NCBI GenBank assembly: GCA_902800215.1
Contig: CADCDS010000013.1
Coordinates: 1-64,000, forward strand
DNA length: 64,000 nucleotides
Reading direction: 5' to 3'
Origin: an uncultured Bacteroidales bacterium
Lineage (GTDB): Bacteria > Bacteroidota > Bacteroidia > Bacteroidales > Paludibacteraceae
The notes beneath the pieces are model-generated. The model saw only the letters and a program-made list of their open reading frames with translations, did no database searches and was not told the DNA's origin. Every line of letters begins with the position of its first letter. Position 1 is the first letter of the stretch. Positions 1 through 64,000 of the stretch are shown here, piece after piece. The translations under genes were made by a program, and so were the position numbers.

Positions 1-96
1 ACGGGCAATGTGCTATATGCTCCGGTCTATATGACCATGTTCCTGCATCATCACAAGCAGGACGATCCGATCATCTATCATCCTGAATTGCCTTAG
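1..96 (+). CDS. 3' end of an unidentified protein (partial)
   Basis: Frame 1 is open from the window edge to a TAG at 94-96 and gives the last 31 residues of a protein, ending in HPELP. The piece is rich in His, Met and Tyr, with a triple His. It is too short to assign to a family and I do not recognise it. It is taken as coding because the frame is open to the edge and is followed by a hairpin (116-139) before the next promoter-like box. The body of the gene lies outside the window. Confidence 0.45.
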   Translation, partial: TGNVLYAPVYMTMFLHHHKQDDPIIYHPELP

Positions 97-115
97 TCTC
101 GCTCTTTTTGAACCA

Positions 116-139
116 TTTTGGGACTTTTTTGACCCAAAA
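116..139 (+). terminator. Weak hairpin after the first gene
   Basis: TTTTGGG (116-122) and CCCAAAA (133-139) are perfect inverted repeats around a 10-nt T-rich loop, 20 nt downstream of the first stop codon. No clear T tract follows, so this is a weak intrinsic-terminator candidate. Confidence 0.35.
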
Positions 140-198
140 GATAAGAAATCCTTGTATATTCTTAGCCCAGGGGCACGATTATTTCCAAATATTTGTTG

Positions 199-206
199 TA
201 CCTTTG
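199..206 (+). promoter_or_regulatory. -7 box (TACCTTTG) of the truncated ATPase gene
   Basis: TACCTTTG followed by GCAGCGGATTT matches the -7 box and 5' leader of the intact ATPase gene at 47.9 kb and of the Fic gene at 53.7 kb. No TTG lies 20 nt upstream (176-178 reads CGA), so the -33 half seems to be missing. This fits a decayed locus. Confidence 0.45.
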
Positions 207-264
207 CAGCGGATTTGATTTTAAAAATTGTTGCAATTGCAACTAAAATTATATTTACGCTATT

Positions 265-610
265 ATGGATATACTTAGGAATGATTATGTAGCTAAAATT
301 GCCGCAAAGAGTTGGAATGGTAAAGTGAAGATTATCAACGGCATACGCCGTTGTGGCAAGTCCTATTTATTATCGCATTTGTACAAGCAGTATTTGCTTC
401 AGCAGGGGGTGAGCGAAGATTGTTTTGTGGAGATAGACTTAGAAAAAGACATAAATAGTGCCTATCGTAACCCAAATACTTTGTGCGATTATGTGATGGG
501 GCAATGCGCTGCCTTGGACGGACGAAGAAGGAATAACATACATGGGCGTGATACCATTTTGCTACAACAAGAGATATTGTATTAGGAAACACTTAGCTCA
601 GCTCATTTAG
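265..610 (+). pseudogene. Truncated AAA_14/DUF4143-type ATPase remnant
   Basis: An ATG at 265 opens a 106-codon frame whose first 80 or so residues look like the N-terminus of an AAA_14 ATPase, with the P-loop GIRRCGKS at about residues 26-33 and a following region ending near VEIDLE. Intact members such as the 427-residue protein at 47.9 kb are about four times longer. From 506 the +1 frame instead reads ALPWTDEEGITYMGVIPF and stops at 608-610. That sequence resembles the C-terminal end of such ATPases. The simplest reading is an internal deletion of about 300 codons that joined the two ends out of frame. The family role is uncertain: these P-loop proteins are common and multicopy in gut Bacteroidales. 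Recognition of the N-terminus is firm; the C-terminal match is by memory of the family. Confidence 0.65.
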
Positions 611-639
611 ATTACAATTCGTAAAAAAACGCATCTTCT

Positions 640-685
640 GTAATGAACCTCAAAAGTTTTGTGTTCAACTTTTGGGGTTCATTAC
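640..685. terminator. Long inverted repeat between convergent genes
   Basis: Positions 640-658 and 667-685 form a 19-bp stem with one mismatch around an 8-nt loop. It lies between the rightward ATPase remnant and the leftward ClC gene (stop at 703), where a bidirectional terminator is expected. Read leftward, a T7 tract follows the stem after about 9 nt. Confidence 0.6.
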
Positions 686-702
686 ACGTTTGGCGATTTT
701 TT

Positions 703-2490
703 CTATTCCTCGCTGAAGTGAACTAACACGTGGCGGTAGGAGTTGAAGATCTTGGATTTGGAAACGAAGCCCAAGTAACGGCGTTCTTCATCCACGACGG
801 GTAAGTTCCAGGCTCCCGTATCTTCAAAGGTCTCCATCACTTTCTCCATCGGCATGTTGAAATGCAGGATAGCCGCCGGAGAGGTCATGAGTTGACCCAC
901 CGTGAAGCGTTTGTACAGACGGGGTTGGAACATGATGTTACGCACCTCGTCCAGCAGTAAGATACCCTTGAGATGACCGTCATTGTCGATGACGGGGAAG
1001 ATATTGCGTTTGGAAGTGGAGATGACCTGCACCAGCTGGCCAAGCGTCATCTCGGGGAACACGGTAACAAAATCCGTTTCCAGCACCGCATCCATCTTCA
1101 GCAGCGTCAGCACGTTCCGGTCTTTGTTATGCGTCAGCAGTTCGCCTTTCTGCGCCAGACGCATGGCGTACAAGGAGTGCGGCTCAAAGAGCATGATCGT
1201 CAGATACGAGATCACACTCACGATCATCAGCGGCATAAACAGGTGATACCCGCCGGTGAGTTCCGCGATCAGGAAGATACCCGTCAGCGGTGCATGCATC
1301 ACACCGGACATCAGACCCGCCATACCCACCAACGCAAAATTCTCTTCCGGCACATTGAGACCGGAGAGGTTGAGGACACGCGCTACCACAAAACCGACGA
1401 TGGCACCCATGAAGAGCGAAGGCGCGAAGATACCTCCGACACCACCGGCACCGTTGGTAGCCACCGAAGCCACGATCTTCACGAGGATGATCGCTACAAA
1501 ATAGGCGATTATCAGCCATTGGCTATTGGCCAGTAGCCATTGGCCGTTCGTTAACGGACTATGCTCCATCGCACCGGCACTGTCACCGTTGATGAGTTGG
1601 CGAATCACGTCGTATCCTTCACCGTACAGCGGTGGGAAGAGGAAGATGAGCACACTCAGCGTCGCACCGCCGATAAGCAGTTTGATCCACATGTTCTTCA
1701 CCTTATGCTTCATCCACTGTTCGAGTTTGTTCATGCCCCGGGTGAAATAAAGACTCACCAGACCGCAGACAGCACCTAAGATCAGGTACCATGGGATGCG
1801 GTTCACCATAAACGCCTCCGTGCTCGCCAAGGGGAACATCGGATCCATGCCGGTGAGCATATACGAGATGGCCGTGGCGGTGACAGACGAGATAAGCAGC
1901 GGTGCCACAGAGGTCATGGTAAGATCCATCATCAGCACTTCGAGCGTGAAGACCAGACCGGCTATCGGCGCTTTGAAGATACCGCCTATCGCACCTGCGG
2001 CACCGCAACCGATCATTAGCATCATCGTCTTCTGATCCAACCGGAAAGTCTTCGCTAAGTTCGAACCGATGGCTGCACCCGTCAGCACGATAGGTGCCTC
2101 GGCTCCGACCGATCCGCCGAAACCGATCGTCAGACCGGAACCGATGACAGAGGACCACATGTTATGGGGTTTGATGATCGACTTACGCTGCGAGATGGCA
2201 TAGAGGATCTTCGTGATACCATGCGAGATGTCGTCACGCACGATGTACTTGACGAACAACGCCGCTAAGGTGATACCGATGGCCGGCGTGATGAGGTACC
2301 ACCAGGTGCGGTCATCACCGATCAACTGACCTTCCACCAGACGTTGCAGCAAGTGAATGAAGGTCTTCAGCAATCCCGCCGCAGCAGCTGCAAACAGTCC
2401 TACGAAGAAGGAGAGAAGCAACACCAGATGCTTCTCACTGATATGACGTTCCCGCCATTCGATTAGTTTGTCGTAGAAGGAGTTACTCAT
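703..2490 (-). CDS. ClC-type chloride channel/antiporter with CBS pair
   Basis: This 595-residue inner-membrane protein has a ClC membrane domain at about residues 20-430 and two CBS domains at about 465-590. The ClC selectivity segments are visible as GSVGAEAP (about 126-133) and GGIFAPS (about 352-358). ClC proteins move chloride, often in exchange for protons, and the CBS pair usually senses nucleotides. The start chosen is ATG at 2490, which overlaps the obg stop by 8 nt (ATGAGTAA), implying translational coupling. A longer frame to 2610 runs inside obg and adds only basic, non-family sequence. Residues about 311-326 ([12 protein letters not shown]) are encoded by a short quasi-repeat at 1512-1550 and look like an inserted loop. 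Confidence 0.93.
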
Positions 2491-3658
2491 CCCAACCGAT
2501 GCCTTTATACTTGTCGAGGTCCCATTCTTCCTCAACTTCGTTGAGATAGATGGTGCCTTCCTCTTCTTCCTCACGAGCCTCCGGTTCGTCACGTTCGATG
2601 ACGGTGACATCTATCGGCGCATGAGATATCTCGATCACTTGGTTCTGTTCTTTGTTCAGTTCGGTCCACAGGGCGTCTTTCAGTTCGTCGATACCTTGAC
2701 CGGCCAATGAGGAAATCGGAATAACGGGTATTCCGAGTTCCGCTGTTAGCTGTTGGCAGTTGGCCTTTGGCTTTTCATTGCCTTCTTCATCGATAAGAGG
2801 AACATCGATCTTACTGATCGCCAGAATCCGGGCTTTGGTCAGCAGTTCCGGATTGTATTTCTCCAACTCGCTGAGCAGGATCTTGTACTCCTTGATGATA
2901 TCCTCACTCGTGGCCGGCACCATAAACAGCAGCACGGCGTTACGCTCGATATGCCGCAGGAAACGCAGACCCAGACCTTTACCTTCACTCGCGCCTTCAA
3001 TGATACCCGGGATATCGGCCATGCAGAACGAGCGTCCGTCGCGATAGGAGACGATACCCAGTTGCGGCGTAAGGGTCGTAAACGGATAATCGGCTATCTC
3101 GGGTTTAGCGGCTGACACCACACTCAAGAGTGTACTCTTACCCGCATTCGGGAAGCCTACCAGACCCACATCCGCCAACACTTTCAGTTGCATGATGACC
3201 GTGCGCTCCTGTGCCGGTTCACCCGGTTGTGCATAACGCGGTGCCTGGTTCGTAGAAGTGCGGAAATGCCAGTTGCCTAATCCTCCCCGACCTCCTTTGA
3301 GCAGCACCACCTGCTCGTTATGCTCCTTCACCTCGCAGATGAACTCACCCGTCTCGCCGTCATAGACCACAGTACCGCAAGGTACCTCGATGATCTTATC
3401 CTCTCCGTCTTTACCGAACGAACGGCTTTGACCGCCTTTGCCACCGTCGGTGGCCATGATATGCTTCTGATACTTCAGATGCAGCAAGGTCCAGAGGTTC
3501 CGGTTGCCTTTCAGGATCACCGAACCACCCTTACCTCCGTCACCGCCATCCGGTCCGCCTTTCGGCAGATACTTGGCACGATGAAGGTGCATACATCCTG
3601 CGCCACCCTTTCCCGAGCGGCAGTAGATCTTGACATAATCAATGAAATTGGCACTCAT
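2483..3658 (-). CDS. obg: Obg-family GTPase (ribosome assembly)
   Basis: This 391-residue protein has the glycine-rich Obg fold at about residues 1-160 (many GGxGG turns) and then a GTPase domain: G1 GFPNAGKS (168-175), G3 DIPG (215-218), G4 SKID (282-285) and G5 SSLAG (316-320). The C-terminal tail is acidic. Obg binds the large ribosomal subunit and couples ribosome maturation to GTP levels. It sits upstream of clc with overlapping stop and start, and downstream of adk across a repeat-filled 64-bp gap. Residues about 297-308, between G4 and G5, are encoded by a quasi-repeat (2741-2772) and seem to be an insertion in a surface loop. Confidence 0.96.
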
Positions 3659-3733
3659 AATATTGGCTATTGGCTTTTGGCTATTGGCTTTTGGCCTTTT
3701 GCTAACAGCTAACGGCTAACGGCTAACAGCCAA
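3659..3733. repeat. Quasi-repeat patch between obg and adk
   Basis: The 64-bp gap and the last codons of adk consist almost entirely of 7-8 nt units, first TTGGCTA/TTTGGCT type and then TAACGGC/TAACAGC type. Units of the same kind lie between apt and uvrC (36528-36561) in the same orientation relative to the genes. No promoter box is seen here. Confidence 0.75.
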
Positions 3734-4301
3734 GGTTCATATCAATGATGCGCATGATCTGCAGGAAGACATCGGCCATGGTGTGGTTTCCGTTAACCGC
3801 AAAATAGCTACCGTGATGCAGATAGTAATGCGCGATGGGTTCGGTTTGCTGATGGTAGATAGCGATACGATGACGAATGGTGTTGAGGTTATCATCTGCA
3901 CGACCGCTGGTCTTACCGCGTTCGATAAGACGCTGGATCAACAGCTGCTCATCTACCATGAGGTCGATCATGATGGCATCCATGTTGTATTTCTGCAATA
4001 ACTTCGTCAACGACTCCGCCTGCGCTACCGTACGGGGGTAACCGTCAAAGATCGTTCCTTTGCAGTCTGCAGGCAGCGAAGCGATGTAGTTCTCTATCAC
4101 CCCGTACATCATGTCATCCGGCACCAGATTACCCTTGGAAATCAAGGCGTCTATCTGCTTACCCAACTCACTACCTGTGGCGATCTCTGCACGCAGCACA
4201 TCGCCCGTTGATAAGTGCTGCACTCCGTATTTCTGGGAGATAAAAGCGGATTGTGTACCTTTACCGCTTCCCGGAGCACCGCACAAAATAATGTTTAACA
4301 T
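3723..4301 (-). CDS. adk: Adenylate kinase
   Basis: This 192-residue enzyme interconverts ATP + AMP and 2 ADP in the cytoplasm. The P-loop GAPGSGKGTQ is at residues 7-16, DGYPRT lies in the core, and the LID region after QRLIERGK is the short, non-zinc form. The length fits bacterial short-LID adenylate kinases. The start chosen is ATG at 4301, which puts the first beta strand (MLNIILCGAP) at the N-terminus. The frame extends to 4343 but would add 14 unrelated residues that run into the HU terminator. The last codons are made of the neighbouring quasi-repeat. Confidence 0.95.
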   Translation of the reverse strand: MLNIILCGAPGSGKGTQSAFISQKYGVQHLSTGDVLRAEIATGSELGKQIDALISKGNLVPDDMMYGVIENYIASLPADCKGTIFDGYPRTVAQAESLTKLLQKYNMDAIMIDLMVDEQLLIQRLIERGKTSGRADDNLNTIRHRIAIYHQQTEPIAHYYLHHGSYFAVNGNHTMADVFLQIMRIIDMNLGC

Positions 4302-4342
4302 CCTAATACCTTTTAAACTATACCTTTTTATAAACAGACGCA

Positions 4343-4375
4343 AAACGAGTTGCCCACTAATCGAGCAACTCGTTT
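4343..4375 (-). terminator. Terminator after the HU gene
   Basis: AAACGAGTTGC (4343-4353) and GCAACTCGTTT (4365-4375) are perfect inverted repeats, 20 nt beyond the HU stop codon. The trailing sequence on the minus strand is only moderately T-rich, so some read-through into adk is possible. Confidence 0.65.
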
Positions 4376-4394
4376 GCTTAGCTACATTGCTTGA

Positions 4395-4658
4395 TTAGAG
4401 AGCAAACTTAGCACCTAATTTAGCCTTAGCAACCTTCTTAGCCGGAACGTTGATGATAGCGCCGGTACGCGGGTTCTTAGCTTGGCGAGCCGGTTTCTCT
4501 GCTACTGCGATGTTAGCATAACCAACGAGCTGTACGCCTTCGCCTTTCTTAACTGCCTCAACTGCTGCCTCAAGAGCTGCGTCGATAACTTTAGCTGCCA
4601 ATGCGTTCGAAATTTCAGCCTTCTCAGCTACTGCCTTAACAAGTTCTAATTTGTTCAT
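4395..4658 (-). CDS. HU-family DNA-binding protein
   Basis: This 87-residue basic protein covers the whole HU/IHF fold: N-terminal helices (NKLELVKAVAEKA), the beta arm around AEKPARQAKNPRTG with its proline tip, and a C-terminal lysine-rich helix. HU dimers bend and compact DNA. It is a single gene with its own consensus promoter (4720-4750) and terminator (4343-4375), as expected for an abundant nucleoid protein. The length and arm motif make the family certain; whether it is the main HU cannot be said. Confidence 0.95.
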   Translation of the reverse strand: MNKLELVKAVAEKAEISNALAAKVIDAALEAAVEAVKKGEGVQLVGYANIAVAEKPARQAKNPRTGAIINVPAKKVAKAKLGAKFAL

Positions 4659-4719
4659 AATAGTGAATTTTTAGTTATTAATAATGTTAACTATTGGTTC
4701 CTATTTCGGAATACGGGCG

Positions 4720-4750
4720 CAAAATTACGAAAAAAATAGGAATATACCAA
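4720..4750 (-). promoter_or_regulatory. Promoter of the HU gene
   Basis: On the minus strand TTG (4748-4750), 20 nt, then TAATTTTG (4720-4727). The start codon is about 60 nt downstream. Confidence 0.7.
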
Positions 4751-4834
4751 ATATTTTAAGCAAAAAAATACTTTTTTATGTGTTTTTTTATAATTTTATG
4801 CGTTTTTTTCCGAAAAATCCAAGCAAACAAGGGG

Positions 4835-5635
4835 TTAAGCCGGTTGTTTTCCTATGTAAGCGAGGATTCCGCCATCGACATAGAGGATATGTCCGTTGAC
4901 TGCGTCGGAAGCATGGGAAGCCAGGAAGACAGCGGGTCCTCCGAGTTCATCCGGATCGAGCCATCGACCGGCAGGTGTCTTGGCGCAGATGAAGGAGTCA
5001 AACGGATGTTTGGACCCGTCGGCCTGCGGTTCACGGAGCGGTGCCGTCTGCGGCGTAGCGATATATCCGGGGCCCAGACCGTTGCACTGGATGTTATACT
5101 CTCCGTACTCAGAACAGATGTTACGGGTCAGCATCTTCAGACCACCCTTAGCCGCAGCATAGGCACTAACCGTCTCACGTCCCAACTCACTCATCATCGA
5201 GCAGATATTGATGATCTTTCCTTCCCGACGCTCCATCATCTCCGGCAGGACTGCCGCAGAAACGATATACGGCGCCACCAGGTCAATATCGATCACCTGC
5301 TGGAACTCCTCCCTTTTCATCTCATGCATCGGAATGCGCTTGATGATACCGGCGTTGTTGACGAGGATATGAATGGGACCTACTTCCTGGTGGATACGTT
5401 CTACAAGGGCTTTAACCGCCACCTCATCCGTCACGTCGCAGACATAACCGTGGACATTGGTGATACCCTCCGCATGATAGAGCTCCAGCGCCTTGTCGAT
5501 CGCTTCCTGACTGCGTGCATTGAAGATGATATGATCGGCACCTGCCTTCGCAAACGCCTTGGCAATAGCGAAACCGATACCGTAGCATGCACCGGTCACC
5601 CAAGCATTCTTGCCTTCCAGAGAAAAGATATTCAT
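4835..5635 (-). CDS. SDR oxidoreductase, gluconate 5-dehydrogenase-like
   Basis: This 266-residue classical short-chain dehydrogenase has the cofactor motif TGACYGIG near the N-terminus, NNAGI, and the catalytic triad around SMMSE and YAAAK. The closest families by eye are gluconate 5-dehydrogenase and 2-deoxygluconate 3-dehydrogenase, which reduce keto-sugar acids with NAD(P)H. It ends YVDGG..., a usual SDR C-terminus. No other sugar-acid genes are adjacent, so the substrate is inferred from family resemblance only. It is transcribed alone from a consensus promoter at 5668-5698 that faces away from the rhomboid promoter. Confidence 0.85.
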   Translation of the reverse strand: MNIFSLEGKNAWVTGACYGIGFAIAKAFAKAGADHIIFNARSQEAIDKALELYHAEGITNVHGYVCDVTDEVAVKALVERIHQEVGPIHILVNNAGIIKRIPMHEMKREEFQQVIDIDLVAPYIVSAAVLPEMMERREGKIINICSMMSELGRETVSAYAAAKGGLKMLTRNICSEYGEYNIQCNGLGPGYIATPQTAPLREPQADGSKHPFDSFICAKTPAGRWLDPDELGGPAVFLASHASDAVNGHILYVDGGILAYIGKQPA

Positions 5636-5667
5636 ATGATTTGCATTTATGGTTTCTGATTACGCTG

Positions 5668-5698
5668 CAAAGATACTGCTTTTTTTGCAGATATGCAA
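5668..5698 (-). promoter_or_regulatory. Promoter of the SDR gene
   Basis: Minus strand TTG (5696-5698), 20 nt ending AAAAAAAGCAG, then TATCTTTG (5668-5675). It is divergent from the rhomboid promoter 30 bp away. Confidence 0.75.
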
Positions 5699-5726
5699 AT
5701 AAAACACCTAAAAAAACGGAAAATTC

Positions 5727-5757
5727 TTGCGTATGTCATAAAAAAGCAGTACCTTTG
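5727..5757 (+). promoter_or_regulatory. Promoter of the rhomboid gene
   Basis: TTG (5727-5729), 20 nt, TACCTTTG (5750-5757). The gene's ATG is at 5766, only 8 nt after the box, so the mRNA should have almost no leader. Confidence 0.75.
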
Positions 5758-5765
5758 CAGCCGTT

Positions 5766-6503
5766 ATGAGAAATTTACCGATAGTAACGCGCTATCTGTT
5801 GATAGCCAACTTTATTGTTTTTCTGCTGGATGCGGTGTTGCTGAAATACAACATCCAATTGTCCGATTACTGCGGATTGCATTACATGGGCGCAAGCTCG
5901 TTCCATGTATGGCAACCGATCACGTATATGTTCCTGCATGCGAACTTCTGGCACCTGTTCTTTAACATGTTCGCCGTGCTGATGTTCGGTCCGTCGATCG
6001 AACGGGAGTTCGGTACCCGGCGGTTCATCATCTATTATTTCCTCTGCGGTATCGGCGCCGGTATCGTGCAGGAGATCGTATGGGCGTGCATGAACGTTCC
6101 GTTTGTACTGCAACCGCTGCTGAACACCATCGGTGCTTCCGGTGCCGTCTTCGGTATCCTGTTGGCTTTCGGTTGGATGTTTCCGAATGTACCGATGTTT
6201 CTGTTCCTCATCCCGATACCTATACGCGCACGCGTGTTCGTATTATTATATGCAGGAATTGAGTTACTGGAAGGTCTGCAAGCCGCCCGTGGTGCATCCG
6301 GCGATAACGTAGCGCATTTTGCGCACTTGGGCGGTTTCCTGTTCGGATTACTGATTATCCTGTACTGGAAACATACCAACTGGCGAGAACCGCAATATGG
6401 GTTATATTGGGATAAGTTCAAGAGTCTGTTCCGTCGCCGCCGGCGGTTAGACAGTTCGAAAGATTCGGATTTCGATAAATACCATTACCACAAGCGGGTG
6501 TAA
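5766..6503 (+). CDS. Rhomboid-family intramembrane serine protease
   Basis: This 245-residue polytopic membrane protein has the rhomboid signature: HLFFNM with the HxxxN pair (about residues 64-68), the nucleophile motif GASG (within TIGASGAVFG) and the catalytic His in AHFAHLGG near the last membrane helix. Rhomboids cut substrates inside the membrane; the substrate here is unknown. Helix count and length fit a six-helix bacterial rhomboid, followed by a basic, Arg-rich cytoplasmic tail (FRRRRR). It is a single gene, convergent with DUF4294, and its ATG lies directly after the promoter -7 box. Confidence 0.92.
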   Translation: MRNLPIVTRYLLIANFIVFLLDAVLLKYNIQLSDYCGLHYMGASSFHVWQPITYMFLHANFWHLFFNMFAVLMFGPSIEREFGTRRFIIYYFLCGIGAGIVQEIVWACMNVPFVLQPLLNTIGASGAVFGILLAFGWMFPNVPMFLFLIPIPIRARVFVLLYAGIELLEGLQAARGASGDNVAHFAHLGGFLFGLLIILYWKHTNWREPQYGLYWDKFKSLFRRRRRLDSSKDSDFDKYHYHKRV

Positions 6504-7082
6504 TCACAGTTGACCTGCTTCCACCAGTTTGATGACGCGTTCGATGATCTTGTCTTTATCGGACGCGTCATATTCTTCTTTAAGGTCGTTCTTAAACAGT
6601 TTGGCGATGAACTGCCAGAAGTTCGCCGTGATCTTACCGCGGTACTTTTTGATGAGTTCGTAACTGGTCTTATCCGTCTCCCTGTCCATGAGTTTCATGA
6701 GCAGCATTCCCTGCGAAGCGTACATGCCTCGTAACTCCTTCTCATATTTCTTGTACAGGTACTTTTCAAAACCTCTCCACCATTTCCGGCGTGCGCGGTC
6801 ATCCTCCAGTTGTTCCAGTTCCCCGTCGGCATAAGCCATCTCCTTGGTGATGCTCTTGGCCAAAGGCAGACATTTCTTCACATCCCGCACGGTGCGCCAG
6901 TAGAACCGCTCCTGTTTCTTGTTCTTAAACCGCATCGGGGGATAGACCCACACATCATGGAGCCACGCTATGAGTACCGTGTCTCCGTTCTCTATGCGCA
7001 CCGCACAGGAGTCCATACGACTGGCAGCGAGTATATTCATACCCACTGCCAGACCCAATACTATGTATAATAGCCGTTTAAT
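6504..7082 (-). CDS. DUF4294 secreted protein
   Basis: This protein of about 192 residues carries the DUF4294 pattern, [20 protein letters not shown] followed by a basic helical region. Its function is not known; the family is confined to Bacteroidota as far as I recall. The first conventional start is TTG at 7058, but the frame stays open upstream and reads [11 protein letters not shown], which with MNILAA forms a standard signal peptide. That implies initiation at ATT 7082, overlapping the proS stop codon. If TTG 7058 is used instead, the positive N-region of the signal peptide is lost. It is the last gene of the unit driven from 13.9 kb. Confidence 0.75.
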
Positions 7083-8568
7083 AATTCAATGCAAAGACCA
7101 CTCTGCCTGCACTCGGTTTACCGGTGAGGATACACTTACCGGGTTCGTTATGATGACCCGGCAGATCCATCAACGGGATGCAACGGATGGTAGCTTTGGT
7201 CTCATCTTTGATGCGCTGTTCGGTCTCAGCCGTACCGTCCCAGTGCGCCAAGAGGAATCCGCCTTTCTTCAGTTCCTCTTTGAACTCCTCGTAACTGTTC
7301 ACCTCACGGGTGTTGGCGATACGGAAGTCGAGTGCTTTCTGGAGCAGGTTCTTCTGGATCTCTTCCAGCAACGCCTGAATCTTCTCTACGATACCGTCCA
7401 AACAGATCGTCTCTTTGGTCTGCGTGTCACGACGGGCGATTTCGATGGTGTTGTTCTCCAGGTCACGTCCACCCATAGCCAGACGAACCGGTACACCCTT
7501 CAGTTCATAATCCGCAAACTTGTAACCCGGTGTGTATTTCTCATCTGCATCGATCTTCACACGGATACCGAGTGCCTTGAGTTGGTCGGCGATCGGGTTG
7601 AGTTTAGCCATGATGGCTTCCAGTTGTTCCGGAGCCTTGAAGATCGGTACGATAACCACCTGAATCGGTGCCAGATGCGGCGGTAATACGAGACCGCTGT
7701 CATCAGAATGGGTCATGATGAGTGCTCCCATCAGACGGGTCGATACTCCCCATGACGTTGCCCATACGTACTCGTATTTGTTCTCTTTACTGAGGAACTG
7801 CACGTCAAAACTCTTGGCGAAGTTCTGTCCCAGGAAGTGGGAAGTACCTGCCTGCAGCGCCTTACCATCCTGCATCATGGCCTCGATGCAATAGGTGTTG
7901 AGGGCACCGGCGAAACGTTCATTCGGACTCTTCACACCCTTTACCACCGGAATAGCCATCACGTTCTCTGCAAAATCGGCATAGACGTCCAGCATCTGAC
8001 GAGCGTAGTCCTCCGCTTCCTCTTTGGTAGCATGCGCCGTGTGACCTTCCTGCCAAAGGAACTCAGCCGTACGCAGGAACAGACGCGTACGCATCTCCCA
8101 ACGCATCACGTTACACCATTGGTTACAGAGGATAGGCAGGTCACGATAGGACGAGATCCAGTTCTTATACGTACTCCAGATAATCGTCTCCGACGTCGGA
8201 CGGATGATCAGTTCTTCCTCCAGTTTCGCCTCGGGATCGACCACCACACCCTTACCATTCGGGTCGTTCATCAGACGGTGATGGGTGACAACCGCACACT
8301 CCTTGGCAAAACCCTCTACGTGCTCCGCCTCACGGCTCAAGAACGATTTCGGAATCAACAGCGGGAAATACGCGTTCTTCACACCTTGCTCTTTGAATCG
8401 GCGGTCCAGTTCCGCCTGGATCGTCTCCCAGATGGCGTAACCGTACGGCTTGATCACCATACATCCACGTACGGCACTTTGCTCCGCTAAATCCGCCTTA
8501 ACCACCAACTCGTTATACCACTTCGAATAATCCTCACTGCGAGGAGTCAGTTTTTGAAAATTTGCCAT
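7078..8568 (-). CDS. proS: Prolyl-tRNA synthetase (archaeal/eukaryotic type)
   Basis: This 496-residue class II synthetase charges tRNA-Pro. The N-terminus ([19 protein letters not shown]) and motif 1/2 regions ([56 protein letters not shown]) are those of the shorter ProRS without the editing insertion, and the C-terminal zinc-like domain ends in ALNY as in this type. It lies 16 nt after the OmpA/LysM gene and overlaps the likely start of DUF4294, so it is translated from a shared transcript with cell-envelope genes. Confidence 0.96.
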
Positions 8569-8584
8569 ATATCAGCTATTATTG

Positions 8585-10417
8585 TTATTTTTTGATTGTT
8601 GCTTTGATACGTTCCGCTTCTTCGTTCATCCGGGTCTCGTTCATTCCTCTCAGACGTTCCGACAGGTCCGGAATCTCGATCTCAATACCCGGTGTCAGAT
8701 TATCCGGATCGACGATCTGGTCTCTGTTCGCCTCATAGATGAACACCCAGAACTCCGGATTGCCATAATGCCGACGGGCGATCTGCGCCAGACGGGAACC
8801 GGGCATAACGATCTCCGTGGTCCGATAGGTCGGTACGATCTCCACACGGCGGTCTTTGCTGTACTGGTGCTGACCGTTGTAACGATACGGGATATCTTCA
8901 CCGAGACTGGCGATAATCATCTGGTCATCGTTCACACCGAGTTGCTTGAGTTGTGCCGCCACCGCTTTCGCACGGCGCATCGCTAACCGTTTGTTATAAT
9001 CGGCATCGCCCAGACGGCAGGTATGACCGTTGACGTGGATCTTCTGATCCGGATGACGTTTCAGTACATCGGCAATCTGCTCCAGGATATCCGCCGGTTC
9101 TAAGATCGGTACCGCCTTATCCCATTCGAAGAAGATAACGGCTTTCTTAAGCAGTTCATCCAGTTGTTGCGCCACCGTGTCCTCTTGAATCACCGGTGTC
9201 GGTTCCGGATCACGGTACAGATAGACGGTGTCATGGATCTGACAGAACACCTCGCAGATATCGATACCGTTAGAATCGGCAATCTGACGGATACGACGGA
9301 TCGCTTCTTCGCGTGGATCGGGTTTCACTACCACCGGTACGGTATCTTGTTTTTGCTGCTCTTGTTCTTTCTTGAGCTGTTCCTGACGCTGGCGTTCCAA
9401 CTCTTCTTGTTTCAGTCGTTCCTTTTCCTCTTTTTTCAGACGTTTTTGCTCCCGGTCATAGTCGCGTTGCGCCTTGGTGCGGTTGGCATTGATCTGAATA
9501 CCCAGTTTGATACCTACGTTCCACGGATGGAGGGACTCCACTTCATTTGTACGCAGCACACCGTCATAAGCCGTGGTGTACGGAGCCGGATACTCACCTA
9601 CGGTGCGTCCGTCGGCAAAACCCAAGGCGATATTGCTATGCTGATCCATCACATCATTGATGTAATAATTGGCATAGGCGGTGATGGCCAACTCGACACG
9701 TTGCTGCAGGCGCACCAACATACCGATCTCCGCATACGCAGCGTAGTTCAGTTTCTTCAGTCTTCCGGACTCCAGAGATCCCGATGAACTGTTGATCGGC
9801 AGGTCTTCCACTACCGTCGGTACATCTTGCATCGTCAGGTCATAGAACGGATAATAAACACTATTATCTATCAAACCGTTACTTAACTTATAACTGTTGC
9901 CGACCGGGAAACCGAGTTTCATTCCCGCCGTAGCCGTAAAACCGCATACACCGGGACGGGCACGGAACTTTAGGGCAATCGGCACTTCGAGCATATGGAT
10001 CGTCTGTTTCTCACTCAGATCCACCGGTGTGCCTGTCAGCGTATAATCATCGCCAAAAGGATCCACTGCCGATAACTTCCACGGTTTGGATATATCTGCT
10101 TTGTTGATGTACGAGGTGTACTGCAGACCGGTTCCTAAACCCATCCAGGACACGAAGTAATAATTGAGTCCGAAGGACGCATTGCCGTTCGGGAAATACA
10201 GTTTGTTCGTCACATGCTGACCGGGAACGGTAGAAGCCGCACCGATCTGTTGATAAGTATAACTACCCAAGCCGACACCACCGGCGAACTCGAAGTTCCA
10301 TCCGTAGCGGATATTCGGTTCTTCCTTACTTGCCTGCTGAACGGAATCCGGATAATGACTGGCCGAAAGCGAAACGGCCGTTGCAATCATCGATATAATC
10401 AGAAAGATCTTTTTCAT
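8585..10417 (-). CDS. Outer-membrane beta-barrel + OmpA-like + LysM-like protein
   Basis: This 610-residue envelope protein has, in order: a signal peptide (MKKIFLIISMIATAVSLSAS); a beta-barrel-like region at about residues 35-310; a charged coiled coil at about 315-365 (repeated KEEKERLKQEELERQRQEQ pattern); an OmpA C-terminal-like peptidoglycan-binding domain (VNGHTCRLGDADYNKRLAMRRA) at about 430-530; and a LysM-like segment (PGSRLAQIARRHYGNPEFW). It probably anchors the outer membrane to peptidoglycan. It is 12 nt downstream of the T9SS cargo gene and upstream of proS, in one unit. Confidence 0.82.
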   Translation of the reverse strand: MKKIFLIISMIATAVSLSASHYPDSVQQASKEEPNIRYGWNFEFAGGVGLGSYTYQQIGAASTVPGQHVTNKLYFPNGNASFGLNYYFVSWMGLGTGLQYTSYINKADISKPWKLSAVDPFGDDYTLTGTPVDLSEKQTIHMLEVPIALKFRARPGVCGFTATAGMKLGFPVGNSYKLSNGLIDNSVYYPFYDLTMQDVPTVVEDLPINSSSGSLESGRLKKLNYAAYAEIGMLVRLQQRVELAITAYANYYINDVMDQHSNIALGFADGRTVGEYPAPYTTAYDGVLRTNEVESLHPWNVGIKLGIQINANRTKAQRDYDREQKRLKKEEKERLKQEELERQRQEQLKKEQEQQKQDTVPVVVKPDPREEAIRRIRQIADSNGIDICEVFCQIHDTVYLYRDPEPTPVIQEDTVAQQLDELLKKAVIFFEWDKAVPILEPADILEQIADVLKRHPDQKIHVNGHTCRLGDADYNKRLAMRRAKAVAAQLKQLGVNDDQMIIASLGEDIPYRYNGQHQYSKDRRVEIVPTYRTTEIVMPGSRLAQIARRHYGNPEFWVFIYEANRDQIVDPDNLTPGIEIEIPDLSERLRGMNETRMNEEAERIKATIKK

Positions 10418-10429
10418 AGCCGTTCCTCC

Positions 10430-13400
10430 TTATTTTACAATCAGTTTATGAATCTCCGGCATTCCCTCTTCGGTCATCACCATCACGAAGTACAATCCCG
10501 GAACACGGGGTGCTGCGATGGTAGCCGTCTGTTGCAGTTGTGTCAAGTCTGCGATCTTCTCTCCGGCAAAGGAGATGATCTGCGCTTGCTGTGCACCTTC
10601 TATCGTCAAGGTGTTACCGGCATCCACCGGTACCGGATAGACGTTCGTCAGTTGCGGAGCGGCATTACCGCTACCGGTAGGTAACGTGATCTCGCAGGAA
10701 CGGTATTCATCGCCGTTCTCCGCCGTCAGCATCACGTAGAAGATACCGGACAGGGCCACACCGTTCTGATGGTAATACTGCTTGGTCTCGCCTTCCAGGA
10801 TCTGACCGTCTTTGTACCACTGGTAAGCGACAAACTTCAGTTTCTCAGCTCCACCGGTAATCAGTCCGTTATCGGGGTTATTGTCCACAAAGAGTACCCG
10901 GTCATATTTGGTGTGCAGGTATCCGCCTAAACTGAAGGTAACCTGTTTCTTAGCCGGTTCGCTGTAACAGATCTCATCGGTAGCACCACCACCGGTGTAA
11001 CCCAGTTCCAGTTCCAAATAGCAGTCACCGACACCGATCGGCGGCATGTTCTCCAATAGGATCAAACCGGGACGGGTGATTGTTCCGACGGTATCCTGAC
11101 GACCCATAAACGCCGCCATATCGGGAGAGAACGTGATGCGGAAGGTATTGGACATTCCGGCTGTCTGCACGAACTCCAAGGCCATCGTTCCCGTTTCCTG
11201 ACACACATGTACCGGCGATGTATCCATGGTGAACTTCGGCATCTCGGCGATACGAACGATGAACACGCTGTCAACAGGACAGTCTTCCGTGGTCTCCGTT
11301 ACCGTCCATGCTTCTCCGTCATAGGTGAAGGTATGTGACTCCGTCTGACCGGAAGCGTAGGTGTGTTGCAGCGTATAAGGCATACGTTCTTTGCAGATCG
11401 TCATCGTCACTTCATGGCGTTGTGACTTACCGTAATACTGCTTCACCTCACCTTCCGACAGCTCCCATGCGCAATCCGGATTAGAATTCCGCACGTAACG
11501 GGTGTACGTATAGGTGGTACCCAAACGAATCTCACTCATCGGGAAGGTGTAGTTCAGTTCCGCCTCGTCACCGATGACCACGTTACCCGGTGTGCGCACC
11601 CAGCGGTAGACCACTCCGTCAGCACAGGTAGCTGCTTGGGTCTCATGGATCACGATAGTTGCCGTCGTTCCACTGGTGGCGTCGGCATCGAAGCAGTAGT
11701 TATCTCTTGTCTCACTCTCAATAGCACCGGCTGTCAGCGATGCCATGATATAGATCGTCTTACTGTAACGCGTCTTCTTCCACGTCGTGAAACGGGTGTT
11801 ATCTTGTGCTTCGCGGGTGAAGATATACGTATGTCCGGCAGCCAGGTTCAGACCGTTCAGACTGAGGTTTTGACTTGTAGCGCCGCTAATCAATTGTCCG
11901 TCCATGAACCAACGGTACTGGATTGTTCCGGCACCGCCTTTAGCTTTGGTGGCGGTCACTACATATGCCTTGGCATCGTCCACCGTACAGAAAGTCTGGT
12001 CAGCACGGTCGGTAATCTCACCCGGATCAATGGAGTCGAAGGCAAGCACGGTATAGACACCTAAATCCTCCAGACTATATTCCGGTACATAACAGATACT
12101 ATCCCGTGTGCCACGGGTGAAGTTATACTCACCGGCCTTGGTGATCGGGTAACCGATTAATTCCAACTGCGTCTGCGAAAGGATAGAGTCACCATTCACG
12201 AACCATTGATAGTACACTTGTCCGGCACCGCCTACAGAAGCTTCGCTGCCGCTGGTACTAACCAACACCGGTACCTGATCCAAGAGGATGGTATCCTTTT
12301 TGTTCTCAATCGTACCGGGGATGAAACGACCGTACACGTAGTATTCCAAACCGGTTTTATTCTCTCTCCAGTCGGTAGCACATCCGTTATCATGCACAAA
12401 ACTGCGGATGAAGAAATGACCGGCGGTATCGGTAGGAATAAGACAGGTGTCGAACCAATGGAGATAATCGCTCTTGGGAGCATCCGCCAGCATCGTATCC
12501 ATCACCACAGTGTCCGTTTCCGTCACTTGGTAACGAAGCACCTGATAGTGATGATCCTCGTCACCCATCCATCCATATTGCGCTAACTTCATCTGCACGT
12601 CATCCTTCATCGGCTCGTAGGAGTTATAGCAGAAAAACAAGGTCACATCCAATGCTCCTGTTTCAAGATCCCGGCCGATAAACTCACCCGGCACCAGATC
12701 CTCCACACGTCGGGGATTGAAATAAAGCACACGGGTCTCATCATGCAATCGGGCATCTGCCAATATAGGGTTGGGAGCACACGGACGAACGACTTGCACC
12801 TCTCCATCGGCATTATTGAAATACAACCACGTGGTATCTTCCTGTTTCTGACAATTCCATGCGATGCCATTCTCGATGCTAACCGAGAAATCCAGGGTCA
12901 CATCATTGGCATGCTCTACGGGATTTGTTCCGATAGAATCGAGGAAAACCGGCGCTGCAGACAAAGCCGCAGCGTTTGTGGCCGCAAAGGCATCCAGCAC
13001 CGGATAGCGTGTAGCCGCATGGCTCCATACCGCATTACCGTTGAAGAGCGAGAACATATATCGTGTACTGTCCACCGGCGTGATGACATTGCCTTCCACA
13101 CCCGATTTCTGCAGATATAGTTTTCGGTCAAAATAGCATTCGTTATACGTACCGCCGTTATCTTCTCCAACGATGGCATGACCGTCTTCTCCGGAAGCAT
13201 AACCGATGTTATACACACGCTCCAGCGTACCGCCATTAGTACCTACTATACCACCGACGATGCTGGAGGTGTTATTCAGATAACCCGAATGGTAACAATC
13301 CTGAATCCGGCCATTTGCCGTCAATTCACCTACCAAGCCTCCGGTACTGTTACCCGTCGTCACGAACTGCGCCATCGACCAGCATTGCGAAATCGTTCCG

Positions 13401-13864
13401 TCACATACACCGGCAATGGCACCCACATGCGTCTTGTTTTTCGCCAAGATCGCACCACCGCTGATACCCACCTGTTCAATCTTAGCTCCTTGGCCCACAT
13501 GGCCGAACAGACCGACACCATCCGTGCCGGCAAAGGTACGCAAACCACGAATCAGATAACCGTTTCCCAAGAAAACACCCTTAAAAGGCATATCTGCACT
13601 TCCAATAGGTGTCCAGGCTTTTTTATCTAAATCGATATTCGTTTTCAGCACGATTGTATCCCCCGTAAAATCCTCTGTTGCGCTGAGCGCAGCGATACCC
13701 GCCAAGTCCGCTGCGGAATGGATCTCCATCACGTGAGCTGCGGTCATGTCCGTAGCATCCGTTCCGTTCCATACGTCATACGACGCATTCGCCGCATACG
13801 CACTCGCAGAACACATGCACGTGAGCAAAATCCATACAGAAAAAGAGAGTAAATTTTTTTGCAT
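10430..13864 (-). CDS. Large secreted protein with T9SS C-terminal sorting domain
   Basis: This 1144-residue protein has a signal peptide (WILLTCMCSASAYA) and then, at about residues 70-250, glycine-rich GLUG-like repeats (GVGLFGHVG, GGLVGEL, VGGIVG). A long run of beta-sandwich-like modules follows, each with a YRW/YQW and a threonine-rich strand. The last 75 or so residues, VYPVPVD... to HKLIVK, are a type A T9SS sorting domain. The protein is therefore probably exported by the type IX system and surface-attached; its ligand is unknown. The start is ATG at 13864; the frame extends to 14020 but would include promoter and terminator DNA. It heads a four-gene unit. Confidence 0.85.
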   Translation of the reverse strand: MQKNLLSFSVWILLTCMCSASAYAANASYDVWNGTDATDMTAAHVMEIHSAADLAGIAALSATEDFTGDTIVLKTNIDLDKKAWTPIGSADMPFKGVFLGNGYLIRGLRTFAGTDGVGLFGHVGQGAKIEQVGISGGAILAKNKTHVGAIAGVCDGTISQCWSMAQFVTTGNSTGGLVGELTANGRIQDCYHSGYLNNTSSIVGGIVGTNGGTLERVYNIGYASGEDGHAIVGEDNGGTYNECYFDRKLYLQKSGVEGNVITPVDSTRYMFSLFNGNAVWSHAATRYPVLDAFAATNAAALSAAPVFLDSIGTNPVEHANDVTLDFSVSIENGIAWNCQKQEDTTWLYFNNADGEVQVVRPCAPNPILADARLHDETRVLYFNPRRVEDLVPGEFIGRDLETGALDVTLFFCYNSYEPMKDDVQMKLAQYGWMGDEDHHYQVLRYQVTETDTVVMDTMLADAPKSDYLHWFDTCLIPTDTAGHFFIRSFVHDNGCATDWRENKTGLEYYVYGRFIPGTIENKKDTILLDQVPVLVSTSGSEASVGGAGQVYYQWFVNGDSILSQTQLELIGYPITKAGEYNFTRGTRDSICYVPEYSLEDLGVYTVLAFDSIDPGEITDRADQTFCTVDDAKAYVVTATKAKGGAGTIQYRWFMDGQLISGATSQNLSLNGLNLAAGHTYIFTREAQDNTRFTTWKKTRYSKTIYIMASLTAGAIESETRDNYCFDADATSGTTATIVIHETQAATCADGVVYRWVRTPGNVVIGDEAELNYTFPMSEIRLGTTYTYTRYVRNSNPDCAWELSEGEVKQYYGKSQRHEVTMTICKERMPYTLQHTYASGQTESHTFTYDGEAWTVTETTEDCPVDSVFIVRIAEMPKFTMDTSPVHVCQETGTMALEFVQTAGMSNTFRITFSPDMAAFMGRQDTVGTITRPGLILLENMPPIGVGDCYLELELGYTGGGATDEICYSEPAKKQVTFSLGGYLHTKYDRVLFVDNNPDNGLITGGAEKLKFVAYQWYKDGQILEGETKQYYHQNGVALSGIFYVMLTAENGDEYRSCEITLPTGSGNAAPQLTNVYPVPVDAGNTLTIEGAQQAQIISFAGEKIADLTQLQQTATIAAPRVPGLYFVMVMTEEGMPEIHKLIVK

Positions 13865-13890
13865 ACAGTTGATAATTACAAAATCGGCCG

Positions 13891-13921
13891 CAAAGGTACG
13901 AAAAAAAAATGACATACACAA
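13891..13921 (-). promoter_or_regulatory. Promoter of the T9SS cargo-OmpA-proS-DUF4294 unit
   Basis: Minus strand TTG (13919-13921), 20 nt, TACCTTTG (13891-13898). The -33 box lies inside the terminator hairpin of the upstream peptidase gene. Confidence 0.75.
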
Positions 13922-13930
13922 GAGTGTATG
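13902..13930 (-). terminator. Intrinsic terminator of the M13 peptidase gene
   Basis: CATACAC / GTGTATG (13913-13919 and 13924-13930) form a perfect 7-bp hairpin with a 4-nt loop. On the minus strand it is followed after TCA by nine T residues. It starts 26 nt beyond the peptidase stop and overlaps the next promoter. Confidence 0.75.
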
Positions 13931-13956
13931 CCACTTTTTTATGAAAAAACCATGTT

Positions 13957-15978
13957 TTACCAGATACTTACGCGGTTTTCCGGTGCAATATACATCGGAC
14001 TTTCCTCCGTTACGTTCCATGCCTCATACCATGCATTGATCTGCGGCAGGGCACCGTTCACACGCCAGCGACCCAATGAGTGGGGGTCGGATTTAGTACG
14101 CTGAAGAATCTCTTCCGGACGGATATTACCTGCCCATACATTCGCGTAAGCTAAGAAGAAACGCTGCGCCGGTGTGAAACCATCACGCTCAGTCAGTTTA
14201 TCTTTCTCCTCCTTTGCCTCTTCATTCAAGCAGAAAGCCAGGTAACTAACCTGCAGTCCACCGTGGTCAGCGATATTCTCACCGAGGGTGAACGCTCCGT
14301 TCGCATGTACACCGGGTGCCACCTCGATACGGTTGAACGCTTCTTCCATCACTTTGGTACGCTCGTCAAAGGCTGCTTTGTCTGCGTCCGTCCACCAGTT
14401 AAGCATGTTACCGTCCTTGTCAAAATGACAACCCTGGTCATCGAATCCGTGGGTCATCTCATGACCGATCACCACTCCGATAGCACCGTAGTTGAAGGCA
14501 TCATCGGCACTCATATCGAAGAACGGATACTGCAGAATACCGGCCGGGAAACAGATCTCGTTGGAAGACGGATTATAGTATGCATTGACCGTTTGCGGCG
14601 TCATGTACCATTTGGTTTTATCCACGGGTTTACCAAGGAAACTAAGACTGTATTCCTGTTCAAACTTAGCCGCCCGTTGGAGGTTAGCATAATAGGTGTC
14701 CTTTGGATCGATCTCCAGTTTGCTATAGTCACGCCAAGTGTCAGGATAACCGATCTTAATGGTGATAGCGTTCAGTTTCTCCAGCGCTTTCGCTTTGGTC
14801 TCATCGCTCATCCACGCGAGGTTCTCGATGCGGATACCGAGTGCTTTTTGCAGGTTCTTCACCAACGCCAACATACGTGCTTTGTTTTCTTCCGGGAAAT
14901 ATTTCGCCACATACATCTGACCTACCGCTTCACCCAGCGTTCCGTTCACGATACCAACGGCACGTTTCCATAACGGACTCGGTTCTTCACGACCGGAGAG
15001 TACCTTACCATAGAAATCAAAACTGGTCATATAGATCTCGGTAGTAAGGTAGGATGAAGCACCTTCAATCACCTGCCAAGCAAAGAGTGTCTTGAGGTCC
15101 TCCAATTTCTCATCCGCCAGCATCTTACCAGCTTCTTTGAGGTGAGGAATTTGACCGATAGAGAGACTATCCAGTTCTACTCCAAGTGCCTCAAAATAGA
15201 TTTTCCAGTCCACTTGCGGTACCAGTTTCTGCAATTCATCTACAGACATCTTGTTATAGTTGGCAAGCGGGTCACGCAGTTCAACGTTACTGAACGCGGC
15301 TTTCGCCAAACGAGTCTCCATTCGCAGCACGGTCTGTGCACGTTGGGCCGCATTGTCAAAACCGAAGAGACAGAACATCTTCTCCACATAGGTCACATAG
15401 GCATTGCGGATAGCCGTGGTTTGCTCATCAGTATCCAAATAATACTCTTTCTCACCCAAGGAGAAACCGGCTTGGTACTCGTTCATGATGTTCATGGAAC
15501 TGTTCATCGCGTCCGCATCCACGTACATCGCCCAGAGTTGGAAATCCATCGCGGCACCAAGGACCCTGGATAACTCTTCGCGAGTGGAGATTTGTTCGAT
15601 TTCATCGAGAGTTTTTCGTACCGGTTCAATCCCTTCCGTATCACGGCGGAGAGTATCCATCGCCAAGTTATACATATCGCCTATCTTCTGCGCTACGGAA
15701 CCTTGTTCGTGTTGCTCTTTAGCGATATCCTGAATCAGACCGTTTACCTGTTCCAGATTTTGCAATCCGAGTTTATCGAAAGAACCGAAACGGCTGTATT
15801 CCGGTGTCAAGGGGTTATTTGCCATCCATCCTCCGCAAGCGAACTGATAGAAGTCATGTTGCGGCACGGCAGTGGTATCCAGGTTCTCCAAATGAATTCC
15901 TGTAGTCTGTTGAGACGAATTGGTGCAAGCTGTTGTCATAAGTGCAAACGCTGTCAATGTAAAAAGGATTTTTTTCAT
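13957..15978 (-). CDS. M13 family (neprilysin/PepO-like) zinc endopeptidase, lipoprotein
   Basis: This 673-residue protein starts with a lipoprotein signal ending TTAC, so it is probably anchored in the outer or inner membrane and faces the periplasm or surface. The M13 N domain runs to about residue 430. The catalytic part has the zinc motif HEMTH (VVIGHEMTHGFDD), the third ligand in ENIADHGG, and the substrate-binding NAYYNP. The C-terminus (ENRVSIW) matches the family's conserved end apart from the usual Cys. M13 enzymes cut small peptides. It is a single gene ended by the 13.9-kb terminator. Confidence 0.94.
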   Translation of the reverse strand: MKKILFTLTAFALMTTACTNSSQQTTGIHLENLDTTAVPQHDFYQFACGGWMANNPLTPEYSRFGSFDKLGLQNLEQVNGLIQDIAKEQHEQGSVAQKIGDMYNLAMDTLRRDTEGIEPVRKTLDEIEQISTREELSRVLGAAMDFQLWAMYVDADAMNSSMNIMNEYQAGFSLGEKEYYLDTDEQTTAIRNAYVTYVEKMFCLFGFDNAAQRAQTVLRMETRLAKAAFSNVELRDPLANYNKMSVDELQKLVPQVDWKIYFEALGVELDSLSIGQIPHLKEAGKMLADEKLEDLKTLFAWQVIEGASSYLTTEIYMTSFDFYGKVLSGREEPSPLWKRAVGIVNGTLGEAVGQMYVAKYFPEENKARMLALVKNLQKALGIRIENLAWMSDETKAKALEKLNAITIKIGYPDTWRDYSKLEIDPKDTYYANLQRAAKFEQEYSLSFLGKPVDKTKWYMTPQTVNAYYNPSSNEICFPAGILQYPFFDMSADDAFNYGAIGVVIGHEMTHGFDDQGCHFDKDGNMLNWWTDADKAAFDERTKVMEEAFNRIEVAPGVHANGAFTLGENIADHGGLQVSYLAFCLNEEAKEEKDKLTERDGFTPAQRFFLAYANVWAGNIRPEEILQRTKSDPHSLGRWRVNGALPQINAWYEAWNVTEESPMYIAPENRVSIW

Positions 15979-16002
15979 TTTCCTAAAGTATTTATATCAT
16001 GC

Positions 16003-16028
16003 AAAAATGGAGACCGAAAGGCCTCCAT
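16003..16028 (-). terminator. Terminator of the greA-HIT unit
   Basis: ATGGAG(A)CC and GG(C)CTCCAT (16007-16028) pair around a GAAA loop. On the minus strand the stem is followed by five T residues. It starts 6 nt past the HIT stop codon. Confidence 0.75.
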
Positions 16029-16033
16029 CGTTT

Positions 16034-16441
16034 TTAAAGTTTGTCGATTGCCTCTGCGATCGAGTTGGCGATGATCGCCATTTCTTCTGCAGGCAACGAC
16101 AGTTTGGGGTTGGTAAAAAGCATATCTTTCTCCGAATTCATCGGAACTAAATGCACATGTACGTGGTTCACTTCCATACCTAAAACGGCAACGCCTACGC
16201 GTTTGCAACCGGTAGCCGCTTTGATACCGCGTGCCACTTTAGCGGCAAATACCATCAGACTCTGCAACTGTTCGTCGGTCAGGTCGAAGATATAATCTGC
16301 TTCGGGTTCCGCCAGTTTGGGAATAACCAGCGTGTGTCCTTTTACCAGCGGATTGATATCCAGGAACGCGTAGTTCTTCTCATCCTCCGCTACTTTATAA
16401 CTTGGGATCTCTCCCTTGATGATTTTCGTGAAAATGGTCAT
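16034..16441 (-). CDS. HIT-family (histidine triad) nucleotide-binding protein
   Basis: This 135-residue cytoplasmic protein has the histidine triad in NHVHVHLVP (about residues 96-104) and N-terminal IFTKIIKGEIPSYKVAED, as in HINT-type hydrolases of nucleoside phosphoramidates. The physiological substrate is not known. It overlaps greA by 4 nt (ATGA), so the two are coupled, and it is ended by the hairpin at 16003-16028. Confidence 0.93.
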   Translation of the reverse strand: MTIFTKIIKGEIPSYKVAEDEKNYAFLDINPLVKGHTLVIPKLAEPEADYIFDLTDEQLQSLMVFAAKVARGIKAATGCKRVGVAVLGMEVNHVHVHLVPMNSEKDMLFTNPKLSLPAEEMAIIANSIAEAIDKL

Positions 16442-16908
16442 AACGAAATCTCTAAAATTTCAAACTCGATGATACCTGCCGGCACTTTCACTTGGGCAAT
16501 CTCGCCGACTTTCTTACCCATCAGACCCTTTGCGATCGGAGTGGTAACAGAGATCTTCCCTTCAGCTAGGTTTGCCTCACCTTCGGTAACCAGTTGGAAG
16601 GTTTTCTCCATGCCGTTGTTTTTCTGACGCACACGCACTTTGGTGAGGATCTGTACCTCATCCGTTTTAATGTCGTTGGCATCCAATACCCGTGCATCCA
16701 TCAGGCGCAGTTTGAGCTGTGCAATCTTGGTTTCCAAAGCACCCTGTGCCTCTTTTGCCGCATCGTATTCGGCGTTTTCACTTAAATCACCCTTCTCGCG
16801 TGCTTCTGCAATAGCGGCAATCACGCGGGGGCGTTCTACCGTCTCCAACTCGTGGAGCTCTGCTTTCAATTTCTGTAGACCTTCTTCGGTCATGTACGTT
16901 ACTGCCAT
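16438..16908 (-). CDS. greA: Transcription elongation factor GreA
   Basis: This 156-residue protein rescues backtracked RNA polymerase by stimulating transcript cleavage. The N-terminal coiled coil (residues about 1-78) has the tip residues in GDLSENAEYDAAKEAQ, and the C-terminal globular domain includes PIAKGLMGKKVGE. Length is standard. It lies 13 nt downstream of a 32-residue small ORF and shares the promoter at 17131-17161. Confidence 0.96.
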   Translation of the reverse strand: MAVTYMTEEGLQKLKAELHELETVERPRVIAAIAEAREKGDLSENAEYDAAKEAQGALETKIAQLKLRLMDARVLDANDIKTDEVQILTKVRVRQKNNGMEKTFQLVTEGEANLAEGKISVTTPIAKGLMGKKVGEIAQVKVPAGIIEFEILEISL

Positions 16909-16921
16909 TATAGTTTTGTTT

Positions 16922-17020
16922 TTAATATTTTCTGTTTAACACTTCGCTAGCGATAATCGCTTTACGCACTTCTTCCGCATCCGTCAAATCCGGAATGATG
17001 TTAGTTGTTTCTTCTGCCAT
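16922..17020 (-). CDS. Small ORF (32 aa) upstream of greA
   Basis: An ATG at 17020 opens a 32-codon frame ending in TAA at 16922-16924, 13 nt before greA. The peptide is acidic at the start (MAEETTNIIPDLTDAEEVRK) and ends in SEVLNRKY. It has no membrane segment. Coding is supported by the position between promoter and greA, the ATG, and balanced helix-forming composition. I do not recognise a family. Confidence 0.55.
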   Translation of the reverse strand: MAEETTNIIPDLTDAEEVRKAIIASEVLNRKY

Positions 17021-17049
17021 AAAAAAATAAGGGCATGCGCCGCTCTTTT

Positions 17050-17091
17050 TGTTTAAAAACGAAAGGAAACTTCACAGCCTCCTTTCGCCAT
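17050..17091 (-). promoter_or_regulatory. Leader mini-ORF with hairpin and T5 (possible attenuator)
   Basis: Between promoter and small ORF, CGAAAGGA (17060-17067) and TCCTTTCG (17080-17087) form a perfect 8-bp hairpin. On the minus strand TTTTT follows immediately, as in an intrinsic terminator. The same stretch is a 12-codon ORF (ATG 17091, stop 17053-17055) reading MAKGGCEVSFRF. A terminator overlapped by a leader peptide ahead of greA suggests attenuation; this is inference. Confidence 0.5.
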
Positions 17092-17130
17092 TAAACCTAA
17101 ACCTTAACTATGAAAATTTTGTTTTCGGTG

Positions 17131-17161
17131 CAAAAGTACTGCTTTTATTTGAATTAACCAA
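17131..17161 (-). promoter_or_regulatory. Promoter of the small ORF-greA-HIT unit
   Basis: Minus strand TTG (17159-17161), 20 nt ending AAAAGCAG, TACTTTTG (17131-17138). It leaves a leader of about 105 nt before the small ORF. Confidence 0.75.
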
Positions 17162-17196
17162 ATATTTTGGCAAAAAAATGCAAAATTTCTTCTTTT

Positions 17197-18516
17197 TTAC
17201 ACGATTTCGCCCCTTAATGTAGCCGCAGACGCTTCTTTTACGCGTACTTGCACGATATCTCCTATCTTCTGGTCGGTGCGTGGAAAGACTACTGTCTTGT
17301 ATTGTTCCGTACGACCGTACATGTCGTCGTGACTGCGTTTGGAGAAACCTTCTACCAGCACTTCCACTATCTTTCCTATCTCCCGTTGGTTGGATTCTAA
17401 AGAGAGTTGGGTCTGCAAGGCGATGATCTCGTTAAGGCGTCTCACTTTCTCTGCTTCATCAATATTATCCGGCAGGTGCTTATGGGCGTAGGTACCGGGA
17501 CGTTCCGAATATTTGAACATGAATGCCGAGTCAAAACCCACTTCCCGCATCAGACTGAGTGTCTGTGCATGATCTTCCAAGGTCTCGTCATGGAAACCGC
17601 AGAAGATATCGGTACTGATGGCTGCAGTCGGTAAAATACGACGGATTGCCGCGATACGGTCCAGATACCACTCCCGGGTATATTTGCGGTTCATGAGTTT
17701 GAGGATATGATTCGAACCGGACTGCACCGCCAAGTGAATGAACTTACAGAGGTTCTTATGCCGACTGATAGCCTCCAGTGTCTTATCCGACATGTCCTTT
17801 GGATGCGAAGTGGTAAAGCGTATCCGCATATCCGGTACCGTGTCTGCCACAATCTCCAACAAGTCTGCAAAATCCACATCTCCGAACTTATAGGAATTGA
17901 CATTCTGTCCCAGCAATGTCACCTCTTTATATCCGCGTGCCTGCAAATCGCGTACTTCATTCAGGATCGACTCCACATCTCGGCTCCGTTCCCGACCACG
18001 GGTGTATGGCACCACGCAATAGGAACAGAAATTATTACAACCGCGCATGATGGAGACAAATCCGCTGATGGAACGACCGATACGGGACGGAATGATCTGA
18101 CGATAGGTCTCCGTAGTACTCAATTCCACGTTCATCGCTTTATGTCCCTGCTCGCATTGCGCCAACAGGTTAGGGATATCCAGATAAGCATCCGGACCGG
18201 CTACAAAATCCACACCGAACGTATCGATCAACTCCTTTCCCATTCGCTCAGCCATACAACCGATGACACCAATGATAGGTCGTTCGCTTTTCGGCTTTTG
18301 CTCTTTCGCCATCAAACCATTCAATTCCCTCAAACGAGAACCCACTTTCTGTTCCGCGTTATCACGGATGGAGCAGGTGTTCAACAGCAGAATATCGGCA
18401 TCTTCCCAACGGTCAGTAATCTGAGCGTCCGTAGTCTCCAAAATAGCAGCTACCACCTCGCTATCCGCGACGTTCATTTGGCATCCGTATGTCTCAATAT
18501 AAAATTTTTTACTCAT
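17197..18516 (-). CDS. miaB: tRNA-2-methylthio-N6-isopentenyladenosine37 synthase MiaB
   Basis: This 439-residue radical-SAM enzyme adds the methylthio group to A37 of tRNAs reading UNN codons. The N-terminal UPF0004 domain supplies three cluster cysteines (YGCQMN, NTCSIRDNAEQK, GCMAERMG). The radical-SAM motif is CNNFCSYC, followed by VPYTRGRERS, and a TRAM domain ends the protein. The start is ATG at 18516 (MSKKFYIETYGC); an upstream in-frame start at 18534 would add six residues. It is transcribed away from tRNA-Pro. Confidence 0.96.
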   Translation of the reverse strand: MSKKFYIETYGCQMNVADSEVVAAILETTDAQITDRWEDADILLLNTCSIRDNAEQKVGSRLRELNGLMAKEQKPKSERPIIGVIGCMAERMGKELIDTFGVDFVAGPDAYLDIPNLLAQCEQGHKAMNVELSTTETYRQIIPSRIGRSISGFVSIMRGCNNFCSYCVVPYTRGRERSRDVESILNEVRDLQARGYKEVTLLGQNVNSYKFGDVDFADLLEIVADTVPDMRIRFTTSHPKDMSDKTLEAISRHKNLCKFIHLAVQSGSNHILKLMNRKYTREWYLDRIAAIRRILPTAAISTDIFCGFHDETLEDHAQTLSLMREVGFDSAFMFKYSERPGTYAHKHLPDNIDEAEKVRRLNEIIALQTQLSLESNQREIGKIVEVLVEGFSKRSHDDMYGRTEQYKTVVFPRTDQKIGDIVQVRVKEASAATLRGEIV

Positions 18517-18541
18517 TTTTGTTAAAAAAAACACAAAATGC

Positions 18542-18572
18542 TTGCGTATGTCAATTTTTTGTAGTACCTTTG
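18542..18572 (+). promoter_or_regulatory. Promoter of tRNA-Pro
   Basis: TTG (18542-18544), 20 nt, TACCTTTG (18565-18572). The leader then forms a small hairpin (CTTTCG 18579-18584 with CGAGAG 18591-18596) just before the tRNA. Confidence 0.75.
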
Positions 18573-18600
18573 CACCCGCTTTCGAAAAAACGAGAGTGTT

Positions 18601-18674
18601 CGGGGAGTGGCGCAGCCCGGTAGCGCAACGGTCTGGGGGACCGGAGGTCGCGTGTTCGAATCACGTCTCCCCGA
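18601..18674 (+). tRNA. tRNA-Pro (anticodon GGG)
   Basis: This is a 74-nt cloverleaf. The acceptor is CGGGGAG with CTCCCCG (18667-18673), discriminator A18674. The D arm is GCGCAGCCCGGTAGCGC. The anticodon loop CTGGGGG gives GGG at positions 34-36 with G37, and the T loop is TTCGAAT. The anticodon stem has one A-G mismatch at its first pair. CCA is not encoded (ACA follows). Confidence 0.93.
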
Positions 18675-18678
18675 CAAA

Positions 18679-21285
18679 TTAATGGGCAATTAAAGGCAGG
18701 TTAACTTCGGTTACTGCCTTTATTTGTATATCTTGCAGCACAGATTGCATGTCAGTATTCTGTTGCAGCAAACCTACCCACCATTCCGCTTCATCCAGAT
18801 CCGTAAATCCGCTGATACGTAAAGCAGCCGTCTCTCCCCAAACCGGCATCTTCTGCAGGTCAAAGTCACGAATCAGGAACTGCGAGAAGTTAAACAAAGC
18901 GATCTCATACTGCAGATCATTCAAAGCCTGCTCGTCATTGGTCGGTAAAATCAGTACGACTACCGACGGTTGTTTGCGGTCATCCGACCATTCCTGTTTA
19001 GTAGCATCATCGTCCGATGCATCGGAAGTGTCCGTTTGGTTTCTTAGTTCAGCCAAGTCTCCGGTACTACCGCCTTTCTGGCTCTCCATTCCTTGTCCCA
19101 TCATCGCCAGCATATCCTTCGCCATCGCCCCGAGTTCCGAAGAACCGTAGTTTTCCACCAGTTCCTGCAAAGCTGCGATGAAGGGTTGTTGCCCGTCAGT
19201 GCGTGCGATAGCCACCGCGTTGATAAAGAGGAAACGGGGTGCATTGGACCAATGGTCATTGATCATCTGCGTTTTGATATGGGCGATCTGCGATTTCACC
19301 TCCGCATAACGTCCATGTTTGTACGCATCGTAGGTAGCGGCATAAATCGAATCCTGGTCCTCTAACATCTTCAGCATACGGGCGATGTAATCCTCATCGT
19401 GACGTAACGCTCTCAATTGCATATCCTCATGAATAGCCACCACAGAGGGATGTAAGCCAAAACGTTCATCCAGGCGTCTGAGGGTCTCCTCCGCCTGCGG
19501 CTCATCTTCCAGTTGATCGAGATAGATGTAATAGAGCGCGATCATCGCTTCTCTCCAAAGGCTGTCGCTGATCACAAAATCCTCTTCGGTACGCGGAATC
19601 TGCTGTAAGTAATACTCCGGTTTATGGATGTCGGTTTCGATGGGGGTGACTTCAGCAAATAACGAGTCTGCAGCGAGACTGTCGGTTGCTAATCCTTCCT
19701 GTTCCTCTTTCATCCCGTCATCGGAGATCAAGACCTGTTTGTTCTGCCTGCGCCAGTTATCTTCCAACGGACGGTTTCCCCAACGCCGACGCCACTCTTG
19801 CTGTCCCTGCTTGATGAGTTGCGGATTATAAAAATACCAGTCACCCTTGGCAAACCCACCGCCTAACATGTTCGATGTGTTTACACTTCCTGGTCCACCC
19901 TCTCCTCGTGACAGTTCAAGCGCATCCTGCGCCGCTTTGGTAGAATCCTGTTTCTCTGCTTCAATCAGATCCGCAATGATCTTATCTACAATCGCCCGTT
20001 GTTGTTCCTCCGTCATCTGACTGAGTCGTTGCAAGGAATCCTGCAACTCCGCCTGCGTATAAGAGATGATCAGTTCATCCAGCACCTCAGAGCGTTTCTG
20101 GATACGGGCAAAATCCTTGCTGGTCTCCGCCGTGATAAGGGTGACGGCCTCCCGGTAACAAGGTTGCGCAGGCACGTACGCGTGTTGTTCAAAATAGATA
20201 TCACCTGCGCGTACGAGGATAGCCGCTTTGGCGGTTCCGGCTTGCGTAGATTCCTTGATCGCCGTTTCGTACATCTCCAACGCTTGGGCAGTATCGCGGT
20301 TAGCCAGGTAGATATTTCCGATTGTTCCGTAGATCTGATCCAACCGGTCTTTGTTCTTGGACTGCTTGGTCATGGACCGCAACTTACGGATCGCCGATTT
20401 GCCTTGCAGTTCCGCCATGCGGATACGGGCATTGAAATCCATCTCATTGGGCGGCGCCATTCGGACTACCGCCTTATACGCTTGTATGGCCTCGTTACGT
20501 TTGCCTTCCATCTCATAGAGCTGGCCTAACACATACGCAAAACGGGGACGGTAGATCTTCCGTTTCTCATACGGCATAGCGATCTTGACAAACGGTATCG
20601 CTTCATGGAAATGTTCGCCTTTAAGCAGCACATCCGCTTTGACCGCCGAATAGAGCCGTGCATGCTTGCGGCTGAGGGCGTCAATCTGTACACGGTTGAG
20701 CATATCCTCCGCTTCATACTGCCATCCCATCTCCGCATAGGCACGTGCAATCCATAACTGACACTGTGCAATGATATCCGGGTCATTTTGATAATGACGG
20801 ATGATATAATTGAAAGTACTGACAGCACCTAAGAAATCCGCCTTATGGAACTCTGCCTCCGCTAACCTCATCCATGCTTCGTCCATGCAAGCATTGAACT
20901 CTTCGGATTGCAACCATAGTTTATACTTAGGATCATTCGCTTTTTTAGGGTCGCGCTTCGGTTTGGATTTGATCGAGTGCAACTTGATGCACTTACGGCA
21001 TTTCTCAATGGTCTTATCCATCTGGGACGCCGCCGCTGATGCTGCCTGATGGTTAGACACCGGATAGAGGTTGAGCACTCGACTGTAATCATCGGTGTTG
21101 GCATTACGGATGGCTTTCAGTCCCTCTTCGTATGCCACATTGCCGTTGTACAAGATGTTATATTTGACTTTCGTCTGATGGAACGACCGGGTGGCTCGTG
21201 TATTCTTTTGCGTGGAACACGAACAAAGGATCATCATTAAAATGATGATAGATGACAGAACATATGTGAACCTTTTTCCTTTCAC
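18679..21285 (-). CDS. porW: TPR lipoprotein, PorW/SprE-like T9SS component
   Basis: This 868-residue protein has a lipoprotein signal ending LCSC, a PorW/SprE-like N-terminus (RSFHQTKVKYNILYNGNVAYEEG), then tandem tetratricopeptide repeats over about residues 120-400 (for example ALEMYETAIKESTQAGTA) and a low-complexity C-terminal half. PorW and SprE are needed for type IX secretion and, in gliders, motility. It follows tsaB by 2 nt and is probably cotranscribed. Its last codons overlap a UUCG hairpin that could terminate the facing tRNA-Pro transcript. Confidence 0.85.
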   Translation of the reverse strand: MKGKRFTYVLSSIIILMMILCSCSTQKNTRATRSFHQTKVKYNILYNGNVAYEEGLKAIRNANTDDYSRVLNLYPVSNHQAASAAASQMDKTIEKCRKCIKLHSIKSKPKRDPKKANDPKYKLWLQSEEFNACMDEAWMRLAEAEFHKADFLGAVSTFNYIIRHYQNDPDIIAQCQLWIARAYAEMGWQYEAEDMLNRVQIDALSRKHARLYSAVKADVLLKGEHFHEAIPFVKIAMPYEKRKIYRPRFAYVLGQLYEMEGKRNEAIQAYKAVVRMAPPNEMDFNARIRMAELQGKSAIRKLRSMTKQSKNKDRLDQIYGTIGNIYLANRDTAQALEMYETAIKESTQAGTAKAAILVRAGDIYFEQHAYVPAQPCYREAVTLITAETSKDFARIQKRSEVLDELIISYTQAELQDSLQRLSQMTEEQQRAIVDKIIADLIEAEKQDSTKAAQDALELSRGEGGPGSVNTSNMLGGGFAKGDWYFYNPQLIKQGQQEWRRRWGNRPLEDNWRRQNKQVLISDDGMKEEQEGLATDSLAADSLFAEVTPIETDIHKPEYYLQQIPRTEEDFVISDSLWREAMIALYYIYLDQLEDEPQAEETLRRLDERFGLHPSVVAIHEDMQLRALRHDEDYIARMLKMLEDQDSIYAATYDAYKHGRYAEVKSQIAHIKTQMINDHWSNAPRFLFINAVAIARTDGQQPFIAALQELVENYGSSELGAMAKDMLAMMGQGMESQKGGSTGDLAELRNQTDTSDASDDDATKQEWSDDRKQPSVVVLILPTNDEQALNDLQYEIALFNFSQFLIRDFDLQKMPVWGETAALRISGFTDLDEAEWWVGLLQQNTDMQSVLQDIQIKAVTEVNLPLIAH
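18691..18722 (+). terminator. UUCG hairpin after tRNA-Pro, inside the porW end
   Basis: TAAAGGCAG ... CTGCCTTTA with an inner TAAC-TTCG-GTTA forms a stem closed by a C(UUCG)G tetraloop and a 2-nt bulge. It starts 17 nt after the tRNA and ends in TTTATTTG on the plus strand. It also encodes the last residues of PorW. Confidence 0.55.
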
Positions 21286-21287
21286 CT

Positions 21288-21944
21288 TTATTTCAAACCT
21301 TTGACGTGACTTTGTGCCGCCACAAACTCCTTCAAATAAAATGGTTCGTAGTATGCAATATCCATATTTCCCCGACGGTCAACCGACGGTGAACCGACAG
21401 TCAAAGCCAAGAACATTGCTTGAGGAACGATACCAGGAACATAGTGCCAGTTATGCTTCGTGAATATTTTCGAACACTTCTCTGCCCCGTCTCCGAAATA
21501 ATATACTTCCTCATCTCCGGAATAGAGACTGTCCTCGTTCTCCACCACCACCGCTTTTGTTTCCCCGTTAATCTGCGTATATACTTCCATACGCCGTGCA
21601 TCGATCATCGGGAACAGAACACCCTCTTTGACACCGGATGCTATCTTGAGGATCTCGAGTGTCGGAACCGGAATGAGCGGTATGTTCAGTCCGTAACAAA
21701 GACCTTTCGCAGTAGCAGTCCCTATACGGAGACCGGTGTATGAACCGGGTCCTTCGGACAAAGCCACCGCATCGATGGTTAGATGCTGCTCTCGTGCCAG
21801 CGAAAGCAGTTCTTCTATATACAAAGGTAACAACTGGGCATGGTTGCTTCCCTCGTAGTTGATACATTGCTTGATCAGCGTCTCATCTTTGCAGAGAGCC
21901 GCAGAACAAACGGATGTACTTGTTTCGATACATAATATCGTCAT
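21288..21944 (-). CDS. tsaB: tRNA threonylcarbamoyladenosine biosynthesis protein TsaB
   Basis: This 218-residue ASKHA-fold protein supports TsaD in making t6A37 of ANN-reading tRNAs. The motifs ILCIETSTS near the N-terminus and GPGSYTGLRIG at about residues 65-75 are diagnostic. The start is ATG at 21944, 24 nt from the promoter -7 box; the longer frame to 21998 would include the promoter. Residues LTVGSPSVDRRG near the C-terminus are encoded by a quasi-repeat (21371-21406). Its partner gene tsaE is also in the window (38.4 kb). Confidence 0.95.
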   Translation of the reverse strand: MTILCIETSTSVCSAALCKDETLIKQCINYEGSNHAQLLPLYIEELLSLAREQHLTIDAVALSEGPGSYTGLRIGTATAKGLCYGLNIPLIPVPTLEILKIASGVKEGVLFPMIDARRMEVYTQINGETKAVVVENEDSLYSGDEEVYYFGDGAEKCSKIFTKHNWHYVPGIVPQAMFLALTVGSPSVDRRGNMDIAYYEPFYLKEFVAAQSHVKGLK

Positions 21945-21967
21945 TGCTTCTTTCTTCAAATCGGGCA

Positions 21968-21998
21968 CAAAATTACGAAATTTAGTTGATATATGCAA
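21968..21998 (-). promoter_or_regulatory. Promoter of tsaB-porW
   Basis: Minus strand TTG (21996-21998), 20 nt, TAATTTTG (21968-21975), placed just after the trmB stop codon at 22029. Confidence 0.72.
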
Positions 21999-22028
21999 GC
22001 ATATATGCTAAAATATTGCAAAATTATG

Positions 22029-22772
22029 CTATTTTTCTCCTACATTATAATTTCTGCCGTACGAGCGATAGGTATCATGTTCAATCTCAATCGTCGGTTC
22101 CTCAAAGGAAGTGAGATGGGTTAATTGCCACTCGACATACTTGATACTCATTCCCCGATCCAACCATTGTTTCTCGTAATGGGTCTGCAGTGCCCTAGCA
22201 TCGTCAAAAGCCTCGATTTCATCGGAATTTTCTGCATATAAGTCATCGGTATTGGCAACTACCGGATAAGGGTTCAGCCGCAGCATCTCCATTGTGTAAG
22301 TGTAGAGGAACGGACTGTCGGTTTTAAGATGAATACGTCCGTTGGGTTTAACGATCTGCTGATAGCGCTGCATGAACCAAGTGGAGGTCAGTCGCTTGGT
22401 GGCTTTTTTCATCTGCGGATCGCAGAACGTGATCCATATCTCATCCACTTCATCGGGCGCAAAGAATTGGGTGATAAACTCGATGTTTGTACGTAAAAAC
22501 GCCGCATTGGTCAATCCTTCTTCCGTCGCCTGCTTGGCACCCGCCCACATTCGGGCACCTTTTATATCCACACCGATGAAGTTCTTGTCCGGATAGCGTT
22601 TGGCCATACCCACGGTATATTCACCGCGACCACAACCGAGTTCCAGTACTATCGGATGGTCATTATGGAAAAACCGCTCTCTCCAATGACCGGCCATCGG
22701 TTCGTAAGGGGGTTGGAAGACATTCTCAAATGTCTCCATCTCCGCAAATTTCTTGAGTTTATTCTTTCCCAT
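22029..22772 (-). CDS. trmB: tRNA (guanine46-N7)-methyltransferase
   Basis: This 247-residue SAM-dependent enzyme methylates G46 in the tRNA variable loop. The SAM site is [10 protein letters not shown], followed by [12 protein letters not shown], and the TrmB-specific [16 protein letters not shown] and [12 protein letters not shown] motifs are present. The common motif is DPWPKK; here it reads DPQMKK, as in other Bacteroidota members I recall. It overlaps gldH by 14 nt and is the last gene of the pfkB-to-trmB chain. Confidence 0.95.
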
Positions 22773-23247
22773 CTTTCACAATCTCCACACCTATATCCGT
22801 CACACCTTGCAACAAGGTATCCCGCATGCCATGCCGGATAGCCAGTTGATAGGTTCCCGTATCCGCAAAATGAATATGACGACCAAAAATCACCGGCACT
22901 TCCATAAAGGCATTATGTTTGTTTCCCAACCATCTTCCCCGTTCATCGGCAAGATAGAACTGAATCGTATCCTGTTTGGCACTGTCTCCGACAAAAAGCC
23001 ACATGTTCTGATACGGATACCGGTCAGTATGACGGACATAAATATTCATCTGATAACCCAATGCCGTATCGGCTATCTGATACTCAAAATGAGCCACAGA
23101 ATCCATATGCCAATTTCCCGATGAAGTAATCGTTCCGTCAGGATAAGAAATCGAAGAAAATTGACTATACACAATGTCGTTTTTGCACGAAGTTAGAGTC
23201 AAACAACCAATAACCAATAACCAATAACCAATAACCTTTATTCTCAT
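22759..23247 (-). CDS. gldH: Gliding motility lipoprotein GldH
   Basis: This 162-residue lipoprotein has a signal ending LTSC. The mature part matches GldH by [31 protein letters not shown] and the C-terminal [21 protein letters not shown]. GldH is required for gliding and supports T9SS function; it is also kept in non-gliding Bacteroidota. The hydrophobic core of the signal peptide ([10 protein letters not shown]) is encoded by four tandem copies of an 8-nt unit (23204-23236). It overlaps ricT by 4 nt, a neighbour pair common in the phylum. Confidence 0.9.
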
Positions 23248-24326
23248 CTTCTATGGTGTTTGTTTTTCTTTTTATCAAAACGTGTTACATCGCCGTGACC
23301 GGTTTGATAACCGATCTCCATAGCCACCGCTTTGTTTCCTTCCAATGTATCGGGTTTCTCTCCATGCCGGTTCATAGCGATGATCTCATGTGCACGTGTT
23401 GCAGAGAGAACGGTAAGATTCACTCCTCGTTGCGGATCGGACGAATAGGTCACCGTACCGGCCAAAGGATCAGAGGCAAAAAAATACCAGGTCGCTTCTT
23501 TTGTCTCCAGTTCCACATGACGGGAAGGCAATAATTTGGATGCATCCTCGTAAACCGGCACCTCATAGTTAAGACAACACTTAAGTTTGGCGCACATGCC
23601 GGCTAACTTCTGCGGATTCGGCGATATATTCTGCAAACGAGCTGCGCCCGTTCCGACAGAGTTGAAATTGATCATCCAGGTGGAACAACATAACTCCCGA
23701 CCACAGGGTCCGGTACCACCGATACGGCCAGCTTCCTGACGGGCACCGATCTGCTTCATCTCCACACGGATACGGAAAGTCTCGGCATACACTTTGATCA
23801 GTTGACGGAAATCCACACGGCCGTCAGCGATATAGAAGAAGATCGCTTTCGATCCGTCTCCCTGATACTCCACGTCACCGATCTTCATCTCCAATCCGAG
23901 TGATTTAGCCAGTTCACGGGCTTTGATCATCGTCTCATGTTCGCGTGTATGCGCTTGACGGGCACGTTCTAGATCTTCTTCCGTAGCGATACGGATCACT
24001 TGCCGCACCTCGTAACGGGAACTATCTATACGGTTCTTGCGCATCTGGAGTTCCACTAACTTACCGGTCAGCACCACTTCACCCAAGTCCTGTCCCGGGT
24101 TGGCTTCCACCACCACTTTCACGCCTTTCTCAAGCGGTAAGTTTTGTGCATTATGGAAATAACCTTTTCGGGTGTTTTTGAACTGCACCTCGATAAGGTC
24201 GGTGAGTTGCGTGTTCTCCGGCAGGTCTGCCAACCAGTCACTGACAGGTAACATATGGGCAGAGTTGCGCTTGGTAGCCGCAGCTTCTAATTCATTATGT
24301 CCGGTTCCAACGGTATATTTCTTCAT
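23244..24326 (-). CDS. ricT: PSP1-domain protein RicT
   Basis: This 360-residue protein has the PSP1 C-terminal domain with its cysteine sets, CGRELCCSTW and GMCAKLKCCLNYE, at about residues 210-260. In Bacillus, RicT (YaaT) joins RicA and RicF in an Fe-S complex that affects RNA processing and phosphorelays; the role in Bacteroidota is not established. The C-terminus is basic (KKKNKHHRR). It overlaps holB and gldH by 4 nt each, so translation is probably coupled. Confidence 0.9.
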   Translation of the reverse strand: MKKYTVGTGHNELEAAATKRNSAHMLPVSDWLADLPENTQLTDLIEVQFKNTRKGYFHNAQNLPLEKGVKVVVEANPGQDLGEVVLTGKLVELQMRKNRIDSSRYEVRQVIRIATEEDLERARQAHTREHETMIKARELAKSLGLEMKIGDVEYQGDGSKAIFFYIADGRVDFRQLIKVYAETFRIRVEMKQIGARQEAGRIGGTGPCGRELCCSTWMINFNSVGTGAARLQNISPNPQKLAGMCAKLKCCLNYEVPVYEDASKLLPSRHVELETKEATWYFFASDPLAGTVTYSSDPQRGVNLTVLSATRAHEIIAMNRHGEKPDTLEGNKAVAMEIGYQTGHGDVTRFDKKKNKHHRR

Positions 24327-25486
24327 ATCTTTGGTTTTTTAATCAATACTATCATTTGCAGGCAAAGATCAAAAAAGATGATCTTTGCGTTTCCGTTTTG
24401 TTCGATCTGCCTTTCCGCCAGATCAAGTTGGTTCATGATGGCTTCCACATTGCCGTTATGGATAAAAGGTGCGAATTTAACGGAGAATTCGCGCTCCTCT
24501 TCCATCTGGTAATTCAAATCCGGTTGACCGATGTTGCGGATATAGTTCTCCCGAACCTGTTGTTGGGCATACTGCAGAAAATGTTTCTGCCTTTCCCGTC
24601 CCACTTTGGCGTCCGCCATGTCTAACGACCACTGACGGAGACGTTTGAGTGACTCGTATTTCTTCACCGGGTCACGCAGTACACCCACCGTAAAAGCATC
24701 CCGGAAAAGTGCGATGAAATCGTGCAATTCCTGTTTATTCTCTTCGGATTCATCGGCTTTTTTGCGCGCCGCCAGATAACTGCCGTTAGCGATACGGGCG
24801 ATGTCGGCAGCTTTGGCAGGATCAATGCCTTTTTGCATCAAAGCCTGTGCGATGACCTCAGTCTCCAGACGCGGCACACGGATCGTCTGTACACGCGACT
24901 GAATGGTGGATAACAGTTGTTCCGGATGTTCGGAAACCAACAGGAACACCGTCTGTACCGGCGGTTCTTCCAACAGTTTAAGCAACTTGTTCGCAGAAGT
25001 AGCGTTCATCTTCTCCGGCTGCCAGATAATCATCACCTTGTATCCGTCGCCAAATGGTTTCAGACTTAACTTCCGCAAGATTTCTCCGCTCTCTTTCTCA
25101 TAGATCATCGACTGCTTGGTCTCTACCCCTAACGCTTTATGCCAGTCATCAAGATCGAAGTAATGCTTGTTCAACACGATCTCTCTCCAAGGCTCCAAGA
25201 AGTCATTGCAGGTATCTGCGGCATCTGTTTTGACGATCGGGAAGGCAAAATGCAAATCGGGATGTTGCAGTTTCTCGAACTGCAGACAGGTAGGACAAGT
25301 GCCGCAACTGTCTTCCTCTGTCCGATGGGGACAGTTCAAGTACTGGGCATACGCCAAGGCCAGTTGGAGTTTTCCTATTCCGGATATTCCACTAAAAAGC
25401 TGTGCATGGGGGATTCTTCCCTCACGCACCGAAGCACGCAACTGGCGCTTCACTTCCTCTTGTCCTATGATGTCTTTGAAAAGCAT
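24323..25486 (-). CDS. holB: DNA polymerase III subunit delta' (HolB)
   Basis: This 387-residue clamp-loader subunit has an AAA+ N-terminus (FKDIIGQEEVKRQL) with a Walker A reading GISGIGKLQL, where Leu replaces the usual Ser/Thr after Lys, as expected for a non-ATP-binding delta'. The zinc module is C-8-C-2-C-2-C (NCPH...SCGTCPTC), followed by HPDLHFAFP and SRVQTIR (the SRC/sensor region). It sits between HIT and ricT with 1- and 4-nt overlaps. Confidence 0.92.
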   Translation of the reverse strand: MLFKDIIGQEEVKRQLRASVREGRIPHAQLFSGISGIGKLQLALAYAQYLNCPHRTEEDSCGTCPTCLQFEKLQHPDLHFAFPIVKTDAADTCNDFLEPWREIVLNKHYFDLDDWHKALGVETKQSMIYEKESGEILRKLSLKPFGDGYKVMIIWQPEKMNATSANKLLKLLEEPPVQTVFLLVSEHPEQLLSTIQSRVQTIRVPRLETEVIAQALMQKGIDPAKAADIARIANGSYLAARKKADESEENKQELHDFIALFRDAFTVGVLRDPVKKYESLKRLRQWSLDMADAKVGRERQKHFLQYAQQQVRENYIRNIGQPDLNYQMEEEREFSVKFAPFIHNGNVEAIMNQLDLAERQIEQNGNAKIIFFDLCLQMIVLIKKPKI

Positions 25487-25917
25487 TAAACTTTGAGCTC
25501 TTTGCGCAGTGCTTCCACCATCTGCGCATATTCCTCGTCCGTCAGATACACTTTACCCGGATTCATCTGGAAGGTTCCTCCGTAATCCGGACCGTCCACG
25601 TACTTGGGTGCCAGGTGGAAATGCAGGTGACTTAACTTATCGGAATAAGCACCGTAGTTGATCTTCTCCGGTTGGAACAGTTTCTGCATCGCACGTGTCA
25701 CATCTGCCACATCCGCCATGAAGAGGTTACGCTGTTCGTCACTCAGTTCATTGAGATCATTCACATGCTTGTCGTAAGCCACCAGACAACGGCCATGATA
25801 TGTTTGTTCTTTAAATAAGAACGCGCGTGATACGCGCAGGTGCGCGATCTCAATCATCAGGTTATGCAAGGTCTCATTGTTCGTGCAATAGAGACAATCT
25901 TTTGGATCTGAATACAT
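25486..25917 (-). CDS. HIT-family hydrolase, Ap4A hydrolase-like
   Basis: This 143-residue protein has the histidine triad as HLHFHLAPK (about residues 97-105) and an N-terminal CLYC pair that could bind zinc, as in some HIT enzymes acting on diadenosine polyphosphates. The substrate is inferred. It lies between plsC and holB in a tight chain. It is distinct from the shorter HINT-like protein beside greA. Confidence 0.88.
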   Translation of the reverse strand: MYSDPKDCLYCTNNETLHNLMIEIAHLRVSRAFLFKEQTYHGRCLVAYDKHVNDLNELSDEQRNLFMADVADVTRAMQKLFQPEKINYGAYSDKLSHLHFHLAPKYVDGPDYGGTFQMNPGKVYLTDEEYAQMVEALRKELKV

Positions 25918-25932
25918 ATTATTATTTGTGAT

Positions 25933-26649
25933 TTATGATTTTTTGCCATTAATTACCGCAGTACGCACCGCCTCAATCGCCTCATTGGGATCGGTGAACT
26001 GCTTAAGGTCTATCGGTTGACCGATATGCATATGTACGGCATGGTGATTCACGAAGGGTTTACCCTTAGGCATCACTTCGAAACAACCATCCAACGACAG
26101 CGGAATAACGGGTAAGCCTAAGTCCCAAGCGATCTGGAAAGCACCGCGTTTGAATCGTCCCACTTCTCCGTTCAACGAACGGGTTCCTTCCGGGAAGATC
26201 ACAGTGCATACACCGTTCACCAGTTGTTTCTCTACGTTCTTCAGACTCTCCACCGCCGCTTTACTGTTTCTACGATCGACGAAGATATGTCCTGCCGCCT
26301 TGCATGCCGTACCTACAAAAGGCACCCGACGCAGTTCCGCTTTCATCAGCCATTTGTAGATCACCGGCAGCCAACCGTAGATCAACCATACATCGAACAT
26401 GGACTGGTGGTTAGCAACAAAGACATAACTCTGTCCCGGTTGGATGTTTTCTTTCCCATCTACGGAAACAGGCAGAAACATCAGCCAGAAGATCGAACGC
26501 GACCAGAACTGCTGCTCTTTATGCACAAACTCCGCATTGCGGAAAGGCACAAAAACGATGGTGAAGATCGCCGTAAAAACCGTGATAACCGCAAAAATCG
26601 GCCATGCGATCAAATACTGATAAGCGATATACAGATATTTCATACTCAT
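25933..26649 (-). CDS. plsC: 1-acyl-sn-glycerol-3-phosphate acyltransferase
   Basis: This 238-residue membrane-associated enzyme makes phosphatidic acid from lysophosphatidic acid. The catalytic motif NHQSMFD and the substrate motif FPEGTRS are clear, with one N-terminal membrane segment (LIAWPIFAVITVFTAIF). It overlaps the upstream kinase gene by 1 nt. The 15-nt gap to HIT holds TGATTTATGATTTTTT, which may be a fragment of the quasi-repeat type described elsewhere. Confidence 0.93.
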   Translation of the reverse strand: MSMKYLYIAYQYLIAWPIFAVITVFTAIFTIVFVPFRNAEFVHKEQQFWSRSIFWLMFLPVSVDGKENIQPGQSYVFVANHQSMFDVWLIYGWLPVIYKWLMKAELRRVPFVGTACKAAGHIFVDRRNSKAAVESLKNVEKQLVNGVCTVIFPEGTRSLNGEVGRFKRGAFQIAWDLGLPVIPLSLDGCFEVMPKGKPFVNHHAVHMHIGQPIDLKQFTDPNEAIEAVRTAVINGKKS

Positions 26650-27653
26650 TACTCTTTATCATATTTCTGCATAAATCCGCGGTAGAGCGCACAGATACGG
26701 CGAATCTCTTCCCAGGTGTCGTCACTCAGTTTCGTTCCGATCACTTCCACCACCCGACCGGCCGCAATCGTACCAATCTCGGCACACCGACGGATATCGA
26801 AACCGTCTGCCAACGCATGCAGGAATCCGCCTGCGAAATAGTCACCGGCGCCTGTGGAGTCGGTACAAGATGTGGTAATCGCCCCAATATGATGGCGTTT
26901 GCTGCCTTGCTGCACATACGAACCGTTTTTACCCACTTTGACCACCGCGATATCGCATTGTTCCGCAATCATCTGCACGGATTCTTCCGGATTAAGGTGG
27001 GTATAAGCAAAGGATTCATCCTCATTGGCAAAAACGATGTCCACGTATTGTTTGACCAGATCCTTCAGGAACGCATGGTTCTCGTTGATCACGTTGTACG
27101 ACGCCAGATCGAGCGACACCATACAACCGGACTCCTTGGCTAACTTCAGCGATTTCTCCAGCAACTCATGGTTCTGAACGAGGTATCCTTCGATATGGAA
27201 GATATCGTATCCGTTAAAGGCATCCTTGGAGATATCCTCGGCACATAACTCAGCCGCAGCACCCAGATAAGTAGCAAACGTACGTTCTCCGTCCGGCGTA
27301 ACAAGCACGATGGAGAAACCGGACATCGAGTTCTGCGAGAGAAGAAGGATCGGTTTGACACCGTTCTTGATCATGTCTTCGCGGTAGAAATCGCCCACTT
27401 CATCATTTCCGATCTTTCCGATAAAGGCCGCTTTACCTCCCAACGACGCGATACAGTTGATGGTGTTCGACGCGGAACCACCGGCTACCATCCTCTTGCG
27501 TACGGAGAGGAATCGATACTGAATCTGTTCGGCCTGTTCACGGGAAATAAGATTCATACTTCCTTTCGGAAATCCGAGTTCCCTCAGGTCATCCTCACTC
27601 ACCTGCAGAAGGATGTCCGTAAGTGCGTTACCTAATCCTAAAATTTTCTTCAT
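26649..27653 (-). CDS. PfkB-family sugar/adenosine kinase
   Basis: This 334-residue ribokinase-like enzyme has the N-terminal glycine pair in VAGGSASNT and the catalytic GAGDYFAGGF near residue 270. The sequence is closest by eye to the adenosine kinase-like group found in Bacteroidota, but the substrate cannot be read from sequence. It starts the seven-gene chain ending at trmB. Its upstream region has a TATCTTTG box without a matching TTG. Confidence 0.9.
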   Translation of the reverse strand: MKKILGLGNALTDILLQVSEDDLRELGFPKGSMNLISREQAEQIQYRFLSVRKRMVAGGSASNTINCIASLGGKAAFIGKIGNDEVGDFYREDMIKNGVKPILLLSQNSMSGFSIVLVTPDGERTFATYLGAAAELCAEDISKDAFNGYDIFHIEGYLVQNHELLEKSLKLAKESGCMVSLDLASYNVINENHAFLKDLVKQYVDIVFANEDESFAYTHLNPEESVQMIAEQCDIAVVKVGKNGSYVQQGSKRHHIGAITTSCTDSTGAGDYFAGGFLHALADGFDIRRCAEIGTIAAGRVVEVIGTKLSDDTWEEIRRICALYRGFMQKYDKE

Positions 27654-27700
27654 TTTTGTCTATTTTTGCCAAAAAATGGGTTAAAAATCAAAAAACTTTG

Positions 27701-27708
27701 CAAAGATA
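27701..27708 (-). promoter_or_regulatory. Possible -7 box for the pfkB-trmB chain
   Basis: Minus strand TATCTTTG 48 nt before the start codon. The expected TTG 20 nt upstream is absent, so this is a weaker or differently recognised promoter. Confidence 0.4.
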
Positions 27709-27729
27709 CGAATTTTTTTTCAAAAAAAC

Positions 27730-27760
27730 TTGCACAATTAAAAAAAAAGTAGTACTTTTG
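27730..27760 (+). promoter_or_regulatory. Promoter of tRNA-Asn
   Basis: TTG (27730-27732), 20 nt, TACTTTTG (27753-27760). The leader starts with the same GCACCCGCTTTCG as tRNA-Pro and forms a hairpin (27765-27771 with 27778-27784). Confidence 0.75.
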
Positions 27761-27807
27761 CACCCGCTTTCGGAAATGAAAGTGAAAAATAGGGTAAAAA
27801 TTGGATT

Positions 27808-27881
27808 GCTTCCTTAGCTCAGTCGGTTAGAGCATCTGACTGTTAATCAGGGGGTCCTAGGTTCAAGTCCTAGAGGGAGCG
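27808..27881 (+). tRNA. tRNA-Asn (anticodon GTT)
   Basis: This is a 74-nt cloverleaf with acceptor GCTTCCT paired to AGGGAGC (27874-27880), one G-U pair, and discriminator G27881. The D arm is AGCTCAGTCGGTTAGAGC, the anticodon loop CTGTTAA, the T loop GTTCAAG. CCA is not encoded. Confidence 0.95.
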
Positions 27882-27882
27882 C

Positions 27883-27918
27883 AAGAGTGACGGCTGAAAA
27901 GTCGTCACTCTTTTACTT
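27883..27918 (+). terminator. Terminator after tRNA-Asn
   Basis: AAGAGTGACG (27883-27892) and CGTCACTCTT (27903-27912) form a perfect 10-bp stem followed by TTACTTT. Confidence 0.8.
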
Positions 27919-27949
27919 TATAAAAAAAATAAAAAAAAATCGCGCGCGC

Positions 27950-27980
27950 TTGCATATATGAAAAAAAAGTTGTAACTTTG
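27950..27980 (+). promoter_or_regulatory. Promoter of the mreB cell-shape operon
   Basis: TTG (27950-27952), 20 nt, TAACTTTG (27973-27980), giving a leader of about 35 nt to the mreB ATG at 28018. A run of alternating CG (27941-27948) lies just upstream. Confidence 0.75.
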
Positions 27981-28017
27981 CGCAATTTTTCGAATTGGAC
28001 ACTAAAACAATACAGAT

Positions 28018-29037
28018 ATGGGACTTTTTTCTTTTACACAAGAGATCGCTATCGACTTGGGAACGGCTAACACCATCATCATGTGTGATGACAAGATTGT
28101 GGTAGATGAGCCCTCGGTAGTAGCCATCTCGATGGCAGACAACAAGATGGTTGCTGTCGGTCGCAAAGCACAACAGATGATCGGTAAGGGTGGTACGATG
28201 ATTCGTACCGTACGTCCGCTTCGTGACGGTGTGATTGCGGATTTCTATGCTTGCGAGATGATGATTCGCGGTATGATCAAGATGATTCCGAAGCAGGCGC
28301 GTTTATTCTCACCTTCGATCCGTATGGTGGTTTGTATTCCTTCGGGTTCCACCGAAGTGGAGATCCGTGCCGTGCGTGACAGTTCGGAGCATGCAGGCGG
28401 TCGGGATATCTACATGATCTACGAACCGATGGCCGCTGCCATCGGTATCGGTATCGATGTAGAGAGTCCGGAAGGATGTATGATCGTGGATATCGGTGGT
28501 GGTACGACGGAGATCGCTGTGATCTCTTTGGGTGGTATCGTCAGCAACAAGTCCATCAAGATCGCCGGTGATGACTTCAACCAGGATATCATTGAGTACA
28601 TGGGCCGTATGCATAACCTGCGTATCGACGAACCGACGGCTGAGCGGATTAAGATCCAAGTGGGTTCCGCGTTACCGGAACTGGAAGATGCGCCGGAAGA
28701 TTTCGTCGTTATCGGTCCGAATAAAGTGACAGCACTCCCGATGTCGGTTCCTGTCAGCTATCAGGAGATCGCACACTGCTTGGAGAAGAGTGTCTCGAAG
28801 ATCGAAGGTGCTATCCTGCAGGCATTGGAGACCACGCCGCCTGAGTTGTACTCGGATATCGTGAAACGCGGTATCTATCTGACCGGTGGTGGTGCTTTGC
28901 TGCACGGTCTGGCAAAACGTCTGACGGATAAGATCACGATTCCGTTCCACGTAGCCGATGATCCGTTGCATTCGGTAGCACGCGGTACCGGTGTGGCGCT
29001 GAAGAACGTCAATAACTTCGGCTTCCTGCTTCGCTAA
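28018..29037 (+). CDS. mreB: Rod shape-determining protein MreB
   Basis: This 339-residue bacterial actin forms membrane-bound filaments that guide lateral wall synthesis. Phosphate-binding loops are IDLGTANT (near residue 12) and VDIGGGTTEIAV; the adenosine motif is TGGGALLHGLA. The length is standard. It is first in the operon mreB-mreC-mreD-mrdA-rodA, the full elongasome core except RodZ, so the cell is probably rod-shaped or elongated. Confidence 0.97.
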   Translation: MGLFSFTQEIAIDLGTANTIIMCDDKIVVDEPSVVAISMADNKMVAVGRKAQQMIGKGGTMIRTVRPLRDGVIADFYACEMMIRGMIKMIPKQARLFSPSIRMVVCIPSGSTEVEIRAVRDSSEHAGGRDIYMIYEPMAAAIGIGIDVESPEGCMIVDIGGGTTEIAVISLGGIVSNKSIKIAGDDFNQDIIEYMGRMHNLRIDEPTAERIKIQVGSALPELEDAPEDFVVIGPNKVTALPMSVPVSYQEIAHCLEKSVSKIEGAILQALETTPPELYSDIVKRGIYLTGGGALLHGLAKRLTDKITIPFHVADDPLHSVARGTGVALKNVNNFGFLLR

Positions 29038-29050
29038 ACGATAGCGGACT

Positions 29051-29842
29051 ATGCGGACATTGCTCAAAATAGTGCAACGTTACAGCAACTTCCTGGTGTT
29101 TCTTGCCTTGGAAGTTGCTGCATTTATGCTTATCAGCCGCAACAATGCCTATCCCCGCAGCAGTATGTTCAGCACGGCCAATAGCTTCATCGCCTGGCAG
29201 TATGAGCAGATCAGCGCTATAGGCGACTATTTCAGTCTGCAAGGTCAAAACGAAGCGTTATCCAAAGAGAATGCGGAACTGCGTAACCGCTTGAGTGAAC
29301 TGGAAGCACAACTGACCGGTGATTCCATCCGGTATAAGGAAGGCAAAGTGGTGCAGATGACCACGAAGAAACTGCATAACTACCTGACTATCAACCGAGG
29401 AAGCCGGGATGGCCTGGTACGTGGCCAAGGCGTGATCAACGGAGACGGAGTGGTGGGTATTGTCCGGACAGTCGGTCAGAAATACAGCATCGTCTTACCG
29501 CTGATCAACACCCACACCAACCTCAGTTGCCGTTTTGCCAAGAATGACTACGTAGGTATCCTGCAATGGGACGGCAAAGATTGCCGTTTTGCCCAATTGA
29601 CCGATGTAGCCACGCATATCGATGTGCAACCGGGAGACACGATTGTTACCAGTGGATTGAGTAGCGGTTTTCCAGGAGGAATTCCCGTTGGAATCGTAGA
29701 AAATTGCAGTCGGAAAGAAGGCGATTCGTACTACACGATTCGAATCCGGCTGCAGGTGGATTTCAAACGGCTGCGGTATATCGAGGTGGTACAAAACATG
29801 AATATGAACGAATTGGAGGAACTGAGAAATGGACTGGACTAG
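29051..29842 (+). CDS. mreC: Rod shape-determining protein MreC
   Basis: This 263-residue bitopic protein has an N-terminal membrane helix (FLVFLALEVAAFMLIS), a periplasmic coiled coil at about residues 55-90 (LSKENAELRNRLSELEAQL), and the beta-rich MreC core with INRGSRDGLVRGQGVI and GDTIVTSGLSSGFPGGIPVG. It links MreB to PBP2. It is 13 nt downstream of mreB and overlaps mreD by 14 nt. Confidence 0.95.
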   Translation: MRTLLKIVQRYSNFLVFLALEVAAFMLISRNNAYPRSSMFSTANSFIAWQYEQISAIGDYFSLQGQNEALSKENAELRNRLSELEAQLTGDSIRYKEGKVVQMTTKKLHNYLTINRGSRDGLVRGQGVINGDGVVGIVRTVGQKYSIVLPLINTHTNLSCRFAKNDYVGILQWDGKDCRFAQLTDVATHIDVQPGDTIVTSGLSSGFPGGIPVGIVENCSRKEGDSYYTIRIRLQVDFKRLRYIEVVQNMNMNELEELRNGLD

Positions 29843-30332
29843 CTGGCTCAAACAATTCGGACGATACATCGGGGTGATGTTACTGCAGGTATTCCTTTTT
29901 GACCAGTTGCAGTTCTTCGGTTTATGCCATCCGTATATCTACGTGCTCTGCCTGCTCATGATGCCGATCACGTTGCGGCATAATGCAGACCTGTGCATCG
30001 GTGCCGTGGCCGGACTGGTCATGGACCTGTTCAGTAACTCGCTGGGCATCCATATGGCGGCTTGTGTACTGATCATGTTCGTCCGGCGGTATCTGTTAAG
30101 CTTCCTGATCAATGAACATGACCGACTCAACGAACAGATCAGCCTGCGTGCCATCGGGTTGATCGCCTTGCTGGAATATACGATTATTCTGGTGCTGCTC
30201 CACCACGGCTTGATCTTCCTGCTCAGTGCATGGAGTTGGCATTATATCGGAATGGTGATCCTGGAAACGCTGATCAGTTCTATCGTCACCGTCTCCGTCA
30301 TCATAGGCTTTAATGCGTTAAGATACAGATGA
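29829..30332 (+). CDS. mreD: Rod shape-determining protein MreD
   Basis: This 167-residue inner-membrane protein has about five hydrophobic segments, as MreD has. Sequence conservation in this family is low; the identification rests on length, membrane profile and position between mreC and mrdA, with which it overlaps (ATGA at 30329-30332). Confidence 0.9.
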   Translation: MDWTSWLKQFGRYIGVMLLQVFLFDQLQFFGLCHPYIYVLCLLMMPITLRHNADLCIGAVAGLVMDLFSNSLGIHMAACVLIMFVRRYLLSFLINEHDRLNEQISLRAIGLIALLEYTIILVLLHHGLIFLLSAWSWHYIGMVILETLISSIVTVSVIIGFNALRYR

Positions 30333-32170
30333 TTAACGATCCAAATTATAAACGTGCTTATGTGATCAGCGGCATTGCTGTTGTGATCGTTTTGGCGTAT
30401 GTGATTCGGTTGTTTTATTTGCAGGTCATCGACCAATCGACCGCTAACCAGGCGGAGAGTAACGCGCTGGTGAAACAGACGATCTACCCTTCCCGTGGTT
30501 TGATCTATGACCGGAACGGAGAACTGCTGGTGTTTAACCAGCCTATCTACGAAGTGACGATGGTGGTGCGGGATATGGGAAAGCAGTTTGATACCATTGC
30601 GTTCTGTAACTGTCTGAATATCAGCATAGAGGATTTCGAAGCACGCATGGTGGAGATTAAAGACACCAAGAAAAACAGGGGATATTCTTCCTGGACACCA
30701 CAGGTGTTCATGAATCAGCTTAAGAAAGAAGATATCGCAGCACTTCAAGAATCCCTCTATCTCTTCCCGGGTATCCATCTGCAGAAAAGAACCCTTCGTG
30801 ATTATACCTATTGCTCGGCCGCCCATGTCTTAGGCAGCGTAGGTGAAGTGAATCAGAGCGATATGGATCGCGATGACTACTACGGACGCGGTGATTATGC
30901 CGGTAGAGACGGCTTGGAGAAGACCTATGAGAAGCAGTTACGCGGTGAGAAAGGTGTGGAAGTTCTAATGCGTGATGCACGTGGCCGAATCCAAGGCAGT
31001 TATCAGGACGGCAAACAGGATAAACCGGCTAAAGCCGGTACGGATCTGCAGATCACCATTGATATTCAATTGCAGATGTTAGCGGAGGAACTGCTGACTA
31101 ACAAACTCGGCAGTGCCGTGGCGATTGAACCGAAAACCGGTGAGATATTGGCTTTGGTCTCTACACCGGCATGGGATCCAAAAGTGCTGGTGGGAAAAGA
31201 ACGAAGTGCTAACTACAACGCGCTGCTTAAAGATCCTAACCGTCCGTTGTACAACCGTGCCACACAGGCGATGTACCCCCCGGGTTCTACGTTCAAAACC
31301 ATCATGACGCTGGTCTGCATGCATCAGAAGAGTCTGACGGTCAACACCGTCTATCCCTGTTCCGGTAAGGAGAGTAAACCCATTCCGTGTACCCACCATC
31401 ATGGTTCCACCATCACGCTCGAGAATGCGATTGAGCAGAGTTGTAACCCCTATTTCTGGTGCGCTTTCCGGGATCTGCTGCAGAAAGACGGATACGGAAA
31501 GGACAATGCTGATTTCCGGAAACGCTATGAGTCATGGCGAAACGACGTGATGTCCTTCGGTCTGGGACAGAAATTCCAAGATACCGATATCGGTGACCAG
31601 TCTGCCGGTAGCATACCGAGTCTGGCGCTGTATGACAAGTTGTACGGTAAGACGGGCTGGAAAGCCGTCACCATCCGTTCGCTCAGTATCGGTCAGGGAG
31701 AGTTACTGGTTACACCGCTACAGTTAGCTAATCAGGCAGCCATCATCGCCAATGACGGCTATTACATCACGCCGCATCTAAATAAGAACGACTCGATGTT
31801 AAGTCATATCCACAAAGTGGATATCGAGAAACCCTATTTCGATATTCTCAAGAACGGTATGCGGCGGGTGATGATCTACGGTACAGGCCGCCATGTGGCG
31901 ATTGACAGTCTGCATATGGCCGGTAAAACCGGTACGGCGCAGAATCCGCATGGTAATGACCATGCCGTCTTCATCGGTATGGCGCCGGTAGAAGATCCTC
32001 AGATAGTCGTAGCGGTGGTCGTAGAGACCTCCGGATATGGTGCCACCTGGGCAGCGCCTGTGGCCAGCATGATGATGGAGCAGTACCTGACCGGAGAAGT
32101 GAAACGCAAGAACATGAAGAGAGAGTATATCAACAAGGTAGTACCGAATGCAGGCGTCAAGAAACAGTAA
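30329..32170 (+). CDS. mrdA: Penicillin-binding protein 2 (elongation transpeptidase)
   Basis: This 613-residue protein has one N-terminal membrane helix, a PBP dimerisation domain with the motif SRGLIYDRNGELL, and a transpeptidase domain with the three active-site motifs: STFK (PPGSTFKTI, about residue 330), SCN (EQSCNPYF) and KTGT (GKTGTAQNP). It crosslinks lateral wall peptidoglycan with RodA as the paired polymerase. The rodA start lies inside its last codons. Confidence 0.96.
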   Translation: MINDPNYKRAYVISGIAVVIVLAYVIRLFYLQVIDQSTANQAESNALVKQTIYPSRGLIYDRNGELLVFNQPIYEVTMVVRDMGKQFDTIAFCNCLNISIEDFEARMVEIKDTKKNRGYSSWTPQVFMNQLKKEDIAALQESLYLFPGIHLQKRTLRDYTYCSAAHVLGSVGEVNQSDMDRDDYYGRGDYAGRDGLEKTYEKQLRGEKGVEVLMRDARGRIQGSYQDGKQDKPAKAGTDLQITIDIQLQMLAEELLTNKLGSAVAIEPKTGEILALVSTPAWDPKVLVGKERSANYNALLKDPNRPLYNRATQAMYPPGSTFKTIMTLVCMHQKSLTVNTVYPCSGKESKPIPCTHHHGSTITLENAIEQSCNPYFWCAFRDLLQKDGYGKDNADFRKRYESWRNDVMSFGLGQKFQDTDIGDQSAGSIPSLALYDKLYGKTGWKAVTIRSLSIGQGELLVTPLQLANQAAIIANDGYYITPHLNKNDSMLSHIHKVDIEKPYFDILKNGMRRVMIYGTGRHVAIDSLHMAGKTGTAQNPHGNDHAVFIGMAPVEDPQIVVAVVVETSGYGATWAAPVASMMMEQYLTGEVKRKNMKREYINKVVPNAGVKKQ

Positions 32171-33611
32171 CATATGGCAAAACCTAGATTGGATCACGGT
32201 CGGTCTTTTCCTCACCCTGATGCTGCTGGGCTGGCTCAATATCTACGGAGCCAGTTATACCTTTGACTCCACCAGCATCATCGATTTCTCCAACCGTGCC
32301 GGCAAACAGTTCCACTGGATACTCGGTACCCTTGTACTGGCAGTTATCTTACTGCTTATTGACCATAAGACCTACGATATTTTGGCGTACATCGCCTATG
32401 GAGCGATGATCTTGCTTCTATTGGCAACACCTGTTTTAGCGCATAACATCAAAGGCTCCATGTCATGGATCTCTATTGGTCCGGTGAGCCTGCAACCGGC
32501 GGAGTTTGCCAAGTGTATTGTGGCTCTGGCCGTAGCCAAATATATGGGACGGTATGAGTTTAAGATACGTACGTGGCGGGATATGATCATCCCGTTTGGT
32601 ATGATCGGTGTACCGATGCTTATCATCATGGTATGGCAGAAAGAAACGGGTTCGGCATTGGTGTTCCTCGCCTTCCTGTTAGCGTTTTACCGGCAAGGTA
32701 TGAGCGGTTATGTACTATGGGTAATTGTCGCCGTAGTGGCACTGTTTATCACCAGTATCCGCTTGGGTGATGAGGTATTACCCTTAGGTACCGGAAGTGT
32801 GGGTATCTTAACCTGTATGCTGCTTCTAACCGTCGTGGAGATATACTTCCTTTGCAAGGAACACCGCATGCGTTATCAGGCGCTGATCTTAGTAGGCAGC
32901 GTGATCGGCATATACGGGTTGGCATTGATACTCAATATCTTTGTTACCATTCCTTTTGACTGGCTATCGATGGCGGTGGTGCTGCTGTTAGTCGCTTATA
33001 ACATCGGTATCAGTCTCTATTGGCATAAATACAAACTGCTCATCTTAGCCGGTTTCACCATTTTCTGTATGGGTTACACCCATGCCTGCAAATATGCTTT
33101 TTCGCATGTGCTGCAACCGCACCAACGGATCCGTATTGAGGTGCTGTTGGGCATGAAAGAAGATCCCAACGGAGCCGGGTATAACGTCAACCAGGCACGT
33201 ATCGCTATCGGTTCCGGACGATTCACCGGCAAAGGGTATCTCAATGGTACGCAAACCAAACTGCAGTTTGTGCCGGAACAGGACACGGACTTTATCTTCT
33301 GCACCGTAGGAGAAGAATGGGGATTCCTCGGTTCGATAACCGTCTTGGGACTTTACCTCTTCTTCATCTTACGTCTCATCAAGATTGCGGAACGGCAACG
33401 AAATGTATCCACCCGTATCTACGCCTATATTGTGGCCGGTATCTTCCTCTTTCACCTTATGGTGAACGTAGGTATGGTATTGGGTCTCTTACCGGTCATC
33501 GGTATCCCGTTACCGTTCTTCAGTTACGGCGGTAGTTCGTTATGGGGATTCACGTTACTGCTGTTTATCTTACTCCGCTTGGATGCAGCGCGTATGGAAC
33601 AATTGCGATAA
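32148..33611 (+). CDS. rodA: Peptidoglycan polymerase RodA (SEDS family)
   Basis: This 487-residue polytopic protein has the SEDS conserved segments: LQPAEFAKCI, the DFIFCTVGEEWGFLG loop near residue 380, and the C-terminal GLLPVIGIPLPFFSYGGSS. RodA polymerises glycan strands. It is longer than the roughly 370-430 residues of many RodA proteins because of extra hydrophobic sequence at about residues 180-300, a feature seen in other Bacteroidota. Start ATG 32148 overlaps mrdA by 23 nt. Confidence 0.95.
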   Translation: MQASRNSNIWQNLDWITVGLFLTLMLLGWLNIYGASYTFDSTSIIDFSNRAGKQFHWILGTLVLAVILLLIDHKTYDILAYIAYGAMILLLLATPVLAHNIKGSMSWISIGPVSLQPAEFAKCIVALAVAKYMGRYEFKIRTWRDMIIPFGMIGVPMLIIMVWQKETGSALVFLAFLLAFYRQGMSGYVLWVIVAVVALFITSIRLGDEVLPLGTGSVGILTCMLLLTVVEIYFLCKEHRMRYQALILVGSVIGIYGLALILNIFVTIPFDWLSMAVVLLLVAYNIGISLYWHKYKLLILAGFTIFCMGYTHACKYAFSHVLQPHQRIRIEVLLGMKEDPNGAGYNVNQARIAIGSGRFTGKGYLNGTQTKLQFVPEQDTDFIFCTVGEEWGFLGSITVLGLYLFFILRLIKIAERQRNVSTRIYAYIVAGIFLFHLMVNVGMVLGLLPVIGIPLPFFSYGGSSLWGFTLLLFILLRLDAARMEQLR

Positions 33612-33613
33612 GT

Positions 33614-34054
33614 ATGTTTGTTACGGATCCCATAGGAATCAAAGGCGAAGAAGAAGCCGCCAAGATGCTGGAGAAAAAAGGCTATATCATCCTGGCGCAT
33701 AACTGGCGCTTGGGACATTGGGAGATAGACCTGATTGCGGAGAATAAACAGGAGATCGTCTTTGCGGAAGTGAAAGCCAGAACGACGATGTTCGGTAATA
33801 TCCGACCGGAGGAATATGTCGATGAAGCCAAGAAAAAACGAATGATCACTTCCGGCAATGCGTTTGTGCGGCATAATAAAACCAATAAAGCCCTGCGTTT
33901 TGATATCATCGGTATCGTAGTCGATCCGCAGACGATGGAAGTGACGTACCGAACGCACATAGAGAATGCTTTTCAACCCTCCACACGTGCTATCACGAAC
34001 GGTAGTCACAGTGCGGCATGGCTATGGGGACATAAAGGAACGAAGAGAAGATGA
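33614..34054 (+). CDS. YraN/UPF0102 family nuclease-like protein
   Basis: This 146-residue protein carries the Holliday-junction-resolvase-like core with catalytic-type residues in WEIDLIAENKQEIVFAEVKA (D...E-x-K). UPF0102 proteins have no proven role but share this PD-(D/E)XK fold. The start is ATG at 33614, 3 nt after rodA; the frame runs back to 33542 inside rodA, which is unlikely to be used. It overlaps mnmG by 4 nt. The tail after about residue 122 is rich in Ser, His and Lys. Confidence 0.88.
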   Translation: MFVTDPIGIKGEEEAAKMLEKKGYIILAHNWRLGHWEIDLIAENKQEIVFAEVKARTTMFGNIRPEEYVDEAKKKRMITSGNAFVRHNKTNKALRFDIIGIVVDPQTMEVTYRTHIENAFQPSTRAITNGSHSAAWLWGHKGTKRR

Positions 34055-35922
34055 ATAAGGAGTTTACATACGATGTGATAGTAGTAGGAGCCGGTCACGC
34101 AGGATGTGAAGCGGCCAGCGCTGCTGCCCGGATGGGTAGTAGAACCCTGCTCATCACCATGGATATGAATAAGATCGCCCAGATGAGTTGTAACCCCGCT
34201 GTGGGAGGTATCGCTAAGGGTCAGATCGTGCGGGAAATAGACGCCTTGGGAGGACAGATGGGTATCGTTACCGATCGCAGTGCTATCCAGTTCCGTATGC
34301 TCAACCAAAGCAAAGGAGCGGCGATGTGGAGTCCACGCAGCCAGAGTGACCGGAAACGGTTTATCGAAGAATGGATCAAGGTGCTCAGTCATACAGAGAA
34401 CTTGTTCATCTGGCAAGATATTGTAACCAGTCTTATTATCAAAGATAATAAGGTATGCGGGGTTCGTACCATGTTAGGCATTGATATGGAAGCACAGGCA
34501 GTAGTACTCACCAACGGCACCTTCCTCAACGGTCTCATGCATTGCGGTAAGACTCAGATACCCGGTGGACGCACCTCTGAACCCGCTTCACATGGTATCA
34601 CCGAGCAGTTAGTGGAATTAGGGTTCAAGAGTGACCGCATGAAAACCGGTACACCGGCACGTATCGATGCACGTTCTATCGATTTCAACGGACTAATTCG
34701 GCAAGATGGAGATAATGATTGGCATCAGTTCAGTTACCTCAGTACAGTACATAGAGAACTCAAACAGATGCCTTGTTGGATCACGTACACCAATCCCGAT
34801 ACACATGAAGCACTACGTGCCGGATTAGCAGATTCTCCCCTTTTCAACGGACAAATTCGCAGTATCGGTCCCCGGTATTGTCCCAGTATAGAAACGAAGA
34901 TTGTCACCTTTGCCGATAAAGAGGCCCATCAGATCTTTCTCGAACCGGAAGGAGTAGATAGTAATGAGTATTATGTGAACGGTTTCTCCAGCAGTCTGCC
35001 GTGGCAGGTTCAATTAGCCGGTTTGCGTACGATTAAAGGATTGGAACACGTCGTGCTGTACCGACCGGGTTATGCGATTGAATATGACTTCTTTGATCCC
35101 ACCCAGTTACATCACACCTTGGAGACCAAACAGGTTAAAAATCTGTTTTTTGCCGGACAGATCAATGGTACTACGGGATATGAAGAAGCGGCCGGACAAG
35201 GCCTGGTAGCTGGTGTTAATGCACATATCAACGTACATGGAGGAGCTCCTTTCACGATGAGCCGGGATGAGAGTTATATCGGGGTGTTGATTGATGATCT
35301 CGTCAATAAAGGAGTGGATGAACCCTATCGCATGTTCACTTCTCGAGCCGAGTACCGTATTCTGTTACGACAGGATAATGCGGATGAACGACTCACCAAA
35401 CGCAGTTACGAGATGGGTCTGGCCGACCGGGAACGGTATGATCTGTTATGCAAAAAACAAACAGATTGTTCCGATTTCATCGGCTATTTACAGAACACGA
35501 CGGTGCATAAAGGTCAGATCGATTCCTGGTTGGAATCCATCGGTAGCACCGCCCTACATGAAGGATGCAAACTCAGTGACCTGATCCTGCGTCCACAAGT
35601 AGGTATCAAGACGCTGGCGGAAGTGCTGCCGGAATTAAAAGCCAAAGTAGCAGAATTCTCCGATGAAACCGTAGAAAGTTGTGAGATTCAAGTGAAGTAC
35701 GCAGGCTATATTAAACGGGAACGGATGGAGGCCGCTAAACTGCAGCGCCTCGACCAGATCCGCATACCTAACGCGTTTAATTATGAAGAAGTACAGAGTT
35801 TGAGTACGGAGGCACGACAGAAACTCAGTCGCATCCGTCCGACATCCATCGGCGAAGCCCAACGCATCCCGGGTGTAAGTCCTAATGATATCAGTGTTTT
35901 ATTGGTATTAATGGGCAGATAA
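34051..35922 (+). CDS. mnmG: tRNA uridine-5-carboxymethylaminomethyl enzyme MnmG (GidA)
   Basis: This 623-residue FAD enzyme works with MnmE to modify wobble U34. The FAD site is VVGAGHAGCEAA at the N-terminus; other conserved segments are MSCNPAVGGIAKGQIVREID, GKTQIPGGRTSEPASHG and NGTTGYEEAAGQG. The length matches. It ends 36 bp before a perfect parS sequence. In many bacteria this gene is close to oriC. Confidence 0.97.
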   Translation: MNKEFTYDVIVVGAGHAGCEAASAAARMGSRTLLITMDMNKIAQMSCNPAVGGIAKGQIVREIDALGGQMGIVTDRSAIQFRMLNQSKGAAMWSPRSQSDRKRFIEEWIKVLSHTENLFIWQDIVTSLIIKDNKVCGVRTMLGIDMEAQAVVLTNGTFLNGLMHCGKTQIPGGRTSEPASHGITEQLVELGFKSDRMKTGTPARIDARSIDFNGLIRQDGDNDWHQFSYLSTVHRELKQMPCWITYTNPDTHEALRAGLADSPLFNGQIRSIGPRYCPSIETKIVTFADKEAHQIFLEPEGVDSNEYYVNGFSSSLPWQVQLAGLRTIKGLEHVVLYRPGYAIEYDFFDPTQLHHTLETKQVKNLFFAGQINGTTGYEEAAGQGLVAGVNAHINVHGGAPFTMSRDESYIGVLIDDLVNKGVDEPYRMFTSRAEYRILLRQDNADERLTKRSYEMGLADRERYDLLCKKQTDCSDFIGYLQNTTVHKGQIDSWLESIGSTALHEGCKLSDLILRPQVGIKTLAEVLPELKAKVAEFSDETVESCEIQVKYAGYIKRERMEAAKLQRLDQIRIPNAFNYEEVQSLSTEARQKLSRIRPTSIGEAQRIPGVSPNDISVLLVLMGR

Positions 35923-35958
35923 TGAAGAATTTTAGTTTGTAAACAAACTAACATAGAA

Positions 35959-35974
35959 TGTTTCACGTGGAACA
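35959..35974. promoter_or_regulatory. parS centromere site (ParB-binding)
   Basis: TGTTTCACGTGGAACA is an exact 16-bp match to the bacterial chromosomal parS consensus, in the 67-bp gap between mnmG and apt. ParB-CTP clamps load here to organise and segregate the origin region. The match is exact and the palindrome is long, so a chance occurrence in a window this size is very unlikely. Confidence 0.88.
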
Positions 35975-35989
35975 CTAACAATAATAGAT

Positions 35990-36529
35990 ATGAATGCAGA
36001 ACAAGTAAAAGCCGCTATTCGTAACGTGCCTGATTTTCCGATACCGGGCATACAGTTTAAGGACATCACTACTGCTTTGGCAAGACATGATTGCTTAACG
36101 TGGATGAAAGATGAGATCGTAAAACGTTACAAAGATTTGGGAATCACGCAGGTGGTAGGTATCGAATCACGAGGATTCATTCTTGCGCCGGCAGTAGCAA
36201 TCGAGATTGGTGCAGGCTTTGTGCCCATCCGTAAGCATAATAAGTTACCGGCAGAAACGGTGTCCGTTACCTACGCCAAAGAGTACGGAGATGATACCAT
36301 TCAGATGCATAAGGATGCTCTCTCACCGGACGACGTCGTGCTTATTCATGATGATATTCTGGCTACCGGCGGATCGATGGAAGCAGCGATTAACTTAGTC
36401 AAGAAATTAGGCGTTAAGAAGATCTACGTCAATTGCATCATTGAACTCGAAGGTCTCAATGGACGGAAGTATCTGGAAGGCAAAGCAGAGAACGTCGATT
36501 GTCTGTTTGGCATCGAGGTGGACGAATAA
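35990..36529 (+). CDS. apt: Adenine phosphoribosyltransferase
   Basis: This 179-residue purine-salvage enzyme makes AMP from adenine and PRPP. The PRPP loop is VVLIHDDILATGGSMEAA; VVGIESRGFILAPAVA and FVPIRKHNKLPAETV are typical. The start ATG follows parS by 15 nt. A quasi-repeat patch separates it from uvrC. Confidence 0.95.
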   Translation: MNAEQVKAAIRNVPDFPIPGIQFKDITTALARHDCLTWMKDEIVKRYKDLGITQVVGIESRGFILAPAVAIEIGAGFVPIRKHNKLPAETVSVTYAKEYGDDTIQMHKDALSPDDVVLIHDDILATGGSMEAAINLVKKLGVKKIYVNCIIELEGLNGRKYLEGKAENVDCLFGIEVDE

Positions 36530-36561
36530 AAGCTAACAGCTAAAAGCCAAAAGCTAATGGC
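36528..36561. repeat. Quasi-repeat patch between apt and uvrC
   Basis: Units AGCTAAC, AGCTAAA, AGCCAAA and AGCTAAT fill the whole gap, and the last unit supplies the uvrC ATG (36557). The unit type equals that of 3659-3733, in the same orientation relative to gene direction. Confidence 0.75.
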
Positions 36562-38374
36562 CAAAACAGATAATCACATAAGCCTCTTATTAAAGCGCAT
36601 ACCGGAGAGTCCCGGTGTGTACCAGTATTTCGATAAAGAAGGACAGATTATCTATGTAGGCAAAGCCAAAAACCTGCATCGACGGGTGAATAGCTATTTC
36701 AACAAGGATCATCAATCGTCCAAAACCCGCCAACTAGTGGCGCATATAGCCGATATAAGGTACGTGGTAGTAGATAGTGAACAAGATGCATTCTTGTTGG
36801 AGAATAACCTGATAAAGCAATATCAACCGCATTATAACATCCTGCTTAAAGACGGAAAATCCTATCCATCCATCTGCATCACACGGGAACCCTACCCTCG
36901 TATCTTCAAGACACGGACGATCAATAAGAAATCCGGTGAGTATTACGGTCCGTACAGTTTCGGGAATACGGTTGATCTGGTATTGGAGTTAATTCATAAA
37001 CTCTATCCGATACGAACCTGTAATATACCACTTTCTTCCGATTCCATCGAGAAAAAAAAGGTGCGGGTGTGTCTCAAATACCATCTGCATAACTGCTGCG
37101 GAATCTGCGAAGGAATAGGCAAAGACGTGTATGGAGAATGGATTGAGCAGGCCAGACAACTCATCAAAGGAGATGCACACGATATCGGACGGCAGTTGGA
37201 GCAGGAAATGCGGATGAAATCGGAGGAACTTAAGTTTGAAGAAGCCGCTGAGATCAAACGGAAGATCGAACTGTTAGAGCAATTCAAGAGCAAGACGATC
37301 ATCACGACCTCTACGGCACGCGATGTGGATGTGTTCGGGTACGATGAGCAGGATGATAAGGTCTATATCTCCATGCTGCATGTGCATAAGGGATCGATTG
37401 TACAGGGTCAGACCATCGAATACCGGCGTAAGATGGAGGAGGAGAAAGAGGAACTGCTGGCGATGGGAATGATGGAGTTGCGACAACGTCTGGAGAGTGA
37501 CACCAAAGAGGTGATTGTTCCGTTTATACCGGAGGTTTTTGATGAGAACCTGCAGATACATATCGCGCTCAGCGGGGACCGGAAGAAACTCTTGGATTTA
37601 GCGATGCAGAACGTACGGCAGTATAAGTTAGACCGCCTCAAACAGGATGATAAACTGAACCCCGAGCAACGCGGTGTTCGGATCCTGACCGAACTGCAGC
37701 AGATGATGGGCCTCCCTACCCTGCCTCGATGGATTGACTGCTTCGATAACTCGAATATACAAGGAGAGAATGCCGTGGCCGGTTGTGTAGTGTACCGCAT
37801 GGCGAAACCCAGTAAGAGTGATTATAAGCGGTTTGAGATCAAGACGGTAGAAGGACCGGATGATTACGCGTCTATGCGGGAAGTGGTGCGGAGACGGTAC
37901 CAGCGTCTGATGGACGAAGGAACACAACTACCGGATCTCATCATCGCCGATGGAGGTCTGGGTCAGATGCATGCGATACGGGAAGCAGTGGAGGATATGT
38001 TGGGGTTACAGATTCCGATTGCGGGTCTGAAAAAAAATGACAAACACCGCACCCAGACACTGCTGTACGGATTTCCTCCGGTCGAGATCAGCATGCCCGT
38101 CACAAGTGAAGTGTTCCGTCTGCTGACGAACATACAAGATGAAGTGCACCGATATGCCATTACCTACCATAAGATGAAGCGATCGAAAGCACAGATTCAT
38201 AGTCAACTAGATGATTTACAGGGAGTTGGTGCAGTTACCAAGCATAAATTGTTAACACATTTCGGTTCCGTGAAACGTGCTGGAGCAGCTACGAAAGAGG
38301 AAATGATGGATTTACTCGGAACACACAGAGGATCAATGGTTTACGAACAATTACAGGCAAAAATAAGTCTCTGA
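36557..38374 (+). CDS. uvrC: Excinuclease ABC subunit C
   Basis: This 605-residue nuclease makes both incisions in nucleotide-excision repair. In order: the GIY-YIG domain (GVYQYF... IYVGKAKNLHRRV, residues about 17-95), the UVR motif (EAAEIKRKIELLEQF, about 233-247), the RNase H-like 5' nuclease (IDCFDNSNIQGENAVAGCVV, IADGGLGQMH) and C-terminal helix-hairpin-helices (LDDLQGVGAVTKHKLL). The start codon lies within a quasi-repeat. Confidence 0.96.
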   Translation: MAKTDNHISLLLKRIPESPGVYQYFDKEGQIIYVGKAKNLHRRVNSYFNKDHQSSKTRQLVAHIADIRYVVVDSEQDAFLLENNLIKQYQPHYNILLKDGKSYPSICITREPYPRIFKTRTINKKSGEYYGPYSFGNTVDLVLELIHKLYPIRTCNIPLSSDSIEKKKVRVCLKYHLHNCCGICEGIGKDVYGEWIEQARQLIKGDAHDIGRQLEQEMRMKSEELKFEEAAEIKRKIELLEQFKSKTIITTSTARDVDVFGYDEQDDKVYISMLHVHKGSIVQGQTIEYRRKMEEEKEELLAMGMMELRQRLESDTKEVIVPFIPEVFDENLQIHIALSGDRKKLLDLAMQNVRQYKLDRLKQDDKLNPEQRGVRILTELQQMMGLPTLPRWIDCFDNSNIQGENAVAGCVVYRMAKPSKSDYKRFEIKTVEGPDDYASMREVVRRRYQRLMDEGTQLPDLIIADGGLGQMHAIREAVEDMLGLQIPIAGLKKNDKHRTQTLLYGFPPVEISMPVTSEVFRLLTNIQDEVHRYAITYHKMKRSKAQIHSQLDDLQGVGAVTKHKLLTHFGSVKRAGAATKEEMMDLLGTHRGSMVYEQLQAKISL

Positions 38375-38381
38375 GAATTAA

Positions 38382-38855
38382 ATGAAAAGCAAGAACATGA
38401 TATCTTATACAATCAAAAAAGGTGCAAATTCCGACCTTCTGCTGCTTAATGAGCAAGGTGAGGAAGTGAGTGCGTTGGAGATCTTGAACGCCACCGAACC
38501 GCATCGGGTGTTTGCGTTCGACGGAAAGATGGGTGCCGGAAAGACGACCTTCATCAAGAAACTCGTCGAGTTGATGGGTACGATGGATGTGGTGAACAGT
38601 CCGACGTTTGCGATCGTGAATGTGTACGACGTGGAACAACCGTACAAGGGAGAGGTCTATCATTTCGACTGTTACCGGTTGAAGGACATCCGGGAAGCGT
38701 TGGACTTCGGAGCGGAGGAGTACCTCTATTCGGGGAACTACTGTTTCATCGAGTGGCCGGAGATGATCGAAGCCATCCTGCCGGACGACACGGTATGGGT
38801 ACATATCACGCCATTGGAGAATGGAGATAGGAGATTGGAGATTGGTAATTCGTAA
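38382..38855 (+). CDS. tsaE: tRNA threonylcarbamoyladenosine ATPase TsaE
   Basis: This 157-residue P-loop ATPase drives the TsaBD complex in t6A synthesis. The Walker A is [21 protein letters not shown] and HFDCYRL are family motifs. The core ends near WVHITPLE; the last residues, [11 protein letters not shown], are encoded by a quasi-repeat (38815-38873) that continues into the intergenic gap, so the C-terminus seems extended by it. Confidence 0.92.
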
Positions 38856-38873
38856 TTTTTAATTCGTAATTGA
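38815..38873. repeat. Quasi-repeat patch, tsaE end and gap
   Basis: Units GGAGATA, GGAGATTG, GGAGATTG lead into a second run, GTAATTC, GTAATTTT, AATTCGTAATTG. The patch codes the last TsaE residues and fills the gap before the ABC ATPase. Confidence 0.7.
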
Positions 38874-38878
38874 TACAC

Positions 38879-39529
38879 ATGATAGAAGTTTATAATATAT
38901 GGAAATCGTTCGGTGATCTGGAAGTGCTGAAGGGTGTTAACCTGGAGGTGCAGAGGGGGGAGATCGTCGCGATCATCGGTAAGTCTGGTGCCGGTAAGAC
39001 TACCCTACTCCAGATCATCGGAACCTTAGACCGTCCGACGAAGGGAGAGGTGATTATTAACGGCGAAAGGCTCATGGCGAAAGGCGAGAGGGCACTTGCC
39101 GCTTTCCGGAACAAGCATATCGGTTTTATCTTCCAGTTCCATCAGCTCTTACCGGAGTTCACGGCCTTGGAGAACGTGTGCATCCCGGCGATGATTGCGG
39201 GAGAGAAAGAGCGAGATTATAAACCGAGAGCGGAGAAGTTGTTACGGGACCTGGGACTCGGTGATCGCATGGACCATAAGCCGAATGCGCTCTCCGGAGG
39301 AGAGAAACAGCGTGTAGCCGCAGCCAGAGCATTGATCATGAGTCCGGATATCATCCTGGCCGATGAACCGACGGGTAGTCTCGATACCCAAAACAAAAAG
39401 GAACTGAGTGATCTGTTGTTGCAGTTACGCAAAGCGTATGGTCAGACGATCCTGTTGGTGACGCACGATAAGGAACTGGCATCTATTGCAGACCGCATCA
39501 TTGAGATCAAAGACGGAGTTATTGTATAA
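38879..39529 (+). CDS. lolD: ABC transporter ATPase, LolD-type
   Basis: This 216-residue ATPase has Walker [11 protein letters not shown]-loop [16 protein letters not shown], signature [15 protein letters not shown] and Walker [10 protein letters not shown]. The sequence is of the LolD/MacB group that powers lipoprotein release or tripartite export; no permease gene is adjacent, so the partner is unknown. The start is ATG at 38879; a TTG at 38870 is in frame. Residues around [13 protein letters not shown] (about 62-74) come from a quasi-repeat (39061-39092) next to the usual INGEDL loop. Confidence 0.88.
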
Positions 39530-39531
39530 AG

Positions 39532-40542
39532 GTGATGGGTTATAGGTTATGGGTTATAGGGTTAGCCGCGTTGTTGTTGACCGCTTGTCAGCAGGGTCGG
39601 CAGTATTGGTCAGGAGAGACGGAACCGCAGCAGATGGAGATCGTGCGGTTTGATAAGGCATTGCTCAATGTGCAGGCGCAGACCGTGGAACAAGACATAC
39701 GGAATCTGTATGCAAATTATCCGGAGTTTATGCCGCTTTGGGTGGAGAATATATTAGGAATCCCTTCGCAAGACACCGCGTTTTTAGTTCAACAATTACC
39801 GTTGTTTTTGGAAGACACGCTGTATGGTTTTAAGCAGACGAATGCCAAGGAGAAAGAACTGTTTGCGGATACAGACGATCTGCAACAGTCTATTAATAAA
39901 GCCTTTACACGTATTCGTTCGATATATCCGAATTGGGAGTTCCCTACCCTATACCTGTTCATCTCGGGTTTTCAGACACCGATCTATATGGAGGATGAGT
40001 TGATCGCTATCGGAGCGGATATGTACTTGGGCAGCGACTATCCGTATTATAACTACGTCGTCTATGATTACCAGAAGCAGACCATGCGCAAGGAGTGCAT
40101 TCCGGTGGATGTGGTAAGTGCCTATTTGTTCCGGAATATCTCGTTTACGAGTGGTCAGAACCGCTTGTTGGACCAGATGATATATAGGGGTAAGATTATG
40201 TACCTGACGGCACAGATCTTTGATGACCTGCCGGGATATGAGGTGATGGGATGGACCAAGGAACAATGGGATTGGTGCGTGGTCAATGAAGAAGCGATCT
40301 GGCATCATATGATGGATCAACGGGATCTATTTAAAACGGAGCATCTGGTGATCTCCAATTATCTGAACGATGCCCCCTTTACGTCAGAGGTGAGTCAGGA
40401 AAGTCCGGGTCGGTTAGGTATCTGGATGGGTTGGCGGATTGTGGAGTCGTATATGGAACATAACGAAGAGGTGACGCTGCAGGAACTGATGGCGGAACCC
40501 GATGCACAAAAGATACTGGAACAAAGTCAATACAGACCCTAA
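39532..40542 (+). CDS. gldB: Gliding motility lipoprotein GldB
   Basis: This 336-residue lipoprotein has a signal ending LLTAC. GldB features include EIVRFDKALL near the mature N-terminus, YPEFMPLW, FLSGFQ-like LFISGFQT, and the C-terminal SPGRLGIWMGWRIVESYM. It is related to zinc-metallopeptidase-like DUF2268 proteins. It is needed for gliding in Flavobacterium and widely kept in T9SS-bearing species. The first residues (MMGYRLWVIG) are encoded by a quasi-repeat (39533-39567). The sufS ATG overlaps its stop. Confidence 0.88.
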   Translation: MMGYRLWVIGLAALLLTACQQGRQYWSGETEPQQMEIVRFDKALLNVQAQTVEQDIRNLYANYPEFMPLWVENILGIPSQDTAFLVQQLPLFLEDTLYGFKQTNAKEKELFADTDDLQQSINKAFTRIRSIYPNWEFPTLYLFISGFQTPIYMEDELIAIGADMYLGSDYPYYNYVVYDYQKQTMRKECIPVDVVSAYLFRNISFTSGQNRLLDQMIYRGKIMYLTAQIFDDLPGYEVMGWTKEQWDWCVVNEEAIWHHMMDQRDLFKTEHLVISNYLNDAPFTSEVSQESPGRLGIWMGWRIVESYMEHNEEVTLQELMAEPDAQKILEQSQYRP

Positions 40543-41741
40543 TGAATAAAGCAGATTTTCCGATATTGAAGCAGCAGGTACACGGACGGAATTTGGTGTA
40601 CCTGGATAATGCAGCCACGAGTCAAAAGCCTCAGTGCGTCATTGATGCGATTGTGGAGGCGTACAGCACGTGGAACAGCAATATCCACCGCGGTGTGCAT
40701 CATCTCAGTCAAGTGGCGACGGCACATCATGAAGCGGCACGCAAGGCGGTAGCGAATTTTATCGGTGCGAAGAGCAGTGATGAGATCGTGTTCACCAAAG
40801 GTACGACGGATAGTTTGAACGCACTTGCCTTCTCCTTTGGAGAAGCTTTTATCCATGAAGGTGATGAGATCATCGTCAGCGGTCTTGAGCATCATTCGAA
40901 CATCGTGCCGTGGCAAATGCTCTGTGAGCGCAAGAAAGCCATCCTGCGGCATATTCCCTTACGAGAGGATTTATCGCTCGATATAGCGGCTTTTAGGGCA
41001 CTTCTGAGCGATCGTACGAAGTTAGTGAGTGTAGCGCAGGTAAGTAACGTCTTAGGAACGATCCAACCGGTGGAAGAGATCATTAAGTTGGCGCATGATA
41101 GGAATATACCTGTTTGTATCGACGGCGCGCAGAGTGTGCCGCATATGTCGGTCGATGTGCAGGCGCTGGATTGCGATTTCCTGGTGTTCTCCGGTCATAA
41201 GCTATACGGTCCCACCGGTATCGGTGTGCTGTACGGTAAACGGGAGTGGTTGGAGAAACTTCCGCCGCATGAAGGTGGGGGTGAGATGATTGACCATGTG
41301 CGCTGGAGCGGAACCACGTATAATGAGTTGCCGTATAAGTTCGAAGCCGGTACACCCAATTTCGTAGGCTCTTATGCATTGCATAAGGCGATCGAGTATA
41401 TCGACACCATCGGTTGGGAAGCTATTGAGGCGCATGAACGGGATCTGACGGAGTACTGTGAGCAGCAGTTAGTTGATTTAGGGTGTAAAGTGTATGGTGC
41501 CGGTCAACAGAAAGCAGGGGTCATCAGTTTCAATGTCGGTGCGATTCATCCGTTTGACGTAGGTACCCTACTCGACCAGCAAGGCATAGCCGTTCGTACG
41601 GGTCATCATTGTGCGGAACCGCTGATCGATGCGATGGGTGTTCCGGGAACGGTGCGTGTGTCCTTTGGTTTGTATAACGACAAGGACGACGTAGATGCGT
41701 TCATCGCGGCCTTGAAACGCACGATAGATATGTTATCATGA
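40542..41741 (+). CDS. sufS: Cysteine desulfurase SufS
   Basis: This 399-residue PLP enzyme takes sulfur from cysteine for Fe-S clusters. HSNIVPWQ, the PLP lysine in SGHKLYGPTGIGVLYG, and the catalytic Cys in RTGHHCAEPL are present, with the group II (SufS) spacing. No other suf genes adjoin, so the cluster is split in this genome or lies elsewhere. It overlaps the next gene by 4 nt. Confidence 0.94.
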   Translation: MNKADFPILKQQVHGRNLVYLDNAATSQKPQCVIDAIVEAYSTWNSNIHRGVHHLSQVATAHHEAARKAVANFIGAKSSDEIVFTKGTTDSLNALAFSFGEAFIHEGDEIIVSGLEHHSNIVPWQMLCERKKAILRHIPLREDLSLDIAAFRALLSDRTKLVSVAQVSNVLGTIQPVEEIIKLAHDRNIPVCIDGAQSVPHMSVDVQALDCDFLVFSGHKLYGPTGIGVLYGKREWLEKLPPHEGGGEMIDHVRWSGTTYNELPYKFEAGTPNFVGSYALHKAIEYIDTIGWEAIEAHERDLTEYCEQQLVDLGCKVYGAGQQKAGVISFNVGAIHPFDVGTLLDQQGIAVRTGHHCAEPLIDAMGVPGTVRVSFGLYNDKDDVDAFIAALKRTIDMLS

Positions 41742-42646
41742 GGTTTTTCCTGATCGGAATAGTAGTTTTGGCAGGCGTTTTGACGGCGTCTGCTGATTCT
41801 TTGTGTGTGGTCAGTTATAATGTAGAGAACCTCTTTCATCCGGAAAACGACTCCATCACGGAGGATGATGAATGGACACCCGACGGTGAACGGCATTGGT
41901 CTTTTGCACGCTATAACCGCAAGGTGGAGAACATCGCCCGGGTGTTGACGAATATCGGCGAATGGAGTGGAGTAGATGTAGTGGGACTGCAGGAGATTGA
42001 GAATGCGGCGGTGGTGAAGAAACTGTGTTATACGCTCAGACGAGGAGAGTACGGTTTTGTGCATTACGATAGTCCGGATCGACGAGGTATCGACGTCGCG
42101 CTCATCTATAAGAAGAGCAGGGTAGATACGTTGAGAAGTGAAAAGTTAAAAGTGAAGAGTGAAGTGTTTACGACCCGTGACATCTTGTATGTCAGTGCCT
42201 TAGTGGATAAAAAAGACACGATCCATTTCTTTGTCTGCCATCTGCCGAGTCAACGGGGCGGAGCGGCAGAGAGTGAATGGAAACGGGAAGCAGCTAAGGA
42301 GACTTTGCAGCAGGCGGTGGACAGTGTGCTGGAGACAAACAAAGATGCCAAGATCATCGTCATGGGGGATATGAATAGTGAGGATATAAGGGTTAGTGGA
42401 TTAGTGGATGAGAGGATGAGAGGAAACGGAACGCATAAGTATCAAGGCAGATGGACCTATTTGGATCATTTCTATGTTTCGCCGTCCATAAACAAAGTAT
42501 CCACTGCACGTGTGTATGACGCAGAGTGGATACAGGAGAATGATGAGAAATACATGGGTTTGAAACCCAAACGCACCTATAACGGCTTCACCTATCAGAA
42601 TGGGTATTCGGACCATCTGCCGATCGTGCTGACGGTATCATTTTAG
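41738..42646 (+). CDS. Secreted endonuclease/exonuclease/phosphatase-family protein
   Basis: This 302-residue protein has a signal peptide (MRFFLIGIVVLAGVLTASA) and the DNase I-like fold: VVSYNVENLF near the start, GLQEIENAAV, VDVALIYKKSR (as RGIDVALIY), MGDMNSED, and SDHLPIVLTV at the end. These are the usual catalytic Asn, Glu, Asp and His positions. The substrate, nucleic acid or a phosphodiester, is not determined. Two quasi-repeat patches (42131-42166, 42385-42424) lie inside it. It overlaps the convergent gene by 9 nt. Confidence 0.88.
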   Translation: MRFFLIGIVVLAGVLTASADSLCVVSYNVENLFHPENDSITEDDEWTPDGERHWSFARYNRKVENIARVLTNIGEWSGVDVVGLQEIENAAVVKKLCYTLRRGEYGFVHYDSPDRRGIDVALIYKKSRVDTLRSEKLKVKSEVFTTRDILYVSALVDKKDTIHFFVCHLPSQRGGAAESEWKREAAKETLQQAVDSVLETNKDAKIIVMGDMNSEDIRVSGLVDERMRGNGTHKYQGRWTYLDHFYVSPSINKVSTARVYDAEWIQENDEKYMGLKPKRTYNGFTYQNGYSDHLPIVLTVSF

Positions 42647-43960
42647 TTTCGCCGCTTGGCCTTGGTGCTTATCCCCTTTGCGGGAGATATATTGTTTCTC
42701 CTGCGCCCAGGCGGCATGTGCAGCTTCGATCGTTTTGTATTTCTTTTGACCTTTAAACAAACCGCCCCAATAGGCTAAGATCACGTAGTAATCGGTTCCC
42801 TTGGGTTGCGCGATGAAATGGTCACCGTCATTGGTGAATCGTGCCAGATAGGAATATTGGTCATGATTGCCGCCTTGGGTCCATTGGTGCTTTTGGATGT
42901 CATAGCATTTACCGCTGTACGTCGCCAGACGATAATAGGGTTGGTTGTTGGCATCGTGGTTCTGCACGATGATGGTGCGGCCGAAATACTGAAACTCATC
43001 TCCGGACAGGATAGAACCGCTGTACTCGGGTGCATTGGTGCAGTACAGCTTCCCGTCGCATTCAACGAACACCCCTTCTTCAAACCTTGCCGGGAAGGTG
43101 ATATGTTTTCCTTCACAGAGGAAATAGCCGTTAGGACGGATCACGACGTTATTGCCGTTTTTCATCTCTAAGATGATCACTTCTCCTTCGGCAGCCATCT
43201 TCACGTCCCAAATGTCTTTGGATTGGATCTTGCTGTTTCCGGGAAGAGTTACTTTCTCGTAATAGGCGGTGAGGTTATCGTATGGATCGTCGATGTTGCT
43301 GTAGTCCCATTCTTCTCGGAACATCTTCCATGCCACACGGCCGTTGGCCAGACGGGTACCCAAGAACCGCATTCGGTTGCTCTGCAAACCGGAAGCGCCG
43401 GGTTGCGCATACCGCAGGATATCGGCACGGAAGGCGGTATCTTTATAATCATACAAGCGGAATCGGCCGTAGTCTCTTCTTAGTTCATCTACGGTCATCG
43501 GGTGATTCAACAGGAAGTTCCGTTCCCTGATGCTCGAGAACTGCGGAACGGGTCGCGTCATCGGTTGGGAGGACAAGAACCGCTCATACCGGCGTGCCAT
43601 ACGCACCTCTTCGTCCTTCTCTTCCTTCATGTAGTCGGCACGCTTCTCGTTCAAGATCTTATTGACTTTGTTTTGACGTTCCTCTTCCTGCTTCAACCAT
43701 TCCGCCCAACCGTCGGTCTGGGGTTGGGTTTGCGGAGCCGGTTGGGTGGTCTCCTGCGCAGGGGTATAGTCTTTGAGGTGCGTGGACTGCTGCGGCTCCT
43801 CTTCAAGATCGGGATCGACGGGAACGGGGTCACCCGGGTCCGGTACATACACGTCATGAATCGACTGACCAGCCATCTGTTCCAGTTGCTGCAGGGCAGA
43901 CTGTGCGCAGAGCAGGGTAGGGAACATCCCCGCTACCAAAAGAAACAAAACCTTTTTCAT
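42638..43960 (-). CDS. Secreted protein of unknown function
   Basis: This 440-residue protein has a signal peptide (VLFLLVAGMFPTLLCAQ), a proline/glutamine/aspartate-rich linker at about residues 35-90 (VPDPGDPVPVDPDLEEEPQQ), a basic helix, and a C-terminal half of beta-type sequence rich in Tyr, Asn and Gly. I do not recognise a family. The start is ATG at 43960. It is convergent with the endonuclease-like gene and separated from the upstream EamA gene by a quasi-repeat. Confidence 0.75.
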   Translation of the reverse strand: MKKVLFLLVAGMFPTLLCAQSALQQLEQMAGQSIHDVYVPDPGDPVPVDPDLEEEPQQSTHLKDYTPAQETTQPAPQTQPQTDGWAEWLKQEEERQNKVNKILNEKRADYMKEEKDEEVRMARRYERFLSSQPMTRPVPQFSSIRERNFLLNHPMTVDELRRDYGRFRLYDYKDTAFRADILRYAQPGASGLQSNRMRFLGTRLANGRVAWKMFREEWDYSNIDDPYDNLTAYYEKVTLPGNSKIQSKDIWDVKMAAEGEVIILEMKNGNNVVIRPNGYFLCEGKHITFPARFEEGVFVECDGKLYCTNAPEYSGSILSGDEFQYFGRTIIVQNHDANNQPYYRLATYSGKCYDIQKHQWTQGGNHDQYSYLARFTNDGDHFIAQPKGTDYYVILAYWGGLFKGQKKYKTIEAAHAAWAQEKQYISRKGDKHQGQAAKLK

Positions 43961-43995
43961 AATAATTATCAATTATCAACTATCAATTATCAACT
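43961..43995. repeat. Quasi-repeat patch before the EamA stop
   Basis: Units AATTATC, AATTATCA, ACTATCA, AATTATCA fill the gap between two minus-strand genes and touch the last codons of the transporter. Confidence 0.7.
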
Positions 43996-44907
43996 TCCTA
44001 ACGCCAGGCAGATTAAACCGGTAATTATACCCATCATACAAAGTATTTTCTTCACGGGATCTTTCTCTTTGAGCCAAATCAACCCATATGCAAATCCGAT
44101 CACGGCCCCTCCCCTTCGTATCGTACTCACCACGGCAATCAGCGAATCCGGATCCCTCAGTGCCAACATATAGACGTTATCGGATATGATAAGGAATATA
44201 CTGATCAAGCATATCACCCCTTTTTTTACGATAGGTCTTCTGACGGCTGAATGTTGACTTCTGAAAGCTAACCACACCATGAGCATCATTCCCGCCTGAT
44301 AGATCGTGTAATACACCTGCACCGCGTTATGGTCATACTGCCGCATCAGGTACTTGTCGTACAATCCCGAACATGCCCCCAGTAATATCGCCAACGCTAA
44401 AGCGATATAATACCGCCTCTCACTTTTATCCTTTCGAAGTCTCGAAATATCGACGTTTCGACGTCTCGCCTTAAAACTAAACACCAGAATCGTTCCAATA
44501 GCAAGAACGATTCCAATCCACTGCCATGTATTCAGCCGCTCGTTAAACAGCACCAACGCACCGAGCAGTGTCCACATCGGTCTCGTGGCTTGTGCCGGAC
44601 TGACCACGGAGATGGGAAGATGTTTGAGTGATATGTATCCGAACACCCAGCTGCTCAGTACGATCACGGACTTCAGCAGTGTCAACAGGTGTGCCTGCAG
44701 GTCCATACTCGGCACGTAGAAATGCGTACCTACCATTGTCTCGGGAATGACACTTGAGAGCACTAACGGAATCGCCAACAGCACCGCCGACACGCACACA
44801 CTCATCGTGAGCACATCGATCACGGCGTTCTCCTTCAGGGCGATCTTCTTGCTTACATCATAAAACCCCAGGCACAGTGCCGATATAAATGCCAGTACAG
44901 TCCACAT
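43990..44907 (-). CDS. EamA/DMT-family transporter
   Basis: This 305-residue inner-membrane protein has ten predicted hydrophobic segments in two EamA halves; FGYISLKHLPISVVSPAQATRPMW in the first half and IRRGGAVIGFAYGLIWLKEKD in the second are typical signatures. The substrate is unknown. A basic cytoplasmic loop between the halves (KARRRNVDISRLRKDKSERR) is encoded by a quasi-repeat (44432-44468). Confidence 0.85.
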   Translation of the reverse strand: MWTVLAFISALCLGFYDVSKKIALKENAVIDVLTMSVCVSAVLLAIPLVLSSVIPETMVGTHFYVPSMDLQAHLLTLLKSVIVLSSWVFGYISLKHLPISVVSPAQATRPMWTLLGALVLFNERLNTWQWIGIVLAIGTILVFSFKARRRNVDISRLRKDKSERRYYIALALAILLGACSGLYDKYLMRQYDHNAVQVYYTIYQAGMMLMVWLAFRSQHSAVRRPIVKKGVICLISIFLIISDNVYMLALRDPDSLIAVVSTIRRGGAVIGFAYGLIWLKEKDPVKKILCMMGIITGLICLALGS

Positions 44908-44909
44908 CT

Positions 44910-46034
44910 CTAATCCCTAATCTCTACTTCCTCATCTCTCTCCACGATCCACCATCCTACAACCGGCCGCAAGGCGCGTGTACTGTCTTCCTCGAAACCT
45001 ACCAGACCCGCAAGGATATCCAGGTCATACACTGTGCCGTCCCAATCCGTGTACTTCAGCGGTGCGGTACCCGTTTCCGGCGCCAGATCGCGGATGTCGG
45101 TATCGTAGATAAAATCGAGTTTTCTGCGGTTGTTATTGTTGGTATACGGGTAGAACTTCACAATCCAGCCGTTGATCTCTTCATGCGGCGGTGTAAATCC
45201 GCACATCTCCTGGCCTTCTACCGGCAGGTCTTTCTTATGGATGATGGATTGCCAGAAAACGATATCGTCCTCTCCTTCGGCGGCAAGGGCGATCTTTTCC
45301 AGTACCGGTTCTAGTTCGTCGATCCACCAATCCAGATCGTATTCCCGCAACTTTTGGGTCTTGTCGATCAACCGTCTCCAGTCGGCTGCCGTTCCCTCCA
45401 AGTAGATGTCCGGAATACCGCAGATACAGATGATCGAGTACTCGAAATAATGCTGCATCGCACTCATGATCAAGATGTTCGATGCGATGTGCGCTGTCGG
45501 TGTCGTCGTCGAAAAATCCGCTTGCAGCGTCTCTAACAACGTACTATCCATCCATTGTTTCATCTGTTCGGTGAATTTCGGGAAGAACGGTGCCCATACG
45601 TCTGCCGGTTGACCTAACAGACTCGTCATGCAGGTCAGCTCAAGCGTCTCCTTACCCTTGAAAGGAACGAACTTACTGCGTAGCTCTTCCGCGTTCGCAT
45701 CTACGTGGTGGGCAAATCCGCTTTCGATCACCATCCATACCACATCGGGGTTGATCACCAACGGACGGTGCTGCGCATAGGCGGTACGGGCACTCATCAG
45801 GAACGGGTTCGAGCAATAAGCGATGCTGTCTGCCAAGTCCGAATGCACGATCAGCCGGTCGTGCAGATAGTAAAAATGCTTTTCCGGTGTCGCTTTAACC
45901 AACGCGGCATCTACCGCAGGCAGATCCGTCAAGTGAATCACTCGCATGGCCGTTTTCTCCTGCGTCTCAGAACTCTTCTGACCGCACCCTGCCATGCACA
46001 TAACTGCAAGCGTTAATACCAATACCTTTCTCAT
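44910..46034 (-). CDS. Lipoprotein of unknown function (DUF4419-like length)
   Basis: This 374-residue lipoprotein has a signal ending MAGC. The mature part is mixed alpha/beta, with NPDVVWMVIESGFAHHVDANAEELRSK as its most distinctive segment, which brings to mind DUF4419 proteins; I am not certain of that. The last residues (RDEEVEIRD) are encoded by a quasi-repeat at 44907-44943. It is 2 nt upstream of the EamA gene. Its promoter (46052-46082) originally faced another promoter now split by an IS. Confidence 0.72.
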   Translation of the reverse strand: MRKVLVLTLAVMCMAGCGQKSSETQEKTAMRVIHLTDLPAVDAALVKATPEKHFYYLHDRLIVHSDLADSIAYCSNPFLMSARTAYAQHRPLVINPDVVWMVIESGFAHHVDANAEELRSKFVPFKGKETLELTCMTSLLGQPADVWAPFFPKFTEQMKQWMDSTLLETLQADFSTTTPTAHIASNILIMSAMQHYFEYSIICICGIPDIYLEGTAADWRRLIDKTQKLREYDLDWWIDELEPVLEKIALAAEGEDDIVFWQSIIHKKDLPVEGQEMCGFTPPHEEINGWIVKFYPYTNNNNRRKLDFIYDTDIRDLAPETGTAPLKYTDWDGTVYDLDILAGLVGFEEDSTRALRPVVGWWIVERDEEVEIRD

Positions 46035-46051
46035 AACCTGTAATTTTGGCG

Positions 46052-46082
46052 CAAAATTACTGCTTTTTTTTGAATTGTGCAA
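46052..46082 (-). promoter_or_regulatory. Promoter of the 374-aa lipoprotein gene
   Basis: Minus strand TTG (46080-46082), 20 nt ending AAAAAAAAGCAG, TAATTTTG (46052-46059). Its -33 box is back to back with the TTG at 46090-46092. Confidence 0.72.
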
Positions 46083-46158
46083 ATTTTATTTGCATTTTCC
46101 ATAGATTTTTGTTGCTATCGAAAAAGTAGACACTTGAGGTAGAAAAAATATCGTACGC

Positions 46159-46189
46159 TTGGATATGTGGAAAAAAAGTATTAACTTTG
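46159..46189 (+). promoter_or_regulatory. Transposase promoter
   Basis: TTG (46159-46161), 20 nt, TAACTTTG (46182-46189), inside the left end of the IS. A 12-codon ORF (46208-46246) precedes and overlaps the orfA start. Confidence 0.7.
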
Positions 46190-46238
46190 CACCCGAATTT
46201 AAGCAGTATGGATATGTCTACCGGAAAGGGAACTACTT

Positions 46239-46586
46239 ATGGGTAAACATTTAAATCCGTTAGAGAAGGAGTTTTTGATCTGCCAGTACAAGCGAAACAC
46301 GCAGATTAAGTTAAGCGATTTTTGCACAGCAAACAGCATCTCGGATGCTGCCTTTCGCAAGTGGTTAAGACAGTACGAGACGGGAGGCATAGAAGCCTTG
46401 GCACGTGCTGATTCCACCGTTCCGGACGTATTGCCGGAAGGTGTGGATCGTACGGAAGAGTCGTACAAGCGCGAGATCCTCAAGTTACGAATCGAGAACG
46501 AGCGGCTAAAAAAAAACTATCTCGTGGAGACGAACGAAAATGGGGAACGGGTGTATGTTCGTTTAAAGGAGAAGAGTACGAAATAG
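46239..46586 (+). CDS. IS3-family transposase OrfA
   Basis: This 115-residue protein has an N-terminal helix-turn-helix for end binding (FCTANSISDAAFRKWLRQYE) and a C-terminal leucine-zipper-like helix (REILKLRIENERLKK). The frame contains A9 at 46508-46516, where ribosomes can slip by -1 into orfB. The start is ATG at 46239, after an A/G-rich stretch. The last 25 or so residues follow only if no slip occurs. Confidence 0.88.
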   Translation: MGKHLNPLEKEFLICQYKRNTQIKLSDFCTANSISDAAFRKWLRQYETGGIEALARADSTVPDVLPEGVDRTEESYKREILKLRIENERLKKNYLVETNENGERVYVRLKEKSTK

Positions 46587-46591
46587 TCCGC

Positions 46592-47533
46592 TTGTTAGCG
46601 CGTGACAACGGTGTCGAAGATCTGTGCACAATGATGGGCGTGAGCCGTTCCGGCTACTACAAATGGCTTAAGCGTAAGCCGACCAAGCGCGACATCAATC
46701 GTGAGCAGATGATAGCACTAGTCGCGAAAGTGCACGAGGAGCATAAGACGCACGGGTATCGTTGGGTAGCCGCCTATATATGTCAGAACACGCCCTACAC
46801 GATAAGTCCCAACTACGCATATAAATGCTTTAAGTACCTGGGTATACACTCTGAGAGTCGCCATCAACCGAAACGCTATACACGCAAAGAGAAAGACAGA
46901 TATCCGAACCTGATCTTCTCTACATGGGAGACGGTGGATAAGCCAAGACAAGTGATTGTGTCGGACATGACAGCGTTTAAGTACCTGTACTATTACTTTG
47001 AAGTGACCTTTTACTTTGATGTGTTTACGAAGGAGATGCTGACTTTCCAAGTGGCAGAACGACGCGGATGCCGTGACCAATATATCGACGGACTAACGGA
47101 CGTTATAAGTCAGATAAGCGGACAGAATGAGCCGACTATTATCCATACGGATCAAGGCAGCGTATACTCCTCAAAGGCTTACAACGAGCTGATCAAGGAT
47201 ACTAATATAATAAGGTCTATGTCCCGTGCCGGAAAGCCGACAGACAATCCTGTTAATGAAGCGTTGAACGGCTGGATCAAGGAGGAACTGACGATAGACT
47301 TTCACGTAGAGCGATGCCGGTCGCGCGAGGAGTTTAGGAGTCTGATGGAAACGTACCAGACGTATTACAACAACCAGCGTCCGTGCTATGCGATCGACTA
47401 TAATACACCCGAAGGGTATCGGCAACGCTATGAGCAAGGATTGTTACCATTTTTGGATACGTTTGCGCACCGCGAGCCAAGCCCGGAACCAAAGTTTGTT
47501 AGGGAAAGAAGACAAAAGGCTGATACACAGTAA
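46592..47533 (+). CDS. IS3-family transposase OrfB (DDE catalytic part)
   Basis: This 313-residue part (counted from TTG 46592) has the DDE triad in VSDMTAFKY, IHTDQGSVYSS and NPVNEALNGWIKEEL, as in the IS150 subgroup. Upstream, its frame is open without a stop to the A9 run in orfA and reads EEYEIVRLLARDNG, which is normal OrfB N-terminal sequence. It is therefore probably made as an OrfAB fusion by programmed -1 frameshifting and not from its own start. Confidence 0.88.
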   Translation: MLARDNGVEDLCTMMGVSRSGYYKWLKRKPTKRDINREQMIALVAKVHEEHKTHGYRWVAAYICQNTPYTISPNYAYKCFKYLGIHSESRHQPKRYTRKEKDRYPNLIFSTWETVDKPRQVIVSDMTAFKYLYYYFEVTFYFDVFTKEMLTFQVAERRGCRDQYIDGLTDVISQISGQNEPTIIHTDQGSVYSSKAYNELIKDTNIIRSMSRAGKPTDNPVNEALNGWIKEELTIDFHVERCRSREEFRSLMETYQTYYNNQRPCYAIDYNTPEGYRQRYEQGLLPFLDTFAHREPSPEPKFVRERRQKADTQ

Positions 47534-47543
47534 GATAAGGAGT

Positions 47544-47715
47544 GTGTCTACTTTTGAAAACGAAAATGGACTAAAAATAGCGCCGATGTCCACTTTTGAA
47601 AAATGAGTACTAATAAAAAAAGACGTGGTGTCTACTTTTGAAAATGAAAAGTATCACTAATGTCCACTATTAAAAACAAAAACAATAAAAAAATCAATTT
47701 TTGTGTCTACTTTTT
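47544..47715 (+). repeat. Five phased copies of the IS end core
   Basis: GTGTCTAC (47544), ATGTCCAC (47586), GTGTCTAC (47628), ATGTCCAC (47660) and GTGTCTAC (47703), most followed by TTTTGAAAA or a close variant. Spacing is 42, 42, 32 and 43 bp and the two core variants alternate. The last is the terminal inverted repeat itself. Confidence 0.75.
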
Positions 47716-47793
47716 AAATTTAGTACATTTCTGTACCTTTGCAGCCGATATTTTTTTACTAAAATCTCCTATTTTGTGCAGTTCGGAATTATA

Positions 47794-47843
47794 AAACTTG
47801 CAAAATAAGACGGTTTAAATTGCCGAAACTTGCAAAATAAGAC
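47794..47843 (+). repeat. 18-bp direct repeat, period 32
   Basis: AAACTTGCAAAATAAGAC occurs at 47794-47811 and exactly again at 47826-47843, followed by GGTTTA and AGTTTA. It lies between the IS and the ATPase promoter; no ORF is present in 47742-47938. Confidence 0.7.
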
Positions 47844-47882
47844 AGTTTAGCTGGATTTTTTTTGCAAATCTTGCCGTTTTAT

Positions 47883-47913
47883 TTGCACATGTCATTTATT
47901 TTTTGTACCTTTG
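47883..47913 (+). promoter_or_regulatory. Promoter of the AAA_14 ATPase gene
   Basis: TTG (47883-47885), 20 nt, TACCTTTG (47906-47913), followed by the GCAGCGGATTTT leader shared with other island genes. Confidence 0.75.
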
Positions 47914-47938
47914 CAGCGGATTTTAAAATTACTTCATT

Positions 47939-49222
47939 ATGCGGAACTTGGAAATAATCTTGTCAGATCAGCGTCAGGAACTTCTCAATACGGATTGTAC
48001 GGCATTATTGAGCCGTAAGGAAGAAAAGCGAATAGATCTGAATAGCAAGCTGGCGCAAGTGGTCATTGGCGTACGCCGTAGCGGAAAGTCCATGCTTTGC
48101 CAAAAAGTGCTACTTGAAAGCAAAGTCAAGTTCGCTTATGTCAATTTTGACGATGAGAACTTGGCAGACATTCAAGTATCCGAGTTGAACGACATTATCG
48201 AGACACTATATCGCATCTACGGTGATTATACCCATTTGTTCATTGACGAGGTGCAAAACGCTCCACGCTGGCCATTGTTCGTCAACCGTTTGTTGCGTCA
48301 AGGCTTGCACTTGATACTAACCGGAAGTAACGCGAACCTTTTGAGCGATGAACTGATCACGCATTTAACTGGCAGATATAACGAAATCCGCTTGTATCCT
48401 TTCTCGTTTGAGGAGTTTTGCCGCATCAAGAATGTGGATATGAAGTCGTATACAACCAAAGCTATCGGCTTGCGTGGCCACGCGCTGAATGAGTATCTGA
48501 AAGATGGCGGTTTTCCGGAAACAATGGATGGTTCTATAGACAAAACGGCATATACCAAGGCTTTGCTTGACACAATAATTAAGAAGGATATATGCAAGCG
48601 CTATAAAGTGCGCTATCCGGCATCTTTGCGACAAGTGGCAGATACGGTTATTGATAATTTCTGTCAGGAGATCAATTTCGAAAACATCCGAGAGACATAT
48701 GCTATTCGTTCCGTTCAAACGGTGAAGAACTATGTGTCGTACTTGAATACAGCATATCTCGCGCGTATCTTGCATAAGTACTCCTTCAAGAGTGTAGAGC
48801 GGCAGTCGAATCAGAAAGCATATATTATCGACAATGCGTTTCTGAGCAATAGGGACAATGCGTTGCAACCGGAGAACTTAGGATGGCGATTGGAAAATAC
48901 CGTAGCCATAGAGTTGCTGCGTCGCCAAGTTTATGCGGACGAACAATTGTATTTCTTGCGGGAAAGTAATCGTTATGCTGTGGATTTCGTGCGTACGCAA
49001 GCGAACAAAGTGCAGGAACTGATACAGGTGACATACGATTTCAGCAACCCTTCCACCAAACTACTCAACCGTGAACTAGGCGGACTGACAAAGGCTTCCA
49101 AAATAACCCATTGTAACAACTTAACGCTTATCGTGATGTACGGCGAGACCGGAACTATAGAGCATAACGGCAAGAAGATCCGCGTCGTTAGCGCATCCGA
49201 ATGGCTGGTTGATCCAAAGTAA
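47939..49222 (+). CDS. AAA_14/DUF4143 P-loop ATPase
   Basis: This 427-residue protein has Walker A GVRRSGKSM at about residues 36-44, a Walker B-like segment HLFIDEVQNA, an arginine-type sensor LILTGSNANLLS, and a C-terminal DUF4143 nuclease-like region (YFLRESNRYAVDFVRTQANKVQELIQV). That region has the D...Q/E-x-x pattern of a PD-(D/E)XK-like fold. Such ATPases are widespread and mobile; their function is unproven. It is an intact relative of the remnant at 265-610 and shares its leader sequence. Confidence 0.88.
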   Translation: MRNLEIILSDQRQELLNTDCTALLSRKEEKRIDLNSKLAQVVIGVRRSGKSMLCQKVLLESKVKFAYVNFDDENLADIQVSELNDIIETLYRIYGDYTHLFIDEVQNAPRWPLFVNRLLRQGLHLILTGSNANLLSDELITHLTGRYNEIRLYPFSFEEFCRIKNVDMKSYTTKAIGLRGHALNEYLKDGGFPETMDGSIDKTAYTKALLDTIIKKDICKRYKVRYPASLRQVADTVIDNFCQEINFENIRETYAIRSVQTVKNYVSYLNTAYLARILHKYSFKSVERQSNQKAYIIDNAFLSNRDNALQPENLGWRLENTVAIELLRRQVYADEQLYFLRESNRYAVDFVRTQANKVQELIQVTYDFSNPSTKLLNRELGGLTKASKITHCNNLTLIVMYGETGTIEHNGKKIRVVSASEWLVDPK

Positions 49223-49233
49223 AATATTGATTT

Positions 49234-49641
49234 ATGAAACGCCTCTTTCCTATCCTCGTTGGCTGTCTCTTGTCATTCGTTGCGCAAGCGCAAGATATTA
49301 TTCCTGCTGATTCTATAGGAGAATTTTGTAGCCATATCGTAACGCCTATGCCTGAGTTCCCCGGTGGGCAGAAAGCGCTATTCGAATATCTGGCAAGCAA
49401 TGTGCATTATGAGGACTTAGTATGGGATGCTGACATTACAGGACGCGTCATTGTACAATTTTTAGTGCAGGCAGATGGCTCCATTACGGATATTGAGGTC
49501 GTTCGTTCGCTGGGTTATCCTAAGCTTGATGAGGAAGCGAAACGTGTGATCTCAGAAATGCCCAAATGGGTTTGGAAATGCGACCCTGAGAAATATGCTC
49601 CTATGAGGTACACCGTGCCCGTTAATTTTAAACTTCAATAG
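49234..49641 (+). CDS. Secreted TonB C-terminal domain protein (copy 1)
   Basis: This 135-residue protein has a signal peptide (MKRLFPILVGCLLSFVAQAQ) and a TonB_C domain (MPEFPGGQKALFEYL ... GRVIVQFLVQADGSITDIEV ... RYTVPVNFKL). It lacks the membrane anchor and proline-rich spacer of a true TonB, so it is probably a free periplasmic domain. The C-terminal 61 residues differ at only 3 positions from copy 2 at 51853. It is followed by a lipoprotein gene after 4 nt. Confidence 0.85.
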   Translation: MKRLFPILVGCLLSFVAQAQDIIPADSIGEFCSHIVTPMPEFPGGQKALFEYLASNVHYEDLVWDADITGRVIVQFLVQADGSITDIEVVRSLGYPKLDEEAKRVISEMPKWVWKCDPEKYAPMRYTVPVNFKLQ

Positions 49642-49645
49642 CTTT

Positions 49646-50449
49646 ATGAAACGTATCATTCCTATCCTTCTTGCCTGCCTTTGCTTGGCAGCGTGCAAAA
49701 AATCAGTAGACAAACTTAATCTTGCGAATGCGGATATTGTTGAATACGTTGAAACAATGGATGTCTATGCCGATTCCATTACCGGCTATGCTACGTATTC
49801 TGCCAATAACAGGTTTGTTGTTACGCCGGAAGAGATTACTGAAGAGCAATACAAAAAACTCCTCACGGATGAATATGTAATGAAAGAGCCAGAACTAATT
49901 GACAAAAATTCTATATGTTACAAAGAATTGTTTGAAAAAAGCAAATGGAACATCAAACGTTATGGTTTAATGCGTAATCTCGTTGATTATGACTATAATT
50001 TTAGAGAAGACGACTGCTGTATATGGCCTGAATCGATATATTATTATAAAGAGACGAAACAATATAGATTCGACATAAGTAGCCCGATGACTACAGAATC
50101 CTTCATGATATCGGAAAATGGACATGTGGATACCACCTACATGCAATCAGAGACCAGAAGTTATGGGAAAAACCATATTTTTGTAGGTCAAAAAGGGCAC
50201 GACTGTGATTTTCGCGGCTCATTATGGTTCTATTTTTACGACGAACCAAATCACCATATGATTCCGCTTTGTCATTATACGGATTATCGCTGGCATGAAG
50301 ATACCTTTGATTTCAACCTTTGTTGGATAAGCGAAGATGAACTATTGGTATCTGCCGTTTCTCTTGGCCATTGTTGGATAGGAGAATCTATCAACCTTGC
50401 CCCATCCGGCACACCTGTTTATTATAAATTGCGACTTTCATATAAATAA
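49646..50449 (+). CDS. Lipoprotein of unknown function
   Basis: This 267-residue lipoprotein has a signal ending LAAC. The mature part is rich in Tyr, Asp and aromatic residues (for example YNFREDDCCIWPESIYYY) and has no motif I recognise. The signal-peptide DNA is closely similar to those of its neighbours. It is paired with the preceding TonB-C gene, an arrangement repeated at 51853-53116. A terminator overlaps its stop codon. Confidence 0.75.
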   Translation: MKRIIPILLACLCLAACKKSVDKLNLANADIVEYVETMDVYADSITGYATYSANNRFVVTPEEITEEQYKKLLTDEYVMKEPELIDKNSICYKELFEKSKWNIKRYGLMRNLVDYDYNFREDDCCIWPESIYYYKETKQYRFDISSPMTTESFMISENGHVDTTYMQSETRSYGKNHIFVGQKGHDCDFRGSLWFYFYDEPNHHMIPLCHYTDYRWHEDTFDFNLCWISEDELLVSAVSLGHCWIGESINLAPSGTPVYYKLRLSYK

Positions 50450-50479
50450 CTCTATGAAACTTCTATAGAGTTGCTTTTT
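50448..50479 (+). terminator. Terminator overlapping the lipoprotein stop codon
   Basis: AACTCTAT (50448-50455) and ATAGAGTT (50465-50472) form a perfect stem with a 9-nt loop followed by GCTTTTT. The stem includes an ATGAAAC like those that start neighbouring genes. Confidence 0.75.
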
Positions 50480-50520
50480 CGGCAAAAATGCAGATAATTC
50501 GCATTTTCTTGCCATAAAAC

Positions 50521-50551
50521 TTGCCGGTTTCGACAAAAATTAGTATCTTTG
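50521..50551 (+). promoter_or_regulatory. Promoter of the 207-aa secreted protein gene
   Basis: TTG (50521-50523), 20 nt, TATCTTTG (50544-50551). The region from about 50517 is nearly identical to the Fic promoter at 53.7 kb. Confidence 0.75.
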
Positions 50552-50571
50552 CAGCGAAAAATAATACCCCT

Positions 50572-51195
50572 ATGAAACGCCTTTTGTCAATATTTTTTGC
50601 TTGTCTTCTGTCTTTCATGGTGCAAGCGCAAGAGAATCGTCTTGGACCGATTATGGTATATAATATTTCTTCGCCTGATATATACCATACCATTGTGTTG
50701 GATACGTTGATTCCTGAGAAAGTGTCCGTTACTTTTGCGTATGTTGTGCGCCCTTCTTTTGATCCTGAATATGCGTTGGTGTATAACTGGTACAAGAAAA
50801 AAATCATTTATTCTGAAGTGGTCAGTTCTGCAACAAACATCTGGTATTCTTTAAATAGTAATAAAAATTACACTGTTAACCGTTGGGAACTGAAGGTCGA
50901 TCCGAAAGTTGCGGAATCCATACGGGTTTTGCTGCGTACGGCGATCGCTACGGCTGTTGCTCCGAAAGATGGTTCTGGTTTTATGGTTGGAGAGGATGGT
51001 ACGACATACCAGTTCTACGCTGATTTTTATACAGCGGAATGTTGGTCTCCTGACTCCGGAAACAATGCAGAACTCGTGCGTATCATGGATGCGGTGTGCC
51101 AGGCTGTCAAGAAGCAAGATTCAGCTTTGCTGCAAGCCTTGCTTCCTGATATCAACCGTCTTACTGAAGCATATGACAAATATGTCTGCCGATGA
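50572..51195 (+). CDS. Secreted protein of unknown function
   Basis: This 207-residue protein starts at ATG 50572 with a signal peptide (MKRLLSIFFACLLSFMVQAQ) of the same cassette as the neighbouring TonB-C proteins. The mature part is not TonB-like. It has an N-terminal beta region, KVDPKVAESIRVLLRTAIATAV, and a C-terminal helix with LLQALLPDINRLTEAYDKY. I do not recognise a family. It has its own promoter. Confidence 0.72.
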   Translation: MKRLLSIFFACLLSFMVQAQENRLGPIMVYNISSPDIYHTIVLDTLIPEKVSVTFAYVVRPSFDPEYALVYNWYKKKIIYSEVVSSATNIWYSLNSNKNYTVNRWELKVDPKVAESIRVLLRTAIATAVAPKDGSGFMVGEDGTTYQFYADFYTAECWSPDSGNNAELVRIMDAVCQAVKKQDSALLQALLPDINRLTEAYDKYVCR

Positions 51196-51215
51196 CACTC
51201 TATCGGTAAAAAATG

Positions 51216-51223
51216 TACCTATG
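51216..51223 (+). promoter_or_regulatory. Variant -7 box (TACCTATG) before the 183-aa gene
   Basis: TACCTATG followed by GCAGCGGATG resembles the shared island leader but has one change in the -7 box and no clear TTG 20 nt upstream. It is probably weak. Confidence 0.35.
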
Positions 51224-51253
51224 CAGCGGATGTTTTTGTAAAATAAGGCCATC

Positions 51254-51805
51254 ATGATAGTTAATACAATGAAATCATACATGTTAGAAATATTGATTGC
51301 GCTCACAATGACTTTTTGTCCGGTGTCAGCATCTTCTAATGAGAGAAGAGAAGCCGATACTATTAGCGTAGATGAACTAAAATCTGCCGAGCATGATTCT
51401 ATAAAAGTTTATGGCGAGATAGACGGTGCTATGTATATAATAGATGAAAATGCACCTGAAGCGATTCCCACTTTTGACGAGAGCGATACTACCGTATTTG
51501 TAAAGGTGGATCAGATGCCGGAGTTTCCAAATGGCACTCAAGCATTATTCACATATCTTTCAGAAAACTTTAAGTGTCCGGTTGTTACTTATGATTTACG
51601 CGGAGGAAGAGCAATTTGTGAGTTCATAGTAAATAAAGATGGCTCTATTTCCCACATACACATCTCTCAGTCATCTGCAGATTCGTTATTGGATAAAGAG
51701 GCTTTACGAGTTATTCAGCAGATGCCGAATTGGATACCGGGAAAACACAAAGGACATGTTGTCCGTGTTAGATATACTGTGCCGATCAGTTTCAAATTTG
51801 AGTGA
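51254..51805 (+). CDS. Secreted TonB C-terminal domain protein (diverged)
   Basis: This 183-residue protein has a signal peptide (LEILIALTMTFCPVSAS), an acidic linker of about 70 residues, and a TonB_C domain (MPEFPNGTQALFTYL ... GGRAICEFIVNKDGSISHIHI ... VRVRYTVPISFKF). It is more distant from copies 1 and 2 than they are from each other, and its signal peptide is of another kind. Starts ATG 51254 and 51269 are both possible. Confidence 0.8.
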   Translation: MIVNTMKSYMLEILIALTMTFCPVSASSNERREADTISVDELKSAEHDSIKVYGEIDGAMYIIDENAPEAIPTFDESDTTVFVKVDQMPEFPNGTQALFTYLSENFKCPVVTYDLRGGRAICEFIVNKDGSISHIHISQSSADSLLDKEALRVIQQMPNWIPGKHKGHVVRVRYTVPISFKFE

Positions 51806-51852
51806 TTCGTTTACGTTTGCCTGCAATGCCTGATTTTCTTACACATAGCCCT

Positions 51853-52263
51853 ATGAAACGTCTCTTTCCTATCCTTCTTGCCTGCCTCTTGCCCATCATT
51901 GCGCAAGCGCAAGATACTATTTTTGTTGATTCTGATGGAGAAGAGTATATTGTACATAGACCAACTCCTGTGCCCGAGTTTCCGGGGGGACATAAAGCAC
52001 TATTCGAATATCTGTCAAACAACGTGCACTATCCGGAACAGGCTGTAAAAGATAGTATTGAAGATCGTGTCATTTGCCAATTTTTAGTACAAGCCGATGG
52101 CTCCATTACGGATATTGAGGTCGTTCGTTCGCTGGGTTATCCTAAGCTTGATGAGGAAGCGAAACGCGTAATCTCAGAAATGCCCAAATGGGTTTGGAAA
52201 CGCGACCCGGGGAAATATGCTCCCGTGAGATACACCGTGCCCGTTAATTTCAAACTTCAATAG
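51853..52263 (+). CDS. Secreted TonB C-terminal domain protein (copy 2)
   Basis: This 136-residue protein starts at ATG 51853 with signal peptide MKRLFPILLACLLPIIAQAQ. The TonB_C domain is VPEFPGGHKALFEYL to RYTVPVNFKLQ. The final 61 residues and their DNA (52078-52263) are nearly identical to copy 1 (49456-49641), which indicates recent duplication or gene conversion. A lipoprotein gene follows after 4 nt, as for copy 1. It has no membrane anchor. Confidence 0.85.
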   Translation: MKRLFPILLACLLPIIAQAQDTIFVDSDGEEYIVHRPTPVPEFPGGHKALFEYLSNNVHYPEQAVKDSIEDRVICQFLVQADGSITDIEVVRSLGYPKLDEEAKRVISEMPKWVWKRDPGKYAPVRYTVPVNFKLQ

Positions 52264-52267
52264 CTCT

Positions 52268-53116
52268 ATGAAACACGTATTATCTATTCTCCTTGCCTGT
52301 CTCTGCCTGACAGCTTGCCATAAAACCTCCACTCCTCGTGGAATCCTTTCTAATGACTTGTCCTATTCGCTTATTTGTCCGGATTCTATTCCTACGGATG
52401 AAGTTTATTCGTGGTGGAGTGAATCCGCCAAACAAAGTTGGATAGAGTACGGAAATGAACCGATGGAAGATAGGTGGTTTACATTGCCCGAACCATTAGG
52501 ATTCCGAGGTGCGGATTTTCAACGCTTCTACATCCATTATGATACCGTGTACAAGGTCTCCGATTCAATCTATCACATAGATGGAAGAACGCGCTGTAAA
52601 GACGAAATCTGTACAATCTCCGGCAGTTTGATCGTTGATTCTGTCGTTCCGTATAATGACACGTTATTTAGTGTAGATATTACAGAGTCAGGAACACTCT
52701 ATGCCCATTATACCCTGCAAGCGAACCATAACGACAAGCACATCGCCGATGTAGAGGGAAAGGCGTATTTTTATTACCTTGTTCATAATGACAGTATTTT
52801 CTATGACGCGCTTGATTTGGTAGCGGATGGTTATTGCAACAACCAATATACCGGTAAATGGATATATCTGGACACCCATGATACGCTTACTTGCAATTGG
52901 GGCGATTTCCGTATTCCCGAATCCGATCGCTTAGATGGAGGATGCGGATGCTTTGTTCCTGATAAAGCGTTCTACGATAATGGCTGGAAGACATATATTG
53001 ATTGGCTTGATCATGGCTGGGTAGCCGACCCGGAACATGCTTACTACGACTCTATCTACCAATCTGAAACTGGTGGAAATTTACTTATACGAAATGAGCG
53101 CTTTAAGTTAAACTAA
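52268..53116 (+). CDS. Lipoprotein of unknown function
   Basis: This 282-residue lipoprotein has a signal ending LTAC and a beta-rich mature part with many Asp and Tyr residues (GTLYAHYTLQANHNDKHIADVE). I do not recognise it. It is not clearly homologous to the lipoprotein after copy 1 beyond the signal peptide, though both follow a TonB-C gene by 4 nt. Confidence 0.72.
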   Translation: MKHVLSILLACLCLTACHKTSTPRGILSNDLSYSLICPDSIPTDEVYSWWSESAKQSWIEYGNEPMEDRWFTLPEPLGFRGADFQRFYIHYDTVYKVSDSIYHIDGRTRCKDEICTISGSLIVDSVVPYNDTLFSVDITESGTLYAHYTLQANHNDKHIADVEGKAYFYYLVHNDSIFYDALDLVADGYCNNQYTGKWIYLDTHDTLTCNWGDFRIPESDRLDGGCGCFVPDKAFYDNGWKTYIDWLDHGWVADPEHAYYDSIYQSETGGNLLIRNERFKLN

Positions 53117-53238
53117 TAGACGCATAAGGGTCTTATCGGTATCGCATCGGGGGAATGTCGTATCCCACCCATACCTATAATATATATTTATATATATTAT
53201 CCCGTGATTTTGAAATTTTACCCGTCAAACAACGTAAA

Positions 53239-53589
53239 ATGAACTGCAAAATACACCCGGTTTTATATCATTTTTACCTCCGCCTCAAAGATGTGCTCGG
53301 AGCCGAAATAGTGCATCGTCGAAAACGCACTTCTCGTACAGCCATAGAAGTCATCTTTTATACAGACGATTTCTTGGTCATAACAAGGCATATAAACACC
53401 CTTCCTGAAGCTGAGAAATGCGGCTTCTGGATTATCTGTCGTCCGCAAACGAAACCCGATCGGATGTTCTATAAAAATCATCGCGTCTACCAATTATTCC
53501 TCTCTCCCGTTCATCCCAAGAAACGCCGCGAAATGGTCAAAACCATCACTCCGCTCCATCAACCTGAAGTAGTTGCTATGATTGCCTAA
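53239..53589 (+). CDS. Orphan small ORF (116 aa)
   Basis: ATG 53239 opens a 116-residue frame with CKIHPVLYHFYLRLKDVLG at the start and a basic C-terminal part (HPKKRREMVKTITP). No signal peptide and no recognised family. The reading frame is long for this AT-rich stretch, and the sequence looks protein-like with mixed helix and strand. No promoter of the consensus form precedes it, so coding is uncertain. Confidence 0.4.
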   Translation: MNCKIHPVLYHFYLRLKDVLGAEIVHRRKRTSRTAIEVIFYTDDFLVITRHINTLPEAEKCGFWIICRPQTKPDRMFYKNHRVYQLFLSPVHPKKRREMVKTITPLHQPEVVAMIA

Positions 53590-53674
53590 ACAAGTGTAAA
53601 AATGCAATAAATTTTCATTTTCCTTGCCGGAAACCGTCTTTTTTGTAAAAAATTCGATTTTTTTGCTCAAAAAC

Positions 53675-53690
53675 TTGCCGGTATCGGCAA
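53675..53690. promoter_or_regulatory. Palindrome over the Fic promoter -33 box
   Basis: TTGCCG-GTAT-CGGCAA is a perfect 6-bp inverted repeat whose first three bases are the -33 TTG. A DNA-binding protein here would block the promoter. The Fic product itself has an N-terminal helix-turn-helix-like segment. Confidence 0.5.
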
Positions 53691-53705
53691 AAATTTGTAC
53701 CTTTG
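53675..53705 (+). promoter_or_regulatory. Promoter of the Fic gene
   Basis: TTG (53675-53677), 20 nt, TACCTTTG (53698-53705), then the GCAGCGGATTTT leader. Confidence 0.75.
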
Positions 53706-53735
53706 CAGCGGATTTTGAATCAAAACTTGCCGATA

Positions 53736-54620
53736 ATGGAATATATATCCGTCATACAGTTTGCCGAAAAGTACGGCATTAGCGAACGAACCGCACGAAA
53801 TTATTGTGCGGCAGGGAAGATAGATGGTGCCTTTCTGACTGGCAAAACATGGAATATCCCTGTGGATGCAGAAATAGTCAAAAGTCGAAAGTCGAAAGTC
53901 GAAAATCCATTATTGTTCCGTTTGCGTGAGGAGAAAGAATCTCGTCTCAAGGGCGGTATCTACCATCGTACGCAGATAGATCTGACCTATAACTCCAATC
54001 ATATCGAAGGCAGTAAACTGACCAAAGAACAGACACGCTATATCTTCGAGACCAACACACTGGGTGTCACAACCGAGAACACTTCTGTCGATGATATCAT
54101 GGAGACGATCAACCACTTTCGCTGCATTGATTATGTCATCGACCATGCGACGGATAAGATCACCGAGGCACACATCAAACAACTCCACGCTATCCTCAAA
54201 ACGAACACTTCCGACAGCCGCAAGGATTGGTTTGCCATAGGTGATTATAAACGCCTTGCCAACGAGGTAGGCGAACAAGAAACGGTTGATCCCAAAGACG
54301 TTCATCGAGCCATGAAAGCCCTGCTCTCCGACTATAATACGCTCCGCCAAGTGACGTTCGATGACATACTGGATTTCCATGTGCGTTTCGAGCGTATCCA
54401 TCCTTTCCAAGACGGGAATGGTCGTGTAGGGCGTCTGCTGCTCTTCTGGCAATGTCTGCAAAATGCGCAAGTACCGTTTATCATTACCGACAAACTGCGT
54501 CTCTACTACTATCGCGGCCTGCAAAACTGGGGCGACACCAACGGCTATCTCCGTGATACCTGTCTCACGGCACAAGATCATTATAAAGCCTTATTGGACT
54601 ATTTTAAAGTAAAATATTAA
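53736..54620 (+). CDS. Fic-family protein with N-terminal DNA-binding-like region
   Basis: This 294-residue protein starts at ATG 53736. Residues about 1-45 form a helix-turn-helix-like segment (VIQFAEKYGISERTARNYCAAGKI). The Fic domain follows, with the active-site motif HPFQDGNGRVGRL intact (about residues 226-238). Fic enzymes transfer AMP or related groups to proteins. The inhibitory-helix-type motif is not obvious to me, although YNSNHIEGSKLT before the core is the segment usually seen in Fic/DUF4172-like proteins. No antitoxin gene adjoins. Residues VKSRKSKVENP are encoded by a quasi-repeat (53877-53909). Confidence 0.9.
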   Translation: MEYISVIQFAEKYGISERTARNYCAAGKIDGAFLTGKTWNIPVDAEIVKSRKSKVENPLLFRLREEKESRLKGGIYHRTQIDLTYNSNHIEGSKLTKEQTRYIFETNTLGVTTENTSVDDIMETINHFRCIDYVIDHATDKITEAHIKQLHAILKTNTSDSRKDWFAIGDYKRLANEVGEQETVDPKDVHRAMKALLSDYNTLRQVTFDDILDFHVRFERIHPFQDGNGRVGRLLLFWQCLQNAQVPFIITDKLRLYYYRGLQNWGDTNGYLRDTCLTAQDHYKALLDYFKVKY

Positions 54621-54626
54621 GTCGAT

Positions 54627-55847
54627 ATGCCTGAAATAGTTCTGCATTACATATGGGAACGGTGTCTGTGGGCGGGAATGGAGCAGCAGACCACCGACGG
54701 ACGGAAGGTGGAAATCCTTTCCGTAGGAACGCATAACCGCGATGCAGGTCCCGATTACAGTTCGGCACGGGTGAAGATCGGTGACCGGGAATGGGTAGGA
54801 AACATCGAGATTCATGTGTGCTCTTCCGATTGGCAGAGACACCGCCATCATATCGACAAGGCCTATGACAATGTGATCCTGCATGTGGTTCGTACCGCCG
54901 ATAAACCCATCTATAACTCCAAAGGCGAGTTGGTACCACAATGCGAACTCAATTATCCCTCCGACAAGGACTATCTGACTGCCCTCTTTACCGAAGCGCA
55001 ACAGATGGACAGTGCCATCCGCCGAATCGGCTGTGCAGAGCACTTGATCCATGATCCCAAACTGTTATCCGACGGTTGGCGTAAGACCTTATTGTGCAAG
55101 CGACTGGAATGCAAGAAAGCCTCCATTGACCGTCTGTTGGAGATCACAAAAGGCAGTTGGGAACATGCGTTATATATCTCGTTAGCGCGTAACTTCGGTT
55201 TTCACACGAATAGTGTGCCCTTCGAACAGTTAGCCATCAACACACCCCTTTCGTACCTGCAGAAACATCGCAATAATCTCTTCCAACTCACCGCCTTACT
55301 GATGGGCCAAGCAGGACTTATTGAAGACACCAATTTGGCCAAAGAGTACGAGTTTCTACGCACTAAGTTCGGCTTAACTCCCATGGACGGAAGTATCTGG
55401 AAACAAGCGCGTTTACGTCCGCAGAACAGTCCCAAATTACGTATCCAGCAGTTTGCACAACTCTTATACCAATCGGAGAACCTATTAAGCAAGATACTCG
55501 ATACCGATGACCTGAAGGAATTAGAGGCTTTGTTTGCCGTCGAAACGATGGGCAAATCGAGTATCGATATCCTGCTGATCAACACGGTCATTCCTTATAA
55601 ATACGCTTATGCTTTGCACCGACAAGATAGCGCCAAAGCAGAACAGATCATGGGACTGATGGATCATATTACGCCGGAGAACAACACGGTGATTCGTCAA
55701 TGGAAAGTATTAGGTCAAGCGGTGCATAATGCCGCCGACACGCAAGCCTTACTGCACTTGTACCAAAACTACTGCCAGCACGAGAATTGCATCAACTGCG
55801 AGGTGGGATTTAAGATTTTTGAAAATAAACAACTCACATTATTTTAA
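54627..55847 (+). CDS. DUF2851 family protein
   Basis: This 406-residue protein matches DUF2851 by LHYIWERCLWAG at the start, RDAGPDYSSARVKIGDREWVGNIEIHVCSSDW, and the C-terminal NCINCEVGF. Function is unknown; it is a core gene of many Bacteroidota. The D...E-x-H arrangement in the N-terminal part is reminiscent of nucleases, which I cannot confirm. It marks the right edge of the accessory island. Confidence 0.88.
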   Translation: MPEIVLHYIWERCLWAGMEQQTTDGRKVEILSVGTHNRDAGPDYSSARVKIGDREWVGNIEIHVCSSDWQRHRHHIDKAYDNVILHVVRTADKPIYNSKGELVPQCELNYPSDKDYLTALFTEAQQMDSAIRRIGCAEHLIHDPKLLSDGWRKTLLCKRLECKKASIDRLLEITKGSWEHALYISLARNFGFHTNSVPFEQLAINTPLSYLQKHRNNLFQLTALLMGQAGLIEDTNLAKEYEFLRTKFGLTPMDGSIWKQARLRPQNSPKLRIQQFAQLLYQSENLLSKILDTDDLKELEALFAVETMGKSSIDILLINTVIPYKYAYALHRQDSAKAEQIMGLMDHITPENNTVIRQWKVLGQAVHNAADTQALLHLYQNYCQHENCINCEVGFKIFENKQLTLF

Positions 55848-55849
55848 AA

Positions 55850-56725
55850 ATGCAGTTTGAGATTATACAACCGATAGAGGCGTTGAGGCCGTATATCACA
55901 CGGTATGTGTTTGTGCGGGCAGACGGGTCGACGGATACCATGCGACCACCGGAGGATGATCCGCATTTCGTGAACGGGAAGCATGTTCAGACCTTGCTGC
56001 CGAACTACGGAAGTCTGATCTTCATGCGGAACGTAAAGGTGGACATGAACGGTACGGAGTCCGACGGACTGACGTTATTGGGTGCGTACCAAAAAGCGAT
56101 TGGTCTGACGACCCTGAACGGCTGGTTTGAAGGGATGCTGTTGGACTTCGAGCCGGGAGGCATGCATGCGTTGTTAGGGATTGAGTTGCAGCAGTTGGAG
56201 GGTCAGGTGTTGACGGCGAAGGAGTACGGCGATGTGGGGTTGATGACGCTGGACGGCATCTTCAAGCAGAACGAAAAAGCGGAAGAGATAGCGGGACTGA
56301 TGGATGCGTTCTTCTTAGGTCACCTGCCACATAAAGAGGACATGAACTACACGCGCATGAAAAAGGTGATCGCAGCGTGCGATGCGGCGAAAGGCAATAT
56401 CAGTGCAGCGGATATGGCGAGTGTGGCATGTCTGGGTGAAAGGCAGTTTTTGCGCGTGTTCAAACAGTACGTCGGTATGGCACCGAAAGCGTTTATCCGG
56501 TTGAGGCGGTTCCACAAGACGATACAAGACTTAAGGGTTACGGGTGAAAGGTTACGGGTGACGGGTGACGGAAAGATCGATCTGATGGGGATTGTGCTGG
56601 AACACGGGTACTATGATCTGAGTCATGCGGCGTTGGAGTTTCAGCAGATGGGATGCGTGAGTCCGAGTCACTTTAGGATGCTTGGGATACCGTTGAGTGA
56701 GGATTTTTCGGTCTTTTTTGCCTAA
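55850..56725 (+). CDS. AraC-family transcriptional regulator
   Basis: This 291-residue protein has an N-terminal sensing domain of the DUF6597-like kind (QPIEALRPYITRYVFVRAD) and a C-terminal AraC double helix-turn-helix (ISAADMASVACLGERQFLRVFKQYVGMAPKAFIRLRRF). The linker before the second helix-turn-helix (DLRVTGERLRVTGDGK) is encoded by a quasi-repeat at 56531-56571, an unusual place for an insertion because it lies inside the DNA-binding unit. Its targets are unknown; the next two genes are candidates. Confidence 0.88.
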   Translation: MQFEIIQPIEALRPYITRYVFVRADGSTDTMRPPEDDPHFVNGKHVQTLLPNYGSLIFMRNVKVDMNGTESDGLTLLGAYQKAIGLTTLNGWFEGMLLDFEPGGMHALLGIELQQLEGQVLTAKEYGDVGLMTLDGIFKQNEKAEEIAGLMDAFFLGHLPHKEDMNYTRMKKVIAACDAAKGNISAADMASVACLGERQFLRVFKQYVGMAPKAFIRLRRFHKTIQDLRVTGERLRVTGDGKIDLMGIVLEHGYYDLSHAALEFQQMGCVSPSHFRMLGIPLSEDFSVFFA

Positions 56726-56784
56726 AAAAAGGCTGTTTGGATACGAATGTCCGATTTTTCATATGCCATGTGGGCAAAAAGCAG

Positions 56785-56792
56785 TACTTTTG
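56785..56792 (+). promoter_or_regulatory. -7 box (TACTTTTG) before the lipoprotein-receptor pair
   Basis: TACTTTTG preceded by CAAAAAGCAG, as in other promoters here, but the triplet 20 nt upstream is TAT and not TTG. It may need an activator such as the adjacent AraC protein. Confidence 0.5.
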
Positions 56793-56817
56793 CACCGAAT
56801 TTCAAAAAGGAATGGTT

Positions 56818-57312
56818 ATGAAAAGTATGAAGACATTAGCCATCATGGTACTGGGAGTGGTACTGATGGGATTGACAAGTTGTAGTAATGAACCGAGTAT
56901 AAAGACCGTTTCGGGTATGTACAACTACAAGATGGCGGGTTCGGCACGCGTGTACTACGCATCGACGGGTGAAACGCAACAGGTGCGCATGAATACGGAG
57001 ACGGGAACGATGACGATCGTACGGACGGATGAAGAGGATCAGGTGAAGATCACGATGAGTGCTGACAACGGAGACTTGTACGCCATGACAGGTGTGCTGA
57101 CGCACGACACGATTTTCTTCGAACCTGTCAGCCGCGACATCTATGTAGACGAAGTGCAGGAGATGTTCCGCTGCCAGATGAACGGTGAAGGGCAACTGCT
57201 CAGTGACGGTTCTGTCAGCGCACGGATCTACATCACAGGTCGGGCACATGAGGAAGAGAACATCAATTTGACGGCAACAGAGATACAACTGTATGCCACA
57301 AAAATAAAATAA
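56818..57312 (+). CDS. Small lipoprotein, DUF4840-like
   Basis: This 164-residue lipoprotein has a signal ending LTSC. The mature part is a small beta-type domain (VSGMYNYKMAGSARVYYASTG) of the kind seen in Bacteroidota calycin-like lipoproteins; family placement is tentative. Starts ATG 56812 and 56818 are both possible. It lies 1 nt upstream of the beta-barrel receptor gene. Confidence 0.7.
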   Translation: MKSMKTLAIMVLGVVLMGLTSCSNEPSIKTVSGMYNYKMAGSARVYYASTGETQQVRMNTETGTMTIVRTDEEDQVKITMSADNGDLYAMTGVLTHDTIFFEPVSRDIYVDEVQEMFRCQMNGEGQLLSDGSVSARIYITGRAHEEENINLTATEIQLYATKIK

Positions 57313-57313
57313 A

Positions 57314-59788
57314 ATGAAAAAGATTGGTTTGGTAACTTTGGCTCTGCTGGCGTTCGGATGGCTGTCCGCGTCAGCTGAGACCATTAAAGGAAATGTAATC
57401 GACGCGAATGGCGAAGCGATGCCGTTCGTGACGATTTCTGTTTTGACACAAGACTCCACCTTGATCACCGGTGCAATCACCGATGATAACGGTAATTATG
57501 CCGTTGAGGTGCAAAATGCAAAGGATCTAATCATTCAGGCATCCTATGTGGGTTATGTGACGGCGTTCGGCGGACCGGATTTCGTGTTGCGCGAAGAGAC
57601 GGAAAAGTTAGCGGAAGTGGAGGTCAAAGCGAAGAAACCGCTGATAGAGCGGCAGATGGATAAGTTAGTAGTGAACGTGAGTGCAAGTCCCTTATCGGCC
57701 GGCAGTAACGGAAACGATATCTTACGTCGTGCGCCGGGTGTGCGGATTGACAAAGACGGGAATATCACGGTGAACGGAAAGAGTGTGGAGGTGTACGTGG
57801 ACGGTAAACCGTCGTACTTGAGCGGTCAGCAGCTGAAGGCGATGTTAGACGGAACGGACGGCAACACGATCGAGAAGATAGAGATCATCTCGAACCCGAG
57901 TGCCAAATACGATGCATCGGGTTCCGGCGGAATCATCAACATCAAGACGAAACGGAACATGATGCAGGGTCTGAACGGTATGTTGAGTGCCGGGTATGGA
58001 GGTATGTATTTCGGCGACATCAAACGATGGTTGAACATGGATATGGTGTCGCTCAATCTAAACTACCGCGGAGAGAAGACCTATACCTTCGGTCAGTTGA
58101 CGCAGGTGTACGCAGAGAACGATGTGGATTTTACCACGTACCGCAAGACGCCGATGACGGAAGGCTTGTCAAAATCGGGATACGACATCGGTTTTCAGTA
58201 CTACATGGTGAAGGTGGGTAACGACTGGTATATCGACAAGAAGAACACCTTGGGATTCATCTTGCAGGTACCGTACATGAAGATGAATCAGAACAGCGAT
58301 GCGGAGCGGAATGAGGCATGGACGTACGATGTTGCGACGGGAGACACGGCACGGAGTATCTCGGTCACACAGACGCATTATAAGGCACCGCAGCACACGG
58401 CGAACCTGAACTACACGCATATTTTTGACGAGGAGTTGGATCGGGAGTTGACGGTGAACGTCGATTTTAACCGCTACAACAACCAGTCTGCAAACATGCA
58501 GAAGACGAACTACATAGGGGATAAGTTGCAACAGTTGGATATCAACAGCAAGCAGGTAGCGGATATCTATAGTGCGAAACTCGACTTCCAAACCAAGTTC
58601 TGGCAGACGGGTTTGTTGGAATGCGGTGTAAAATATGCATTGTCTTCGACGGATAACCAGATGACGACGGACTCGACGGTGAATGAGACGCTGATCAGCA
58701 GTACCCCTTCGAATTTCTTATACCAGGAACATGTCGCTGCGGCGTATATATCGGCCGGAAAGCAGTTCGGTGAACACTGGTCCGTTAAATTAGGTCTGCG
58801 CGGTGAATACACGTTCAGTCACGGCGACTGGAAGAGTGCGGACAGCGTGACGAACAAGAGTTATTTCGATCCTTTCCCGACAGCGTATATCGGTTACACG
58901 AGTAGTCCGTTAGGTAAGATTGGTCAGCCGATCAGCGTGAGTGCCAGTTACACACGGCGTATCAAACGGCCGAACTACTGGATGCTGAATCCGTTTAGGC
59001 AGTACACCGATGCGTACAGTTATCAGGAAGGAAACACGGAGTTGAAACCCGAATACAACAACGACGTGGAGATCAATTTCAGTTGGACGCAGTACCTGAA
59101 CATGACGTTTAACTTCGGTCACACGCAGGATATGTTCTCCCAACCAGCGACGATCCTGCCGGACGGAATGGGGTACGTGAAATGGAAAAATTTCGGTACC
59201 TGCACGACGCACGGTATCAATGTGTCGCTGACGGAGTTGCCGTTGGTACCCAAGTACGCGTCGATGCCGGACGGTACGCGTATGATGCAGGGAGCATGGT
59301 TGGCATTGACGGTGAACGGCGGATGGATGCATTTTATTAACAAGTCCTATGAGAAAGATGTAGCCGGTAAACCGGTGTATGAGAACCGGAACCATTACGG
59401 TCATGTAGGCGGTACTTTATCGGCGTACTTACCGAAGGACTGGACGATGACGTTGGATGCCAACTGGTCAAGTCCGATGACGACGGGTTATGACCGGGAC
59501 GGCGGCATGTATTTCATGAATTTCGGTGTACGGAAGATGATCATGAGTAAGGGTCTGATCCTGAATCTGAACGTACAGGATCTGGCACGGAGTATGAGTT
59601 TCGAGACCCATAACGAGGGCATGCAAGAGGGGTATGCAAGTTGGTACAAGAACACCGTGCGGAGTCAGAAAGTGATGCTGAGCGTGACCTGGATGTTCGG
59701 TCAATATCAGCAACACCAGCAACGGAAAGTGGGTGATATGGATGAGTTAGACCGCTTAGGAGGAGGCGGAGGTGTGAAGACCAATTAG
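57314..59788 (+). CDS. TonB-dependent receptor-like outer-membrane beta-barrel protein
   Basis: This 824-residue protein has a signal peptide, an N-terminal carboxypeptidase-regulatory-like domain (IKGNVIDANGEAMPFVTISV, about residues 24-105), a plug domain (DKLVVNVSASPLSAGSNGNDILRRAPGV, about 115-210) and a C-terminal OMP_b-brl_3-type barrel. It probably imports an unknown ligand with TonB energy. No SusD partner is adjacent. It ends in a glycine run (GGGGGVKTN) and overlaps the convergent esterase gene by 33 nt. Confidence 0.9.
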   Translation: MKKIGLVTLALLAFGWLSASAETIKGNVIDANGEAMPFVTISVLTQDSTLITGAITDDNGNYAVEVQNAKDLIIQASYVGYVTAFGGPDFVLREETEKLAEVEVKAKKPLIERQMDKLVVNVSASPLSAGSNGNDILRRAPGVRIDKDGNITVNGKSVEVYVDGKPSYLSGQQLKAMLDGTDGNTIEKIEIISNPSAKYDASGSGGIINIKTKRNMMQGLNGMLSAGYGGMYFGDIKRWLNMDMVSLNLNYRGEKTYTFGQLTQVYAENDVDFTTYRKTPMTEGLSKSGYDIGFQYYMVKVGNDWYIDKKNTLGFILQVPYMKMNQNSDAERNEAWTYDVATGDTARSISVTQTHYKAPQHTANLNYTHIFDEELDRELTVNVDFNRYNNQSANMQKTNYIGDKLQQLDINSKQVADIYSAKLDFQTKFWQTGLLECGVKYALSSTDNQMTTDSTVNETLISSTPSNFLYQEHVAAAYISAGKQFGEHWSVKLGLRGEYTFSHGDWKSADSVTNKSYFDPFPTAYIGYTSSPLGKIGQPISVSASYTRRIKRPNYWMLNPFRQYTDAYSYQEGNTELKPEYNNDVEINFSWTQYLNMTFNFGHTQDMFSQPATILPDGMGYVKWKNFGTCTTHGINVSLTELPLVPKYASMPDGTRMMQGAWLALTVNGGWMHFINKSYEKDVAGKPVYENRNHYGHVGGTLSAYLPKDWTMTLDANWSSPMTTGYDRDGGMYFMNFGVRKMIMSKGLILNLNVQDLARSMSFETHNEGMQEGYASWYKNTVRSQKVMLSVTWMFGQYQQHQQRKVGDMDELDRLGGGGGVKTN

Positions 59789-60541
59789 GAATTGTCTTAA
59801 GCACTGTTGCCACATAGTCCAGTTATGCTTCCCATGCAGTTCGATGAACGTGTGTGGGAAGTTGTTTTTTAGCATGCGTTTATGAAACCTCTTTCCATTC
59901 GGTTTTAAAAAATCCTGCTTACCGATATAGATGGAGTAATGGAGGTTGGAGTCTTTGGGCAGTTGGGCCTTATAGAGAACGGGAGAGAAGAGACCTACTT
60001 CATGGATACGATCGGGCCGGTAGTTAGCGATGTTCGCAGCGATGCGTGCACCGTCACTCAGACCGGCAACAGCACAGGTGGTAGGGTGGTAGAGGCTGTC
60101 GATGCTGTCGATGAGGAGACTAACCGACTTCTCGATCTGATGCTCATGACTCATGAAGGGATAGCGGATGACGGACTTCCACAGTTTCTTATGACACGGT
60201 CGCTCTTTGATCACCCACCGGTTACAATCGGGCATGACGAGGATCATGGGTTCGCATAGACCAGCCGCTATCATCTCCTCCAATATCTCTGCGGCGTGAC
60301 CTAGTTCCGTCCATGATCCTTCGTACCCGTTGATGCCGTGAATAAGGTAAAGCACCTTCATCCCTTCACCATTAACCATTCGCCTTTCGCCATTAGGAAT
60401 ATAGATATCGACCCGGCGAGAGATGTTCTCGTCGGGACAATACCAGGATGAATGGATGATTTCAGGCGGTGTGCTTGTAGGTTCGGATGCGCTTACTATC
60501 AGTGGAAGCAGCGACAGGAGTAGGAAGAAGAACTGTCTCAT
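59756..60541 (-). CDS. Secreted esterase (alpha/beta hydrolase, CE1-like)
   Basis: This 261-residue protein has a signal peptide (MRQFFFLLLSLLPLIVSAS) and an esterase D-like hydrolase domain: YLIHGINGYEGSW (oxyanion loop), the nucleophile elbow GLSDGA, and the late His in HGKHNWTMW. Members of this group remove acyl or feruloyl groups from polysaccharides. A quasi-repeat at 60362-60398 encodes NGERRMVNGEG in a loop before the first core strand. Its start lies 80 nt inside the end of the upstream glycosyltransferase gene. Confidence 0.86.
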   Translation of the reverse strand: MRQFFFLLLSLLPLIVSASEPTSTPPEIIHSSWYCPDENISRRVDIYIPNGERRMVNGEGMKVLYLIHGINGYEGSWTELGHAAEILEEMIAAGLCEPMILVMPDCNRWVIKERPCHKKLWKSVIRYPFMSHEHQIEKSVSLLIDSIDSLYHPTTCAVAGLSDGARIAANIANYRPDRIHEVGLFSPVLYKAQLPKDSNLHYSIYIGKQDFLKPNGKRFHKRMLKNNFPHTFIELHGKHNWTMWQQCLRQFLIGLHTSASS

Positions 60542-61733
60542 GTTTGTTTTCTTGAATCGCATTTTCGAACATCTCAATGAGGGATTGTGCACAGTTAGCT
60601 ATCTCGTATTGCTTCATCGACTCCATATACTTAAATCCCATCGCCCAGCGGTGCAGCGGATGATCAAACCAGTAGTCGATCTTGGCAGCTAAAGCTTTGG
60701 CATCACCGGCAGGAAACGTGCTGCGTTCATCGAGTGCATAGGTTGCGGTACCGGAATAGCGTGCGGTAGCAATGACCGGTACGACAGCTTGTTGCAGCGC
60801 TTCGGTGATACTCATTCCTTCCACTTCGACGAAGGCACAGTGCACTGCCAGATCGGCTTGGGAAGCCAAGCGACGCAGTTCATCGCGGTTATAGAATCCG
60901 ACGGTAGGCATGTAGGAGACCACACCGTCATCGAAGAGTTTGTACGCCATCTTTGTGTACTCGTCCAGTTTAGGACCACGCCCGGCGATGTGGAGTCGGA
61001 TACGCTTGGCATATTTGGACAGCCGAATCGCCTTGAAGAGGGTAGGATGATCCTTCTCGATCGCCGTACGACCGATATAGATCAGGTCCAACGGACGGTT
61101 TGGATCGAGGTAGTCCTGAGGTGGGTTAACCGGACGGATACATTGGTCCGGGATGACACCGTTGGAGAGGGTGAAGCATTTCGCTTTGACATGATGCCGT
61201 TCCAGGCGTTCACGGACATTGTCCGTCGGGCACTGGAGGTAGGCGTACTTATCATAGAACATACGACACCAATAGCGATAAAGGAGTTGGCAAGTCAAAT
61301 AACCGCCTTTATGGCCCAAACAGTTAAAGACTATATTCTCCGGGTGCACGTGATAGGTGCCGGTGATGGGTTTACCCAGCTTACGGGCAACATTCATCGC
61401 AGCGTGATGCAGGAAGAAAGTCTCTTCGAGATGCACGACATCTGCCCAACGCACGGCTTCTTCTACCATCGGTCCATGCCAGTCGGCATACGCATAACCA
61501 AAGGAGTCCAACATCGGTTGCATCAATGGAAAATGAAATTTCTCCATCGGATATTCGGGTTGGGGACCATTCGGATTCTCGAAGTTCTTTCCTGATAAGA
61601 CACGTACTTCCTGACCTGCAGCACGCAGTGCTTCCACCGTTCTTCTGGCGGATTCATCCAGTCCGTTTCCTTGACTGAAATAGCTATTCACTACAAATAG
61701 AATCTTTATACTTTTACAATCTCTTTTGTTCAA
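60462..61733 (-). CDS. Glycosyltransferase family 4-type protein
   Basis: This 423-residue GT-B enzyme has an N-terminal domain with KILFVVNSYFSQGNGLDESARRT and VVHLEETF, and a C-terminal nucleotide-sugar domain with YIGRTAIEKDHPTLFKAI and CAFVEVEGMSITEALQ (the E-x7-E type motif). The product is probably an envelope glycan or lipid. No ATG fits: the -7 box occupies 61752-61759, so the first usable start is TTG at 61733. The last 27 codons overlap the esterase start in another frame. Confidence 0.85.
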   Translation of the reverse strand: MNKRDCKSIKILFVVNSYFSQGNGLDESARRTVEALRAAGQEVRVLSGKNFENPNGPQPEYPMEKFHFPLMQPMLDSFGYAYADWHGPMVEEAVRWADVVHLEETFFLHHAAMNVARKLGKPITGTYHVHPENIVFNCLGHKGGYLTCQLLYRYWCRMFYDKYAYLQCPTDNVRERLERHHVKAKCFTLSNGVIPDQCIRPVNPPQDYLDPNRPLDLIYIGRTAIEKDHPTLFKAIRLSKYAKRIRLHIAGRGPKLDEYTKMAYKLFDDGVVSYMPTVGFYNRDELRRLASQADLAVHCAFVEVEGMSITEALQQAVVPVIATARYSGTATYALDERSTFPAGDAKALAAKIDYWFDHPLHRWAMGFKYMESMKQYEIANCAQSLIEMFENAIQENKHETVLLPTPVAASTDSKRIRTYKHTA

Positions 61734-61751
61734 TTTTACAAAAATCGACTG

Positions 61752-61782
61752 CAAAAGTACTGCTTTTTATTGAGGTGCGCAA
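61752..61782 (-). promoter_or_regulatory. Promoter of the glycosyltransferase gene
   Basis: Minus strand TTG (61780-61782), 20 nt ending AAAAAGCAG, TACTTTTG (61752-61759). It rules out the in-frame TTG at 61754 as a start codon. Confidence 0.75.
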
Positions 61783-61867
61783 GGTTTTTCGAACAATCGT
61801 AAATAAAAACACAAAATCCGCCACAAAATATGACGGATAGTGCGTTTTATCTTAACGAGAGGTAATT

Positions 61868-62830
61868 TTAACTCATCTCGAGCATGCGCTGAATGGATGA
61901 AATAGCTTTTTCGGCAATTTCTTTGTCCACGTGCATCTCCGGCGATTCGTTAAGCAGACAGTTATAGAGTTTTTCGAGCGTATTCATGCGCATGTACTCG
62001 CATTCGTTGCACGAACAACCTACACCTTCGGTTATTTCCGGCGGAACGGGGATAAACTCCTTATCCGGACAGGCGCGCTGCATCTCAAAGAGGATACCCG
62101 ATTCTGTGGCTATTATAAAGCGTTTGGCGGACGATCGGATGGTGTGCTCGAGTAGAGCTTTGGTTGAACCTATTACGTCGCTCTGCGCCAAGACAGGTGC
62201 CTTACATTCCGGATGTGCCAGCACTTCTACACCCGGGTTAGCGGCTTTGAGTTGGAGTAGGGCTTCCAAAGAGAAACGGCTGTGCACATGACAAGCACCG
62301 TTCCAAAGGATCATATTCCGACCTGTGACGGAATTTATGTACGAACCAAGGTTATGATCGGGACCGAAGATAATCTTGGCGTCCTTCGGCAGCTGATCGA
62401 CTATCTTCTTCGCATTAGAAGAGGTAACTACTACATCCGTCAGCGCTTTTACGTCCGCTGAGGTGTTGACGTAACTTACCACGATAATTTTCTCATTTTC
62501 GGATTTTCTTATTTCCTCATTTATAAAAGCCGCCAAGTCCTCAGCCTTACAACTATCCGCCAACGAGCAGCCGGCATTCATATCCGGGATCAGCACTTTC
62601 TTTTGAGGACAGAGGATCTTCATCGTCTCTCCCATGAAGTGCACACCACACATGACCAATATATCCGCGTCTATGCGTGTAGCCTGTTGCGCAAGAGCCA
62701 GAGAATCTCCGATGAAATCGGCGCATTCTTGTATTTCAGGACGGGTATAATAATGCGCAAAAATAACGGCATTTTTCTGCTTGGCCAGACTACGAATTTT
62801 ATCTATATATTCTTTACTTTTTAAATCCAT
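61868..62830 (-). CDS. nadA: Quinolinate synthase
   Basis: This 320-residue [4Fe-4S] enzyme makes quinolinate for NAD synthesis. Conserved parts include FAHYYTRPEIQECAD, MCGVHFMGETMKILCP, NGACHVHSRFS and VGCSCNECEYMRMN, which supply the cluster cysteines. It needs NadB and NadC, which are not in the window. Residues EEIRKSENEKI (about 103-113) are encoded by a quasi-repeat (62487-62522) in a loop before the strand IIVVSYVN. Confidence 0.95.
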   Translation of the reverse strand: MDLKSKEYIDKIRSLAKQKNAVIFAHYYTRPEIQECADFIGDSLALAQQATRIDADILVMCGVHFMGETMKILCPQKKVLIPDMNAGCSLADSCKAEDLAAFINEEIRKSENEKIIVVSYVNTSADVKALTDVVVTSSNAKKIVDQLPKDAKIIFGPDHNLGSYINSVTGRNMILWNGACHVHSRFSLEALLQLKAANPGVEVLAHPECKAPVLAQSDVIGSTKALLEHTIRSSAKRFIIATESGILFEMQRACPDKEFIPVPPEITEGVGCSCNECEYMRMNTLEKLYNCLLNESPEMHVDKEIAEKAISSIQRMLEMS

Positions 62831-62867
62831 GATAATAATAGGATGTAGAAAATGTTAATAAGTCTGT

Positions 62868-62921
62868 TAACTGTTTGATTTTGTTTGAGATAGTTTGAAA
62901 GTTTGATGGTTTGATTTTTGT
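62868..62921. repeat. Quasi-repeat patch in the nadA-corA gap
   Basis: Units GTTTGATT, GTTTGAGA, AGTTTGAA, AGTTTGAT, GGTTTGAT in tandem. The rest of this 161-bp gap is AT-rich with two half-parS-like sequences (62945-62975); I see no gene or terminator. Confidence 0.65.
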
Positions 62922-62991
62922 TAATATTTTTTATAAATGGTACGTGGAACAAGTTTTCAAAACGTGAAACAAAGCTTTGTTAATAAATTGT

Positions 62992-63942
62992 TTATAACCA
63001 TTTTTTCAACTTGAAAATCAGTAAGATAGTTAACACCGATATAACCATCAGTCCGAGTGCAAAGACGTATCCGAGTTTCCAATGAAGTTCCGGCATAAAA
63101 TCGAAGTTCATACCGTACAAGCTACCGATGAGGGTAGGCGGGAGGAAGATGATGTTGATGACCGTAAAGATCTTGATGATACGGTTCTGCTCGATGTTAA
63201 CGAGACCGAGGAAGGTATCCTGGAGGTAGTCCAGACGGTCAAAACCGAAACGGGTGTAGTCGAACAGGGAGTTAATATCCTTAATGATCATCGTCAGACG
63301 CGGATTAAGTTCTTCGGGGAAGAAATCGCATTTGAGGATATTGGAAATAACACGCTGTTTATCCATGATGTTCTGACGGATGATAGTCACTTTTTCCTGT
63401 AAATCCTTGATTTGTACCAGCAAGTCCTCATCCACGTGATCATTCTCCGCATTGATCTGTTTAGAGAGTGCGGTGATCATATCGGTAGTGTCCTCAATCA
63501 AGTCGGCATCCTTCTCCACACGGGTCTCGAAGAGCGCTACCAGCACGTGATAGCCGGTCGGGAAATTACGGGTGTTGACGAACACTTTCTTGAAGGTCTC
63601 GTTAAACGAATCCAGTTCATTATCGCGGATAGACACGAGAATACCGTTCTTTATGATGAAGTTGACAGGCTCCATCTCAAAGTTATTCTTAAGAAAGTTC
63701 GAGTTAGCCACAATCGAATCATCCGTCTGGATATACCGGCTGGAGAACTCAATCTCTTCCATCTCTTCATCTTCCTGAATATCGATTTTCAGGAATCCTT
63801 CCAACGTATCCTCGGTCTTGTCGGATACGTCGAGCAGGTCGATCCAGATGATATCTTTCTTATCCAGTTCTTTCAATGCGGAGATGGTACGTGCTACCTT
63901 GATTTTCTCCTTATCTTTATAGAATATCTTGATTTCGCTCAT
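62992..63942 (-). CDS. corA: CorA-type magnesium/cobalt transporter
   Basis: This 316-residue protein has a soluble N-terminal domain with a long helix (about residues 150-250) and two C-terminal membrane helices. The first is followed by the signature YGMN (LYGMNFDFMPEL). CorA forms pentameric Mg2+ channels in the inner membrane. The start is ATG at 63942, overlapping the end of the upstream gene by 26 nt. Confidence 0.94.
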   Translation of the reverse strand: MSEIKIFYKDKEKIKVARTISALKELDKKDIIWIDLLDVSDKTEDTLEGFLKIDIQEDEEMEEIEFSSRYIQTDDSIVANSNFLKNNFEMEPVNFIIKNGILVSIRDNELDSFNETFKKVFVNTRNFPTGYHVLVALFETRVEKDADLIEDTTDMITALSKQINAENDHVDEDLLVQIKDLQEKVTIIRQNIMDKQRVISNILKCDFFPEELNPRLTMIIKDINSLFDYTRFGFDRLDYLQDTFLGLVNIEQNRIIKIFTVINIIFLPPTLIGSLYGMNFDFMPELHWKLGYVFALGLMVISVLTILLIFKLKKWL

Positions 63943-64000
63943 TTTCAATCAAATTAGTAAGTTCAACAAATTCTTCTACACTTAATTGTTCCGGCCTTCG
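63917..64000 (-). CDS. rsmA: C-terminal end of probable RsmA (KsgA)
   Basis: The minus-strand frame from the window edge reads RRPEQLSVEEFVELTNLIE and stops at 63917-63919. This matches the usual C-terminal motif of the 16S rRNA adenine dimethyltransferase, which modifies two adjacent adenines in helix 45. Only 27 residues are visible, so the call rests on that motif. It is probably cotranscribed with corA. Confidence 0.6.
   Translation of the reverse strand, partial: RRPEQLSVEEFVELTNLIENERNQDIL

Follow-up and report, generated by a model that had tools for sequence, protein, structure and literature searches.

Short tandem arrays of imperfect 7-nt units occur throughout the genome of this uncultured member of the gut Paludibacteraceae, both within and between genes, and they differ among closely related species. 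Our preferred reading, to which we assign a probability of about 0.55, is that a DNA mutation process specific to this lineage, and still active, generates the arrays by slippage or templated 7-nt steps, with some copying between loci and a reading-frame filter. Such a process would make and rewrite short arrays in steps of 7 nt, less often of 8 or 11: during replication or gap repair, a polymerase may slip or switch template by about 7 bases, so that each unit serves, with some miscopying, as the template for the next. Arrays would then lengthen or shorten by whole units, and some arrays or pieces of them would be copied elsewhere, probably through short-patch switches of template where two loci share micro-homology. 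Short-patch illegitimate recombination is an existing idea, on which no literature was found among the entries listed. Selection would remove frame-breaking and stop-containing outcomes, so that surviving in-gene arrays would be in frame and would lie mostly in length-variable loops and protein ends. Steps of 7 nt are established for length change only; slippage, repair and mobility are all candidates.

Heptanucleotide arrays in the window and in the genome

The initial annotation reported 19 repeat patches with 7–8 nt units in the window (the whole 64,000-nt stretch of DNA analysed). We read and scored all of them by their best identity over 21 positions, trying lags of 6–12 and 14. The patches are real: 18 of the 19 scored at least 15/21 at their best period (13 at period 7, four at period 8, and one at period 11), and the remaining one (39061–39092) was marginal, with a score of 14 at period 7. 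The reported unit length therefore holds for the period-7 and period-8 patches, but not for the patch in tsaB (21371–21406, minus strand), which scored 18 at lag 11 and 9 at lag 7. The perfect GGTTATT array at 23204–23236 (minus strand; 21 at lag 7) lies at the N-terminal end of the gldH frame (22759–23247), an AGTCGAA array at 53877–53909 (plus strand; 20 at lag 7) in a Fic-domain gene, a period-7 patch at 1512–1550 (minus strand; 16/21 at lag 7) in a ClC channel gene, a GGGTTAC/GGGTGAC array at 56531–56571 (plus strand; 17 at lag 7 and 18 at lag 14) in an HTH_18 regulator gene, and a TTGATAA array at 43961–43995 (19 at lag 7) in a gap. A heptamer composite between adk and obg (3659–3733; score 19) is predicted to fold into an RNA hairpin with a mismatch at roughly each seventh base (−35.5 kcal/mol, z −6.4). 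Profile matches were above cut-offs for Obg, TsaB, GldH, Apt, TsaE, GldB, and SufS and below them for the LolD-type ATPase and the ClC channel; the adenylate kinase, endonuclease/exonuclease/phosphatase, EamA, DUF4419, Fic, HTH_18, esterase, and NadA identities were also confirmed.

Chance levels at ≥16/21 were means of 100 shuffles, either of codons or of synonymous codons (protein-preserving), with gaps redrawn in both cases by a first-order Markov chain. The 13 real runs at period 7 compare with 0.17 after codon shuffling (maximum 2) and 0.38 after synonymous shuffling (maximum 3), and the four at period 8 with 0.14 and 0.16 (maximum 2 in each). At period 11, one real run compares with 0.20 (maximum 1) and 0.16 (maximum 2), the tsaB patch exceeding chance only at its own score (≥17: 1 versus 0.02 in both shuffles). 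Codon-matched shuffling, chosen beforehand as a possible refuter, did not reproduce the runs, and because synonymous shuffles destroy them, the pattern resides in the DNA. The window thus contains head-to-tail 7-nt units beyond chance, as do heptanucleotide simple sequence repeats.

An 864-kb sample of the same genome contained 172 period-7 arrays, the peak of the spectrum (period 8: 42; period 11: 14; each remaining period from 4 to 30: ≤9). Only 32 of the 172 scored 20 or 21 of 21, i.e., perfect or near-perfect units are not the rule. The arrays use 65 distinct units, compared with a mean of 158 for an equal number of random genomic 7-mers, which argues against slippage alone; the most frequent are GGTTACG (19/172), GGAGATT (16/172), and AGCCAAC (10/172). 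The proposed form RGNNRAN, in any rotation and on either strand, describes 80 of the 172 consensus units (22% of random 7-mers) and leaves the rest unfitted, and the looser RGNNANN describes 123 of 172 in this sample (39% of random 7-mers). Neighboring units drift along an array, for example at 38815–38873 and at 4916–4970 of L098. The purine-rich strand, described as almost always the sense strand, was so in 57 of 81 internal coding arrays, a partial rather than near-universal bias. This is in part due to stop codons (GGTTACG is open only in sense), and the purine-rich strand was sense in 31 of the 42 internal coding arrays whose perfect unit is open on both strands. The single strand exception that had been named, tsaB, falls into the minor period-11 class.

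Array density was 19.9 per 100 kb in this genome and 9.5 in loci of the genus, versus 0.31, 0.50, and 0.51 in other families of the order (20 genomes), class (10), and phylum (10), i.e., excesses of ~40 to 64-fold and ~19 to 31-fold over the sampled outgroups. The pattern is present in many separate assemblies, where a backward control pattern, which is itself a heptamer pattern and thus no clean control, gave counts of the same order. Lys- and Glu-rich peptides are common in loops such as those encoded by the arrays, as protein-level low complexity or chance would have it; given the effect of synonymous shuffling, the recurrence across assemblies, and the sharing of the same array by near pairs at 10 of 32 placeable sites, we regard these explanations, and assembly artefact, as hardly credible.

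Turnover of arrays at fixed sites

Relatives were compared using one genome per species, with site counts collapsed by hand. At 22 of the 32 placeable sites, near relatives differ in copy number, unit, divergence, or presence, and at seven of these the other relative has no array. A 113-kb near-relative alignment contained 31 clean indels, 19 of them of 1–3 nt. The 12 of at least 4 nt comprised three of 7 nt, four of 21 nt, two of 11 nt, and one each of 4, 10, and 50 nt; nine are thus 7, 11, or 21 nt long, and most, not all, of the 12 lie within arrays. Length changes by whole units (7 or 21 nt) account for seven of the 12, although, among those of 7 nt, the L041/L044 indel does not represent a tandem copy. 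Classical phase-variable contingency loci switch on and off through copy-number change at the level of strains; the comparison here is between species. Single-unit differences distinguish near relatives, each represented by a single genome per species, at the gldB start (GGTTATR array, 39533–39567, plus strand) and at the tsaE 3' end with the following gap (GGAGATT to GTAATTC gradient, 38815–38873, plus strand), the near relative having one 7-nt unit more at both.

Other sites carry different arrays in different relatives. The AGCTAAC/AGCCAAA array at 36528–36561 (plus strand), between apt and the next gene, which we take by eye to be uvrC, corresponds to a GGTTAT-type array in the near relative; the period-8 patch in the EamA gene (44432–44468, minus strand; score 16) to a GACTCCT array; and the AGCCAAC patch in obg (2741–2772, minus strand; period 7) to a GCGCAAC array in L069. 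In place of the period-8 patch in nadA (62487–62522, minus strand; score 16), L043, L058, and the near relative have other arrays and L054, L060, and L079 have none, and the patch in the gap beside nadA (62868–62921; score 16) has diverged in the near relative. In the esterase frame (60362–60398, minus strand), a GGCGAAA/GGTTAAT-type array stands where the near relative has an ATTGGAG array, with flanks that are 98–99% identical. Such unrelated units at one site also argue against slippage alone. The initial annotation had proposed a comparison with distant orthologues; carried out within the genus, this showed many sites without an array or with another one, but 42385–42424 (plus strand, period 8, 19 at lag 8) is identical in the nearest relative, and 39061–39092 (plus strand, marginal period 7/14, in the LolD-type ATPase gene) and 44907–44943 (minus strand, period 7/14, 3' end of the DUF4419 gene) have changed little or not at all. 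The ATPase patch leaves the protein at the length of orthologues without it, and its NGERLM stretch is common to L080.

Homologous exchange between related species could import alleles whose arrays are themselves old and slow, and several changed sites do lie in locally diverged stretches (e.g., 43935–46112 at 87.6% versus 29568–40542 at 94.6%). We nevertheless consider this quite unlikely, since it fits neither the replaced esterase array between near-identical flanks nor the unit-step indels between otherwise near-identical alleles, and it leaves the origin and lineage-specific excess of the arrays unexplained. Selection for a regulatory or structural function (binding sites, RNA hairpins, or G-rich structures) is less probable still. 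In its favor, 50 of the 172 arrays lie between genes although called genes cover 90.5% of the DNA, and three intergenic composites fold better than their shuffled versions (z −5.3, −6.4, and −3.7). However, 122 arrays lie inside or across called genes, 90 of them entirely within, units without G runs exist (e.g., AAAATGA and AATTTGA), and the turnover between near relatives described above includes sites without any array.

Extra residues in conserved genes, as initially claimed, are borne out by in-frame length differences. Genes with an array exceed most of the array-less orthologues listed by 21 nt or more at six of the ten coding sites compared (SufS: +33 and +33; NadA: +30 and +45; endonuclease: +21; another site: +39), and at the other four there is no gain. 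In the endonuclease-like gene, an AGTGAAA/AGTTAAA array (42131–42166, plus strand) encodes residues 132–143 and is present in none of the seven orthologues listed. The claimed placement in loops agrees in part with a structural model of moderate confidence (pLDDT 71.9), in which these residues form a strand end and loop, and residues 217–230, encoded by 42385–42424, a loop; an AlphaFold model of SufS was set aside as poor (pLDDT 54). Conserved proteins such as SufS and NadA may thus gain 7–15 new residues in this way, and such peptides in this group can be DNA-level products, which calls for caution in annotation. Whether length was gained or lost at a site, the role of the polymerase, the route of copying, and the neutrality of the arrays are inferred.

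Possible copying between loci and candidate enzymes

Copying between loci is indicated by sequence comparisons, weakly so outside genes. Immediately 3' of a stop codon, the window has an empty site (59788–59789) where the near relative G041 carries a clean 62-nt heptamer hairpin composite that is 86% identical to another locus, positions 3669–3726 of the window (58 nt). Shared unit order was found in 59 array pairs, compared with 22 when order was reversed and a mean of 19.8 (maximum 29) in 12 order shuffles. By context, forward versus reversed counts were 47 versus 16 in genes, 19 versus 5 at gene ends, and 19 versus 14 in intergenic regions, the intergenic difference (19 longer, 14 shorter than reversed) being non-significant (p 0.51); intergenic pairs sharing order numbered 4, versus 2 reversed and 2.0 shuffled. 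Sharing within genes comprised 16 pairs in the same sense and frame, with no excess in the same sense but another frame (4 pairs versus 4 reversed and 3.5 shuffled), and may be due to frame selection. Array copying as the dominant source was rejected: early tests were confounded by array ends and codons, and the intergenic signal fails. A donor search with four non-array pieces, across ~12–21 kb per genome, found only the pieces themselves in three cases and two partial matches in the fourth.

A further, tentative extension has fixed sockets in and between genes at which whole arrays are swapped with unrelated ones from a genome-wide heptamer pool. The swaps would be made by a putative copying machinery, templated and short-patch, that works in a 7-nt register; having expanded in this gut Paludibacteraceae lineage, it would keep rewriting loops of conserved proteins. 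It is unlikely, in our judgment, that a dedicated mobile micro-element is at work instead, with an enzyme inserting short heptamer cassettes, as proposed for the palindromic coding elements of Rickettsia. Length differences of 30–45 nt that leave little or nothing at array-less sites would suit it, as would the clean insert in G041 and a composite in L056 that mixes arrays with an inverted-repeat spacer and is 114 nt longer than in L061. Against it, the cases inspected by eye have no common ends or consistent target duplication, lengths range from 21 to 62 nt across many unit families, and reverse transcriptases are missing from two array-bearing genomes: neither this genome (85% complete) nor G146 (same genus, 100% complete, nine arrays in 61.6 kb) has an RVT_1 match, which 12 of 31 family genomes do have. 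Telomerase-, DGR-, retron-like, and group II enzymes were rejected on these grounds.

Changes in repair and polymerase genes were also considered as causes. Loss of MutS is no explanation, since this genome encodes two MutS_V proteins of 873 and 768 aa, which we take to be MutS1 and MutS2; matches were found in 60 of 60 phylum genomes. DinB, with one copy here, occurs in 27 of 31 order genomes and is therefore not lineage-specific. Pfam detects no 3'-5' exonuclease domain in the 769-aa PolA of this genome, and that of G011 (878 aa) retains a weak one. Among 61 genus genomes, five of which were excluded for truncated or unmatched PolA frames, the median array index was 11.4 with PolA of at least 850 aa (n = 8) and 33.5 with shorter frames (n = 48; p 0.011), frame length being a poor proxy (the 887-aa PolA of G008 also lacks an exonuclease match). 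The difference is gone among genomes less related to this one (medians 9.5, n = 7, and 11.8, n = 8; p 0.69) and is therefore not taken as support for loss of proofreading as the cause. Among reverse transcriptase, MutS, DinB, and PolA, no responsible or mobilizing enzyme was found.

Comparison with known heptanucleotide repeats

Reports of heptanucleotide repeats in bacteria go back years, but no mechanism has been established. The high array density here, the dozens of related species, and the array differences between near-identical flanks make the origin of 7-nt repeats directly testable. Although the initial annotation knew no name for the pattern, such repeats have been described in cyanobacteria, Xanthomonas, Beggiatoaceae, and a few Bacteroidetes. 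The short tandemly repeated repetitive (STRR) sequences of cyanobacteria are likewise tandem heptanucleotides, and PMC4692102 mentions three heptanucleotides of Calothrix.

As summarized in PMC4679880 and PMC4692102, Mrazek et al. (2007) found 7 to be the commonest unit length of long simple sequence repeats in most prokaryote genomes and proposed polymerase interaction and slippage as the cause of heptanucleotide repeats; here, in contrast, most arrays are imperfect and most lie inside or across called genes. The GGGAATC and GGGGA(C/T)T repeats of Xanthomonas and Nostoc are, according to PMC4692102, dispersed genome-wide and widely variable in length and sequence among close relatives, with one G-rich unit type per genus studied that is under-represented on the coding strand within genes. 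The arrays described here have many units, half of the arrays are intragenic, and doublets of GGGAATC, GGGGACT, and GGGGATT (in that phase) number zero in the 864 kb. TAACTGA direct repeats, described in PMC4679880 from Beggiatoaceae, Cyanobacteria, and five Bacteroidetes including Paludibacter propionicigenes, resemble the arrays in forming heptamer sets, in having repeat-free sites in near relatives, and in lacking a known mechanism, but they consist of one unit and, in the Guaymas filament, lie mainly between genes; no TAACTGA doublets occur in the 864 kb or in 716 kb of genus DNA. Rickettsia palindromic elements, selfish coding elements according to PMC2996958, share the in-frame extra residues in conserved genes, whereas the arrays differ by 21–45 nt and do not form a single palindromic family, palindromy having been seen, where folding was tested, in the three intergenic composites only. 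Compared with known heptanucleotide repeats, dense, multi-unit, largely intragenic arrays that are replaced at fixed sites look like a novel form, and point to an unusual lineage-specific mutation process in a gut Bacteroidales genus.

Seven-nucleotide periodicity and its taxonomic range

The initial annotation described about 19 patches of imperfect 7–8 nt units in the window. When these patches (here named by start coordinate) were read from the window, analysed with Tandem Repeats Finder, and scored by lag identity (identical positions out of 21), 13 of the 19 repeated at lag 7 (score 15–21) and four at lag 8, whereas the tsaB patch followed lag 11 and patch 39061, in a LolD-type ATPase gene, was marginal at lag 7 (14 of 21). 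At a score of at least 16 of 21, the window contains 13 period-7 runs, compared to a mean of 0.17 (maximum 2) in 100 codon-shuffled windows, confirming that the patches are real, and 0.38 (maximum 3) in 100 synonymous-codon shuffles that preserve every called protein (gaps redrawn with a first-order chain). Period 8 gave four runs (0.14 and 0.16 in the respective shuffles) and period 11 only one (0.20 and 0.16). Because the period-7 excess is abolished by the shuffles, including the protein-preserving ones, its source is the DNA and not the peptides.

The genome containing the window (1.96 Mb, 85% complete) carries 172 period-7 arrays (score at least 17 of 21) in 864 kb. Other periods in the same DNA yielded 42 arrays at period 8 and 14 at period 11 (two minor classes that both exceed the outgroup samples; 21 period-11 arrays occur in 716 kb of genus DNA), and at most nine at each remaining period from 4 to 30. 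Ninety of the 172 arrays lie within called genes, 32 span gene ends, and 50 are intergenic. Called genes make up 90.5% of the 864 kb (a simple custom caller was used, and some genes were missed); thus, intergenic gaps are enriched in arrays, yet half of the arrays are in genes.

Period-7 density is 19.9 arrays per 100 kb in this genome and 9.5 across the genus loci (716 kb), and an identical scan of outgroup samples (16–40 kb from each genome) gave 0.31 for the order (20 genomes), 0.50 for the class (10), and 0.51 for the phylum (10). A fully complete genome of the same genus (G146) has nine arrays in 61.6 kb, and four were counted in 320 kb from eight further genera of the family. A whole-genome index pattern (207 per Mb in the genome containing the window, 4.2 in the outgroup samples) had a median of 26.8 per Mb in 61 genus genomes and spanned 0 to 205, with 12 genomes below 10, near the outgroup level, and five above 100. 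Genomes whose GldB is at least 70% identical (n = 13, including the genome containing the window) had a median index of 49, compared to 13 in 17 others (p = 0.0013). Since the index is higher in closer relatives and outgroups are low, the array excess is graded and lineage-specific. The close relatives by GldB are bins of uncultured Bacteroidales and Paludibacteraceae, and many of them carry names referring to the rumen or other gut sites.

Distinct dispersed repeats, mostly 30–100 nt, are also present in the window, each with several to many matches in the genome of the near relative (the closest compared genome of the genus, G041). Folding gave z −7.7 for the repeat at 5664–5770, which carries long terminal inverted repeats, and z −3.8 for that at 13877–13940; those at 17127–17200 and 53129–53218 folded with structure not above expectation, and those at 18532–18589, 46048–46098, and 47850–47928 have matches in the near relative. 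An Rfam scan of the window at gathering scores returned two tRNAs and nothing else.

Unit choice, strand, and reading frame

Across the 172 arrays, we count 65 distinct units (rotations and strands merged), compared to about 158 for an equal number of random genomic 7-mers; the leading units are GGTTACG, GGAGATT, AGCCAAC, GGCGAAA, GTCGAAA, and GGTGAAA. The shared form RGNNRAN proposed earlier fits 80 arrays (22% of random 7-mers) but leaves 92 outside, and the looser RGNNANN accommodates 123 (39% of random 7-mers). Adjacent units drift with phase kept, for example at 38815–38873. The reported placement of the purine-rich strand in sense persists as a partial bias (57 of 81 internal coding arrays); of the 42 whose perfect unit can be read through on either strand, 31 are purine-rich in sense and 11 are opposite. 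Stop codons account for the orientation of GGTTACG, and we infer that amino-acid composition could explain the sense bias left after them.

The window and 42 genus loci together contain 710 called genes, in which 28 arrays are separated from the gene ends by 45 nt or more. An orthologue could be anchored for 21 of these arrays; for 17 of the 21, at least one of the up to seven orthologues shown is array-less, and collapsing by hand left ten distinct sites. Array bearers at six sites exceed most of the array-less orthologues shown by at least 21 nt. Lengths were counted in codons and are thus multiples of three by construction, and the differences carry no direction of gain or loss. Two SufS sites are longer by 33 nt and 24–36 nt, NadA by 30 and 45 nt, a gene of locus L053 by 39 nt, and an endonuclease by 21 nt against its nearest orthologue, but only 3–15 nt against two others. 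TsaE of L075 is 36–42 nt longer, but falls 12 nt short of L074, its nearest relative, where another insert is present. Consistent gain is absent at four sites. LolD of L052 shows no length difference, and EamA varies from −9 to +12 nt. At patch 42131, the endonuclease-like gene of the window equals five orthologues in length but is 3 nt shorter than that of L040 and 24 nt shorter than that of the near relative. A third SufS site is 3 nt shorter, or equal in length when compared with L039. 

At the second SufS site, an AGTCGAA array is common to L041, L044, L061, and L067, and its absence from L049 may therefore be a loss. Between KAGVISFNV and HPFD, the SufS of L041 has FDSQKSKVESRKPTEGLI, those of L040 and L060 have other arrays, and those of L049, L079, and the window have just a few residues. 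Patch peptides had been assigned to loops, termini, and signal peptides; in the endonuclease model, one patch is predicted in a long loop and the other at a strand end together with the next loop (the SufS model was too poor for use). The SufS of L056 carries a composite insert (about 13262–13303; 114 nt longer than L061), in which ATCAACT arrays flank an inverted-repeat spacer and the frame remains open. Another SufS loop of L056 (12439–12486) holds an insert of a different type, a hairpin-like piece (CCCTCCCTGAAAGGAGGG) with partial matches in L061 (14043–14075) and L052 (11347–11383), in the same loop by position.

Turnover and probable copying of arrays

Scanning seven near-relative groups gave 78 arrays with a period of 7, 8, or 11 (score at least 16 of 21); an eighth, the L049/L051 pair, yielded none. 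Flanks placed 52 of them in the other genome (identity 79–99%), and 26 were dropped because they could not be placed, lay outside the shared stretch, or had diverged too far, including window patch 44432 (EamA), which faces a different array in the near relative. The 52 rows reduced by hand to 32 sites, with some machine labels altered where the unit was identical: 10 were unchanged (the second SufS array being scored so via L041/L044, though absent from L049), five changed in copy number, six had an array of another unit at the same site, four were diverged, and seven were array-less in the other genome. At site 60362, in an esterase frame, GGTTAAT/GGCGAAA-type units in the window correspond to ATTGGAG in the near relative, with flanks 98–99% identical. 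Alignments of near relatives covering 113 kb contain 31 clean indels (8 or more identities among the 10 bases on either side), 12 of them at least 4 nt: three of 7 nt, four of 21 nt, two of 11 nt, and one each of 4, 10, and 50 nt.

Immediately 3′ of a stop codon, the near relative has a 62-nt hairpin composite where the window is empty, and this composite matches a different locus, window 3669–3726, at 86% identity across 58 nt. Three such composites have folding energies of −30 (z −5.3), −35.5 (z −6.4), and −19.4 kcal/mol (z −3.7). Among 168 arrays, 59 pairs share unit order, compared to 22 reversed and 19.8 in 12 shuffles (maximum 29). Same-sense, same-frame coding pairs show the greatest excess (16; 1 reversed, 1.4 shuffled), followed by opposite-sense pairs (13; 2 and 2.6); coding constraint can contribute to both. 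No excess occurs in same-sense, other-frame pairs (4; 4 and 3.5), and pairs not both internal-coding number 26 (15 and 12.2). The effect is not significant in intergenic arrays alone. Copying is therefore a likely source of arrays, though not necessarily the main one.

Origin of the arrays and known heptamer repeats

In the best account, polymerase slippage, or templated synthesis, that keeps a 7-nt register would generate the arrays, some copying would add to them, and the reading frame would strongly filter the outcomes. This account does not by itself explain the narrow choice of units or the different arrays at one site, and these two features make the finding of interest. Reverse transcriptase, MutS loss, DinB, and loss of PolA proofreading were each tested as the cause and not supported. 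The PolA of this genome (L229:276-2585, 769 aa) has no recognisable 3′-5′ exonuclease domain; a weak one is kept in G011 (L230).

Among the matches listed in the openly licensed literature, we found no account of heptamer arrays in Bacteroidales that are dense, multi-unit, and intragenic, which is weak evidence of absence. Five heptamer units named in PMC4679880 and PMC4692102 have no doublets in the DNA examined here. Heptamer repeats in bacteria are already known, and the 7-nt-register account given here is close to the cause that Mrazek and colleagues are reported to have proposed for heptanucleotide repeats generally (as summarised in PMC4679880 and PMC4692102).
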